The notes under the pieces were generated by a model. The model saw only the letters and a program-made list of their open reading frames with translations. It was not told the origin of the DNA and made no database searches. A stretch of 64,000 bases of DNA from the NCBI RefSeq assembly GCF_003073045.1, contig NC_037596.1, forward strand, positions 15,942,547 to 16,006,546, given 5' to 3'. The DNA comes from Pomacea canaliculata (Eukaryota; Mollusca; Gastropoda; Architaenioglossa; Ampullariidae). This document shows positions 1 to 64,000 of the stretch, piece after piece; the stretch's first letter is position 1; every line of letters starts with the position of its first letter. A program made the position numbers and the translations under genes.

Positions 1-3000
1 TCTTGGAACTGTAAATATCTAAATTGTATATTAGACAAATGTACAAACGCTCCTATGATAACTATCAGTTAACATTTGGTTCTGTTTGGATGCAGTAATA
101 ACTTTGAGAAAGATGTTGTAACAGATTTAATTTTACTGCTCGCAAAAGCATACATATATTCTTGTAGATTTTAAAAAGTCATCTGCCGGTAAGAACCTCT
201 TATCCAAATATTGAAACACAGATAAACAATTAAAAAATTTAATGCATGTTTAGAAATAAATGAAGAAATATTTGCTCAACACTAGCTACCAAATAAACAA
301 CTAGACTAAATAATGACTATATATATATATACATGACTTTATGATTACATAAAACTACAATGTCTTGATATATACATTAATATTGCTGTGCTGTGGGCCT
401 GTGACACGTGGAATCCAAGGTCTTTTGCTATGATGATTGCTGGAGTTGTGTGAGATGTGAAAAGAATACGTACTCTGTCTCTGTTGTGTAAAATTTACAC
501 TGCAGGCTTCTTTGGTAGATGTGTTCTACAAATGACTGTGCTAATAAGTGGTAATTAAGTGAGAAACGAATCATTTATTTCTCCTGTATTGCTCTCGTGC
601 TCTGTAATTGTAACTAAATATATTTTTGAAACGTTTGACCATCGCCAGAGCCTTATCACAAGCCTTGAGTATCCCTTTAATTGAGAACATTTTGGCAGAA
701 ACTAAAATTTCTTACAACGAATATTTATAACTTTAAGCTTTAATCTCGGACAAAGCTCAAAACTTCCTGTCTACTTTTATTTAATTTACACCATTCTACT
801 GAGTATTATGCTTTAATCAGGCTAAACATATTCTTTCTATCTTATATTGATATATAGATTCTTGTAAACAACACACTGCACTTTCAGTTACTGTGTCGAA
901 GCCTTTAATTTTAACTTATTTCAGTTTGTATCATTGTAAAAGTTTTTGTCATTTCACAAATCAGATTGCTTTAATTATTTATCTCCAGATGAAGATATAT
1001 TGTGCAGGGACAGAACTAGAATTAGACACAATGAAGGCCAAATCTCTAAGTCCATAAGTAAAAAAGTATTTCCAGCTATGTGTATACAGAAAGTATTTCT
1101 AACTTCAAGCGTTCAAATTCTGTTTGAAAAATGTCCAGTATGTAAAGAGAATGCTAAATCTGGCATCATGCAAGTACAACACAGGCTTTAGCATAGATCG
1201 TGTTATTGGCTGAGTTACTTTTACCTTTGCATTTCAGCTCCATTTCCCAGTGGCGCGCTACAAATGTTTAAAAATCTGATATTGTATGTAATGTGAAAGG
1301 AAAGAACTATATGTTAAAAATATCTTAAGAACAAAGACTAAAAATTATTGCAGTACTTATAAAAGACCACACAACTGAATAAAAAGAGTTTGCTGCGAGA
1401 TTCAGGAAATAACTGTCAAAATGATTGGATAGAAGGCAAAGTAGCCGATGGACAACTAAAACTCCTGTGAACCGATTAGCGGAAAATAAATTAATTCAGC
1501 CTGTCGAGGCCGACAACTCGGTTGTCTTAGTGTCACGAGCGCAGTAGCCTCCCATTGTACGCTGGTTGATATCACTGGTCACTCTTTACAGCCAAGAAGT
1601 AAAGGCCTCTGTATGGACTTCGAACCCCAGAGAAAGAAAACACACACACGCAGAGGAAAAAAAACCCCACACACACACATACACACACACACAGAGGAAC
1701 ACACACACACACACACACACAGAGAGGATCTGTAAGCTACTAAAGCAGACGAAATTTAGTGGCCCTCGAGCGGACTGTGGAATGTCGAAAAGAATGTTTG
1801 TTGTTCCATCCTCCTTTTGGGGTCTTTTCATTTCGGAATTTTCGCCATCATACTCTCTCTTTATTACAATCATCCATTTAAGTAACCGCGTGTGTCTATC
1901 TCTTCCTTTAAACGCCTTTCTACTACTACGATTTCTTAGCCCTTTTTTTTCTCTCTGTTCCTTGTCTCAGTATTTTTTTATGTTTGTTGTTGCTACATCT
2001 TCATTTCTCTTTAAAGGTCTATTCTCCCTCTCTGTATTACCTTCTGAATCTCACTTCTCTTTGTCTTCTATTATCTGAAAGTTTCACCCATTTTTTTTTT
2101 TTTTGAGAGAGAGAGAGAGAGAAATTGTGCCGGTTGGCAATGTCGGACCAGACCTGCTTTGGTCACATGACTGTTTCCCGTAAAGGTTCCTGGTGTCGAA
2201 AGTGTGTAGCTACCGTGGTTTATACCAATTCATTGGGTTTTTTTTTCTCTTATGTAGCAAAATGTTGTTTATTTTACATCACACAGTAACTGACAAGTCC
2301 GTTGTCAGGAGAAATTCTTGTCCTTGGAGGTTGGTCTTTTTCAATAAAGTTGTATTTGTTCTGAGCCTCACAAATTTTTTTTCGAAATATTCTGGCTTGC
2401 GTTTTTTGTTGATGTAAAAGAAATTTATTCTTCTTAAACACGTTTTTTTTTCATTCGAATATCGTATTAAGATTTTGATTCAGTATTTGCTTTCGTCCCT
2501 CTCAATGAGACACAAAGACGCAGGCGGTCATAAACATTAATAGTAATATGAAATGGTCTATTGTGGACAGTCACTGAGCCACACACACTTTCGCTCGCAA
2601 GTCTCTTTTGTGTTAAGAGACCAGTAAAATGGAGACTGTAATATCATTTCACGCTTCACATTGTTGCAATAATAGAATAATTAAGCAGAGACACACCACC
2701 TTACAGACCTCCACACAACCACAGCTTAGATATCTCCGCATTTAGCAACATATCCTCTTACACCGAGGGATAAGTCGTTATCACACAGAAACAGATATAA
2801 TCCTTAAAATGAAAGGCGAGTAAACTGATTTCTTGACTGACTGATGATAGATACAAACATTGTGCATCGTTTGAACTTAAAATTGCGTATGTAAAACAGT
2901 TTGCTGATAATAATGTCTAAAACTCTTCTTGGACAAGGCCATGCTGCGTACTCGTGACGGAAGGTTTACGATTTTAGAATAAAAGAATTCTCCATCAAAA

Positions 3001-3618
3001 AAATTCTTTCGTTTTTGACCCTCCTCTTCTTTGTTGTACCTATTTTAAAAATTGCATAATACTATCTTCGATCTCTGATGCCATTTTTTGACATTAAAAC
3101 TATTGTTGAAAGTGGACACTTGCGAAGGACGGCTCTTATTTAGACCATTGAAAGCAAAATATCAGCAGTTACTGAACTGTCAGAAAGCTGTCCTTAGACC
3201 TCAATGTTGTTGAGCACAAAATGTTTTGACGGGAATATATAGAAATACCCTATCGTTTCAGCAAAACTTTCCACTTCACTTGCAATATACCATTTAAGAT
3301 TGAAGGATTAGGGTACAACGATACTACATAATCCACAGAATATTTTAATTGTCCAAAACAGTCTTGATACTTACAAACATCTAAGAATCGTATCTTTACT
3401 CCGTAGGATTTATTTCTTTTAGGAAACCAGGATGTGAGAATATTAGTAATAAGAAGAAGTAAATAGTTGTGACTAAATCTTTAAGTAGTGTTTATTCTTT
3501 CATACTGTGCTTTTGCTCTAACGATTTTTAAACACTCATCCCTGAAACAAGAAATCATTCATCGACGACTGAAGTTAAATGTCATGCGTACCTCAGAACA
3601 GTCAGCCTTACAGTAAAA
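1..3618. other. Non-coding, AT-rich flank
   Basis: No convincing exon is visible on either strand. The open frames here are short, lack splice-bounded coding character, and several run through simple repeats. The stretch holds an interrupted (CA)n tract at about 1639-1722, a pyrimidine-rich segment at about 1850-2100 and a (GA)n tract at 2105-2123. The segment just before 3619 would be the promoter and 5' UTR of the downstream plus-strand gene, but I see no clear core promoter motif. Confidence 0.5.
1639..1722. repeat. (CA)n microsatellite, interrupted
   Basis: Direct reading shows runs of CA/AC dinucleotide broken by short A-rich and GAGG interruptions. Open frames of about 95-170 codons across it translate to Thr/His or Val/Cys/Tyr repeats and are artefacts of the repeat. 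Confidence 0.9.
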
Positions 3619-4950
3619 ATGATGACTTCAAGAAGATTCCATCTTTCTCTAGTGTTGTTGATGAATACATGTTTCGTTGTCACAAGTAAGTCATTTATTT
3701 TTTGTAATTTTCTTTTATAATAAATAAATATACGTAAATATAAAAAGAAATTTCTTTGATATGACTATGACCCATGGTTATAGTGGGTTTTTTTAAAACT
3801 AAATACCTTAACTAAAGAATTCACACCAAATACTAGTAACTCAAGCATTTTGAATCCTAGGAGAGACGTAACTGTGACATTGGTTTGTCTTATTATAAAA
3901 ATTATTACAGACAGCACTTATTTTTCTTTTAGCTTCAAGATCCAAGCAGATGTTAGGTCAGAAGGGAGGTCATCAGAACCTAACCCTCTCTGTCAACGAA
4001 CTGCTTGAGTTCCGCTTCTCCTTCACTGACGAGGTAAACGACAGCCACAACATCGTCGTACACGTGATGCATCAACGTGGAGGTGTGAAGACCTTTGACA
4101 CCAAATGTATCATCAGACAGTCTCGCGAGAACTGTACGAGCTCGGCAGAGATGTGTCGGTGTCTGTTGGAGCCTTTCGGCAGCTACATTCTCCACAAGAT
4201 CGTTACCAAGGAAGATTCTGGAACATGGACTTTTAAAACTGTGGAATAACAAACCTGAAGTGTTCAAGATGTTGCATATTATACGTGAAGGTCCTGTAAT
4301 CATATAACAAAGATTTAAACCTATTCTGCTTTTTTTTCCTAGGAACGCATTTGTCTCCCTACAGTGAACTATCTTTTGTTATCCTTGTACGTTAGTAAGT
4401 GCATATTACTTCTGATTCAGAGAAGAAGTAGCTTAGCTTCTATGAGTAGATTTCTTTTGAAATTGCTTTAAGAAAGTCATGCACGTTAAATGCTAGAGAA
4501 TAGTCTCTTTTAATTTTGAAACTGTTTACAAACTTTTACTCACTTCTTCCTTCTCTCTCTCTCTTTGGGTCTCTATTGAGCATTTGTATTTTATTTGTTC
4601 CTATAATTTTATTTCTTTACAGTACTTTCTACTTTAATGCCAAGATGTTTCAAAAGCTACTATATATAATATATATCTCCACATTGCATAGAGCCAATTT
4701 ACTAACACAATTAAAGATTTGTGCCCATGAGAATCGTCCTTTTCCAACCAAATTTTATTTTGAAATTTTGTTTAGTGGAGAACAAAACTGAATTGGCAGC
4801 GGCACGATGAAAGACGATGCAAATCAACATTGTCTACTGTCACCATTCTCATTATCAGCATCTTCGCTGTAGCTACTGTCATGATTTCATCCTACTTAGT
4901 CATCAGGTTCTTGGTGAAACCACTTCAGCATGATCGGATGACAACATATG
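3619..4950 (+). CDS. Secreted/type-I membrane protein with Ig-like domain and one TM helix (3 exons seen, 3' end not found)
   Basis: Spliced gene read by eye. Exon 1 (3619-3685) starts at tandem ATGs and encodes a signal peptide (MMTSRRFHLSLVLLMNTCFV), ending at donor GTAAGT. Exon 2 (3933-4240, acceptor TTTTAG) encodes an Ig-like ectodomain with several Cys, N-glycosylation sequons (NLT, NDS, NCT) and a KEDSGTWTF stretch resembling the DxGxYxC end of an Ig V/I-set fold, although the terminal Cys is absent. Its donor (ACT|GTGGAA) is weak but phase 0, matching the phase of exon 3. Exon 3 (4776-4950, acceptor TTTAG, donor GTAGGA) encodes a basic stretch, a hydrophobic helix beginning STLSTVTILIISIFAV, and then VIRFLVKPLQHDR. 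Without splicing, exon 2 runs into TAA at 4247. Further 3' coding sequence is not recognised. No specific family is assigned; similar Ig-like single-pass proteins are common in molluscs. Confidence 0.6.
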
Positions 4951-5450
4951 GTAGGACTTTCTTATTACAGATAGAAAATATCTTGAAGTTTGACTGACTG
5001 AATGAACAAGAATGTTAAAAAATTATACATCAGTAATAACCATGAACACAACATCCACTTCAAAAACTTATTTATAAACCACTGAGTAACCTAAGTGTAA
5101 CTAAGTTGGGATGAGTTAATGATTGTCACTTCCTTATCTGAATTGTTTCCCTCCCGTTTTAATTTTTATATTGAAAGGGAGTAAATGTTCACACCTTTTA
5201 TCACCGATGAAGAACTCAAGTTGGTTTGCTTGTCAGAAATTGTTCAGGAACATTCTGTATGTGTGTACGGTAACGTCTCGACGCTTGAAATCACTATATA
5301 CTTCTATATCAACATTGTTGAATTATTATTTTTCCAACCGAAAATGATGCTCGCTTCTACATTACATCGCATCGTGTCGGTGTTTTACCTAAAGCATCAG
5401 CACCTCCTCACAAGCAACGTTCCAGTAACCACCCTATCAGCAGCAGTGTC

Positions 5451-5883
5451 GCTAGAAACTAACTCAACAGCACCACCGCATCAGCAACAGTCTCGCCAGC
5501 ACCAGTTCCGGTAACACCTCCCCTGTATGCAATACTGTCTTCAGAAGCAGCTTCGATGCTGCAACCGTATCAACAACAGCAGTCGCAAGAACCAGAACCA
5601 GAAGCACCACCCTATTAGTAACAGTATCGCCAGCGCCAGTTCCGGTAACACCACCTAACAACAATACTATCGCCAGAACCAACTCCAGAAGCTGCACCCA
5701 TACCAACAACAGTTTCACCAACACCAGCACCGGTAGCACCACTACTTTCAGTAACAAATCAGGAGAACCAACTCAGAAGACAACCAATATCAACAACAGT
5801 GTCACCAGCACCAGCCCCACACAGCAGCACAACCGTATCAGCAACAGCATCAGCCAGCACCAGAGCTGTCATTGCTACTAACA
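5451..5883 (+). other. Ser/Thr/Asn/Pro-rich open stretch, possible mucin-like exon
   Basis: One frame stays open for about 143 codons without an ATG. It is extremely rich in Ser, Thr, Asn and Pro, with NNS and NTS glycosylation-type motifs. In a second frame the DNA reads repeated TTVSPAPAP-like units, built on an imperfect repeat of a CAGCAACAGT / CCAGCACCAG core (near 5480, 5610, 5705, 5790 and 5835). This could be an exon of a mucin-like or heavily O-glycosylated protein, a decayed repeat, or simply a CAG/CCA-rich minisatellite. The Val/Leu-rich opposite-strand frame is its mirror. No splice-supported link to the Ig-like gene upstream was found. Confidence 0.35.
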
Positions 5884-7000
5884 CTTAGAAGGTTGACATC
5901 AGCGCCACCACATATAGCTCCAGCACCAGTAGCACCAAAGCTTTGTCAGCACAAGCAGCCTTAGCACCAGCACCAGAGTCGTCCCTAGCAACAACCCAGT
6001 ACAAATACCACAGCCGAACCGCTAGCAACAATTCTAACCAACAAACCATTGCCACACAAACCATCAACTGTCCGTCATTAGCTCCAGCATCGCAGTTTCT
6101 GTGAGACAACTCGGACACTGTTGGGTGTACTCACACAAAGATTAAGATGCTTTATGATAAACATTATTATTCGTCTGACAGTTTAGCATTTCTTTTATAC
6201 ACCTCGCATATTTTCCTCTTTGTTTCCTCTATCTCTTTTTTCTGTTGCACACATATTATATATATATATCACGTTTTCAAGGACGACTTTGTCGTCATAT
6301 AACTTTTATTGCCGGCTCAACCTGAAACACACAGTACCCTCTCCACTTTCTGTCTTCTATATCTCTTTTGATATATTATATATACACACATAAAACAAAA
6401 CTCAGAGATAAGTTTGACATCACACAACGAAGCGACTGAATGATGTAACCGCATTGGTTTATGCTGATTTTTCTACTTTTCAATAAAATTTTACGTACAA
6501 GCAGAAATGTTAGTGTTTGGGTAAAGTTCAATATTGAAACCAACATGTTGGTGTTAATATACTTTGCGGGTTTCAATTTAACCCCATCTGCCCAATACTT
6601 CAAGTTTATGAAAACACGTTTGGCGGAAGTCAACAGACGGAAATTTTTCAAGTATGTTTCTCTGTTGGCCTTTGTACCCTGGAGAAAGTCTCGCACAGTT
6701 TTTCAGTTCTGCGCGATTTCCCTGTTCAGTTTCAGTTCTGCGCGATTTCCTGTTCTGACTTCCAATGAAAAATAAAGTAAACTTATCCAATAATAATACT
6801 TGAATTTGTAAGGCGCTTGTAAATGTTTTGCTGAATGCACACACATGAGTATTGCAAAACAACAACCTACAGTTTACAAACATGTAAACAAGAAAATGTA
6901 GACAAAATGAAACCTAGAAATGAAAGGTCTACATATTCATTATCTATTCAACTCTAACAACAAATAACAGACCCTTATCAGATGAGCTAAGTTTGTTACT
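5884..7000. other. Non-coding stretch
   Basis: AT-rich, with short (TA)n runs near 6256-6270 and 6371-6390 and a duplicated phrase (CAGTTTTTCAGTTCTGCGCG / CAGTTTCAGTTCTGCGCG) near 6697-6747. I see no gene. Confidence 0.4.
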
Positions 7001-7019
7001 TAGGACGGAACTAGAAGAA

Positions 7020-7470
7020 TTAAGAGAATATGTGTGTGGAGGGGAGTTTACATATTAATATAATCAGTAAATATGGTGTATTGCATGTGTGGATGTGGTA
7101 GTATCTATAAGCAAATATATGTATGTGGGGGAGATTACATATAAGCAGGATGTGTGTGTTGGGACAGGTATTAAATATAATATATATTAGATATGAGGAG
7201 GGGGAATTTTTATATTATGCAGATATGAGTGAATAGTGTGTGTAGAGTGGTATATAGCCTATGAGGCGTTGTGGTGGGCCCTACCTGATACATAAGGAGA
7301 TACAGTTGTATGAGTGAGGGAATATGTATTTTATATATGCTAATATGAGTGATAGGGGGGGGGGGTATTTATATGTATTTGCAGATAATGTGCCTGTGGA
7401 TTTATATACATATGTAGAAATGTATATAGGCAGACATGAGTATATGTGCCGTGTTGCAGCGGCGACCAAA
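7020..7470. repeat. Degenerate GT/TA-rich minisatellite
   Basis: The region is built from variations on a unit with GTGTGTGG/GGGGG blocks, TATATATG blocks and an ATATGAGT core (at 7204-7240, 7340-7350, 7435-7445, with an outlier near 7823). Spacing is irregular at roughly 50-100 bases, so this is an old decayed tandem array or a slippage-prone tract rather than coding sequence. Confidence 0.55.
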
Positions 7471-7499
7471 CTATATAGCGTGTCTGCCGTGCTCTAGTT

Positions 7500-9289
7500 T
7501 CGCCTGCTTTACATTACCTAAGCGATATCGACTGTGTGTAGGAGACTTTTTTACACGCACTAATTTATTTGACGTCATGCAGTAGTAGGAGCTGATGTTC
7601 AGATGTATTATATAATTATACTTGCATAGAGTAGTTAAGACTGGTATACATGGTATATATATAACGCAACGATGCCATGCACTTGCCTGGGCCGGTTAAT
7701 ACTTCCACCACTCAAAGCACATAGATGGCGTATGAGGGTTGCTGTGGGACCTTATCGATGTTTGCATAAGTCAGCCTCTCGTTACGTGGATGTCGTGGGG
7801 CGAGATGAAACGTCCTTATTCGGATATGAGTAGGACCACAACAAATGTGCTCGGGAACATTAACAATAACTGTGTGTGTCGCCTCATTGTGGCTTGTTAT
7901 ATAGATCTTGGTATGTGTGGAGGGGGGGATTATATGTATGCATTATAGTAATGTATGTATTTATCTGTGTTAGTATGATGACAATGGGGAGCAGAACATC
8001 CCTACCAACTTTTGCTTTTATACTTTATTATTGATCTACCACATGCAGGCATGCGATTTGATTAACGGTAGATTGTACAGAGGAATAGAACAAGTGAGTG
8101 AGGCAAAATACGCATTTGCTATCACTGTCTACAAACAAAGACGACCATGTAATGTGTGTTGGTTGAGGGATGTGCATGTAGAATAATTGTAGTATATGCT
8201 TCGTAGCTTGTACTGTTCTATTTGTTGAGCCTATCAACTTCCCCTGACGACGTGTAAAAATATCGTTCTTGATATCATAATGCTTCACATAACTGCTCAC
8301 TTGAACAAAACGGATGACCTAAGTCATTGGACAGCTTACCATTGTACCATGGCAGTGCTTATTCACAAAATAGTTCTTCAAATCTCTAATAGCTTAAAAT
8401 CCATCCCACAATACAGCATGGTCATAATGACAAATCTGTGCTCCGAACGTGTCGTTCCGTGTTGGAACGCTCTTGAACAATTGCCATCTTTGTTTAGACT
8501 ATGGCAATCCGTAGTGACTGTCAGCGCAGATTGGTTGTTCATGCAATCGTAATATGCAGGAACATTGGATTCTATCACTATCGTGAATGTCGGGCAGGAA
8601 ATTGTATTAAATTCAGGCAAACCTAATCTTTCCAAAGTCGGCCATAGATATATTACCAAATCTTTCCTTATCATTTTACTGGACATAGCGAAGTGTGAGT
8701 GTGCGGGATATGTCCTAGATGTAAGACACTAGAATATTATTTATCAAGCCATAGCAATCTTTTTCTTTACAATGTACACACTTTGTTTGTACTGAGCACT
8801 TGCTTTGTAACTTATCGACTTAAACTTCAACGCTGGTATTCTATGTTGTCATTGGTCAATCCACATAACTAACATGGTGCCCCTCTTAATGCCACTCTGT
8901 GTGTATTAGAGTGTTAGACACTTGTAAATGAATGAATCTCTCTTCGCGTGTGCTTCTCATATCACTTGCTTTTCACTGTTAAATTCATCTCTATTGGCTA
9001 TCTCCTGTATTATCTTTACCGAATTTCCCAACCACAACCTTTGATTAAACGGACCTACTTATTTGTAAATTATTTACACTTTCCAAGCATCTAAGCTCTT
9101 TATTCATTTTGTCTTTGCACTACGGACTTCTGTGCCACCCATGCGTTCACTCTTTGCATGTTGATCTCCTCTTCATTTTTTTTTACCTTTGACTTGCGCG
9201 TGCTTACAATATAAACGATTGAGGTTGTACAGCATTGCGAAGGCCTTCATATGATTATATTTACTGACTCTTTATTTTCAAGAGATCCG
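7500..9289. other. Non-coding stretch before assembly gap
   Basis: Several overlapping open frames of 70-100 codons occur on both strands between 7.7 and 8.7 kb, but none has recognisable domain content, a signal peptide or a good splice context. No gene is called. Confidence 0.35.
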
Positions 9290-9389
9290 NNNNNNNNNNN
9301 NNNNNNNNNNNNNNNNNNNNNNNNNNNNNNNNNNNNNNNNNNNNNNNNNNNNNNNNNNNNNNNNNNNNNNNNNNNNNNNNNNNNNNNNN
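9290..9389. other. Assembly gap, exactly 100 N
   Basis: A run of exactly 100 N, the conventional placeholder for a gap of unknown length. An open frame crossing it on the minus strand (9247-9582) is meaningless. The gap lies just beyond the last possible exons of the minus-strand SIDT gene A, so missing 3' exons could be in it. Confidence 0.98.
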
Positions 9390-10462
9390 ACATTGTCGTA
9401 GTAAGAAAATAGGGAGCCCGAAGGGGATGCCTAGACCACTGGAGTTTTTCCAGGAAAGATCTCAGCAAAGTCACTTTGACCTCAGCAACCTTGACACTTT
9501 GCACTAAACAGCAGACCAAAGACAAGCTTTTTACTTGCCGTCCAAAATCATTGTACACAAAAGTAATAAATGGCTCCAGCATTTAGATATGTGGTCAGAC
9601 TAAAGCTCACTTTGTTAAAGCATACGCTCATTATTGATAATATTGTGTACTATATTCGGTCATGACCTCAATAACCTCAAGTGAGTGACCATCATAAACC
9701 AGTTTTGGCAAATGAAAAGCCCGACATCCACTTCCTTCATCAATTGACTCTACAGCGAACTGTGTGTATGATTATTAAGTAGTGGGTTGTCAGACTGTTA
9801 TCTAAATCGCTAAACTTTCAATAACTTTATTTAAGTAGAGTGATGCCATTCTTTGTTTTAAGCTACTTTTTAAACCTTGACATACTTGAAGCATTTCGAT
9901 AACTCGTTTACACAGGTTAATACTGATATACACCTATCTATAACCACCTAATACCTAAAAATATAACCATAAATAGTATAAATTCGATGGCAAAATAACT
10001 ACACTTACATTATTTCTTATGGGAGCAATTGATAGGGGTGGGCCTTCTAGATTAACGGTATCCTAAGCGCGGCTTAAAGAAAGAAATGTGATCAAGTTCC
10101 GAGGTACCACTTCTTTGTTTTGTTCGCAGACGTAATACTACCACACATGGCGGCCTCAACTGTCTTAAGTACAAGGGTAGAGCATTCTTTTTAAGAGTTT
10201 TATCTTAAAATAATGAAAACGTCATATTGTTGTTGTCATTTCACTGAAAGTTTTATGAGTTTAGTTTTCCTGTCTTCGAAGAAGTAGAAACTGAATCGTC
10301 ATTACTTTGCTGATTCTTTGCTCTAGTAACTGTGATTAGGAGCTAAAAGAATCTGCTTACCCATATGCAGCAATATGAAGTCGTCTAGAATCAGTGTTAA
10401 AATTTAGGCTTGTGGGGTGAAGAAAGTAAAAAGGGCTACGTTAATTGATCTACACCACTTAC

Positions 10463-10881
10463 ATGACCACGTTTGATGCAGGAGAATGGTCAGCACATAG
10501 ACAGAGTAAAACTGCTGGAAAATAAAAGTTATTTGTGCTTGGCAGTAGTAAACTATAGATTATTGATGGATGAGATTGTTAATATACTTTCAGTATTCAG
10601 GAAGTAACATATGAATATTTAACATTGTGGTAGCATTTAAGATATGATCATTTGTTAAGTTCTAAAGTCCCATAAAAAATCGTCTGCACAGAAGCATAAT
10701 ACGAAATATTTGATCATGGCTATGCATTTAAAGTTATCCTCAGGAACAAAATAGAAACAATCTTTCACTTCAAGATGATAACATCACTGCTGTCGAGAAC
10801 GGAGTCAAAAGGTAGGTACATCTAATGAAAGTAACCTGTCCAACAGGGTCTTGCATTTGTTGCAGAGACCAGCAAGACAAC
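10463..10881 (-). CDS. Candidate late exons of SIDT-family gene A (tentative)
   Basis: Two short splice-bounded segments follow the last sure exon of gene A. Segment 10836-10881 has a strong acceptor (TTTAATTGTTTCAG), is 46 bases, continues the phase of exon 12427-12529 and reads CLAGLCNKCKTLLDR. The C..C..DR pattern recalls the family's juxtamembrane CxxxC...DR segment. Segment 10463-10514 has acceptor TTTTATTTTCCAG and donor GTAAGT and reads QFYSVYVLTILLHQ in one frame, loosely like a late transmembrane helix. Expected later exons, including the HDxxH-bearing one, were not found. These could be degenerate or chance exons. Confidence 0.3.
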
Positions 10882-11039
10882 CTGAAACAATTAAATTTTT
10901 ATATGACAGTGTGTGTATATGCTATGTATGTACAATTTAATGTATATTTGACTTTACCCTAATGTTTTAGATTTATCATTATTATAGCGATGTATGAATC
11001 ATTTATAAAGTGTAATATGAAGAGCCCAGAGAGTACGAC

Positions 11040-11420
11040 TTAGAGTAATCGACTTATAAACTCCTAAGGGTTGCATGTGTAGAGGGCCGGTAGTCCGGCG
11101 CTTGCTAGGCAGAAAATGCTGATGCATGCCAGTAAGTAAAGGTACGGATTGTGAAGACCCGTGTAGAAAAATAGATCTGTCTGATGCATGCGGGGAATAG
11201 TGGCTGATGCATAAGACCTGGTGCGAAAAAGAGACCGAGAGGGCAGAGCGGAGACGCAAGGACAGGGGAGAAAACTACGAAAGAGAAGGTGGCGAGACAA
11301 GGCGAACGCAGCCGTGACTGTAGATCTATCCGGATTAAAAGAATTGTGTAACTGCTGACAGGTTCCTACCTTTCTGGTTTGAGTGCTGGACTGTTGTGGT
11401 CACTGTTTGACTCCCCTCAC
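11040..11420. other. GC-richer island in intron, possible unrecognised repeat
   Basis: Base composition shifts from the AT-rich surroundings to GC-richer sequence with several GATGCATG phrases. Overlapping minus-strand frames (10999-11300) have no recognisable domain. It may be an old mobile element, but no termini or target duplication were seen. Confidence 0.25.
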
Positions 11421-12426
11421 AACGCACCACTTTGTTACACATGCATAAATGAAAAAGAGTGAGCAAATAAATAATTATTGATACCTGATGAACTATTTCA
11501 GGAGTCTGAGAGCAAGCAAAAGTGACTGTAAAAAAACTGTAACACCAGCGAAAACTTTATAGGCAACATTGATTTCATAATGGTAATAGACAATATATTT
11601 TGTTCTCTAGTAAAACTGAAAATGATATAGAGATAAGCCCTGACAAGAAAAAAGTTATGGTCCAACTGAGCAGCAACATTAAACTGGAGACAAACGATTT
11701 CCTTTAACTTGGAAGTATCCCACCTAAAGATGTTAATGGCTCGGCGCTACAAAGATATTCAGAAAGACTGCAACGACGGCCAGGCAAAACAGGGTATTGC
11801 TCAGCAGCAATGGCCAGCCTGACAGGACCAGCAATGCCACCCGTTTTATTAAAATCACAGGTTGTGTATCTTTAAGTATTCCTAACAATTGCCATATTTG
11901 AACATTGTTCATGTCGCGTCTCGTCGTTACTTCAATTCATCGTTTCTACATTCCAAGTGTTTCTAACATTCCATCAACTGTCTTCATCAGGGTCAATTGA
12001 TCATCGTCAGATCATCCCGGTAGGGACTGTACAGTCATCGCACAGTGAATTAGAACCCTAGCCATGTAAATTCGTGTTCATAGTAGGCCGACAAGATTCC
12101 TTTCCTGTCAGCAGTAAGATGACAGATCCATGTCTGATGACCCTTGAGATTACTCATATCACACTGTCTACAATCATAATTCAGGAAATCCTTGAACCTG
12201 TAGGCCACTTTTTTCATCCAGTGAGAAGATGCTCGCGGCGTTCAGGCGATGAGATAAACACATAAAAATTTTCACACCTCAAAATAAATATATCTTGGCT
12301 GATGTGGTTAAAACACATAATTGCAGCATTTATCCAATACATAAATATATAGATAAGCAAAGAGAGAGAGAGGAAAAGGAACACAGTGATCATTGTTATC
12401 TAGGTGAATAAAAGCATATAACATAC

Positions 12427-12529
12427 CTATGGAACAAAACATTGTAGAAATTAGGTAGCTAAACGGTGTGGTAAGAATCAGGCTCAGCACGCTATAAAAA
12501 CCCCAAAATCCAGCCTTGTTTTTAAATAC
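12427..12529 (-). CDS. Gene A exon 14 beyond the LINE
   Basis: Acceptor TATTTTTCAG and donor GTATGT bound 103 bases reading [19 protein letters not shown], matching the family's VxGKxxxxFWIVFSIIHI helix. The gene B counterpart (54250-54352) is also exactly 103 bases and has the same phases (0 in, 1 out). This shows gene A continues on the far side of the 4.7-kb LINE. Confidence 0.75.
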
Positions 12530-15500
12530 CTGAAAAATACACAAGTCGTTCCACATATGCATGAAATCAAGCAGGCGCGCGCGCACACACACACACATAT
12601 ACACATTCTGATCTTATAACCATATGATCAAATCAGATACTGGTAGACTTTTTTCACTAAAACGATAACCGCATTAAAGACTACTTTTCTACAATTACTA
12701 TAATTCCTTTATTTTTTGTTTGTTTGTTTCATTTTACTCTATAGGGTTTAAGAGCAGCTTTTCTTGCACTTCTTGCCGTCTGCTCGCTTTACGTTGCCGT
12801 GAAACCTGATATAATTTTGTCCTGTCATTCGAACTCATCTTCCAAATCCCAGTTTGACTTCTATTCAAATTTTTGTTTATCAACGTCGACATCAAATATC
12901 TGATTTAAGGCTTACGGCTAGACTGAACCTTTATTAAGAACACATTCACCTTCAAATTCAAAATGCAGTTACAAATTTTCGTATTCACTGCCCACGGAAA
13001 CATTGTCTTCCGTCGTCACAACAGAAGAACCTAACTAATAGTAGCCAGGATGGTAGCCCTATCCATTCATTACAGTAAAACACTATTATAATATTAATTT
13101 CATTATCCCCATGCGTCAGTTTGCTGGCTCCGCCAATCAACATGTAAGAAGCTGGTAGGTCCGTTTCATTGAAAACTGCCGGACTTTCATAGTCAAGAAC
13201 CCTTTATATATGTTACGGCCAAAGTCCGAAATCGGCCAAAGTGGGAACAGGCCGGCCAAATCGGGAAGTGACTAATATCGCATCACGTTGACCGGCCAAT
13301 GTCGATCTTTTCTAGGTTTCGGGATTCGGCCAGCCAGTTTGCGACATGGCATGGGGCGATCGGCCAAAGTCGGAAGAAAAAGGTCATGAAAGATTTTAGG
13401 TATTACAGTAAATGACCAATCTCTGTCATGAGTTGTTATAACAAGATGAACTTTTATGACATTTCGAATAACACAGCAGTTTGTTAGTTTTACATTTGCA
13501 GCGATTTGTTGTGCACTTGGTAGTGCAATTGTATCGAGTGTAGACTTGACCACTGGTCAGTGATTGTGAAGACGCGACGGTTCGTAGTGATTTTTCCTCT
13601 GTGCCCACGGATGCCAATGTGAGCAGTTTCTCGTGCAGAATGGCAAATTCACTTCTGGAATACAGTTGTTTGAGAGCATCATGTTCCTAGCTTTTGTATC
13701 AGCACATTGAATATTTTCCAGGGATTTCCCACCAGTTCGCGAGCTGGCCGGCCAAAGTAGCATATACACCCAGTACATCGGACATTGGCCCTACACCTCG
13801 GCCAAAGTGCAAAATGACCGGCCAAGTCGAGAACTGGCCAAACTTCGGGCTTTGGTCGTAATATATGCAAAACACTATTGTGAATCTAAGAAATGTCACT
13901 AAGATTTCAGATGTTTCCTGTCATTATTTTTGTTCTCTTATTACTTTAGGTCACACTAGACTGCAATTTATTTCTAGATATCTTGCTAAATATGGTGGCT
14001 GGTGGCATAAAGGCCTCTATAATGCCTTTTATAACGATGGGTATAGCTTAAGTGTCTCTGTTGAGAAAAAGTTCGGTGTGGGGCTTTTCGTAACTCGTCA
14101 CAACATAGCATAAAAGATAAAAGTTATTTACAAAATATGTATTTCAAGGTGGGCAAACCCAAAATCACCTTCACGTCATAAGTCAGATTCGTCTTCACCG
14201 CAGACGTGACTCTTGAAACACAAGCTACAGCTGTCTGACAATTATGATAAACAAGTTACAGCTGTCTGTCAGTCTTCCTACTATAATAAACAAGTTACAG
14301 CTGTGTGTCAGTCTGTCAGTAAGATCAGCACCATTCGCCACACTCTCTCTACACATGCTGTCAGCTCTATTGCCTGTATGTTTGCTTTATCCAGGCTTCA
14401 TTACACAACTCCTTGCTTGCCGGCTGCCCTGCATACCTTCTTCACAAACTCCAAAGGGCCAAGCTCCCTGCTTACAGTAAATAACGCACCCATCATTATG
14501 AACAAAGAGAGGGGGGAGTGCATGAGTGCAAACTTGTACACAAGCGCACACATGATGATAGTATCGCAAAATATGCTGATTTCATTCACTGTAATACGAC
14601 AAAGAAACACTTAACAAGAACGAAAATTCATTAAAAAATAGTACACTCTGTAATCCCAATCACAACAAACTATGTATTATTCAGAAGATATTAAAATTTA
14701 TAATTATATCATGGTTTGCAAGTGTGCCATAGAAAAAAACCACTGTCAACATTTAATTAATGCCTTTGTTTTTTAGTAGTGTTTCGTTTTGTTTTATTTT
14801 TTATAGACCGAGGCCTAGATTAAAAGAAGCATAGCTTTTGCTTATTCTGTTACGCTTGAAAAAACAGAGTTGACATTCGTCTCTCTCACTCTCTGCTTCA
14901 TTACCTTTTTTGTACTTTGTAAAGGATCGCATCTCAAGCACTGGGCCGGGTGAAGAGATAAAGAAAAAAATATTCTTGTCTCCCCTTAGTAACTTTTTTT
15001 AAGGGGCGAATGCCCTCTTCACCTTGGTTCCTATGCTACTTTAGGTTACTAATATACTACTATATATTCACATTTTATGATTTTTGTTAATTAATATAAA
15101 CATAGGTTACTTAGGGAAAGCTTTTATTATAAAGACAAGATTATTTCCGACTAACACCACTAATATTATCAACGGTCAATAAATAAGCTGCTTGCAAATA
15201 GGCATTTTTTCACTGACTATAACAGTTTTATAGAACCCAAAAGAACTGTAAGTCACTGACTGGTATGCGGACGGCCGGGACACACCAGGCGAGACTGTCC
15301 TGATGTCAGAAAACAATACAGACCAGCGACCGGACCCACTGGCCACAGCAAAACCACCCCCGGGCGAGACGACAAAGGGCCAAGCACACACGGCCGACTC
15401 TCACGGTCCTCGGCAAAGTCAAGCTAAGCCTGCCTCGAGGGCTCAAAACCTTCGAACCAGCCAGACGAATCTACTCTAGACCTCCGACCAGCCAGCCAAG

Positions 15501-18500
15501 AAAGCCAGCACCCCACCCCCACAACCACCCCCACTCCCCTCACCACCTCCACCCTCAACCTTCACCCCTACCACGACAAACCCCCGCCAGGAAGGCTCCA
15601 CTACAACACCCCAAGAAGCGCCATCAACGCGCGGCCCCCGAGGGGCTCTGTGCCTAAAAGGACTCCCCTCCACCCTTGACCAAGCAAGACAAGCTATAGC
15701 CAGGAGAGCCCCGCCGCACGCCCCCAAGAAGCGCCACCAACGCAGCTACCGAGGGGCTCTGTGCCTAAAAGGACTCCCCCTCCACCCTTGACCCAAGCAA
15801 GACAAGCTATAGCCAGGAGAGCCCCGCCGCACGCCCCCAAGAAGCGCCACCAACGCAGCTCCCGGGGGCTCTGTGCCAAAAGGACTTACATCGACAACGT
15901 AACGACAGACACAGACCCAGCAAACGCAGCAAAGGAGACGCGCCATCGCCCGGACGACGACTTGCCACAATGATCGACGATTGACGACACTATGTGGCAA
16001 TAGCATGTGTTACCTGTTTCAAAAGCGCCCCTCATTCAACGTTACAACAGTGGAGGAGATTTCAGAGGAAGACTATCGCACCTGTGTGTTCCTGTGTTTT
16101 ACTTCCTTTCGGATAACTGTCGCCACCGCACCTATGTGGACAATAACTCTACTTGGCCTAGACGCCAACAACGGCCCCTGCTTTCAATGACTGGCGCGAC
16201 AACCCAACTGCGCAGTGAGTATTCTTCCACACAACACAACACAAAACGCCCAGCACTATAACTCCATGCACCTCGCCACACTGTTACACTTCTGCCCGGG
16301 ATACATCACACTCCACTCGTAAGCAACAAACGGCGACCGGAATGGCGCATATTAAACCCTCAAGTGCAGAGGACTCGGTACACGACGCCCAGCGCACTTC
16401 ACCAACCCACATACAGAAACACAACATATGACATCTCTTACTTCAGGAAACACACATAGATTCCTTCTGCAGATTTAGGAACGAGATCGCCCAGAAACTC
16501 GAACGGCAAATAAATATGGTCGCTCACCACCAAGGGGTAATTTGGGGGCAGCCCTGTACATAAACAACAAAGTAAGATGCAGAAATACACCACTTTCCTC
16601 GTAGGTTACCCCGATTTCCTCGGGTAGTACATAACAGCCACAGTAACGATCAACGCATGCACGGTCGATGCAAGTTATCACCAACATTGCCGTACGCCCC
16701 CCGTGCCCCCCAACGACCTGCGCGAGTGTAAAAACTTCTTCAAAGATTTATACCCACTTTTAGCCAATCTCACCCGCAAATCCTCGCTGGAGGATTTCAA
16801 CTCGCATCGCTAACCCTCACGCATTGGACAATAGTAGGGGCAAGCCGAGACAGGCAAGGCTGGTCACGCCGATACTATCGGCAGCGTAAGGGACATAGAC
16901 TTGTAGACGCATACAGACTCCTGCACCCCAACACGACGAGCGTTACATGGCATAGCTCCAGGTAGGGCTGTAGACTTGAGCAAAATCTTCATCTCTCACA
17001 GCTAGCCCAACACGCACTCACGGCCGAACACATAGTGTGCCCTTACTCTGACCACGACTATGTACAAATAGAACTCTCCACACGACAAACCAACGTAGGT
17101 AAGAGCTTCTGGAAATTCAATACATCACTCTTGCAAGACACACAGACTATACCAGTAAAATCAACACCCTCCTACACTTCGCCTCCTAACAAGCTACAAG
17201 GCCCTCCCTCCTAGACTGGTGGCACCGACTAAAAGAAAGAATCAAAGACATAACAATCCAACACAGCAACGCAAAGCAAAGCCAGAACAAGGAATTAGAG
17301 CCCTCGGTGCACAATACCGAATACTAGAACACAAAAACTTAGCTGGAATGAACACCATCAAAAACAGACTGCAACACTACAAGGGGAGAAAACAACAGGC
17401 GCCCAAATCCGGGCTAGAACACCGCTAGGATCCGCTCCAGAAACACCAAGTAACTTCTTCTGCCAAAAAGACTCCAACGGGTAAACGCAAAACTATAGAC
17501 CAACATCATATAGGTCAAGACGGGCAGCTTCGAACAAGACCGAGCGATTATAGCGTCAACTCCTTCAGGCCTTCTACTCACAACTATAACAGCAGAGACC
17601 ACAGACCCCGAAAACAAAAACACCTTCTACAAGACCTCCCACAACTAGACGGCGAGGCGACAGAAAACTTAGGCACACCCAATAACTTTATCAGAAATAG
17701 AAAATGCCCTCAAGGGCATGAAACCAAACAAAACGCCAGGCTCTGACGGCCTACCAAAGAATTCTATCTCAGCCTTCCTCAAACACCTTGGACCCATACT
17801 AATCAAAGTATACACCGCAACATACGAGGCTGGTCACCTGACAAAAACGCAAAAAGAATCTTACATCACTCTAATCTGTAAAGCCCCACAACCCCAACAA
17901 TGACAAACTACAGACCCATATCACTCCTGAAACAGACTACAAAATACTCACCAAAACACTCTGCATCGCATCAAACACACCTACACCAAGTCATCACAGC
18001 AACCAACATGCGGAATCCCGGGTAGGTCTATAACAAACAACTGCCACCTAATAAGAGAACATAATAGAATACTGCAACAACAGAGGCTACTCCAATCTCA
18101 TCTATCAGTAGACCAGGAGAAAGCATTCGACAGAGTCTCACACCAATACCTCCTGCAAACCCTCCAAGCCTTCGGCTTCAACACACACTTCTTACATTGG
18201 ATATCCACAATATACACAGACATACGAAGCAGTGTCATCGTAACCAAACGTCTCCGACTCTTTCAGAATAACCAAGGTCTGTCAGACAGGCTGCAGCCTT
18301 TCTCCCTTGCTATACATTCTATGCCTTGAACCTGTCCTCATCAAAATAAGGCAAGACAAACACATTAAGGGATCTCCATACCGGGCAAACCGGAGGAGTG
18401 CAAAGTGTCTGCATACGCAGACGACAGCACTTCTTTCTCAATAACCACCAGTCAGTCAGGAGAGTGATAAACACTTCACCAGTACAGTAAGGCTTCAGGC

Positions 18501-21500
18501 GCCAAACTAAAGCATAACAAAAACAAAAGGCATGCTCATAGGAAAATGGAGGAGAGACATCGACAAGCCCAGACATTACATGGACGGACAAACTGACAAT
18601 ATACGGGGTGCCTTTCGGTGACGTCACACAAGACGACATTTGGCACCCAGTCCTGACAAAGATAACTGCAACACTGAATCTCTACAGACTCCGCCGCATC
18701 TCACTATATGAAAAAGCCAACATCATAAACACACAGTCTTGTCAAAACTGTGGTACTATCCTCAGTATTACCAATACCACCACACTACACCAACACAAAT
18801 AGAAAGGGCCATCTTCCGTTTTGTATGGAACGATGGTCCGAACCAATTAACGGAAGACCCTCTACCTGCACCCCAAAGAAGGAGGGATAGGACTGCTGAA
18901 CATACCCTCCAAGACGGAAAGCCACATCCTGGCCCAGGTGACAGGACTGTTCGGTAATGACGAACAGGACTGGACACACTACGGCCACCTATGGTTGGGG
19001 CTAGACCTGAGGAGGAGGTTCAGCACTACCCTTCACCAACAAGCATCCACACAGCACGAAGACATACCCCCTTTCTACAGGCTTGCCGCACAGCTCTCAA
19101 CAACCTTCTCGCGGCAGACCCTACTTCAGATCTGAACTCAGACACGAAAACGAAACTCTATATCAAGCACTTCTAACCAAACGCACTATACCCCAAGAGT
19201 ACTCCAAGCTTCCCACGAATAAACTTCGCAAACACATTCAAACACCTTAGCAACAAACACGTAGACCATGCACCTTAGACACGTCTTTCAAAATTGCAAC
19301 GACATCCTCCCAGTCGCAGACACCCTACACCGCAGAGGCATAACAAAACAAAAGATGTGCGCCTTCTGCCAGAACAAAAGCGAAACAACAGAACACATCT
19401 CTTCCACTGCACGCACCTACAGCAAACACACAAGCAACTAGCACACTGTTGAACAAACTCGCAAACACAGCACCCACACTAGCCCGCATACGCTTCAACA
19501 CCCTCCCACCGCCCTATCGACAGCATCCCAAACAGCAGCAACCATCGTTCTCACAGAGTACAAACAAGCAATATGGACACTAAGAAACAAAGCACGCTCC
19601 ACAGACTCATTGTATCACACCCAGATAGCAGACGCCTTCACCTCGAGGGTCAACGCCAGATTGAAGAAGGACAAAGACACTTTTGCAGAAGAGCACTACT
19701 CGACTGTGGGTAAGCTAATGTGAAAGCAACAGAGCGAGAGGGGGAAATCCTCCTCGCCGCACCCCCGACGCAACTTGAAAGAAGATTATGTGAAAGCATC
19801 AAATGAACAATGACTTTTCGTAACCCAGATTTCAAATATGTGAAAAGAACTCTTGTTTTTTTTGACACTTGTACATTCTTGTTAATATTTTGTTTACCCT
19901 TGTTTTTTAATGTTTGAATAAACAAACATGGAAAAAAAAAGTCACTGACCATTCCCAAAACAGCTAAGAGGGTTATCCAAGCCATGAAGAAGAACAGTAT
20001 GTGTGCTCTGGGCTGAGTACTAGGCCGTTGGAACTCAAATATCTTCATGATGCATAAGCACAGAATAACGTACATGAAAGTGGTGTCTGTTAAGAAACAA
20101 ATCACTCATGCGTCCACACACACACACATGCGTCCACACACACACACACACGTACGTTTCAGTTTCAAAAGTCAAATGCTTAGTAAAGTGTGTACTTCTA
20201 GTAACAGCTTTCAAGACTTTACTATCACTTCTTGCAGTTTTATCTATCACTTTCTAGAGGCATTACACAGCAGCCTTGTTTATTATTTTAACATGACTAT
20301 ACAGAGGAAACTGCACTCATTTCATAAACTTAACCAAAGGTAAGAGTTTTCAGTACATCAACATCTTTCTTAACTGGATTTCCATGTTTTTCTAAAAGGC
20401 ATTGCTAGTATGCAGACTTGTTTAACAAGATGTTACTCAAGCGACTTGCAAATATGTTTGTAAGCAGGCTCATCTTAAAATTTATTCAATGACGTGTTTT
20501 AGCTGGCTTCTTGTTTTGTCTGTTAGCTGAAACTAACCAAACTGGTAATTATATTTGGTGGGGCAGAAGTGGTAGATTGCACTCATGATGCCCACGACCA
20601 TGAGTGCTACACCCATGGCATACATCAACCCATACTGCTTTGGAATCCACTGGCGGTTCTCCTGCATATATGCTTCATACCGCCAACTTCTGTACAGATC
20701 AAACAAGCAAAATATTCTTAAAGTGAACGGAGTAGCATACACCATAAATGAAGAATACTTGTATCATTGAGGTAAAAGTTGTGAAAGACATGGATGTTTA
20801 CTTCTGACAAGCGACAAAAGAATGCATACATCCGAACAGACTACACCGAGGTACAATGTGTGTGTGTAAGTTTAAAGAGAAAGAAGGTGATGTATACATT
20901 AACATTTTACCCTCTATACACAATTCTTACCTCATTTTCACAATAGCAATAAAAAGAAGACCCAATATTAAATAGCCAATGTTACTGAGGATGTTGTTGA
21001 AGGCACTGAATTCCAGTGCTCCAATCTGATAAGGGAAAGCACAGTCAAAGTTGTAATAACACAAATCTTCATCCCCTGTTTGGCGTAAGGTCTGAAATGT
21101 TGGAAACAAGCTTACATAAGTATGCGTGTATAACTTCTTTCTTTTTTCATCACATGTTCTCTCTCTCCCTCACACACACACATATATATATACAAAACAC
21201 AAGTATTTAAATGGCGTTGACACAGGCACAACAATGTGTTTTCCTTCAACCAACCTTTTGATATGAAAAGACCAGCTGTGCTGCAGGTATGCCATAAAAC
21301 AGTGCAACAGCAATGAGTATCCTTAACAAAAGAGAAAACGGTGAATCTTTATCCAAAATTTTAGTTAACTACTTTCTGATCTACAGACTACAAAATACAT
21401 ATAAAACAAGTAAACCTTCTACTTCTGGCTTTACATTTTTAAAATAGTGCTGAAATGTATTGTTGCTTCAAAATAGCTTTTATCAAGTGTATATGTGGAT

Positions 21501-24500
21501 ACTGATATTTCTACACAATTTGTGTACAGTCTTGAGGATATATATATATATCTTGCCCTGCCAGTAGTTGTCACTATGTCATAATATTTTTCATGGAAAA
21601 ACGTATATTTGAGTAATTTCACAGTATTTAGTATAAACCAAACAACACTTAAAAGTACTGAGGAGGTTCTCAGGCAAAGATAAAGCAGACAATGTGATTA
21701 TAAACGCTACAAAGAAAAGGTTTTTCCATTCAGTATTACCACCCACCTAAACCAACTTCCTCTAACACACATATGCAGATAAACACATGTTCACACACAC
21801 ACACACACACAAACACAAAGAGGTCACCCACCAGATATAGATGCAAAAGGGTTCTGACAACCACTTGCAAGTCTCGTTAGCTTCAGCCTCAATTTTATGG
21901 GAAAAACAAACACAAACTTAAAAGTTTTATACGTGATTAACTGCATTTTTTTCCAGAATTGCATTGCTGCCACAAAACTATATTTCCAACTAAGAAAAAA
22001 ACAAATCTGTTCAGTAGTGACAGAAAATAAATTTGCCAAAACTTTTGATTAATGGGTGTCAGATGGCTAAGAGTTAAGATTATAAACAATATTAATAACA
22101 TTAAAATAGAAAGAATTCTAGCTTTGAAAGAAATTAAAAAGAAAAGCGCTAGAACCATAATTTTCATATTTGAAATTTTACCAGCTGACAGAATACCTCA
22201 ATAGGAATCGTTTTAAAATATCTGTACGTCCTGATCAGCGTATATTTCTAGCCACAATGCCACCATAGCCATAACAACATGCAATACAAGGAAACCATAG
22301 TAATAATATTAAATATTGCAGTTTAAATTGCTCTTTAACTCTTTAACTGTGTGTATTTCTTGAAAATAACCTTTTTACCTGCGGAGTCTCTGGTATGGGG
22401 AGATAGCTTTCCTCAGAATCTGAAGATACAAAATGTTCCCAACTAAACTCACTGTATGATGTGGAAATCCCAATTCTGACTTTTCTCATTTAATCTGTTT
22501 GACTCTGCATATCACATGCTTTATCAAATAAACATCATAAGTCCTTCTTGCATCTTGCATTGCTGTGTAGAGCAGATGTTCTGTTCAGTTTGTTTTTATA
22601 GTAATGGAGAATCTGGTCTTAATCTCATTGCATAGCAATAAAAGCATAGCTTAGATTGTCCTTAGTTATATTCTGCAAAAAAATGATTTGAAGAATATTG
22701 TACCCTAGTAACTTATAAATGTACTCTAGTTCTTGATCAGCAGCTTGCATGGACTCAAGTTTTCCAAATTCAAAAAATAGTTTTCTTAAAATTAAAGCTT
22801 GCCATCTCTATAATATCACATGTTCTTGTTGTGACCATTAAATTTTACGTTAAAAATTACTTGCATCTTTCTTCAAAATGAATGTGAGATGTAACACTTC
22901 TGTAATAACATGTGTTGTAACAAAGCATAAAAAACAGGTAATATAAATTATAATCTAAAACCTTCAAGCATTCAGTTAAACGGCTTAAAAGATACACATT
23001 TTTTTTCAAAATGATGGGTCTTGTTCTTTATTTATTTGTTTGTCACCGGAGAAGACAGCATTCACGTGCTGAAAATGTAAGCATTTCCTGTAAATTTGAA
23101 GATCTAAAATGTCATCGTTTAGAAGAACAGAATTCTTTTTGATGACCATGATTATTTGTTTGTGTTGAACACAGTGCCAGCAACCAAAGCTATATCATGG
23201 CGACAAAAAGTAATCTTACCTTCAAGAACTTAGAGACAAAGCCCACGAGTGATATAACCGTTACATTTTTAAAAACCAATGCAAGAAGTAAACATTAATG
23301 TAAACGAATGGATACAGTGTAAACAAGGTTTTGAAGCCCAAAAGGCCCCAACAAACCAAATTACCAAGGGATAACAGTTATTAGGACAAAACATTTCTTA
23401 AATCTGATGGTAGAGTCCTATCCTCCTTGAAAATGTAAAGACTGCTGCAACTGGACAAGCCTAGATAAAGAAAACAAAGAATTTGCTGTGAAAAAAACTG
23501 CCGGCGGATGGTTCGAGCTCAGGACAATCAAAACATGTGCCACATTAAGCACTCCTTTACACGATGGACAAACTGGTGGTGGTTCACTTGTAAGATGTGT
23601 CCTTGCGTGGCATAGGTGTGTCCTAGCTTTAATATATATATAAAACATATTAATATATGATATTAATAATAAATATATTAATAATATAGCAAGGACCCCT
23701 TCCTCCCGCCTCACAGGATGGCACGAAGGTAAGCGGTCGAAAAGACAGGGAAGGATAGCATATAGTTTATTTTGGCCCAGTGTGGCCCAGTGGCGTTGCC
23801 ATAAGGACTGAACGTAGGCCGAGAAGATAGGTTTACAGTCAAATGATAGCAGAGAGTGTAATTTGCCAGATGACTGACATGAAGTCTTGGCAGCCTGGTC
23901 TGCTGGAACATTGCCTGAGATATCAGTATGGCCAGGAACCCACATAAAAACAGTCCCTGTTACGCTGAACGAGTGCGGCATGAATTGAATGAAACTGGAC
24001 CACCAGAGGGTTGTCAAAATCGTTGGAAAGAAGAGTTTGGAGTGCAGAAAGAGAGTCTACTTCTAAGAGGTAAAAATCTAGATCCATTCTATGTGACAGC
24101 TGCAAACTACATATTTTCTGTTTCTGGTTGCAAACAATTTTAATTACAAAACACAAAATTTAAACTCAAAATCTAACCATTTTGTAGAAATGTCCTCACA
24201 TGAGACATTAAAAGTCACTTCTATGTACTGTCTTCGAATACTTTTCTTCGCCTTTTTTAAAAATCAAGTATAACTTTCTGTTGAATAATCAGGACAAGTT
24301 TTCAGAACTGTGAAAGACCAGAGCAAGCAGACTTTTATTTATGAGCAGACAAGCTTCTATTGAAATGCATCTACACGTGCATCTCACTTTTGTCTCTTAC
24401 CTGTCTGCGTTGAGTTGTTTTCGAACCCTACACTGCAAAAATAAAGACGAGTTATTTGTTTCATTATCACCAACACCTCTAGACACTGAAATATTAGGCA

Positions 24501-25303
24501 GCTATGTGTTTTGTACAGAACATTTATCTCTTTGCAATAGAATAGGTGTAACAAATATATGTGGGTTATTATATAGGTTTACGTCTAGAATAGGCATGTG
24601 TTAGTGCATACATACTTTTGTAAATGTACAGTAATCTTGAATCTTATCATCTGTATACTTATGTTGACCTGCACATATTTTCAGGGCATGCGATTATTTA
24701 TGTATGCTGGTTATGACAATAAAACTGACAACAACAACTTTGATAGGGATGATTTTTTCCCTTTTACACAAGAACTGCACATTTATGGAGGTTGATTGCT
24801 ATACTCACTGTATATTACCAACGCACCAAAGGATTAAAAAAACTGCAGAAATGACGATGTAGATAATTATGATATGGCCGATTTTTTTTTTCATCTCTGA
24901 TCCTAAGTAACAGACAAGTGATAAAGTTGACACACTTATCTACTAAATAATGCTCAAATAAAATAAAAGTTGCAGTGCTAACAAAAGTATATAAGTGTAT
25001 ACATCTGTAATCATACAAAAAATAATCTCGTCTACAAGAAGTAATTTTTTGCACTTATTAGACAAAATTGAATGTATGTTGCACTTTTTTGTTTCTGTCA
25101 GCTTTAAATTAAATAACGAACATAATTATAACTTGCTAATCATTGGCAACTGTCTAAAACTGTTTCAATATAATTACAGTGACAAATCATTGATGGTAGT
25201 GAAGTGGCTGTCAAACATTTACTTCTAGTAGGTGCTTTTTTCCAAGTGCATCGCTAATAAAAGTTTAGAAAAAGCCTTTTTGCTGACGATTTTCTAGATA
25301 TTC

Positions 25304-25377
<74 letters not shown>

Positions 25378-28300
25378 GAACAGTAAAGTTCAAAATAAAT
25401 GATAACAGCCCATGGAAAGTAAGTAACGAGTGAGTATTACTCTTAATTATCCAAGATATTTCTAAAGAGATTGATTTTAAATACTGTGCTACTAAAATTA
25501 TTTGACTGTCAACTTTTATTGGATACAGTGCACTCACTTGACATGGTATTTGTGATAAGTATGGAGAGATTCTTGGTTGTTACATTAAGGCGTTCTTGAG
25601 GAGGGGTGTCGTCTGGCGCTGAGCAGTCTGTAAGCTTTGGCTTGACCAGGACGATGACATAAAGGGCCTGAAACCTATGATAGTCACTTTTCTGTGCAGA
25701 CACACACACGCGCACGCACGCACGCACGCACCGACGAGGAAATTATTAGTAACTATAATACCCTTGAAGAAGTAACACGCTTAAGTAGATTGTCGTTTCA
25801 GTAGCAAAATCATAGTTTCTTTCCTCCCTATTGGCCTTTCCTGGAAAGATCAAGCATACTAACCCTGTCAGTTACTCTTTTAAGTAGTCCAAATTGTCGT
25901 TAGGTCTGTAACATATTAGCTGTGACATCGAATAAGTTTTTCCAGTCCTGAATTTCAGAGTATTTATCCGTGTTACACTTAGCAAGGAAAAAATCTGTGT
26001 CCGAGCCTGCGTTTCTTGTTTTAAGTTGATAGAAACGTAAGCACGCTTGTTTTTTTACAGTCTTGTTAGTAATGTCATCGGCTTTCCTCCACGAGTGAAT
26101 GCATTATATTCACATCACTGATACATGTTTGATGCCACTCTTAGCTCCGTAAAATTTTTGTGTAAATGTTTTCTTGTTGTGTGAGTATACAATACTATCT
26201 ATCACGTAACGGCTGAGATTCAAAGTTTATCATAATAAAGCCATTGTTATAAGACTCAGTAACTGAGAGACAACTCAACAGTAAGTAGGAGTGTAACTGC
26301 CTCACGCAATGCTCTTTTGTTGGTGGAAACAGCAAGTCCATTTGGTTAAAATGGTTGACACTACATGCGAAGCCAGTAGCGCTATGGCTGCATTAGCAGA
26401 CAAAAGCGAGGAATTTAACAATGATCCTACAGTAAAGTGAACAGGATCCAGAGGAAGAAAGGACAGAGGCAAGTAAATGAGGAAAGAGATAAGAAAAATT
26501 TGAGAATAATGGATAAGTCAAAGTGGAAGGCAGATAAAAACTAAAGTGGAAAGAGAGAGAGGGAAGAAACGCTGGAACTAAGATAATAACTAACAAACTT
26601 GTGATGAAACCCGTTCACTGTAAAAAGATAATAATATTCAGTTTATAATTTTTTTCAAAAATAAACAATTTATGTTTCACCAACTAAACATAGGCATATA
26701 ACCATAGACACTTTCAGATTATCGTTACGCTTCATCATCATCATTCCTTGTTACTCCTCAAGGAGCATAGGGCCGCAACAACACCTCGCCAGCGAACCCG
26801 GTTTTGGGCAGCCCCCCTCAGTTGGGCCCATGTGGTTCCGGCAGCCTTTGCCTCGCTCTCTACTGATCTTCTACAAGTCTGTTTTGGCCTTCCAACTTTC
26901 CTCTTCCCCTGCGGGTTCCAGTCAAGTGCCTGCCTGGCAATGGTGTCAGCCGGTTTGCGCAGGGTGTGTCCTATCCAGCCCCACTTGCGCTTTTTGATGT
27001 CTTGACTAGTGGCATTCTGGTTAGTTCTTTCCCACAGGCTGCTGTTGGAGATCCTCTCAGGCCATCTTATTCTCAAAATATGGCGAAGGCATCGGTTGGT
27101 GAAGGTCTGGAGCTTGTTGTTGATGGTGTTTGTCACTCTCCAAGTTTCAGAGCCATACAGTAGGACTGCCTTCACATTGGTGTTAAATATGCGGGTCTTG
27201 TTGCGAAGGGAGAATGCTCGGGAGTTCCAGATGGGGCGCAGACTGTTGAAAGCATGCCTGGCCTTGTTTATGCGGCTTCTGATGTCGTCGTCCGCTCCAC
27301 CATCCTTGCTGACGATGCTCCACAGATATGTGAAGCGGTCTGTTTCTAGGATGTTCTCTCCTTGAAGTTGAATTGGAAGTTCCTGCTTGTTGTTGAATTT
27401 CATCACTTCGGTCTTCTTTTTCTTGATCTTTAAGCCGGTCTTTTCTGCTTCCTCTGCTAGCTTGCTCAGTTTGGTTTGTGCATGCTGCTGCCGATGAGAT
27501 AGGAGACTAATGTCATCTGCAAAGTCCAGGTCTTCTAGCTGTTTAGTGAAGGTCCACTGGATACCGGTGATGTTGTCTTGGGTCGTCTTACGCATAACCC
27601 AGTCTATGACCATCAGGAAGATTGTCGGTGATAGTATGCAACCCTGTCTTACACCAGTCTTCATTACAAAAGGTTTAGTGAGTTTGCCATTATGGATAAC
27701 TTGGCAGGATGAGTCTTCATACAATCCCTGGACGATGTTTATAAATTTAGGCGGAATACCATAGTGGTTCATCAGTCTCCAGATGACGTCCCTGTCTACA
27801 CTGTCGAAGGCCTTCTCAAAGTCCACAAAGGTTATATAAAGGGAGGATTGCCATTCGATGGACTGTTCTATGATGATACGAAGGGTTGCAATGTGGTCAG
27901 TGCATAATTTTGTCCTGGCGAAACCCTGCTTGTTCTGGTCTCATTCTCATGTCTAGTGCCTTTTTCAGTCTCTCTAGTATTATCCTTGTCAGGACTTTGC
28001 TGGGGATGGACAGCAGCATGATTCCCCGCCAGTTGTTGCACTGGGACAGGTCTCCTTTCTTTGGTAGTTTGACCAGGTGGCCTAATTTCCAGTCTGCTGG
28101 GACTAGCTCTTGTTCCCAGATCTTGTGTAGGAGGGCTGTGTAAAATTGTTGCTGTTGTTTCTGGTCTGCCTTTAATGCTTCTGGAGGTATGCCGTCCGGG
28201 CCTGCTGCTTTGCCATTTTTCATGCTTTTGATAGCTTTGATGATTTCTGCCTTAGTGGGAGGGCTGGTGTTGACGTGAAGTTGTGCAGTTGCTGGTGGTA

Positions 28301-31300
28301 TGTCAGGTAAGGATGGTGGATGAGGTCTATTCAGCATCTCTTCGAAGTACTCCATCCAGCGGTCTCTTTGCTCTGCATCATTTGTTATGGTCTTGCCGTT
28401 TTTGTCTTTCACCGGCTTGTTTGAGTTTACGCTCTTGCCTGACAGAGTTCGTTTTATTTCATATCGTTACGCTTACTTCTAGAAAAAATGCAGCTTTTGT
28501 AGTCATAGTCTGATGTTTCCCCACACTCCCAATGTCTTCGTCAAGATCCAACACAGGGCACTGAAAATAAAACTAAAATGATAAAACAAAGCAACCTTCT
28601 TAGGTCCTTCTAACAAACAGAATGAAAGCCTATTATTGAAATTTACGTGCATTTTACCTTTTGCTATGATCAGTCTGAATTTTAAATTACGTCTGAATCA
28701 TTGTGTCATATTTCTGTTGTCATATATTTGGAAACATGGCTTAAACAGTATTATAATTCTACAGGTATAATGTTTGTAATATTTTATCTATTGTACCACA
28801 CTTTCTCTGCTATTGTGTTTTTGTAATGTGTTTACCTTGTGCACTGGGAAACATTTCTATGCTAATGAAATCACTTCCTATGCATTGTACCATGCTTTTA
28901 TGGACGAGATTAGCCACCTAAAGAATTCTATGTCTTTTAACATATCCATTACAGACCTTGATTGGCTGAACTGAGATAACTGCACAGAGAGGATCATTAG
29001 ATGTCACCCTCAACAGAACTGTATCAACATCCTTAGGAAAGGTGTACATATAGTACTGGGGCTGTGACGGTGATACTGTCATCTCTCTGCCTTTACCACT
29101 TCTGTACAAACATTATCAACAAAAGAATCAGCTCCTAAAGGTAAGAAAATCATTCAATTTAGCATAATTTTAATTTTATTTGTAATTGTATCTTCCTAAA
29201 TAAAATAAAATTTTATTCCTATGTGTACTGGCAGCTATACATTAACCTTAGCCCTCTGTCCACACAATTGTGTTTGTACTGAAATGTCTATCCTGACACG
29301 CAAGGAAAAATTCATTGCTATCAGCATCGTTCGCTACTGCCTGAAGTAGTTCTAATCAGAAATATCAAAAGTATTGCTGTTAGTAAATATTATCATGCTT
29401 TAAGCTTCGGCTTAAAGTTTTTCTTGCGCGCAAAAACACACACACACACACGGAATAGCGTCGATCTGCTAAGCATTTTTAGACAACATTAATTTCATAA
29501 GACACATTTTTGTGTATGATTAAAGTATTTTTTATTATCGCTACGAAATCACGGGAAAACAAGGGAGGGCTGTCATAGCCTTTGACTTCCTCCGGCGTTA
29601 AAGAAAGCCGAGCCACCGAGGAGAGGTAAGAGCAGGGGTGGGCAATTAATTTTCCCAAGGGGCCGCATGAGAAATTGGGATGGTTTTAGAGGGCCGGACT
29701 AATGTAGTTAACTCAGTTTTACCCAATACTGTATATACAGTATATATACTGGCGGGCGGGATAGCGGGCGGGCAGGTCAGAAACAGGAGGCGGGCCGCCC
29801 CTTGCCCAGGTCTGGGTAAGAGAGTAAATGTTTTATCCTCACGAAAGTATCAAAGAGAGTTTCCTAAAAAAAATTTGTTTCTTTACTTTTGTCTCACATT
29901 GTGACAGAAAAACGAATATGTGGATGAGCGATGCTGACATAACCAGAGTGTTTAATGCCAAAATATAAGACAGCACGGTACGTACGCTCAGGCCGTTTTG
30001 GGTGTGCTTCCACAATATTGTCCACCAAATTGAATACAAACAGGTAAGAGGTCAACAAAATGCTCTACACCTCATGACGGTGGGATGGTAAAAGAACTGC
30101 TATATCACCAGAACGACCTTCCTCTTACTGATTTTTGCATTAAGAAACAACTGGAAAAATACATCTACATTTAGGAAGATGCAATCTTGCCAGGCATCCG
30201 GAAAAAGTGGATTTTTATCGGTTTTAGATAAAGTCGGTAGATTTCTTTGTGAAAGTGCTCGAATACCAGTTGCTGCTTTATGTGAGATTAAAGGTAGGCT
30301 TTTTTGGTTGTTGTTTGTTGTTGTTGTTGTTGTTGTTGTTGTTTTTGTTGTTTTTGTTGGGTTTTTTTAGTAAAACGAATAATAATCAGACACACATACA
30401 ATCTCTCATAGTAATCAAATAAAGAAAGATCGCTTTATAATCATTGTGTGATTCTGTTTAGTTAAATAAGTTCACGTCAATAACAAATATTGTCTCTTAT
30501 CGCTCAAGCATTACTGTGGTCTGTAAAGAAAAATGCTGAAAATAAAATAATGTTTTATTATACAGTTAGCAAACGAGAGTTTCTGAATAAAATTTGGTTG
30601 CTCTTGTTAATAAATCAACATTGCACTGTTAAACGACATAGCACCGTTTTTACGTGCTCGAGGTTCAAACTGCCTCATTTAATTAGTTGTGTAAAACGAG
30701 ATAAATGCAGGCAAATCTTTCATAAACGGTAAGTGATAAATTTAAAGATTTTTCTATTTTGTTTTGTTTTGCCAAGATCTGTCGACATCTGCGAAAAGTT
30801 AAAGTAGTTTGTATGGATGTGTACTCAAGGGAAGATCACTGGACAGATTTGATAGTTATTTCTTTGCGAGGAAGGTAACCTTAGACCGGTAAGAAGTGAC
30901 TTGTTTGGTCATGTCATCAGATGAACAGGTAAAAATTTATAGTTAAGCTAGAAAGACATTTCAGCATCTACAACACTTTCAGAGAGACGGCTATGTCTAA
31001 GTTATTTTCATAGGTAAATTATGAGTCATTTACCTTAACGCTAACCTAGAATATCTAGAATTAAAAATTTGTATTTTAAATAAAAAATAGTATAGCAAAA
31101 TCAAACGGTAAAATGGCGATGAGTTGTAAGATTTCATATCACTAGAAAAAAAGATGTTTCAACACAGTTTACTTTCCACTTTCAAAAATAATAATCAGCT
31201 TTAGTTTAACTATAAGATGCCAACATTCTCTTACTCAAGTTCAAAGTCAGGCAAGATGTTGGCCATGAGATTGAAGTTGACAACTGTGTTAGACATGGTG

Positions 31301-32663
31301 GCCACTGTCACAAAGATGCTTTGTTGGGATGTCATGTTCAGCTTTTTGGTCTTATCCATGGGACAAAGAGTGCGGTCCATAGATTGGAGCTTATAACTGA
31401 AGCAATGGACAATCACAGACGAATCAGTAATTATAAATAAAACGCTATAAAAATCTATTCAATGAGTGCTTTTTTTTTAATGGGACCTGAGCATTGCCAA
31501 CAAGCTAAGAAAAAGGGTTATTACGTTTTCACAATAAAATGTGTCCTCACAACTCTTAAATCACACACAGATATTTATCTTCTCTGCACTTCCCAATTTT
31601 CTTCCTTAATCCAAATGGTAGAGAGTAATTAAGAAACACTGCAATGTGACTACTTAAATATGATGCAATAAACTCCGTCATGTCACAGGACAATATGATA
31701 AATTATCCCTTCGGAAATTGAAACAAGACTAAACTTAGTATTGATTGATTTATTGTGATTCCTATTTAGATAAAACATTAACTTAATAATAATTTTAAAG
31801 CTGGCTTAGAACTGTAACTCGTTAACGTCTTGAAATTCCAAAACATCAGATAGCAACTGAACAACGAGCTCTCTGTTTAACGAAGCTTAATATTTATTGA
31901 ATAATCCACATGATTTGTGCTTTGCGTTGTAATGTGTTGTGTTTTGCTTACAGTTCTATGTTTTTTTTCTATTTCACGAAGCCTTGCATATCCTATAAGC
32001 AGCATACCTGATGCTAAAACTATATTCATGACAGTTTGCTAACTGCTCTGAATGGTAACAGCTCCAAAATCAGCGTACACTACCATCTTTCAGCAAATAC
32101 TTACTCAAAACCAGCAGACACAGGAACCGTCCAAGAAAGAATACCTTCTTGCTGTCGAACGACAAAAGTAATAGGGAAGTTGTCTTGAGCCTCTGTGCTA
32201 AACGTAGAAACACGTATCGCTGTTGTCTGTGGAAAAAGGCTTAGGTGTACACTTCCTGAGGATTAGGCGTTAATAATACAACCTTCTATCCCTTAAGGGC
32301 ATATAGCAGTAATTACGATGATGTCAACCCACTAAAGCAAACAAAACTGAAGTATCGAATGGCATTTTCGTTTAGGATATAAAGGTAAAGAGAAACAGTG
32401 TGACTCACATTGTTTGTTTCGTTGTAACTATAGACAAATACTCGTTGCTGTTCCATGCTCACGTTGCTGACATAAACGGTGTTAAAATTTGCAGAAACTG
32501 TATCTGCAGTAAACGGCACACTCGAAAATCTGGTACTCTGTCCAAGGGTCTGTCGATTTTCATCAGGTAAGTCTCTGTCTTGTTTATCTTGGAGAAGCGG
32601 TTTTCCAAACAATTGTGAATTGAAGCTGATAATTGTAATCATAACTGCCTTCAATATATCCAT
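12427..32663 (-). CDS. SID-1/SIDT-family multi-pass membrane protein, gene A
   Basis: Spliced gene of the SID-1 transmembrane family (SIDT1/SIDT2 in vertebrates), polytopic plasma-membrane or lysosomal proteins linked to dsRNA and lipid handling and belonging to the CREST fold. Exons 5'->3': 32663-32409, 32226-32105, 31396-31235, 29101-28957, 28560-28477, 25691-25538, 24902-24809, 22419-22379, 21887-21832, 21321-21255, 21091-20931, 20689-20538, 20086-19950, 12529-12427. All have GT-AG borders. Phase is continuous except between 24809 and 22419, implying an unplaced loop exon. Order: signal peptide, N-glycosylated ectodomain ([20 protein letters not shown]), first TM helix, cytoplasmic loop, TM core with [35 protein letters not shown] and SAIYHFCP (the CREST SxxxH). 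About 577 residues are placed against about 830 for the family, so the C-terminal third is unaccounted for. No internal stop was found. Two LINEs sit beside its splice donors. Confidence 0.85.
12530..13206. other. Gene A intron, upstream part
   Basis: AT-rich intronic sequence with a short (CA)n run near 12583-12602. No coding feature or recognisable repeat is visible. Confidence 0.4.
13213..13861. mobile_element. 649-bp DNA transposon remnant with TIRs and Cys-rich integrase-tail fragment
   Basis: The ends are inverted repeats: TTACGGCCAAAGTCCGAA on the left and, in reverse complement, TTACGACCAAAGCCCGAA on the right. They are flanked by the 6-bp direct repeat TATATG (13207-13212 and 13862-13867). 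Subterminal GGCCAAAGT/CGGCCAA words recur several times inside each end. On the minus strand near 13430-13550 an open frame reads [15 protein letters not shown] followed by [15 protein letters not shown]. This is the cysteine-rich tail I associate with KRBA2-like, integrase-bearing transposon proteins of invertebrates. The rest of the protein is gone, so it is a non-autonomous deletion derivative. The superfamily is uncertain; a 6-bp duplication is uncommon. Confidence 0.6.
13868..15249. other. Gene A intron with short tandem repeat and hairpin
   Basis: No exon is recognised. At 14220-14325 three imperfect copies of an AACAAGTTACAGCTGTCTGTCAG-like unit lie in tandem. At about 14945-15030 the arms GGGTGAAGAG and CTCTTCACC can form a hairpin. 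The rest is AT-rich. Confidence 0.4.
15613..15885 (+). repeat. 113-bp tandem monomers in LINE 5' region
   Basis: The phrase AAGAAGCGCCAYCAACGC recurs at 15613, 15726 and 15839, giving a 113-bp period with two full copies and a partial third. Each copy contains GAGGGGCTCTGTGCC and AGCAAGACAAGCTATAGCC. Their 5' position recalls promoter monomers of some L1 elements. Long minus-strand frames here (Gly/Ala/Trp-rich) are mirrors of this GC-rich repeat. Confidence 0.75.
17700..18520 (+). pseudogene. LINE reverse transcriptase domain, decayed
   Basis: Conserved RT blocks are readable but scattered over all three plus frames: [20 protein letters not shown], then YRPISLLN, then [10 protein letters not shown] (block A, catalytic Asp replaced by Gln: DxEKAFD reads as QEKAFD), then YADDS (catalytic YxDD box intact). 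The shifts between frames show loss of function. The Asp loss in block A is read from [10 protein letters not shown] and could instead be a one-codon shift of VD.EKAFD. Confidence 0.7.
19950..21321 (-). CDS. Gene A exons 10-13: transmembrane core
   Basis: Four exons of 67, 161, 152 and 137 bases join in perfect phase. They encode TM2 ([18 protein letters not shown]), the CYYNF loop, TM3 ([16 protein letters not shown]), the YGLMYAMG...SAIYHFCP segment with the Ser and His expected in the CREST metal-site motif, and [19 protein letters not shown]. The exon at 19950-20086 ends at donor GTCAGT, which lies inside the target duplication of the adjacent LINE. The 161-base exon has the same length as its counterpart in gene B. 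Confidence 0.88.
20114..20153. repeat. (CA)n microsatellite in gene A intron
   Basis: Two CA runs are separated by TGCGTC. It lies 28 bases upstream of the gene A exon 19950-20086 acceptor on the gene strand (as a GT tract). Confidence 0.85.
21832..25691 (-). CDS. Gene A exons 6-9: end of ectodomain, TM1, cytoplasmic loop
   Basis: Exon 25538-25691 reads [18 protein letters not shown], the last ectodomain strand pair (family YVVVVVKTED region). Exon 24809-24902 encodes a single very hydrophobic helix ([19 protein letters not shown]), the first TM. Exon 22379-22419 is 41 bases of acidic/Pro loop ([14 protein letters not shown]), and 21832-21887 ends CIYIW at the start of TM2. The exit phase of the TM1 exon (2) does not fit the entry phase of the loop exon (1), so another loop exon probably lies between 22.4 and 24.8 kb. 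Confidence 0.65.
22420..23400. other. Gene A intron, AT-rich
   Basis: No clear exon. A donor-like CTTGAAG|GTAAGA on the minus strand near 23220 could mark the unplaced loop exon, but its acceptor and frame are not convincing. Confidence 0.3.
23410..24150 (-). pseudogene. LINE 3' fragment: RNase H domain and C-terminal zinc-knuckle
   Basis: Minus-strand frames read [14 protein letters not shown], then [13 protein letters not shown] and ADQAAK. These are the RNase H motifs DSLSAL and WVPxHxxIxGNExAD of Jockey/I/CR1-like LINE ORF2 proteins (Glu of GNExAD is replaced by Val). Then comes [20 protein letters not shown], the typical HxRLTHxxLLxxEPPPxCxxC tail. The endonuclease and RT regions are missing and an AT-rich insertion near 23628-23690 interrupts it. 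This is a third LINE lineage in the same gene, distinct from the L1/Tx1 and RTE elements because it encodes RNase H. Confidence 0.75.
24160..24800. other. Gene A intron
   Basis: AT-rich sequence without recognisable exons. Plus-strand open frames at 24341-24604 and 24598-24795 have no domain content. Confidence 0.35.
25304..25377. repeat. (CAT)n trinucleotide microsatellite
   Basis: A pure run of about 24 CAT/ATC units in a gene A intron. The apparent poly-Met frame on the minus strand is the repeat. Confidence 0.95.
25740..26719. other. Gene A intron
   Basis: Nothing recognisable apart from a purine-rich, GA-biased tract at about 26450-26580 whose opposite strand gives a Ser/Phe/Leu-rich frame. 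No exon is called. Confidence 0.4.
26733..28461 (-). mobile_element. RTE-type LINE, 5'-truncated, in gene A intron
   Basis: Bounded by a 13-bp direct repeat TATCGTTACGCTT (26720-26732 and 28462-28474). The 3' end is a short GAT/ATG simple repeat rather than poly(A), as in RTE-like elements. It begins inside the linker (RTLSGKS) and contains the whole RT and C-terminal domain. It is transcribed in the same direction as gene A. The good preservation and perfect target duplication suggest a fairly recent insertion. Confidence 0.9.
26741..28460 (-). pseudogene. LINE reverse transcriptase ORF (two blocks, one frameshift)
   Basis: The upstream block (28412-27897) reads [20 protein letters not shown] and [20 protein letters not shown], then AGFRQDK. 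The downstream block (27826-26741, about 361 codons) has [15 protein letters not shown] (RT block A with catalytic Asp), [22 protein letters not shown] (FADD catalytic box), [10 protein letters not shown] and the C-terminal HTLRKP...GRPKQTWRR-like tail ending [11 protein letters not shown] single frameshift near 27890 separates them. The family matches animal RTE/craniofacial-development-protein-2-like LINE ORFs. The endonuclease domain is missing by 5' truncation. Confidence 0.88.
28477..32663 (-). CDS. Gene A ectodomain exons 1-5
   Basis: Exon 1 (32409-32663) begins with [14 protein letters not shown], a plausible signal peptide, and ends [10 protein letters not shown]. Exon 2 (32105-32226) carries [19 protein letters not shown], the family's VVRxxxGxLSWxVP signature. 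Exon 3 (31235-31396) has the RTLCP segment and sequons. Exon 4 (28957-29101) has [15 protein letters not shown], matching the SPSQPQYFxYxFP hallmark. Exon 5 (28477-28560) reads [11 protein letters not shown] and [11 protein letters not shown], matching the CPV.DLD...QTMTKKA element. Donor phases join exactly: 0, 2, 2, 0, 0. Confidence 0.88.
29633..29814. mobile_element. 182-bp hAT-type MITE in gene A intron
   Basis: Left end CAGGGGTGGGCAATTAAT; right end in reverse complement CAGACCTGGGCAAGGGGC. It is flanked by a perfect 8-bp duplication GGTAAGAG (29625-29632 and 29815-29822). An 8-bp duplication and CAG-type ends are hallmarks of hAT elements. It has no coding capacity. Confidence 0.85.
29823..31234. 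other. Gene A intron
   Basis: AT-rich intron with a (TTG)n tract at about 30312-30360. Open frames are short and featureless. Confidence 0.4.
30312..30360. repeat. (TTG)n microsatellite
   Basis: A run of TTG/TTGTT units; its translation to poly-Val/Phe is not coding. Confidence 0.85.
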
Positions 32664-35535
32664 TGCTTGAAATGACTGTTAAAAGCTGCCCAAATTGTAG
32701 ACTTACTTTTGAAGGGATTCTATGCTAGCCTGTAGGGCTAAAGAGAACACGAACGTTGCCTTTTTCCGCATGAAACTGGCTCACTCCAGACTTCTTGGGT
32801 GAACTGTGACTAGAAAAGGGACAGGACGGAAGGTAGTCAGGTAGTGAAGAAAAGGAGTCCTACTCAGTACGTGCTAGTGGCAAAATCCGTCTCTTGCGAA
32901 GGCGAATTCAAAAGAAAACAAGGTATAGATACCCCCCTCTATGACCTCTTTGTGTGTCTTTACACGGCGTGTCACCTGAGGATCTTTTTTTTCTGTTTTA
33001 TAGTTTTATAGTTTTCTGTTTTATAGTCACGTTCCACTACCGCCTTACAGTTGTCGAAATTCGAGTGACAGTTTCAAATGTCCATACCTGAAGTACGTAT
33101 GCCTTCGGTTGTGTATTGCAGGAACTGGATTTCTGCTACCTTTGTGATGAGTCGTGCGTGCGTGTGTGTGTGTGTGTGTGTTTTGGCGGTAACGGACAAC
33201 ATTCTTTGTGTGTGTGTGTGTGTGTGTGTTCTCTTTTGTATATGACGAATAATACCTTTGCGTACTTCACCTGTTTCAGCACCTCTGTATTACTCTGCAA
33301 TATAGACTTTATATAAGTAGTTTTTTACCTAGATGATTCATTATATAAAACGATTTTACTGTTTTCTTTTACCCTACGTTAATGCTAGTCTAGACATTTT
33401 GTCATCAATATTATTCAGAGCATATGGTATATTTTTCCTGATATATTCAATAATAACACTATGAATCTCGCGTAGAAGCTTCTATACTTTATTTTTTTTT
33501 TTATATATTCAGCTTTAAAATAATTCTTTTTAATATTGTTTAAAGCTACTGTCGTTATACTTTTTGCTTTTTCCCTTGCTCTATCTAGTTAAAGTGTTTT
33601 CGAATTTAACAGCTGAAACGAGGAAGTTTTCAGAGTTTGGTTTGAGCTCTGAAAAGCAAACGAAACCCAAGAAGCTAAAATTCACTGCACGCAATCAAAG
33701 GCGGCTTTCTTCTCCCGATCATGTCGGTGAACATGGCACAAAGGGTTGGGAAACCAGATCTCTTGCCTTAAGGCCTTTTTCCTCTATGGGTCTTCATTTA
33801 AAATTGCCGGTGACTCGTCTGTGACTATCTTGAGTTTCTGAGGGGGTTTTCGTTTAAGGTGCTCATTTCTTTATATTTCGTTTCAGGAAAATTACTGGGT
33901 TTCATTGCCTGCTGGAAATATTGTAACAGAAGTCACAACTACCCATTTCTTTATGATTTACACCGACGCAATTCTTGTTCCTGTTGTGTGTCAGGCTTTT
34001 ACACTTGTATTTGAGTGCTTTTGACTTATTATGAGTGAAAAATCAAGAGTAAGATTAGCAAGTAGCCCTAATCCAGCCCATATTGTTACATTAAGCATGA
34101 TTAAAAGGAAATATAAACTCAAGATTTTTCAACATTTATGATCACTGTCTCATATGTCACCCTGTAGCCTCTATGTAGCCGCTATCAAGGGCGAGCAATT
34201 GCAAGTTGTAAGTCATGTTCTACTGCTGTATTTTACAATGCAAATGAGAAAAAATGTATCTCAGAAAACAGAAAAAGGTACAATTCACCGTACACTAATG
34301 AAAACTACTGAAGACACGGTACATATGTATGTATATGGATACACACTTAAGTTTACTGCAGCTAAATTCAAACGACATATAAAGCACCAACACAATATTT
34401 ACTTTAAGAAAAAATATAATATGAGAAAAATAATCAACAAATTATTAACCTGATTCACAGCATACATTAAAACTCATGAATTGTAAGACCTTCCTTTCAT
34501 AATAAAAGCATTTCATTACAGCTCAGTTTTGTAGCAAATCTGCTTTTGAATTCCCCGCCGTCAGGTCCCAAACCGTAACACAGTCTTTTCCCAGCTGTCG
34601 CCTCTCTTAAAATACGACGCAATTGCATACGAAAAACACATAAAAGAGAAAAAGAATCTGAAGAGAAAATAACATTCCTTGCAATCTAACAATCACCGTA
34701 TTACTAATTGAATTTTCTCCGATTAATATTTAAGTAAAAATTTTACACAGGAAGATTCAAATAACAAAACAAGTGGAGTCTCACCTCAACAGATTTCACA
34801 TGAATAATTCACACGTCTGCCCAGGACCATTCACACCACCTAGGAAAATTTTCAGTTTCCCCCGTTCCGGTAGAGGACACAAGTTTCATCAAAAACGATT
34901 CTTATTTTTCAGTGATAATTTACACCATTTATTCTAGTGAAGCTTCACAAAAAAACCAAAGCAAAAAAAGACTGCTATGAGACGAACACACATATGCTCA
35001 TGCACACACCTACTCTAAACAATTTTCATCCGCCCACGTTTTCAATGAATTTTAAACGAATCTATGTTTGGTGCCTTAATCTTTTACTTGTTTATATTAT
35101 ATTGCTTATTATTGTTTTTCTGCTTGCTTTATTCTTTTATAATCTCCGGTGGCAAAGTCGCGTACAGTATTCAATTCATACACAATAAGTAATAATTTTT
35201 TAATATTTATAACTTACTGCTGGCTTTCCAACAAGTATGCAACGAAGCAAACATTCGTCGAACAATGGGGAAACTGTCACAAATAATGAAAATAACACGA
35301 AAAAGTAAACTGCAAACAAAATACACAAAAACACATTGTCTTCATTGACAACAAAAATTGAAAAACATGGTAGCAATCTTACAATTAATCTCATGGTGAC
35401 ATTTTCCATTCGCTAAGCCTTAAGAATGCGATCTAAGCAAAACATATGAAAAATAAGTCTACTTTTAATACCGGAAAAGGTCTACGCTGCAATTTGTGGT
35501 AAAGCATGCATCCATATTTAATTTCCTTGACTCTG
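32664..35535. other. Upstream region of gene A
   Basis: This should hold the gene A promoter and 5' UTR (minus strand). I see no clear TATA or initiator. (GT)n tracts lie at about 33157-33181 and 33209-33230. A plus-strand open frame at 33564-33824 is Lys/Ser-rich without a domain. Confidence 0.4.
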
Positions 35536-35538
35536 TGG

Positions 35539-35540
35539 TT

Positions 35541-35600
<60 letters not shown>
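35539..35600. repeat. (ATC)n trinucleotide microsatellite
   Basis: About 20 uninterrupted ATC units. It gives poly-Ile and poly-Met frames on the two strands, which are not genes. Confidence 0.95.
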
Positions 35601-37359
35601 GCCAAGAAGAGTGCCTTTGCCAAGTCATTCTTACCAACCGCAATAGCACTCTTGAACAGGTCAAACAAATGTACCTAGTCTGAATGTGTGTGTGTGTAAG
35701 AGAGTAAGAGGAAGTGTATCTGACAATTGTGTCATATGAGTGAGGGGGTTAAGCATGAGTATAACTGCCTGAGTGTATGAATTGTAAATGTAATCTCCTC
35801 AGTTTATTATGTATCTTTTTCTCAGTTGATTGTGGGAGCACCCAATAACAAAGGAAAATTTCTATCTCTATTACGACCAGACATAGACAATAAAGATGAG
35901 AGGAGTTGTGTAGCTGGGATGTAAGGGGAGAGCAGTTGAGAGAAATAATCAGGGCAGGTGTCAGCAAAGGAATTTAAACATCAAGGACAGTTTGTACTGG
36001 ATGCCAGAACGGAGGGAAAGTCAGAGTAGACAACGAAGGAGAGGGTGGGGTAGTCCCGTTTCCTGGCTCTAAGCACCAGACGTGTAGACGTGTACTATAA
36101 AGATAAAGATTTGAGTCAACAAAAAGGTAATGGTTAAGAACAACAGGCTCTGGTAAAATAACATTCTTTAACATTTACTTAGCTACATGTATCTTTATTC
36201 GATACGTAGCTGAATTATTCTACATAAAAGCACAAAAACGTGATCTAATTTGTGGACATACATGTCGACACTTTACAAAGTATTATGAACAAGTTCTTCT
36301 AGCAAAGTTTTCGAACAAATATTTCAGTCAGTAAAATTTATATCTAGCAACCATGAATTTCTTTTTAAAAATGTAAGGAGACACTACAAATACTTTACGA
36401 AAATATATTGTTTTCATTTTAAAATAGTTGTCATAATGTATACGCTTATTCTTCAAGTAATTATGTAAGCAAAACATTAAGTACTTACAGTGACACTGAT
36501 TTCTCTATTGAAAGCTCAAACTACACACTCAAAACAGATTCATGTTAACTAATAAAATCAGTTACTGCTCTGTTTTTGCAGTGCAACAGGAATTTTTTTA
36601 AAAAAACTCAGTTTAAGTTGAAAAACTAGAAACAATTACAACATTTTTTACTTTACTTAACACCGTAAAACTGTAACACAAAAAATGTTAAATTCAAAAC
36701 ATTTACATATTTACAGGTAATTATTTTTTAGTTTAGCAGCCATTGATTGGAAAACCAAAAGGAAATATTGTTGACATCGCTCAAAATTTTGATAACGTGA
36801 AATGAGTCTAAGTTTGACAAAACCGCGTAATATTCTCACAATTTTATGTTCAGTAATGATAGAACCTGAAATGATCACTTTAATCATGTTTGAAAAATTA
36901 CATTGTATGTCATACGAACACTACGAGGCATAATAATTTAAAATGTGTATGTAATACACTTAAACTCAACACAATAAAACCTGCATAACCTAAAACAGTG
37001 TCCTTTAAATTGTTACTATCATTTAAGTCTTATAAATTTACATTGCCATGTAACGTGAAAATGCTCGTAGTTAAGTCCGACAGATGTCCCTGTTGTTATT
37101 CAGACTAGTGTTTGACGACCTTTGAAGTCACCCTTTGTAGGTGAATCAGGAGAAGAATCACATTCTCTAGTCTGGAATAAGTAAAAGTACATGAAGCATC
37201 ATGAGTATCATTTATCATCAACTATCAAATATGAGTTTAGTAAATGAAATAATATTCTAATGAGGTAGTCATTTTGAATAATCGTTAAAATGTAGGTTAA
37301 CAACGTTAGAACAATTACGGTACACCATAAACTACATTAATAATAATAATAATAATAAT

Positions 37360-37447
<88 letters not shown>

Positions 37448-38455
37448 GTGTACTACGTTACGATGGAACACCATTCACAGTAGTGCCTGCAGACAATACC
37501 AATCAGAAATGGAGAGAGAAAGAAGAAAGATGAGCCACAGTTCGAATTATTCGGATGCTGACAGTCTGCATTTCTCGTGGTACTGATAAACTGCTAGTTT
37601 AGCACGAGAAATACAGACTCCCATCACCCGAATAACCCGAACTGTCTGTCTGATTGGTGTTGGCGGCTAGCAATGTTGTGAATGGTGCGCTAGCGTGACG
37701 CAGTACACTGTACGCGTGACGTAATAAGTAGTTATCGTGATGTAGTACACTTTTAGCGGCACTCGTTGATCACAGGTACGAATCGTAGCTGATAATGAAT
37801 AAACGGATGTGGTTTGGAAGCTGGAATTTACAGGTAAGGTTAATTTCACCTTTATCTACCGATATCTACGAAAAACGCAAAGCATTTACGTTCGTCTTTA
37901 TCAGAAAATTCCAGCACGGTAACACTGTAAATAAAAATAAAACAAATAGGACTGATAACCCTTTTGAATGAACCAAATTGCTGTTTGCATGTATTTTCAT
38001 AATATGTATGCTTAACCATTTTTAACAATTGTTCGTTTGGGGAAGAGCAGAGGTGGTGTCTCATGAGCCGTGTTCCAAGAATATAAGGAAAAAGTTGTAT
38101 CTAACATTCCATTGCAGTGTTAAGTTAAAGTGGGTATTAAGACCTTCGCCATAACTATTACCCTCGTGCAAATTTTTCCAGGGCCAACGCTTTCCACTAA
38201 CAAAAAAAAAAAAACAAAAACAAAAAAAAAACAAACAAACAAAACCGCAGGAATACTGACACAACCCTAATGCTCAGAATGTAAGAGATGCTTCACAAAA
38301 TGTCAGATGCTCCCAAATTACAAAACCTCCAAACAATGATCAGTCCACCATGCCCAGCCTCTAGAATTGCGTTTAAAATCTTTTACAGAAAACGTCTCTT
38401 TCGTTAATATTTGGCTTGAGATTACCTTGGTGTTTACTAATTAATTCTTAATTGA
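35601..38455. other. Intergenic, AT-rich
   Basis: No gene recognised. It contains the (AAT)n microsatellite at 37339-37446 and an A-rich tract near 38202-38243. Confidence 0.4.
37339..37446. repeat. (AAT)n microsatellite, about 108 bp
   Basis: A long TAA/AAT repeat with one internal interruption near 37362. Confidence 0.95.
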
Positions 38456-38476
38456 AATGTATTATTTTATCTGACT

Positions 38477-38664
38477 CACCTGATTCTGGTTCGTTACAGT
38501 TTGCAACAGTTTAAAAATCTCTATGTTCTGCTGATCGTCTCTGCCCCTGGGTATTTCATCTGTCACTTTACTCTCTGGTGTCACAGTAGCGATTGGTTTT
38601 ACAAACGATGTCTGTAGTGTATCCAATCTGCACATAACACTAGCCTTTTGCGTTTCTGACCGAG
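38477..38664 (-). CDS. Possible orphan exon (acidic, splice-bounded)
   Basis: The minus-strand frame ETQKASVMCRLDTLQTSFVK continues openly to LLQTVTNQNQ and stops at a donor GTGAGT (CAG|GTGAGT at about 38476). The acceptor is probably CTCGGTCAG near 38665. It could be an alternative 3' exon of the kelch-like gene or part of an unrelated transcript. No domain is recognised. Confidence 0.3.
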
Positions 38665-39412
38665 TCAAACACAGAATATTAACCACAAAGTCGTCCAATA
38701 CAAATGTTTATGTTTATGTTTTAAACTGAAATAATTTATGGCGAACATTTTTGCTGCTCAATGAATAAAAGAGTAATGTATATAGCGACTTAAGGTAGAA
38801 TTAGGTGCTGAAGAAATCACTACTTTTGCATTCACAAAATAATTCTAATTTAAATTAGCTACACAAAAAAAAACAGAAAGGCTTAACAAATTTTAACATA
38901 TAAGCAAATAAAAATTAAATAAACCCGTAAAATGTTCGCTTACTGTTTTGGGTTTAACATCTCATTCTGTATCAGAAAAAAAAAGAAATTCATTTCATTG
39001 AATGAGTCTTTGGTAAATATCATTTTTAATAATTTGTCAACACCAACATATTTGTATATTTCAAACTGAAGTCGAGCAATTTAGTTTACCATTAGCATCA
39101 TTCCTTTCCTACATAGTCTTGCAAAAGCAGAAAGTACATCCAATAGTTAAAGTATTCTAATTTTTATTATTATTAGTTTTGAAAAAAAAATTACTTTTAC
39201 TACGAGTTATAAGAAGAAGAAGAAAGAAAGAAAGAAGAAGCATATTCTCACTATGATTTTTAAGATAGTACAAACATCATCGTCTTCTTTTGTGTGAGTG
39301 AGAGAGAGAGAGAGAGAAAGAGAAACAGTGAGGGATCGTCACTGAAGAGTCAAAATCAAAAGCAAAGCAAACGGAGATGGATGAAGACAATAAACAGAAA
39401 AATAACAAAAAA

Positions 39413-42400
39413 TCATCTACTGAAATAAGTGATAGTAATGTTGCAAGCCTTATATAGAACCTGGCAGGGTGCCACCATCACTGGGCTGCCTGTCTTCTGC
39501 TGGTCTGGGATTCCTCTTACTCGGTCTTTTGTCGTTTTCCATTCAGAGGTTAGTGATTCTGCATCAGACATTTGAGAAACTTTCTCCTGGAGTGAGTTCA
39601 AAGATTCTGTTTCAGAAGATCGTCTGGAAGAACTGTGAAACAAACTGATGTATGTAATTACATTTTTAACGCAGGTTTTTATGTTTATAAAACATGTAAT
39701 GCCTAAAACTTAAATATAAAGAATGCAAGACTGTAATAATTCAAGTAAATGTCTTTATATATTGCATATTGCATTAACATTTTTTTTTTTGCCTTAGAGT
39801 GACACAAGCTGTAAAGAAATGACATCACAGGAAAAGATTGAATGTTATATCGTCTGCCGATGAACATGAATTGATTGTCTGAACTGATGGGTAAAAGGTC
39901 TTTAATTAGGTACAAATGTACAAACTTGTATATACTTACTTTGCAATTACCAATGGCTCTGCCTTTATCTGAAAACAGTTTAAAAAGTTATTTGAAAGTA
40001 GATTTCAGTACAGATAACTAATCGTGTAATCTCTTCGTTTTCTTCTGTTCATTTCATTTCTTTTATACATTTATACTTGTATACATTTATACATACCTGA
40101 AGATGGTTCTTTGGTATGTTTATCATATAAAGATCAAAGTCATTTGCATTATTGAATGCTTTACTGCATTTCTGTACTTGTCCAGTTGAAATATCGATGG
40201 TGTTCATGTCGCAGCTTTCACCTTTATCGACGACAACCACAATCTCACGTTGAGTGATGCAGGCAACAAAACGGCCTCCTCCAGAGAAGTTTGCTATCGT
40301 TGTGAATGAAACAGTAAACTCCTCTTCACAAGCCTGAAACAAGAACTCAGTCTACATTTCAAACTACTATGCAATTGGTGATTTCTGAGAAAATAGCTTG
40401 CAAAAGCCAATTGATTTTTAGTACCTCTAAAATAAATCTCTTTCAATCTTCTTTCTTTTTGCCCCACAACCGAAGTAAGCAAGTAGCTCATTATCACATA
40501 TTTAGATGTTTAGAAAGTACTATGTGCCTAAACGGATGTGTAGTTTAAGAAATTTTTTTATTATTATTATTGTACAGTTGGTTATTAATCCAAGGATTTT
40601 CAATACCAGATTCAGGATTTCACTCAGCTTATTAGAATTTTTTCGTCATAAAATAAACTAAAACCGACAAATTCGCTACATTTTTTCAGACTTGATAAAT
40701 TTTCTGAGAAATAGATTGTCACATGAGTCATCGGTAAACTGCAATGTGTGAATTCTGTGCAAACGAGAAGTCCAGATTGATATGACAGTAAAAATCGTTG
40801 AAAGGTTTGTGGAAGCCTCGTCTTATTTAAATAAAAATTAGCCAGTGCTATGAAGTTACTACGGAATGTGGGCTTGTGCGAAATATCTTTTTACTCTTCA
40901 ACAAAGAAAAGGTGATGGAAGAGAATCATTGGGTGGGTCAAAGGAAGGCATAGGGATGCACAATATTGATCACCAATTCTCCAAACTGACATTTCGAGTT
41001 AAAAATGGTTATGCTGCAGTATACAGAAACTGTTTCAAAGTGAAGACCAAATGGACGCTACCAATCTATTTCCAGAAGGAGAATTTCTGTCATGTTGTCG
41101 GTCAATAATAAAAGAAGGATTTGTATAGCACATACACTCGTAAGGATCATACGCTTAGCGCTTAAGAACAATGCATGGACAAAATACGAAGGAAGAAAAG
41201 GATAAGCATTAGTACTGACGACAAATAAAAGACAAATGCAGAAAACGCAAAGAGTCATCCAGTAAAAAGAAATGGGAGAATCGTGATTCCGCAAAGGAAG
41301 ACAAGTAGAGAAGTGGAGGGCCTTGTCAGCAGCCGCGTCTATCGATGTGCTCCCCCAAACGACAGATGCCGTTCAAGGGATAACAACCCAAACCATATAC
41401 TTGATTGATCCGTGAACTTTTGTAAGAGGTCAGACTTTTAGCTGTCTGCTAACCATCTTTATCCAGATAGCATCAACAAATTAATTTTTTTCGGCAAAAC
41501 TGGTAAATGACTCCACCAGCTATGGATACATGGATGCTTAGAAAACACACACACACACACAATTTTCATTTATTTATTGTCACGTAAATATTGTGAGTCT
41601 CTTTCAAAGCAAAATGTTATAGCCATTGCCATATTTAAGAAAATACTTTTTTTTTGTTCATCTCAATCTCTAATAAAAGTTCGTTTTTATTGTTGTCTGT
41701 TTCTGCTAATGGCGTCAAGCATCTGCTTATTTTATAACTGGTCTTTCAATTTGTTACATAGAAACATACCTCAGCTCTTTTTCTTTCGTTTGTTGCGGCA
41801 AAGTATTCTTCCCTTTGATCAGCCAGGTGGAAGTCTTCCCACATTCGCAGCACCGCTCCAGACCGCCGTATGACAAAGATAAAGCCATTATTGCTAAGGG
41901 CACGTGACCTGCGCTTGAAAGGAAGTCTTCCAGCAACATAGGCAACATTATTCACGGTGTCTACACACTGCACCAGGTCAGTTTTTACTCCCTGTGCATT
42001 TAGTCCACCGAACACGTAGATTCTGTGACCCAGAGCAGCAGCTGATGTTTTCCGTACTGCTTCGGGTAGATGGCAGACTTTTCTCCAGAGTTTCTCCTGG
42101 CCTCTTATGTCATATAGTAAGACTTCAGACGATGTCTCATAGCCCCGCGAAGTTTGCGTCTGACCTCCGAGAACAAAAATTTTATCGCCGATGGCGAACT
42201 TAGCATGTTGTTCTTTGCCTTCTCCAGGTAAATCCGAATGGCGATACCACTGATTCTCGCCTGCGTCATAGATAAGATTTAAAGTCTTCAAGGTGCCTCC
42301 ACTGAGGCAAATGCCATTTTTATACTTGCAGGTTGCGAAGCCATGCCCTATCATCTCAGGTGCAGGAGATAAGTTATATTGTTGACCATTAAATGCCTTC

Positions 42401-43833
42401 AGAGGAGGGGCACTCGTAAATGAAACACTTTCTGTCAAAACCAAGACTAAAGCTGGGGCAGGATTATTTGTGCATCGTTGCTCAAGCGCACAGAGAACAG
42501 GGTCTTTATACTCACCTGCGCGAACAGAAAAGAAGCAAAATTAATTCCAGAAGTTTAACATGTGATCCCCTGAATAAAGCTATGCTGCTAATATTATCAC
42601 TTATTTTGATTTATGTGATTATTTGATTTGTATGCTTATGTGCACCCATATATAACAATACTTAACAGAAATGCTTCACAGCTTACCAGTTTGCTTTTTT
42701 ACGGATAGTAAACAGTAGGTGTCTAAAATCTTTCGAACCTCCATTGCATTTAACTATCACTAAACTTTTTTAATGTAACCAAAGTATTGTTATATCGTTG
42801 GTGAATGTTCCGTTTGTAGAGAGAATGAACTAAACTTTAGCATTCACTCACAAAGCGAATAAGTAAAAGTTTTCTTGAACAAAAAGTCACTTATTTTTAG
42901 TATATTTTTATGACAATAATTTTAAGGTCATCATTTACTGACTTTTAAAAATCAAAGATACTTCAGCAGTTCTAACGCCTTCTTGAAATGTCTGAAATTT
43001 ACCGTTTGCCATGCTCTGATTCAGTATTTTGCAAACTGCTCAATAATGACACTTTATTTAACAGGTCATAAATGTAAGGAAACGGGGAGAAATAAAAAAG
43101 TCTTACCAAAGAAGATATTTGTAATCTCTTTATCACAATTCCTTATCAGAGAAATTAGAAAATTTGCATCCAACTGATCGAAAGAGATCAATTGGAGCAA
43201 CTGATTAAGAAAGCGAAGTCTTCCAGCTTTGTCCTGCATCACCCAGAATATAATCTTATTAAAGATGTCGTCGTTGGTGAGCTTCTTCTGCAGCGACAGG
43301 AGAATCATAAGCATAGACTTGTGCAGGGCCACAAACGTTTTCTCTGGTATTTGGTCAATATGTTCAGCTGCCATCATAGAAGACTTCTCAACCACATTGA
43401 TGAGCTTATATTTCTGCGCAGCTAGCCAAACGTGTACCCAATCTTTTGGCTTAAACCATTTGACACAAATCTTATCAAAATCTTTTGTAAAAAAATCGAT
43501 CCGTAAAAATGCAAAACATTTGAAAATGTCTAGTGGTTTTGGATGGGGCGGTGGGTTTTCTCTTTGATAAATATATTCGAGGAAAACGCCAAAGGACTCA
43601 GGAGACACATCTTCATCATTCACTGTAATGTCCCAGCTGTTCTTGTCAGAGTTCTTCTTGTAGAAGTTCTCGAAAAATGAAGATATCGCAGCAAGAATTA
43701 AAAGATGACAGTGGAAAACCTGGTCCTTTACTCTAACACGGGTATCACAGAGCTCCTCTCTATTAGTCATGTTTCCAATATTCTGCAATATATGTTCAGA
43801 GACTTTTGCATGGTTTAGGCCTTCGGGTAGCAT
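39413..43833 (-). CDS. BTB-BACK-Kelch (KLHL-like) protein, 5 exons
   Basis: Kelch-like proteins are typically substrate adaptors of Cullin-3 E3 ubiquitin ligases: BTB binds Cul3, the kelch propeller binds substrate. Exons 5'->3': 43833-43107, 42515-41770, 40333-40097, 39968-39940, 39632-39413. All have GT-AG borders, phases match, and lengths sum to 1959 bases, an exact 652-residue frame plus stop. BTB (about residues 15-125): CDTRVRVKDQVFHCHLLILA, SSFFENFY. BACK (about 135-240): CVKWFKPKDWVHVWLAAQKY. Kelch repeats from about residue 285: ICLSGG, KIFVLGGQ, RIYVFGGL; the last blades are divergent. The tail is acidic and Ser-rich (SSETESLNSLQEKVSQMSDA). The start is placed at MLPEGLNHAK; an in-frame ATG 20 codons upstream (43893) is possible. 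The usual family length is about 570-650 residues. Substrate unknown. Confidence 0.85.
41770..42515 (-). CDS. Kelch-like gene exon 2: kelch repeats
   Basis: A 746-base exon from acceptor TTCGCGCAG to donor GTATGT. It contains kelch GG pairs in ICLSGGTL, IFVLGGQT and IYVFGGLN, each followed by the expected Tyr/Trp (YDAGENQWY, LYDIRGQEKLWRKV). Further 3' exons supply additional, weaker blades (SGGGRFVACI, then VQKCSKAF). Confidence 0.85.
43107..43833 (-). CDS. Kelch-like gene exon 1: BTB and BACK domains
   Basis: A single 727-base exon holds the whole BTB and BACK region, a common arrangement in KLHL genes. It ends NIFFG at donor GTAAGA. The BTB core DTRVRVKDQVFHCHLLILAA matches the family's D[VI]xLxVxxxxFxaHrxVLAA pattern. 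Confidence 0.88.
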
Positions 43834-43893
43834 TTTCGGGAGTAAGCCAAAGCACAGAGAGACCGGTACTTGAATACTGCAACATAAAACCAT

Positions 43894-45120
43894 TGCTACA
43901 GATCACAAAACAGAATGACGCCAAGAGCAAAGTTTGTGCTTTTCTATTTCAACCGCTATTAAAAGGAAGCATTACAGACAACTTATGACACTTCCGTTTT
44001 CTCACGTTGGTAGCATCTTATATGCGAAGATCGCAAACTTTTGTGACCAGCAAGGCATTGAAATGCAGGTTGTTTAAAGTGTTTTGGAAGTTTAATGTGC
44101 AAAGCAAGCCCACGCCTCTTAAAATACTTTCTTCTATCTACCCTATGCAAAAAAAAAAAACAACAACAACTCAAAACAAACATAAAAATTAAAGCCTAAG
44201 TGCCTGAGATTTTAGCCATGCAAGGATGCCAGGAAAATTCAGTTCGTAGTAAAACATTTCAACTGTTTTGATGTTTTAGTCGTGCTTTTGTTTATTTTAG
44301 TAGTTTTAAATAGGGTGCATATATATATGTAGAATGTTTCTCATGCAAGTGTCTATGTGTGCATGATGAACACCTGTAATAGAAAAACAGACTACTTTTT
44401 CTTGACACAAATAGTAATTCTTATTAATCAAAGACTGAGAGCAAATCCTCGAAAAAAGTTTAATTTGAAGAAACCGTTATTTGACACTTTAGTTCGTAAC
44501 CAGTACTTGTAGAAAAACAATTTTCTACTATTTTCAAGCAGCAAACACTGCTATTTACTGCTATGTCACTTTTATTTAGTCTATAGTCCTTTTGTAAGAC
44601 AAGAACAAGAGAAAAGAACGATTGAAAGTACTTGCCGAGGTGCTAGGTGGAAAGGGTAGCGATAAATATATCACAGGTAATGACCAGTGAAAAAATATCC
44701 ACTAATATGTATTAACTCACTTTATGACATCTAGGGATATTCATATCCACTGACCTTTAGACAAATAAGAATGTCCGATCAAATTTCCAACGTGAAGATT
44801 GCACACTCCCTTTTCGACTGTCAGAATAAAATTTAACTACTCCTGCAAGTTTACCCTGTCGTTCCGCCTATGACACTAATCCTAAACCGGTCCCTGCATG
44901 ATATATATATATAAGGCAACTGTTTACTATTAATAAAAAATGATATAATGGTGTGCATTGAAATTTTTAAAAGCCTAGTAAACTTAAAATTTCCGGAAAT
45001 GTAGACTTCCTTTGCTACGTCATTCTAAGTCGACTCTATAGTGATAAGCCTAAGCCAATTTTAACCGAACAAAGAAAAAAATTGGTTTGTTAACTATGTC
45101 TAAAAATGAAACCAAGCTGA
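43894..45120. other. Region upstream of kelch-like gene
   Basis: Expected promoter of the minus-strand kelch-like gene; no distinctive motif seen. AT-rich with a short (TA)n near 44900. Confidence 0.35.
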
Positions 45121-45129
45121 ACAGTTTTT

Positions 45130-46527
45130 TCAGGGGAGAGACTAAAATGTTGCACCCTGGCCCTCCAGGTTGGGGGTTTTCTTTGGGCTAGCAACCCACT
45201 CGTGTAAAAAAAAGTGTTACAGAAACCGCAAAATCTGGCCACAAAGACCTGGACAACGATCATACCCAGGGAGTCGAACTGATGATGTCAACACAGGCAA
45301 CAAAGGCACTGATGGCCTATGAACCAGTCCCACTACAACTCATGCAGCAAGATTCAATGCAAAAGGAAGGAAGATCACCATCATTCAATGCTATGCACCA
45401 ACAAAGGCACCATAGGAAGAGGAAAAAGAAGACCTTCAGTTCCCTGCAGTCCCTGCTTGACCACACACCAAGAAGAGATCTGAAGATCAGTATTGGAGAC
45501 CTAAATGCCGAATTGGGAGATAATAACACCAACAGGGAACTCATCATAAGAAGATACGCCGTCGGCACCTGCAACAAAAACGGGGAGCTCTTCACAGACA
45601 TCTGCGCTCTCAATGACCATGTCATATGTGGCACTGTTTTCCAACACAAGAATAAACACAAGACAATCTGGACTTCCCCTGATGGCGAGACAGAAAACCA
45701 GATTGATCATATAACAGTTGCACGAAAGTGGAGAATGTGTCTTCAAGATGTCTGAGTGAAGAAAGGTGCATATATTACTTCAGACCACCAGCTCCTAGTG
45801 GCAGTCTTCAAGATTATGAAAAAGTCCTTCAATCATTCAGCCAGACCACACCACAAGGTCAATACTCAAAAACTCAAGAACAAGGACACAAAGGAAATTT
45901 ATAACTGTAAAGTCAAGAATAGGTATGAGACCCTTTTAAGACTGACAAGAGAAACAGTGGAAGAACACTGGTCAACATTCAAGAGCATTTGGAAGATACA
46001 ATGTACAGATGTTCTAGGGAAGCGGAAAAGAAAATACAAGGAATGGATGACCCAAGAGATCTGGGCTAAGACTGAATCAAGAAAGGGACTAAAACAGCAG
46101 CTCAATTAGTGTCAAGATCAACAAGAGAAGGAAGATCTCAGAGCTGAATATTGGGAAGCCAGCACCAGTTGAAGAGGTCTGTCAGAGAGGACAAGAGACA
46201 CTTTACCCATGAACTGATTGAGGAAGCAGAGACAACAGCTATACAGGGAAACAATCAGTGACTCTACGAAATAGCAGGACTCTGAACTCTGTCAGGCAGG
46301 AATAAGCCAGTGAAAGACAAAGACGGCAAGACCATAAAGAGACTGCTGGATGGAACACTTTGAAGAGATCCTGAATCGACCTGGTTCATCATCTTTACCT
46401 GACATACCACCAGCAACTGAACAACTTCACGTTAACACCAACCCTCCCACTATGGCATAAATCATCAAAGCTATCAAAAGCATGAAAAGTGGCGAAGCAG
46501 CAGGCCTGGATGGCATACTCTCAGAAG
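45130..46527 (+). mobile_element. RTE-type LINE copy 2, 5' part (endonuclease to linker)
   Basis: Same family as the element at 26.7-28.5 kb. It opens with the CCAGGTTGGGGGTTTTCTTT leader seen before such ORFs. Then come endonuclease parts in shifting frames: TIIQCYAPT (near 45370), ISIGDLNAELGDNNTNREL (catalytic GDxNA), TSPDGETENQIDHITVARKW (IDHI motif) and SDHQLLVAVF (catalytic SDH). At 46380-46535 it reads [20 protein letters not shown] and [19 protein letters not shown], parallel to copy 1. Several stops and shifts make it inactive. It is interrupted after SEALK by the hAT element. Confidence 0.85.
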
Positions 46528-46535
46528 CACTAAAG

Positions 46536-47860
46536 CAGCGGTTCTCAACCTGTGGGTCGCGACCCCCTGGGGGGTCGCGACGTGCCTACAAGGGGGTCGC
46601 GAAGGTGGTCATTTTTTAAAAAAGTTTCTTATACCGGTATTAGTGAAATTAGTTTACATTGTGTAACCGAGTGGTGAGGGCGATCAAACTCCAAATGTCT
46701 TCTCCCTATTCAACTACACTGTCTCGGCATGCAGTGACTTCTCACTTCCAAAACTCAAAACACAATCCCCCTCTCAACAATTAAGCCTCCAATCTCCTCC
46801 TCTCGCCTTTTGCCCTCTCTCTCCCCCAATCTCTCATCGCTGACTCCCCCTCTCCCTCTCCAGTCACACCTCTCTTTTTTTTTTTTTAACATCTAAAAGG
46901 CACGCATTCAGGAAACGTCCATCATTCACACCCTTTCATTCGCACGTGCTCACTGCTCAGTCCTAGTACTCTATAGGTCCCTGACAGAAGGCGATGACCA
47001 GACAAGGGAAAGACACCACCATATTACAAACAACTGACAAGATGAATGCTTTCGTCCGAAACATTTCGTTGTGGACGCAAAAGATACGCCAAGAAAATAT
47101 TTTTGATATGTTTCCGTGCTTGTGTAAGTGCAAGGCTAACAACTTGATCAGGTGAAGAATGTAATTATTGCCCATCTAAACGGACTGCAAGAAAGGTTTC
47201 AGCATTACTTCGCTGAAATTGATGTGACTAAATACGATTGTATTCGTAATCCATTTCTGGCTGATCCTAGCACAAGCGGGTTGTCCACGGAAGAAGAAGA
47301 GCAGCTCATCGACCTTTCGAGTGACCAATCCCTGAAAATGGTCTTCCACACAACACCAGTGCCAACATTCTGGATTAGCATCAACGGTGCTTTCTGAGAA
47401 AGCAATGAAAGTTCTTCTAACATTTTCAACTTCATATATGTGTGAGCAAGGATTTTCAGCATTGGCAGCACTGAAGTCGAAATACAGAAATCGTGTGGAC
47501 GCAGAGGCTGAGCTGCGAATAGCAGTGGGTACGAACATCGCACCCAGGTTCGCTTCTCTATGCAACAGCAAGCAGGCTGAACCTTCTCATTAATCAAAGA
47601 GAGTGTCCAATAAAATAATATTTATTACCGCCACAGAATTTGCTTTAGTAACATTTCATTAACAGTTATACTTCTTGCAGATACGAACTTTGTTCTTCCG
47701 TTGTTGATTTGTATTGATTTCTTCGACGCGGCGTTCGACATTAGCTAGGGCTCCCTCCCCCCCCCCCCCGCTCTTCCACCGACCTAGCTGGCTAAGGGGG
47801 TCGCGGACGTACCGGTGTTCGTCAGGGGGGTCGTCACATGTAAAAGGTTGAGAACCGCTG
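46536..47860 (+). mobile_element. hAT (ZBED-like) DNA transposon inserted in the LINE
   Basis: The inverted ends CAGCGGTTCTCAACCTGTGG and (right, reverse complement) CAGCGGTTCTCAACCTTTTA bound 1325 bp, flanked by a perfect 8-bp target duplication CACTAAAG (46528-46535 and 47861-47868). Removing the element restores the LINE reading SEALKADPE, parallel to PEALKADQK in the other LINE copy. It encodes remnants of a hAT transposase. A pyrimidine-rich tract (46747-46885) replaces most of the N-terminal coding region. Confidence 0.93.
46990..47592 (+). pseudogene. hAT/ZBED-like transposase remnant
   Basis: Three open blocks in different frames. At about 46993-47145: DTTILQTTDKMNAFVRNISL and IFDMFPCL. 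At 47152-47397: HLNGLQERFQHYFAEI, IRNPFLADP. At 47387-47592: LTFSTSYMCEQGFSALAALK then KYRNR...LRIAV, ending KQAEPSH. The last is the hAT C-terminal dimerisation domain, with the YxCExGFSxL and KxKxRNRL signatures of ZBED5/SCAND3-like proteins. Frameshifts near 47148 and 47390 and loss of the N-terminal BED and catalytic regions leave it non-functional. Confidence 0.85.
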
Positions 47861-48055
47861 CACTAAAGGCAGACCCAGAAAGGTCAGCGGTACTGAGCTG
47901 GACTGTGCCGCGGTCTAGGCCTTGTCCCGAGGGACCGTGCCTGTTGAGCTTGACCTCGATATCACGGGATCGCTCAGTTGTGAAGGCGTGGACCGGGTTG
48001 TCTGCTGCTCAAAAGACTGCTTACGTCACGGCGGTCACTTAATGTAGATTATTGA
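47861..48055 (+). mobile_element. RTE-type LINE copy 2, segment after the hAT insertion
   Basis: Directly after the target duplication the sequence continues the LINE frame for only about four codons (ADPE). It then becomes a GC-rich segment (47885-48045) with no RT motifs, ending near CACTTAATGTAGATTATT. The RT domain expected here is absent, so the element is internally deleted or rearranged as well as interrupted. Confidence 0.5.
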
Positions 48056-49016
48056 CACACGGTACAGGGGCGGATAGGAAATCAGACTGTTTGGCAGCAA
48101 GTTACGTACCTTGTTACCATTAGGAAAGGGATGAAGTTGGTGTAGAATAAAGACCACGCGGCTACCCACCTATAATGTACTAGCTCAGTAGTGATTGGTG
48201 AATGGTGACTCATTAGATATCTGGACTAGTAGTAAAGAGAATAATCAGATTAACGGGCCACCTAGATAACAACCATAGTTTCATATTTTGAAACTGTATC
48301 ATTTTTCTATAATTTGTAGAATCCTCTCGATAATTAATAACTTTCTTTTATACACCTTGAGTTGTTCAATGGGGTTATGCGTGCTTGGGGGCTCGAGCTA
48401 ATCCAAAGTGCTGATTGATAAGCTAATTAATAAGTAATTTACTATGAGAGCACACGGTAAATTCCGACGTGATTTGGTAAAGGTATCGAGAGTGTGATAG
48501 GCCAAATGACGGAATCACAGCCTCTGACCATCTCCAAGTGCTCTTCCCCAGGAGTTCACGACAAATATAATTCCTATAATTCGCCATGCACGTGATGCAA
48601 CTACTGCGTTAAAGCTCGAAACCATACTCTTCAATTAGCAGCACATTAGGAATCATTTTTTTCATTTTCTAATTCACTTTATCTCCTCAATGGTGCCAAG
48701 GCTGTTTCGGATAGCACGCGCGCCAATACAAGGCCAAATTGGAAGAAAGAGGAAAAGAAAATAAATAAATTATCTTCTAATCAATTACAGGATAGGTACA
48801 ACGGTGGGGGGGGGGGATTGCGGCGGAATCCAAGTCAGTTTGAACTTCCCGGTAAAGTAGATGAGCCTGAGCCTTGTAATAAAGAACCAGGGCTTAGGTC
48901 TGTTCAGGTTTTTTTTAATTTGTTATTTTTAGACTGATAAATACACTATTTATTTTTACTATATGGATGTTATCTACAGTACAATAATTATAAATATTAA
49001 TTACATATATACAACA
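48056..49016. other. Non-coding stretch
   Basis: AT-rich, with a G-run near 48806-48817. No gene recognised. Confidence 0.4.
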
Positions 49017-49024
49017 AATGCAAG

Positions 49025-49272
49025 CAGGGCCGTGCTTAGGGGCAGGCGGACGAGGCATCTGCCTAGGGCCCCGCGCTATTGACGAACGTTACAAATAAAT
49101 TAATCGTAGGCTTATGTTGTAATGTGTATGCAGCGTGCTGTCAATGATAAAAGACGAGATATCCCTGAGGAAAAAAGTGACTTTAGATCCCAACTAAAAC
49201 CGTGTGATCGTGGCGTGAGGGCCCCGCACATGCCCTTTGCCTCGGGCCCCGCGGGGGCTAAGAACGGGCCTG
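49025..49272. mobile_element. 248-bp hAT-type MITE
   Basis: The ends CAGGGCCGTGCTTAGGGGCA and (right, reverse complement) CAGGCCCGTTCTTAGCCCCC are inverted repeats. They are flanked by a perfect 8-bp duplication AATGCAAG (49017-49024 and 49273-49280). GC-rich arms (GGGCCCCGCG) surround an AT-rich centre. It has no transposase. Confidence 0.88.
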
Positions 49273-49280
49273 AATGCAAG

Positions 49281-51039
49281 TACAAATGCGCATCTAGAAT
49301 TTGTTAGATTAAATTTACGCACGGAGAGCTATCCTAAAGTATTATACTTGGCTAAATACGTGACTGAAGAGACAATGCTACCCTGCCCAGAAGCTATCGA
49401 TATGTCACTTGAGTAACTACTGCGCATCGCACTATGTCCGTCAGTAGCTATACCCGGCCTCCCATGGATGGACCACTTACATAAACGCGACCTGTTGGTT
49501 GTAAAATCGGACAATAAGGCTTCCCCTGATTGATTGCTACCCTGACTATCCAAACATATATATATATACTGGTATTATTGTGTGATGCGTAATATATATA
49601 TAGCGAGAAATATTTTTCAGTCGATCTTTAAAAAATAAACTACACATTTTTGGTTGAATTTATATAATAGTTTTTATTTAAAAAATAGTACTTATCAGTT
49701 ATGGAGATTATCACTAAAAAGAAATAGGTTTGACATGCCTTAAAATCAAAGCACGCGCAATCTCATGCCCATGCACGTAAGCACATTATGTAAATGCAGA
49801 TATTTGTATACCCACATGAATGATGTTCAGATGCCATCCAGAGGACACTTAAAACTATTCACACAGCAATGATGTATTTAACTTTTATTAGTTTTCTTGT
49901 ACAAACATGCATACCAGTTGCCCCAATGATGACACTAAACAATAATTAACAAGAAAGACTGTTATTATTCAAATAAAGTACAAGCAGCACACTACAAAGG
50001 TTTACAATGTGGTCCATCGAGTGCATCTGTGTATTGTGAAGGTCTTGGTTTCGGAGAAGATACTTGCGATCATTGCAGGAATTTTGCACGAGACAGGTGT
50101 GCGTATTGCATGCTTTGTTAACTGCCAGAACGACTGTGATGTTAGTGGTGATAATTACATGCATGACATAGATTTTAATTTAAATCATACGTCTCTGTGT
50201 GTATACGTATATTGTACATTAAGCAGGTATACTTAATATATGGACAAAGAATACTGGTAAATAAAGGACACATGAGTACACAATAACTTCAATAGATTAC
50301 TCTAAAAACCGGGATTACACTGACCGTCAAGATGGTGGAAGTTAGTTTAGGAGAAAGAACTGATGAGAGAACTGATACTGGGTTAAGGTTATGATGATAG
50401 TGGTGGTAGTGATGATTATAATGAAGTACATGTATGTAGCGTAGTTCTCACATTGCATAGAAAAAAAATAAGCACAGGGATTAAGAACTTAAGTAAATAA
50501 AATTGAAAAACAGTGTTAGGCTAAAGTTCATATCTTTGAGCTCAGAATTCAATTGTCTGATGTTGGTTCCAATGATGTACTTCCAGCCCTGTACAGTGGC
50601 GGGACCTGAGACTCTACAACCAAATCGTCTCATTAATCAAAGAATATCCGAGAAATGGAGAGTGAATTTTGTAAAAGTAGACAACAAAAGGGTTGCCTGA
50701 AAAATAAAATATTGTCCGTAAAAGATTGCTTTATTTCTATCACTATATTACATTATCTGGTGTGGCATTCGCTTACCTCATTTATTAAATATCACTTTCT
50801 ATGCACTATCGTCTATGACAGACTAGCAAATAAACATTCCATACTGTCTTTTTTTTTCATTTCAACACTTGAGTCACATTTCATAACTACAAAGTGTTAC
50901 TTCCTTTAACGTGTAAGACATTTCATATTAACAGATGTTTGTATATCTAATGTAGACCAATAAAATCTCCCGCCACATCTCTCACATCTCACATACCAGT
51001 TGTTGTATATTCAGACATTCAGTCGGCCACGAATCACTC
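49281..51039. other. Downstream of gene B, non-coding
   Basis: The probable 3' UTR and flank of gene B on the minus strand. A TTTATT (AATAAA on the minus strand) lies near 50729-50735 and could be its polyadenylation signal. A (TA)n run is at 49555-49568. No other gene is supported. Confidence 0.4.
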
Positions 51040-54000
51040 TCAGAAAATAAACATTGTGTTTCCAGGCCTATTGTCCAAGTCACCATCTAAAGTCAGCAAA
51101 ACCTGAACAAACAAAAATACTCCATAATATTTAATTGTACTATGGAAAAAATATTATTAACACATCTTCGTTAAACTAGGTAACTGACATCACATAAAAA
51201 ATATCCTCTTAACATGTTTGTCATATTTGTGATTTGGTTTGTGCGATTAAAGTTCAAAAATGAAAATAATTTATAACCATCAGTAGCATGCTTTGCTTAG
51301 ATAATAAGTTCTCTTTTCATGCTTCCCACATGCTAAAAAAATGGAGTGAAATGGCAGATTGCTATGCCACTGGATACACACATTACAAAGATAGTAGAAT
51401 GTGCACAAAATATCATTCCCAGTATTAAAATATCTATGTTCGCCCACTCCTCACCATGAATGAAAAGAAGATAGCACCAGCAGACAGGAAATGCCAGACA
51501 TCATGATAATCATAGAAGTCCAGCAACACACATGGCTTATTTTCCTTCCGGGACTCTTCTGGTGACAGCTGAAATCATACGTACACGTTTGTAAAATGTT
51601 GGTTGGTAAAAAGCAACAAGAAAAAAGAAGAAAAAAGACAAAAAAGAAGGAAGAAGACAAATTGGCTGCATCAAAGCTTGGAGACACTTTAAATTTAGTT
51701 GCATGTGGTAACTTAAAACATCGTCCACAATTGAGGTCTAGACTATGCTGGATGTGCCAGGGTCCACTTAAGTAATTAAATGGGGCTCGTGTACCAGCTT
51801 TTCTAAAAGAATCCAATCGTAGACAAACGCCCATCGAATGTCTTAATAATGTTGGCAAGAAGTGACACATCCACGTCTTTAGCGTCCCTCTATACCTTAA
51901 TAATATATCAAAGTATTACAAATAAAGGAAGAAGCAATAAAGTGTTGATGATATACCTCCCATGAATACTGTTTGATAACAAAATAGGAGATAGCCAAAC
52001 CCCACAAGATAATAGCAGCCAAAATGAAAATGGTGCATTTGCTGATCAGTCTAGGAAACCAGGAGCGTAGGTCGATCCCTCCATCACAGCGCTAAAGAAC
52101 AAAGAAAGTCACAAAAATATACATTTAATGAATGGATCCAGACACATATAATACCACACACACACTTCGCTAGCAAATAGCATGCCGTTGTCACATAAAC
52201 AAGTGACAAATCTTAATGTTGTGTGTGAACTAAAACAAATTTGACCATGTAACAAATTGTAACATGAACTCGTTATTTGTACAGGCACCTTCATACACTA
52301 AACTTTGTGAGAAACCAATGCAAAGAGCAACGATTCACAGCAAATTTGGCATATAACTGGAGTGTCATTTCAATGATGTTTAACATTAATTACAAACCTT
52401 CAGAATGATATGCAGCAGAAAATAGAGCAAAAGGTTCACAAGTAAGATGATTAGTAAATAGGTCGCAAAGTCCGGTTTTCGGATTATGGCACCAACCACT
52501 GCACTAGGAAAGAAATGAAACTCATCAGGGTTAGGAAAAATGTGTACCTACAGCAAGTTAAAATTAAACAGTTTTTGATATATATCATGTGGTAAATCGC
52601 CCAAAATTAAAGTCTAGACTACAATTTGCTATACTATGACAACCAGTTAAGAAGCACCGCGTACAAGTTTTTATGGGGAACTTATGCAAGGTAGATGGCT
52701 TAGGTGATCAGAAGAGCCAAGATAGAAAGCTAAAAAAAAGTCAACCAATCAGGTATTTCCTTATTTTTGAAAGTAGACGAAGTATACATGATCAACCGCC
52801 ATGTCGAAGTTGGTTGCCGGTTACTCAATTCAATTTGGATTTGTACTTTGTTGGCAGCTTCATAATAAAAATCGGCGCTATTTTTGTTCCTATTAAACTC
52901 ATATTTTTCTTTACCCAGACAGTATGTAAACATGGTTATTTTCATTAAAGCTGTTTGAGATAGTTACAATTTCACTATTTCTTTGTAACTGAAATTTTCA
53001 GATTTAAATGATTTAAAATGTCAGTCTCTATTATGTTATTCCTACTTGAAAGTTCTCTTGTCTTTCTTTAAGCTAAACTGGTTCTCCTAGTTTGCTTAAC
53101 CTCCTGAAACTAGTTTAGATGAGAAATGTGAAAGCGAAAGGACATGTCTGTATTATACAATGGGAATCATGTTTGTGAAAAGGATAAAAGGTGAGATGTT
53201 ACAAATATGGTATACACGTGTCTCAACTTACAGCATCACGTTGGAAACACCCATAAGCACAAGCCAAAACTGTATGCAAAAAACAATATTTTGATCACAA
53301 ACCATTTTATAATAAGAATGGGTGTTTACAAATATAAAAATTAATTAAACATGACAAAATAATTATACATTTTAAATTAGTTTCCTACAGTTTAAAAACA
53401 CTTTAGTAACGTGTTTCTCTACGATAAATAAGATTTAAACTAGATACAAAAGGAAACATAGTCCCCATATGTCCTAATTTTATATTAAAATGTTCAAAGC
53501 CATACTTTTTGAAAAGTATAATAATAATAATAATAAACGACACAAATTTACCTTATGTATGCACTTCGTAGGACAGGTACAAGGATAGCAATTACAGGAA
53601 TTACAGCAGTTTTGATGTTGATCGCCTGTGTGGACAGATTCATCTGCAGAAAGTAAATTGTTAGTTGGCATTATTTGTGCTTAAAATCCATTCACATTCA
53701 AATGCATGTTTAATCTTACTCTGGCTCACTCTGTTCAGTGGGAGGGCAAAGTTATTGAGGACAAGCATCAAAATTGTAAGCTATGCGGGTGGACAGTAAC
53801 ATACCAAAATACCCAGAACAAGCTACTACACAACAAGCCTACTGATAATCGACAACAAATGAGTAAATAATGGCATTCACTGACCGAATTTATTAAGGAA
53901 ATCTGTTTCAATTCGCTAACAAGAAAAATGTATAATCAGCATTTCCTTTGAAGGCAGCCGCCCTCGATGGTCTTTAACGACTCAATCAGACATGTCAGCC

Positions 54001-54352
54001 ATGTTATTTGTTATCTTGTCTGTTTTAGAATGTTATGGACTCCTGATTTCTAAAGCTTTTAGAAGTTAGAAGAACGACTATACTTGAAACGATCACCATA
54101 ATCTAATGTCAGCCATTACTTTCACTCAGCTCTAATAACTACCCACAGGACTAAACTTTAATGTTGCTGACATCAAATCACCTGCCTGATGTGAAAGAAA
54201 CAATCATAAAGTTCAATACAAAGGTACATCCATGTGAGGACCACCATACCTTCGATGATTATTCCTTTATAAACCATGTATCCGATCACACCAACACAAA
54301 TTATGTACAGAATTGAAAAAACGATCCAAACAGTCTTGTGTTTGCCAGAAAT
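51040..54352 (-). pseudogene. Gene B 3' exon block: last TM helices and C-terminus
   Basis: Seven exons, mostly open. 54250-54352 reads KHKTVWIVFSILYIICVG. 53552-53643 is an extraordinary Cys-rich stretch (QNCCNSCNCYPCTCPTKC). 53232-53269 is a 38-base micro-exon, FWLVLMGVSNVM. 52398-52503 reads RKPDFATYLLIILLVNLLLY. 51957-52091 reads CTIFILAAIILWGLAISYF. 51455-51567 carries LLDFYDYHDVWHFLS (the CREST HxxxH) in a frame displaced by one base from its entry. 51040-51102 reads VLLTLDGDLDNRPG and ends MFIF-stop, the family's canonical C-terminus. Without the -1 shift this end would be fully normal. Confidence 0.85.
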
Positions 54353-55027
54353 CTGAAACACACATTCGCGCAAGCACAAAACCATACACACACATGTATG
54401 CACACATACATACTAATGTATTTATAATACTAATAAATACATACATACATCTGTGCAAAATCCATCTAATCCAGCAAATAAAAAGTAATCTGTTCACGTA
54501 ATAATTCATCAACAGTAAACACTGAGACTCATAGTATTATCTTTTTAACATACTGTATGAATACAGCAACATTCTAACTGTACATTGTACTCAGAAATTG
54601 GTATATGGGGTGGGGTTAAGTCAGCGACTGTTCCTAAAATGGTTTGGGTTTATGGCATTGGCAATTTAACTTTTGAGCAATTAGGAATGAGACCAAAAGG
54701 TCACTATGAACAAGGTGCTTACACAAAAAGAAGTTTCGCATTTTTCTGCTTTCCACGTCTTTGTGACTATTTTGTGATCTTGTTCAGCGCATTGAGTTTG
54801 CCTTTTGGCTGAGATATTAATAAATTATATATATATATAATTAGTAACTGCTATGATAGGACAACTAGCAAACGAAAGGGATACAATAACCCAGTAAATG
54901 AAGGTCCATGGTGGCTCTGAGTTGTGATGCTGCTCTTCCCGCCTCTCCTCCTTCTAACATTCCCATAACCAATCACCGAAAACGAAATAATACAAATAAA
55001 ACAACAAAAAAATGGTTCGACACTCAC

Positions 55028-56238
55028 CATTCCCAGAACAGCAATACAGGTGTATACACCCATACAGAAGTAATCTGTGTGCTTTAAGATGAGCGTCTGG
55101 GTGGCGAATCTCGTAAATCTTCAGAATGCAACAGGAGGTAATAGCATACAATGAAAGAGGTGTCTGTGGAACCAAAATAGCATAACTGTTTGCAAACATT
55201 TATAAAAAAAAAGAGATATAGCTTGATTTAGTATGGCAGACTACTAATAGTTAACAATTGATGTATTTTCCTAACTTTTTTTTTCAATTTTCTTTACTTT
55301 TTTGTAGTCTAAGTTATTCGTGATTTCTTCCCAGAGCTTTAGGACTTAAATAGCACCCATTATATATTCAAGGATGTGAATTCTGACGCGCAGCTTTAAA
55401 TATCCTTTCTTAACAAAATGACTATATTTTCTATCTGAATCATGTAAACTAAGATTTTCACAAATTTTTTTTCTATTGTATATCACATGCTCATATACAC
55501 ATATTGGCCAGAACACGAACCAAAACTGGTATTAGAGAGGTGGGGCAGAGATGGTTAGCAAGCACTCATAACACCCTCCACTATGAGAGCGAATCCCATG
55601 GCATACAGCAAGCCAAAATGTTCTCGCATTCCATTGTGATTCTGACATGTTGGATTCTCTAATACATGCCTAATATGCTGGAAATTTCTGAAAAAAGAAA
55701 AAAAACGCAAGGAGTGACAAAATAAACCATACTAAAGCATAATAACACTAAATAATTGTAGCAAAATATATATATTTACTTCTTTACTTCTTGACATTTA
55801 GTGGGTGTGCTTGCGCATTTATGTGGGTATATACATAAAATTTACAAATTGGAGTGAGTGAACTAGAATAAAAAAATCACACCTTCACTGCTTACCTCAA
55901 AAACACTAAAATGAGGAAGAGAATACCAAGGAAAATATAACCTATGTTGCTGATGATGCTGTTGAAAGAAACGATTTCATATTCTCCCCAACGCATTGGA
56001 TAAGCACATTCAAAGTTGTAATAGCCACAGATCTTCATCGCCGTGTCATTCATTTTCTGAGATCATGCAGAGAAACAAAACAAACATGAATGATATGTGA
56101 ATGCATGATTTATTCACACACACTCACACTCACACACACTCACACTCACACACATTTTCTTCTTCCACTAACCTTTGAATATGTCAGACAGCTGCTACCG
56201 CAGGTAGACCATAAAAAAGGGCAATAGTCCCAAGGATC
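55028..56238 (-). pseudogene. Gene B transmembrane core with stops and shifts
   Basis: 56173-56238: GTIALFYGLPAVAAV then TGA, with one base fewer than the gene A exon (66 versus 67). 55896-56056: GYYNFECAYP, SFNSIISNIGYIFLGILFL, intact and 161 bases like gene A. 55521-55687: HFGLLYAMGFALIVEGVMSA then Cys-stop where YH is expected. Comparison with gene A shows +1, -2, +1 indels that sum to zero. 55028-55163: the homology switches frame twice (after DTSF and before TCIAVLGM). Confidence 0.82.
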
Positions 56239-56590
56239 CTTACATAAAAAAGACAGTCTGATAAAATTTTCCTACAAAAGTAAGTATAAGGATTTCTTAC
56301 TGATTACTAAATACTTCTATGTGACTGGCACTATTATCTTTCTACTTGATTTTATCATGCGTGGTGGTGTTTTAGTAGGGAAAGTGCCTCCACCTCAAGT
56401 TAGTTTCGCATAGTGTGGGATTGGGATCTTGGGGATTGGGATATGGAGAAGGGGCAACACACACGTAGGACACGAGCTAATATACTTATACACATCTACA
56501 TATGTACGAAATATGTAGATAAACACACATTCCCATGTACTTATACACATAGCGCTCACACACACACACACAGAAAAAAGGTCCACTAAC

Positions 56591-57532
56591 CATAGATAGA
56601 CTCTGGGAGCTTCGTTGTCACTTTTCTTACTAACAAACATGTCTAATGGAGCCTCCACTGTCTGTAAAGAATTAAAAAAATCAAGACACACATGCACATA
56701 CACAAATAAAAATATGATTAGTTTCTGTATGTTAGGTAGTAATGTGGGAAAGGACATTGCAAAGGCATCAATAAAAGTCCTCTTCTTACGAAAAACTGGA
56801 TTTTGTCTAAAACTGCTTGTTTTCATTTATGTATTAAGACCTGAGGCAGTTCTGCACGTCTCAACTGGTTGCCCACTTTAGGTATACAGGTAGGTCACTT
56901 CAGAAGGCCTTGTGCAGTGTTAACTTCTACACTTAGCGTTTTCGTGAAGAATCCTGATCAACATTATAACTGAAACCCACTTGTGTAGTTTCCTGGGAGT
57001 GTTGGTTTTAAGACAAAATAAACTTTCTAACAAATATTATGATCATACTTTTTTTTGTTCTTAAAACGGAAAGCAGAATTCTAGTTCTGGTAAAATTAGA
57101 AAAGCTGTATTTTTAACACAAAAGTTCAATTTAGAAATGTTGCAAAGAAAATAAAGAGCAAAAATACATCATGCAAGATGTTTGTTATAGTTCATATCTC
57201 CTCTCGGCTGTAGCATGATTACAGTCATATCCTTGCTTCAGAGATGCCATGGTAATATAAGCTAATAAAGTGTGTATTTGTTTTTTTTAAATATCTTTAC
57301 ATCTCTAATATCTTCACCTGGTTCCTTGTGACATCTGCTTCACGTTCATCCACATGTAAGTGGGCAACATCTGATGAGTCACCTTCACCATCAATGTCCT
57401 CAATATTTCTAGTGTTGCTAGCTTGGGGATCCATCCCAGGTGAGCTTGAGGGCTGGCCACTACCCAACTGGGAAGTACTCATGGTTTGATAATTTGTAAG
57501 TTGTGAGCTCATGAGTTGGTTTATAGACGTGT
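56591..57532 (-). pseudogene. Gene B cytoplasmic loop exons
   Basis: 57318-57532 (215 bases) encodes a Ser/Gln-rich then acidic loop (SQLGSGQPSSSPGMDPQ; IEDIDGEGDSSDVAHLHVDE), expected for the long cytoplasmic loop between TM1 and TM2. 56591-56661 (71 bases) reads VEAPLDMFVSKKSDNEAPRV and ends at the Trp that starts TM2, splitting that codon exactly as in gene A. Both are open and in phase with each other (0). Confidence 0.65.
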
Positions 57533-57599
57533 CTGTAGACACAAAATGAGCTATAGGTACACCGACTAATGTCAAAATCACTTGGTCGACTTCTGTCAA

Positions 57600-59395
57600 T
57601 AGTATTACACAACAACTTACACACCTGTGAGTACTTTCAAATCCAATCTAAATAACTACCTCGCAAATCGTCAAGCAAAATATATCAACATTAACTGCCT
57701 CCTTTGTACTCTGTCTTATGTTAACTTTTGCTTATGTCGTTGGAAGAACATTTTCCTCCAAAGCATGTCTTTTTTAAAAGGTTTGTTTTACTTCATGTTA
57801 CTTTTTCTTCGATAACGTTTTATATCTGCAGGAAATACTGCAACATTTATCTAAATATTTTGTCCTGTCTTAACCAATAAAATGTCATTATTATAGTTGC
57901 ATATTATATCTAATTTGCAAATTCAGATTAGATACACCAATTTAGAGTCATTATAAGGACAGATATTATTTTCTAGAAGAATACCAAATGAGCACGTTAA
58001 TTTTTCTCCTTAATACCTCCTATGACAAATCTGCAGGTCTAAATATAGTAAGGTTGACATTAAATATTTAGTATCTAAAGTAGTATTTAGTAACAATAAT
58101 AATACCAGATGTTGTCTGTTCTTGACCACAGAATATAATCCGGGCACATTTCCATTTACTTATTTTCACTCTAGGAAAGGGATCATCTGAAAAATAGTGT
58201 TCAAGCATTTTGATATATCACAGTAAGTCGAAACGTGTTTTCTAGTGAATAACACAGGACGTGTTTCCTCCATAAACATCCATCTGATGGTGTTCTCTTT
58301 TTTTCCAGAGAGGTCAATGTTTGACTGATGACATTGTACACATTTCTAGTAAATAAATGGTGAATTAGATTTTCGTACAATGAATCGTGCTAGTTAATTC
58401 AGGAATAAATTTGTCAACAACTGCCTAAAAACTATCATGTAGATTGTATAACTGTAAAATTGTACACGGTTAAAGAACACAACCAAGCTAGGCATATACT
58501 GCTTTAACTATATCCTCGGCTATTTTTCAGCAACTATCTCATATTTAGTGATGTGGGTGGGCTTGGTGTTGTATATGTGGGGAGAACATAATTTGCTTCA
58601 GCCTACCTAAAGGACAGTACTGGTCGAATAATGTATAATATAACTCATAAGCAGGTTGCCATGTTAACCACCTGATAAATGGAACTGTGCTAAAATCCAA
58701 CTACCACATTAGCAATATGCTTCCTATATGTTTTTTTCTTGTAATCATTTATTATTTTAATCTATTGTAACAGCCTTTGTTTTCTGTTTTATTTTAGGAG
58801 TTTCTCATGCTCTTTGCTTCTTTGCCATAGACTTATTATGTTCAAATTAAAACTGTGCTCTCACTTTTAATACCACAATGCTTTGGTTGTAAAGAACTTC
58901 TACATATGATTTCAAAGATTTCTACTGCCTTTTACATTTTCTATAAATTTTGACCTATTACCGCTAGGTAAGCAATCGCCTTCTGTTTAAATAAAAACCG
59001 CGATAACATAAAAAATGAAATGATCGACATATTAATTCACTTTCGCCTCACCCTCAATTCTGCTGGCATATTGCTGGGAGTCGACTGCAATTATAAAATT
59101 GTAATGTGACAGAAAATAATCAACAATTCACTTCTACCCTTAAATATTGTTAATCTTGCCGTACCTGTTATACATAAAGTCATATTTTTTTATCTGTATG
59201 ACTACACACGCATGGCTACAATGTGATACTAGGACACTTGAGTTCGTACCCTGGTGTTTTTCTACTATACTCGTCGTCGTCATCAACAGTCTTGACCTTT
59301 TGTACTGATATCTGTATTGGTATTTTATGTCGTAGTGTTGATAATATGTGCAAGTTTTGCATTAGTGCAAGTACTTTTGTAGTACTATTTAAGAG

Positions 59396-59426
<31 letters not shown>

Positions 59427-59900
59427 CATCATATTTATGTTACATTTCTGAAATCCTGTTAGGAAATGTAATATTTTTTTTGTTGCAATGTTTTATAGTA
59501 AAAGATGATAACAGATTTGGTGATAGTCACTTTCTTGGGTATAGAGATAGAGACTTCTTGCTACTCACCATTAAAATTCATGCAGAAAATGCAGAAAAAA
59601 AACTCCCAAATACTACATCACAATCTGAAGAATAGAGCAAAGGAGACTATTGCTGCGACGTTTTTGATCCTAAGAAACAGATTACATATCATACCATTAT
59701 ACAGTATAACATAAAAAAATGAAATAAAAGTCACAGTTGGTGGTGGTGTAGGTGGTGTGTGTGGTTCGACTATTCACTTATTCGACTGTTTTTCTCTTTT
59801 TACTTTTTTTATTGTTCGACTAATTGTCACCCTTGATAAAGATTCATGGAAGAAGCTGGTACGTGAATAAAAACATTACTAACTTCCTCATTTGGAACTA
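57600..59900. other. Gene B intron region
   Basis: AT-rich; the TM1 exon of gene B should lie here but was not identified. A 35-base segment (59053-59087), splice-bounded and reading DSQQYASRIEG, resembles gene A's small loop exon. A (CAT)n tract sits at 59397-59431. Confidence 0.35.
59397..59431. repeat. (CAT)n trinucleotide microsatellite
   Basis: A run of CAT/ATC units with one CAC interruption. The same repeat class occurs in a gene A intron (25.3 kb) and in the intergenic region upstream of gene A (35.5 kb). Confidence 0.9.
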
Positions 59901-60059
59901 CTCTTACCACAGAAAGATCTCTGTGAAGTTCGCTATTTGCTACATCCATCTACACCTTAATGACTGATGATAAATACATGCTTAAGGACTAAGCGTGCTG
60001 CCTCAAATGCAACAATCATTTATATGTAACATTATTCTCACTTTCTTATTACCTATAGA

Positions 60060-63000
60060 CAGATTCTATTGCACACTAAGACTGAGCAGAGGTTGCATCA
60101 AGCAAAGAACATCTGCAACATTGGACTTGCCAGGTACAACACATGAAGGCTTATGCCATAATAGTCGCTTTTCTGTCCACACACACACAACACCGAGAAT
60201 TATTATTTGCCATAGCAATATCCAGATAAATGCAAAATTCAGTAAATGACAATTACTTTTCAACAGCAGATTATATAATATAATGTGCATCATCACCTGT
60301 ATATTTACCTTCGATTATAGATAAAAATAAAGCATAGCTAACACCGCAAGTTATTCATCTGAGTGCTTCCTTCCTGTAAAATCTCTCTCAAATATTATAT
60401 AGTTTTCCCCCAGAGCTGTAACATCGTTGAGGAATCAAATTCAGAATGAGCTAAAACTAATGCAACAAAACAAACCGATATAATGATAAAAATAACTTTT
60501 TTTAACCAAGCCACCTCATAAGTATATTCAAAAAGTATCCGTAAAAAATGTACAACAAATTCTATTATAATTTTTACAATACATAACACTTCTGCTCTTT
60601 AATTTTACATATGCAATGTGTCATACCCGAAAAAACCAACCATCACTTACCCACACTACATCGCAGCCTGGTATCATAAGTGTATTTTTTCCAAACTTCC
60701 AAATCTCGTCCAAAGATCAACACAGACACTACAAAATAAGAAATTAAAGACATACTTTTGCCCTTCTTTATTCCCAGAATTATGAAGCATACATAAATTC
60801 GACATCCTTCTACTCTTTGCTTTTTTCTGTTGATTTTCCTTCATGTCAAATGTTAAAAGTATATAGTAACATTATTTGGCCTATCGTAAAAGCATAAATG
60901 AATACATACATCCAAACAGAAATGTAGCTGAAACAATCATTGCTTTCCTTGAACACAGATTATAAATCTTATGGTAATTATCTCTACAGAAAAGGCAATA
61001 CTTATATGATAAAACTTAACGATATACATGCTGTCCAAACTGCATAAGACAAAAAGAATATTGTTGGCACGATATCAGTTGCAACCTTCATTTGTACTGC
61101 AGTCATAAGACATAACTTGAAAATATTAATGCATCCTGGATTAAAGAAGGAAATGTAAAACAGGTGCAACTTGTTACAATTGAGCAGGGACTGACTTTCA
61201 ACATCATTATCTTATACCTTTAGTTATTTATGTCGTAATCAGTGAATTAAAGCATAGATGTGTTAAGCCTGAAATATTTTAATTTTAGTGGAAAATAAAT
61301 GTACTATGCCTTTAAAATATTATTCTTCTTTTAATTGCGTTTTTACATCTTAGTGGTACTTCTCTAGTTTTATGTGTAAAACCTGTATGAGTATAAACTT
61401 CATAACAACACTTCTGTAAAGTGTAGCCATGCATATAACAACATTTACAACCGTTATTGTTTACGAGATAATTCACAGAGCTCACTATCTGATGCCACAA
61501 TTTAACAAGACTACTTCAATCATCCCGGAAAGGTTACATTCAACGTTCTGTATGATGCGTCACGTTTTTGTCCACCAGTCTTGCTAAAACATTGTTAAAA
61601 GAATCCATGTATAAAGTTTTTAAATACAAATGAAACAGAATATTTAATTAATATGAAACTTACCTATACTTGGGTCATGAATTGTTAAAGCACCGTATTG
61701 CTCTTTTTCTATAAAGATATGTAACATTTTATATTAATGCTCTTGTTATATCTTGTAATATGCATGCATATTATCAAATAATTATTTTTTGACAAAGATT
61801 ATAGGTTACACTTAGCTTAATTGACCAAACGCATAGTAACCATACTCTCATCTCATGACTTCTATTAGCCTTCTGTCCTAGGACAACGAAAATCAATCAT
61901 AAATATGCCTCATCGTGCTTGGCACTGCTGGTAGCCAGAAAATGGATAAGAACATGTAACAATTTACAATGATAATATAATTTCTTCAATGCACAGGTTT
62001 GATTAGAATTATCTACAGCAGACACAACAACACTATCGTACACACACAAGATCCAGTCAGTCAGTACTCTAGAAAACAGAGATTTACGATCATCGAAAAA
62101 TTTAATGCTGCTCTTTTTATAAGAAATAAAAAACTTGAGAAAGAGAGATCTGTCAATACCCCCCCCCTTTATTCCACCCTACTTCTTCAGCTTATATCTC
62201 TTTATTGCATTGGTGTCTACCTTAACGATGAAAGGAATGTATTCAATAATCTCAGGAAAGTTTTACACTTACCCATATGTTGACCGGGAACAAAATTATG
62301 TGAAATTATAGTTACACCTGTGCGCCGCACTATGGCGCACCGTGGCTACTAACCAAACTCGGGACTCCTGGCCGAACTTGACGTTCCGAGACGGGAGAGA
62401 CTGCATCGCCGTAAATCACTTAGAATATCAAGACACAATATGTTGATTAAAACTACTTAAAACAAGCTTATACAGAATCTTCCGGCTTATCACATTCTTT
62501 TGAGGCTCCCAGACAACCGGAACTTCCCAGAGCTAAGCGTTGGTGAGACAGACTGCAGTCCACCTACCACGTCCATGTAGATGTTATAATTCACTTACTC
62601 AATACTCGAATCAGACAGATGTGCAGTCAAGTTAAGTTGACTATGTGTTAACATGGGCCCACTTCCAAAAAGAGTTCTGATGCATGTCATGTTTCAGCCT
62701 ACTGTCTCATACAAAGAGTACGTCCATAATGGACTCAAACTAAACTGTATACCCAAACTATTAATGAATTAAAAACAGTATAATTATCAAACAGCCACTT
62801 TACAGTTTCACCAATTAATAAAAATTTCCTTTTAAATCTAACTATAAAATACTACATAAGGACTATCGGTATTCCTGAAAGAATATTATAAAAATAAGAA
62901 CTTCCACACAGTCACTAGTGACAAATGAAGGTCAATCATCCTACTACTAAGATACCGTCGGGCTGTACGACTGAAAATCAATGTCGAATTTTTCAAACCA

Positions 63001-63506
63001 TCAACATAATGTCTATACACCGCTACAAGTGGCAACCGAACGAATAGCGTGATTATTTGGACACAAGCATTTTAGGGCGATCATCAACTGAACACTCACT
63101 CAATTATCACAACTATTGCCAGTCTAAAAAATTCCATGTTTAACTTCAATTGGTGTTGAGTAAGGTGTTTAAGAAGACACATAAATATGTTGACAAAAAC
63201 AGGGTTATTATATTCATATATTCTCTTACTGAGGTCAGCGCCAGACAACATACAAATACAAGAAAGCACTAGATAAAACAAGCACAAATATTCAAAGACT
63301 TTGACATATTTTATTAACCATTAATAACAGCTGATGAAAATGAACAATAATACAATTAACAATATTTTGTAATCAGATACAAATTCACCACCACTTACAC
63401 CAAATTCAATGTATAAGGAACCTGCCAAGACATAATTCCTTTGCCGACGACACATAAAGGGAAAGTGACTGAGCCGCTTGCTGAAGAAGAAACGGTATGG
63501 TGTTGT
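60060..63506 (-). pseudogene. Gene B ectodomain exons, decayed
   Basis: 63399-63506 keeps FPLCVVGKGIMSWQVPYTL, the VVxxxGxxSWQVP signature, but in a frame displaced from the exon start unless an internal acceptor is used. 63100-63228 is open and ends at the same codon phase as gene A exon 3. 60651-60728 aligns base by base with gene A exon 28477-28560 (TGTCTGTGTTGATCTTTGGA versus TGCCCTGTGTTGGATCTTGA) but indels break its frame. The segment ending at 60172 starts KSDYYG like gene A's KSDYHR and soon hits a stop. The SPSQPQY exon was not found. Confidence 0.6.
60729..63099. other. Gene B intron region
   Basis: No confident exon. Splice-bounded short segments at about 61671-61714 and 62274-62318 have no recognisable family sequence. 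GC-richer patch at 62320-62590 of unknown nature. Confidence 0.3.
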
Positions 63507-64000
63507 CTGGAAGAACAACAAGATATTACAATTTAAAGTGCTCATTCAAGAGTCAGCGTAAACTCTTCTCTTACAAATCGGCTTATCAGGCCTATGTTAA
63601 ATCTCGAGATATAGAGAGTCTGACAGGACCCCAATCGCTTTACCTGAGACAAACTATGAGCACTTTTTCAGCACAGGAGGCAATTCCCGTCTGACATGAT
63701 GTTATGAATCCTCTCGTCACAATAAGAAGTTTTCACGTCCAAGAAGTTCTAGGGCGCTGAGGTTAAAAATACCTAGATTATAAGTTCAGACTTTGAACTG
63801 AGGGTCTTCTAGTGGAAGAAATCACTTTACAGGCGGCTGGTGATTCACCTCGGCAAGAGTATCCTTGCGGCATAGGTGCTCCATCCTTTTGGTGGCAAAC
63901 AGTTGGGCGTCGAAACAGGGTAAGATGAATAATGTTTGACTCAAAAGTGCCAGTGCCTGCCATAATCAGAGTAGGTTGATATAGAGTTTTCAGTCTGATC
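63507..64000. other. Window edge
   Basis: The first exon of gene B, with its signal peptide, would be expected here or beyond 64000 on the minus strand. Short open frames exist on both strands, but none resembles a signal peptide followed by the ectodomain start. Confidence 0.3.

Follow-up and report, generated by a model that had tools for sequence, protein, structure and literature searches.

Two genes of the SID-1/SIDT family lie on a stretch of the Pomacea canaliculata genome (the window, 64,000 nt, in whose coordinates positions are given here), and the question they raise is whether they are one open and one decayed copy left by a tandem duplication, as an initial annotation had it. Both are situated on a single contig bounded by two 100-N joins. 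They are encoded on the minus strand, agree in exon order and intron phases, and have a kelch-like gene between them, a layout which that annotation had described correctly:

9390–64000, strand not applicable: contig with copies A and B, between N runs at 9290–9389 and 64001–64100
12427–32663, minus: SIDT copy A, 13 exons, from the signal peptide to a 103-base exon (PF13965, spliced alignment, sequence)
41746–43902, minus: BTB-BACK-Kelch gene between A and B (Pfam domains)
51043–63506, minus: SIDT copy B, from exon 2 to the stop codon (Pfam, comparison with C)

Each copy runs off one end of the contig and is therefore incomplete in the window, the 3′ exons of A and exon 1 of B being missing. 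In all, six SIDT loci or partial loci (A–F) are found on the chromosome, F being the most complete. A search of Rfam gave no match at gathering scores, and one B query gave none against a plasmid collection.

The family assignment, originally made from motifs, was borne out by profile search. The joined exons of A match PF13965 (SID-1_RNA_chan; gathering score 28.7) with E=4e-89 and 300.2 bits, and the joined pieces of B with E=5.5e-38 and 3.5e-39 (131.3 and 135.3 bits); the transmembrane (TM) half of F matches human SIDT1 at 6.4e-138 and its ectodomain, the exons of which are the counterparts of A exons 1–6, at 6.9e-48. The motifs lie on the minus strand as implied, CYYNF at 21047–21061, NNILSNIGY at 20972–20998, YGLMYAMG at 20611–20634 and LLDFYDYHD at 51500–51526. 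In A, a signal peptide (judged by eye) and an ectodomain precede the TM domain (exons 1–6); of the B ectodomain only the error-rich exons 2–6 are on the contig. The zinc ligands His563 and Asp574 (human SIDT1 numbering) are part of SxxYH...D (PMC11137008), and A has the corresponding residues, while the SxxYH exon of B, which lies in the error-rich part, is interrupted by an apparent stop. The ligands His791 and His795 belong to HDxWH, seen in B as HDVWH; no HDxWH exon of A was found on the contig by spliced alignment, an insensitive search which also missed the 103-base exon. Of the eleven TM helices typical of the family, only a part can be traced in the cluster copies, since no equivalents of the 74- and 47-base exons of F stood clearly above controls in A, C, D or E. 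Introns are retained in A and B, not lost as in a processed retrocopy, and both are multi-exon genes predicted to encode SID-1/SIDT proteins with an ectodomain and multiple TM segments. Homology suggests that a complete member would act as a CREST-type, zinc-dependent lipid hydrolase, and it may in addition bind or pass dsRNA.

The exons of A, two of the 13 with tentative borders, are as follows:

32409–32663, minus: exon 1, start codon and signal peptide (by eye)
32105–32226, minus: exon 2, ectodomain (spliced alignment)
31235–31396, minus: exon 3, ectodomain (spliced alignment)
28957–29101, minus: exon 4, ectodomain, Pfam positions 1–37 (spliced alignment)
28477–28560, minus: exon 5, ectodomain (spliced alignment)
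25534–25691, minus: exon 6, ectodomain (spliced alignment)
24809–24934, minus: first-TM exon, approximate borders (spliced alignment)
22379–22475, minus: cytosolic-loop exon, tentative (by eye, likeness to the F loop exon)
21255–21321, minus: 67-base exon (sequence)
20931–21091, minus: 161-base exon with CYYNF (motif, spliced alignment)
20538–20689, minus: exon with SAIYH, that is, Ser and first zinc His (spliced alignment)
19950–20086, minus: 137-base exon, completes the zinc Asp codon (sequence)
12427–12529, minus: 103-base exon, last found (by eye: acceptor cag, donor gtatgt, length, phase)

Copy A, described as open, is thus a partial gene whose last exons are off the contig. Its boundary had been drawn at 10463; no SIDT exon was detected below 12427 by spliced alignment, in the same insensitive search (best score 96, compared with 107 on the other strand and 88–124 in five controls). 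That A was truncated in evolution and really ends after the 103-base exon is improbable: it would agree with the lack of 3′ exons above controls both at 9.4–12.4 kb and beyond the gap, as far as 10 kb outside the window's left end, but the searches concerned were insensitive, one of them having missed the 103-base exon, and a 214-base stretch at 9474–9687 speaks for a different end. This stretch has one other match in the genome, which stops 216 bases short of the 106-base exon in E; the contig itself stops 84 bases past the stretch, so the exon of A that would be recognised next is expected just off the contig. The idea that A and E are one gene split by scaffolding was largely rejected, as the last 300 bases of A overlap E with 17% mismatch (46/272), too high for one locus unless that end of A is also raw sequence; the indel ratio of the overlap, 0.50, is near the natural range of 0.31–0.44, which leaves the split gene a weak possibility.

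For copy B, the near-identical locus C, 0.7 Mb away, served as reference for counting indels and substitutions; the exons compared were:

60531–63569, minus: region of exons 2–5, 14.5% small indels relative to C (alignment to C)
57318–57532, minus: cytosolic-loop exon, one substitution and no indels relative to C in 215 bases (alignment to C)
56173–56238, minus: counterpart of the 67-base exon, +1/−2 relative to C (alignment to C)
55896–56056, minus: 161-base exon, one −1 and one +1 relative to C (alignment to C)
55521–55687, minus: exon with an apparent TAA stop, +1 then −1 relative to C (alignment to C)
55028–55163, minus: exon with +1/−2 relative to C (alignment to C)
54250–54352, minus: 103-base exon, identical to C (comparison with C)
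52394–52498, minus: counterpart of the 106-base exon, identical to C (compared slice has one extra intron base)
51957–52050, minus: 94-base exon (alignment to C)
51455–51568, minus: exon with HDVWH (two zinc His), open (motif, alignment to C)
51043–51102, minus: last exon and stop codon, identical to C (comparison with C)

At first sight, small indels in 10 of the 16 exons of B aligned to C, one of which creates the TAA in the SxxYH exon, suggest a genuine pseudogene that arose as a duplicate of C and then decayed through frameshifts and stop codons. The ten exons concerned, however, are all at or above 55 kb. The loop exon is free of small indels, and so are the five exons of the clean part below 54.4 kb, which are all open, without an indel in 477 exon bases, and identical to C in protein sequence. 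Small indels between B and C follow the distance to the contig end rather than the exons, numbering 47 in 4874 aligned bases at 49.4–54.4 kb (~1%), 226 in 5774 at 54.4–60.3 kb and 461 in 3101 above 60.5 kb (about 15%), and in the two error-rich tiers they are about as frequent in exons as outside (3.7 vs 4.0% and 12.5 vs 15.3%). Substitutions, in contrast, stay at 0.5–6%, and are not as frequent in exons as in introns, the pattern looked for in a pseudogene, but rarer in exons (0.5–2.7%) in all three tiers, with 4/477 exon against 192/4397 non-exon bases at 49.4–54.4 kb (p=2.2e-5), 5/968 against 123/4806 at 54.4–60.3 kb (p=1.1e-5) and 12/447 against 163/2654 above 60.5 kb (p=0.0026). Such an indel gradient, together with substitutions that are scarce in exons, fits long-read error at a contig end lying over a constrained gene.

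Comparison of small indels per mismatch, all with one aligner, points the same way. The ratio is 0.44 for A-D (5 blocks), 0.31 for D-C (11 blocks) and, for B-D, 0.31 in 3 of the 4 blocks below 54.1 kb and 0.50 over 5 blocks at 55–58.4 kb; for B-C at 60.5–63.6 kb it is 2.91, with 351 deletions to 77 insertions. Simulations gave 0.11–0.33 in three cases with few indels and 2.25 in one with 15% indels. The outcome is aligner-dependent: at 60.5–63.6 kb, MAFFT with default costs puts substitutions at 27.8% and the ratio of small indels to substitutions at 0.10, which would look like old decay, whereas blastn, with 301 mismatches and 298 gap openings, agrees with the cheap-gap aligner. When changes were polarised with D, the error-rich part (3273 columns) had 49 small indels unique to B, 12 to C and 19 to D, and the part further from the contig end (3892 columns) 11, 14 and 17, respectively. 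Unique substitutions numbered 89 in B vs 47 in C at 55–58.4 kb, an excess that would suit decay of B, and 83 vs 104 in the clean part. It may be mainly the C branch that accounts for the constraint seen in the B-C comparison, and exon 1 of C itself carries an apparent frameshift. Weighing these observations, we regard a pseudogene as very unlikely, and the description of B as decayed was not upheld; its stops and frameshifts would mostly be consensus errors growing toward the contig end at 64000, that is, uncorrected long-read error probably overlying a gene whose substitutions are under purifying selection.

As to how the copies are related, the equal exon lengths on which the proposed duplication was based are real (161/161 at 20931–21091 in A and 55896–56056 in B; 103/103 at 12427–12529 and 54250–54352). 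Descent from one intron-bearing ancestor is supported by the shared intron phases and by a 12-base insertion in the 161-base exon common to A, C, D and B; in F, which is without it, this exon has 149 bases. A and B are not nearest relatives of one another: B is closest to C, and A to D in the ectodomain and to E at the 3′ end. The view that B arose most recently from A by tandem duplication was rejected, since B is nearer to C and A differs from C by a dS of 0.62 in ectodomain and 0.92 in TM exons. A would represent an older branch of the cluster, and B a close relative of C, be it a duplicate, a converted copy or an uncollapsed allele. In the last of these cases, the contig is an uncollapsed haplotype that carries B as the second allele of C, and the window contributes a single gene, A, instead of two; this is a real if lesser possibility and compatible with our preferred explanation. 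The cleaner tiers differ from C by 0.5–0.8% in exons and 2.6–4.4% in introns, and the authors of the assembly give 1–2% heterozygosity and a filtering of alternative contigs (PMC6129957); against this, homology stops at window 48328 / C7:16,715,378, and past the breakpoint the contig continues into the kelch gene and A, whereas D occupies this place in the C region, A and D differing by 14–22% (five MAFFT-aligned blocks). Judged from the sequence, it is very probable that A and B are contig-cut members of the SIDT cluster, the lesions of B being mostly contig-end error, with B close to C and A older.

The neighbouring locus D appears to combine an ectodomain (and first TM) of A type with a membrane half of C type, and looks like a domain-swapped chimera of an A-lineage ectodomain and a C-lineage membrane half, the apparent switch from A to C type falling at C7:16,723,636–16,724,247. 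Its membrane exons give a dN/dS of 1.01 against C, at a dS of 0.086 (175 codons, four exons; the 3′ rows C-D, C-F and D-F left out), as expected if the halves were being recombined into new specificities. We tentatively propose, as a rather unlikely scenario, that unequal exchange in the apple-snail cluster swaps ectodomain and membrane hydrolase half between copies. As a whole, the locus is an ordinary expansion of the SIDT family plus an artefact, with a mosaic locus beside it.

The initial reading implied the loss of a SIDT copy in the snail lineage, with a putative bearing on systemic RNA uptake; with the false pseudogene removed, the assembly shows more SIDT copies, not fewer, and the sequence is consistent with a conserved gene overlaid by contig-end error and with a gain of copies. 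The cluster is relevant because P. canaliculata is a pest of agriculture (PMC6129957) against which dsRNA might be considered as a means of control, and because the domain-swapped gene, if confirmed, would allow RNA-facing and lipid-facing halves to be tested separately.

Among the records listed in a literature search (titles and abstract starts, with few subscription journals, hence weak), none dealt with Pomacea SIDT genes or a gastropod SIDT cluster. Features in common with human SIDT1 and SIDT2 are an ectodomain, a multi-TM domain, the SxxYH, Asp and HDxWH zinc motifs and, in F, the C-terminal LLTLDDD...PVF. A–D carry a four-residue insertion in the CYYNF exon that neither F nor human SIDT1 has; in those TM exons that were compared, identity to F is 49% for A, 53% for C and 56% for D. 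The dsRNA channel SID-1 of C. elegans belongs to the same Pfam family and is matched by F at 6.6e-34, a far lower score than F reaches with SIDT1/2. Additional SID-1-like copies are described in Caenorhabditis and Tribolium, some of the worm copies being without conserved residues (PMC3146951); the snail expansion differs from these in forming a cluster on one chromosome with an apparently domain-swapped copy, D.

Pieces of both SIDT copies in the window, A and B, match the profile PF13965 (SID-1_RNA_chan), and all five motifs from which the initial annotation had recognized the family, or forms of them, were found (SxxYH as SAIYH). The equal exon lengths reported for A and B (161 and 103 bases) were verified, and the family assignment was judged right, as was the layout, a tandem pair with a kelch-like gene in between. 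Gene models came from a self-written spliced protein-to-genome aligner and inspection by eye; the borders of the first-TM and loop exons of A are approximate. A profile search of the genome (440,159,624 bases in 24 contigs; the window is C7:15942547-16006546) gave 27 exon matches with an E of 0.001 or lower, of which 26 fall on C7 and one falls on C4. Those that were traced were sorted by homology into loci A to F.

SIDT loci and the intervening gene (plain coordinates are window positions)
32663 (start codon) to 12427-12529 (103-base exon), minus: SIDT copy A, 13 exons modelled
63506 (exon 2) to 51043-51102 (exon with stop codon), minus: SIDT copy B
41746-43902, minus: BTB-BACK-Kelch gene
about C7:16,697-16,713 kb, plus: SIDT locus C, by homology
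about C7:16,718-16,740 kb, plus: SIDT locus D, by homology
C7:16,782-16,786 kb: SIDT locus E, a 3′ part; score 249 versus 79 on the opposite strand, three frameshift notes
C7:19,786-19,828 kb: SIDT locus F, by homology

An isolated SIDT match resembling the HDxWH exon (67.7 bits) lies on a different chromosome, at C4:21,443,726-21,443,935. Exon 1 of C (C7:16,697,101-16,697,339) has an apparent frameshift directly after the signal peptide, beside a run of A bases.

Copy B had been regarded as decayed, which is not borne out. Introns included, the alignment of B with C runs at 93% for 11 kb and then at 77% for 3 kb; along B, substitutions vary little (196 in 4874 aligned bases at 49.4-54.4 kb, 128 in 5774 at 54.4-60.3 kb, 175 in 3101 above 60.5 kb), whereas small indels do vary (47, 226 and 461 in the same bases): a 300-base step contains 0-7 of them below 54 kb and 35-49 above 60.5 kb. 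With one aligner throughout, natural paralogs of the cluster show 0.31-0.44 small indels per mismatch and deletions about as frequent as insertions (68/86 and 128/121), and B against C at 60.5-63.6 kb shows 2.91, with 351 deletions versus 77 insertions; sequences simulated with few indels gave 0.11-0.33 (n=3), and with 15% indels 2.25 (n=1). Three-way MAFFT counts gave 49 small indels unique to B, 12 to C and 19 to D at 55-58.4 kb (3273 columns), and 11, 14 and 17, respectively, at 49.7-54.1 kb (3892 columns); unique substitutions were 89 in B versus 47 in C in the former stretch and 83 versus 104 in the latter. For 60.5-63.6 kb, blastn opened 298 gaps and counted 301 mismatches over 3478 columns, and MAFFT at default costs gave 27.8% substitutions, which counts against reading B as erroneous. 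Selection separates decay from error, because a pseudogene would relax substitutions and indels alike, whereas error adds indels blindly. All three tiers have a lower substitution rate in exons than outside them (from 49.4 kb up: 0.8 versus 4.4%, 0.5 versus 2.6% and 2.7 versus 6.1%; Fisher p=2.2e-5, 1.1e-5 and 0.0026), whereas in the two error-rich tiers the rate of small indels is about the same in and outside exons (3.7 versus 4.0% and 12.5 versus 15.3%). The clean-tier exons of B contain no indel in 477 bases and four substitutions, none altering an amino acid; the TAA in the SxxYH exon (55521-55687) and the indels at 55028-55163, 55896-56056, 56173-56238 and above 59 kb all fall within the error-rich part. 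The A/B pair is an ordinary part of the SIDT cluster, viewed through a poorly polished contig.

According to the golden apple snail genome paper (PMC6129957), the assembly was made from PacBio reads with smartdenovo and Pilon, and comprises 745 contigs (440,071,717 bases), Hi-C anchored to 14 chromosomes. N runs at 9290-9389 and 64001-64100 place A and B on a single contig of 54,611 bases, which lacks the first exon of B as well as the 3′ exons of A. The stretch 9474-9687, near the 3′ side of A, has a single other match in the genome (C7:16782146-16782352, 76%), which stops 216 bases ahead of the 106-base exon of E; 84 bases separate the stretch from the contig end. At 5431-5863 lies an imperfect direct repeat whose period is about 134 bases, with an open frame in which Ser, Thr and Asn are abundant.

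Among A, C and F, dN/dS values are 0.34-0.48, ectodomain and TM halves alike, so the exons of A look constrained. An intron of A harbours a LINE-type reverse transcriptase (26741-28466, minus; RVT_1, 5.6e-25); its relatives lie at 45.2-46.6 kb and around locus F. Intronic as well is 12700-19600, GC-rich and strongly skewed, with a 113-base tandem repeat (15609-15886) and, by eye, plus-strand reverse-transcriptase-like frames. The 161-base exon measures 149 bases in F; its four additional residues are shared by loci A to D but missing from F and human SIDT1, so A to D probably descend from one duplicated ancestor. BTB-BACK-Kelch genes adjoin SIDT copies in both blocks (41746-43902; C7:16,742-16,744 and 16,789-16,792 kb); their frames are only about 32-42% identical at the protein level and therefore far older than the B-C similarity.

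The sole point judged worth following is locus D (28042-50570 of the C region). In the ectodomain exons D is 82% identical to A (dS 0.23, 221 codons) and 63% to C (dS 0.67, 217 codons), whereas in the TM exons it is 51% identical to A (dS 0.96, 170 codons) and 83% to C (dS 0.086, 175 codons; dN/dS 1.01, resting on few silent changes). Since blastn blocks of at least 200 bases align D with A over 28042-33636 and with C only from 34247, D looks like a mosaic of an A-like ectodomain and first TM and a C-like membrane half, with a switch point apparently confined to some 600 bases of the intron that follows the first-TM exon; a chimeric assembly is a possible source of the same pattern. Were the mosaic natural, an A-like and a C-like gene recombining by unequal exchange would yield D plus a separate A-like 3′ part, which E seems to resemble; a search for upstream exons of E found none (score 117 versus 128 on the opposite strand).

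Human SIDT1 is described as a dimer with zinc ligands His563, Asp574, His791 and His795, and it is reported to have ceramidase activity and to bind dsRNA (PMC11137008). In A, the first two CREST motifs retain their Ser, His and Asp (PMC3146951); a search of the 54,611-base contig found no HDxWH exon for A, and HDVWH is intact in B. The complete members (F, probably C) may hydrolyse lipids and possibly handle dsRNA. Caenorhabditis and Tribolium are known to have additional SID-1 copies (PMC3146951). Locus F yielded 18 exons, running from the start codon through IPVF to the stop codon; a single frameshift note coincides with a guessed linker in the query, and the first-TM exon was located separately. 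The TM half of F matches human SIDT1 at 6.4e-138, and its ectodomain does so at 6.9e-48.
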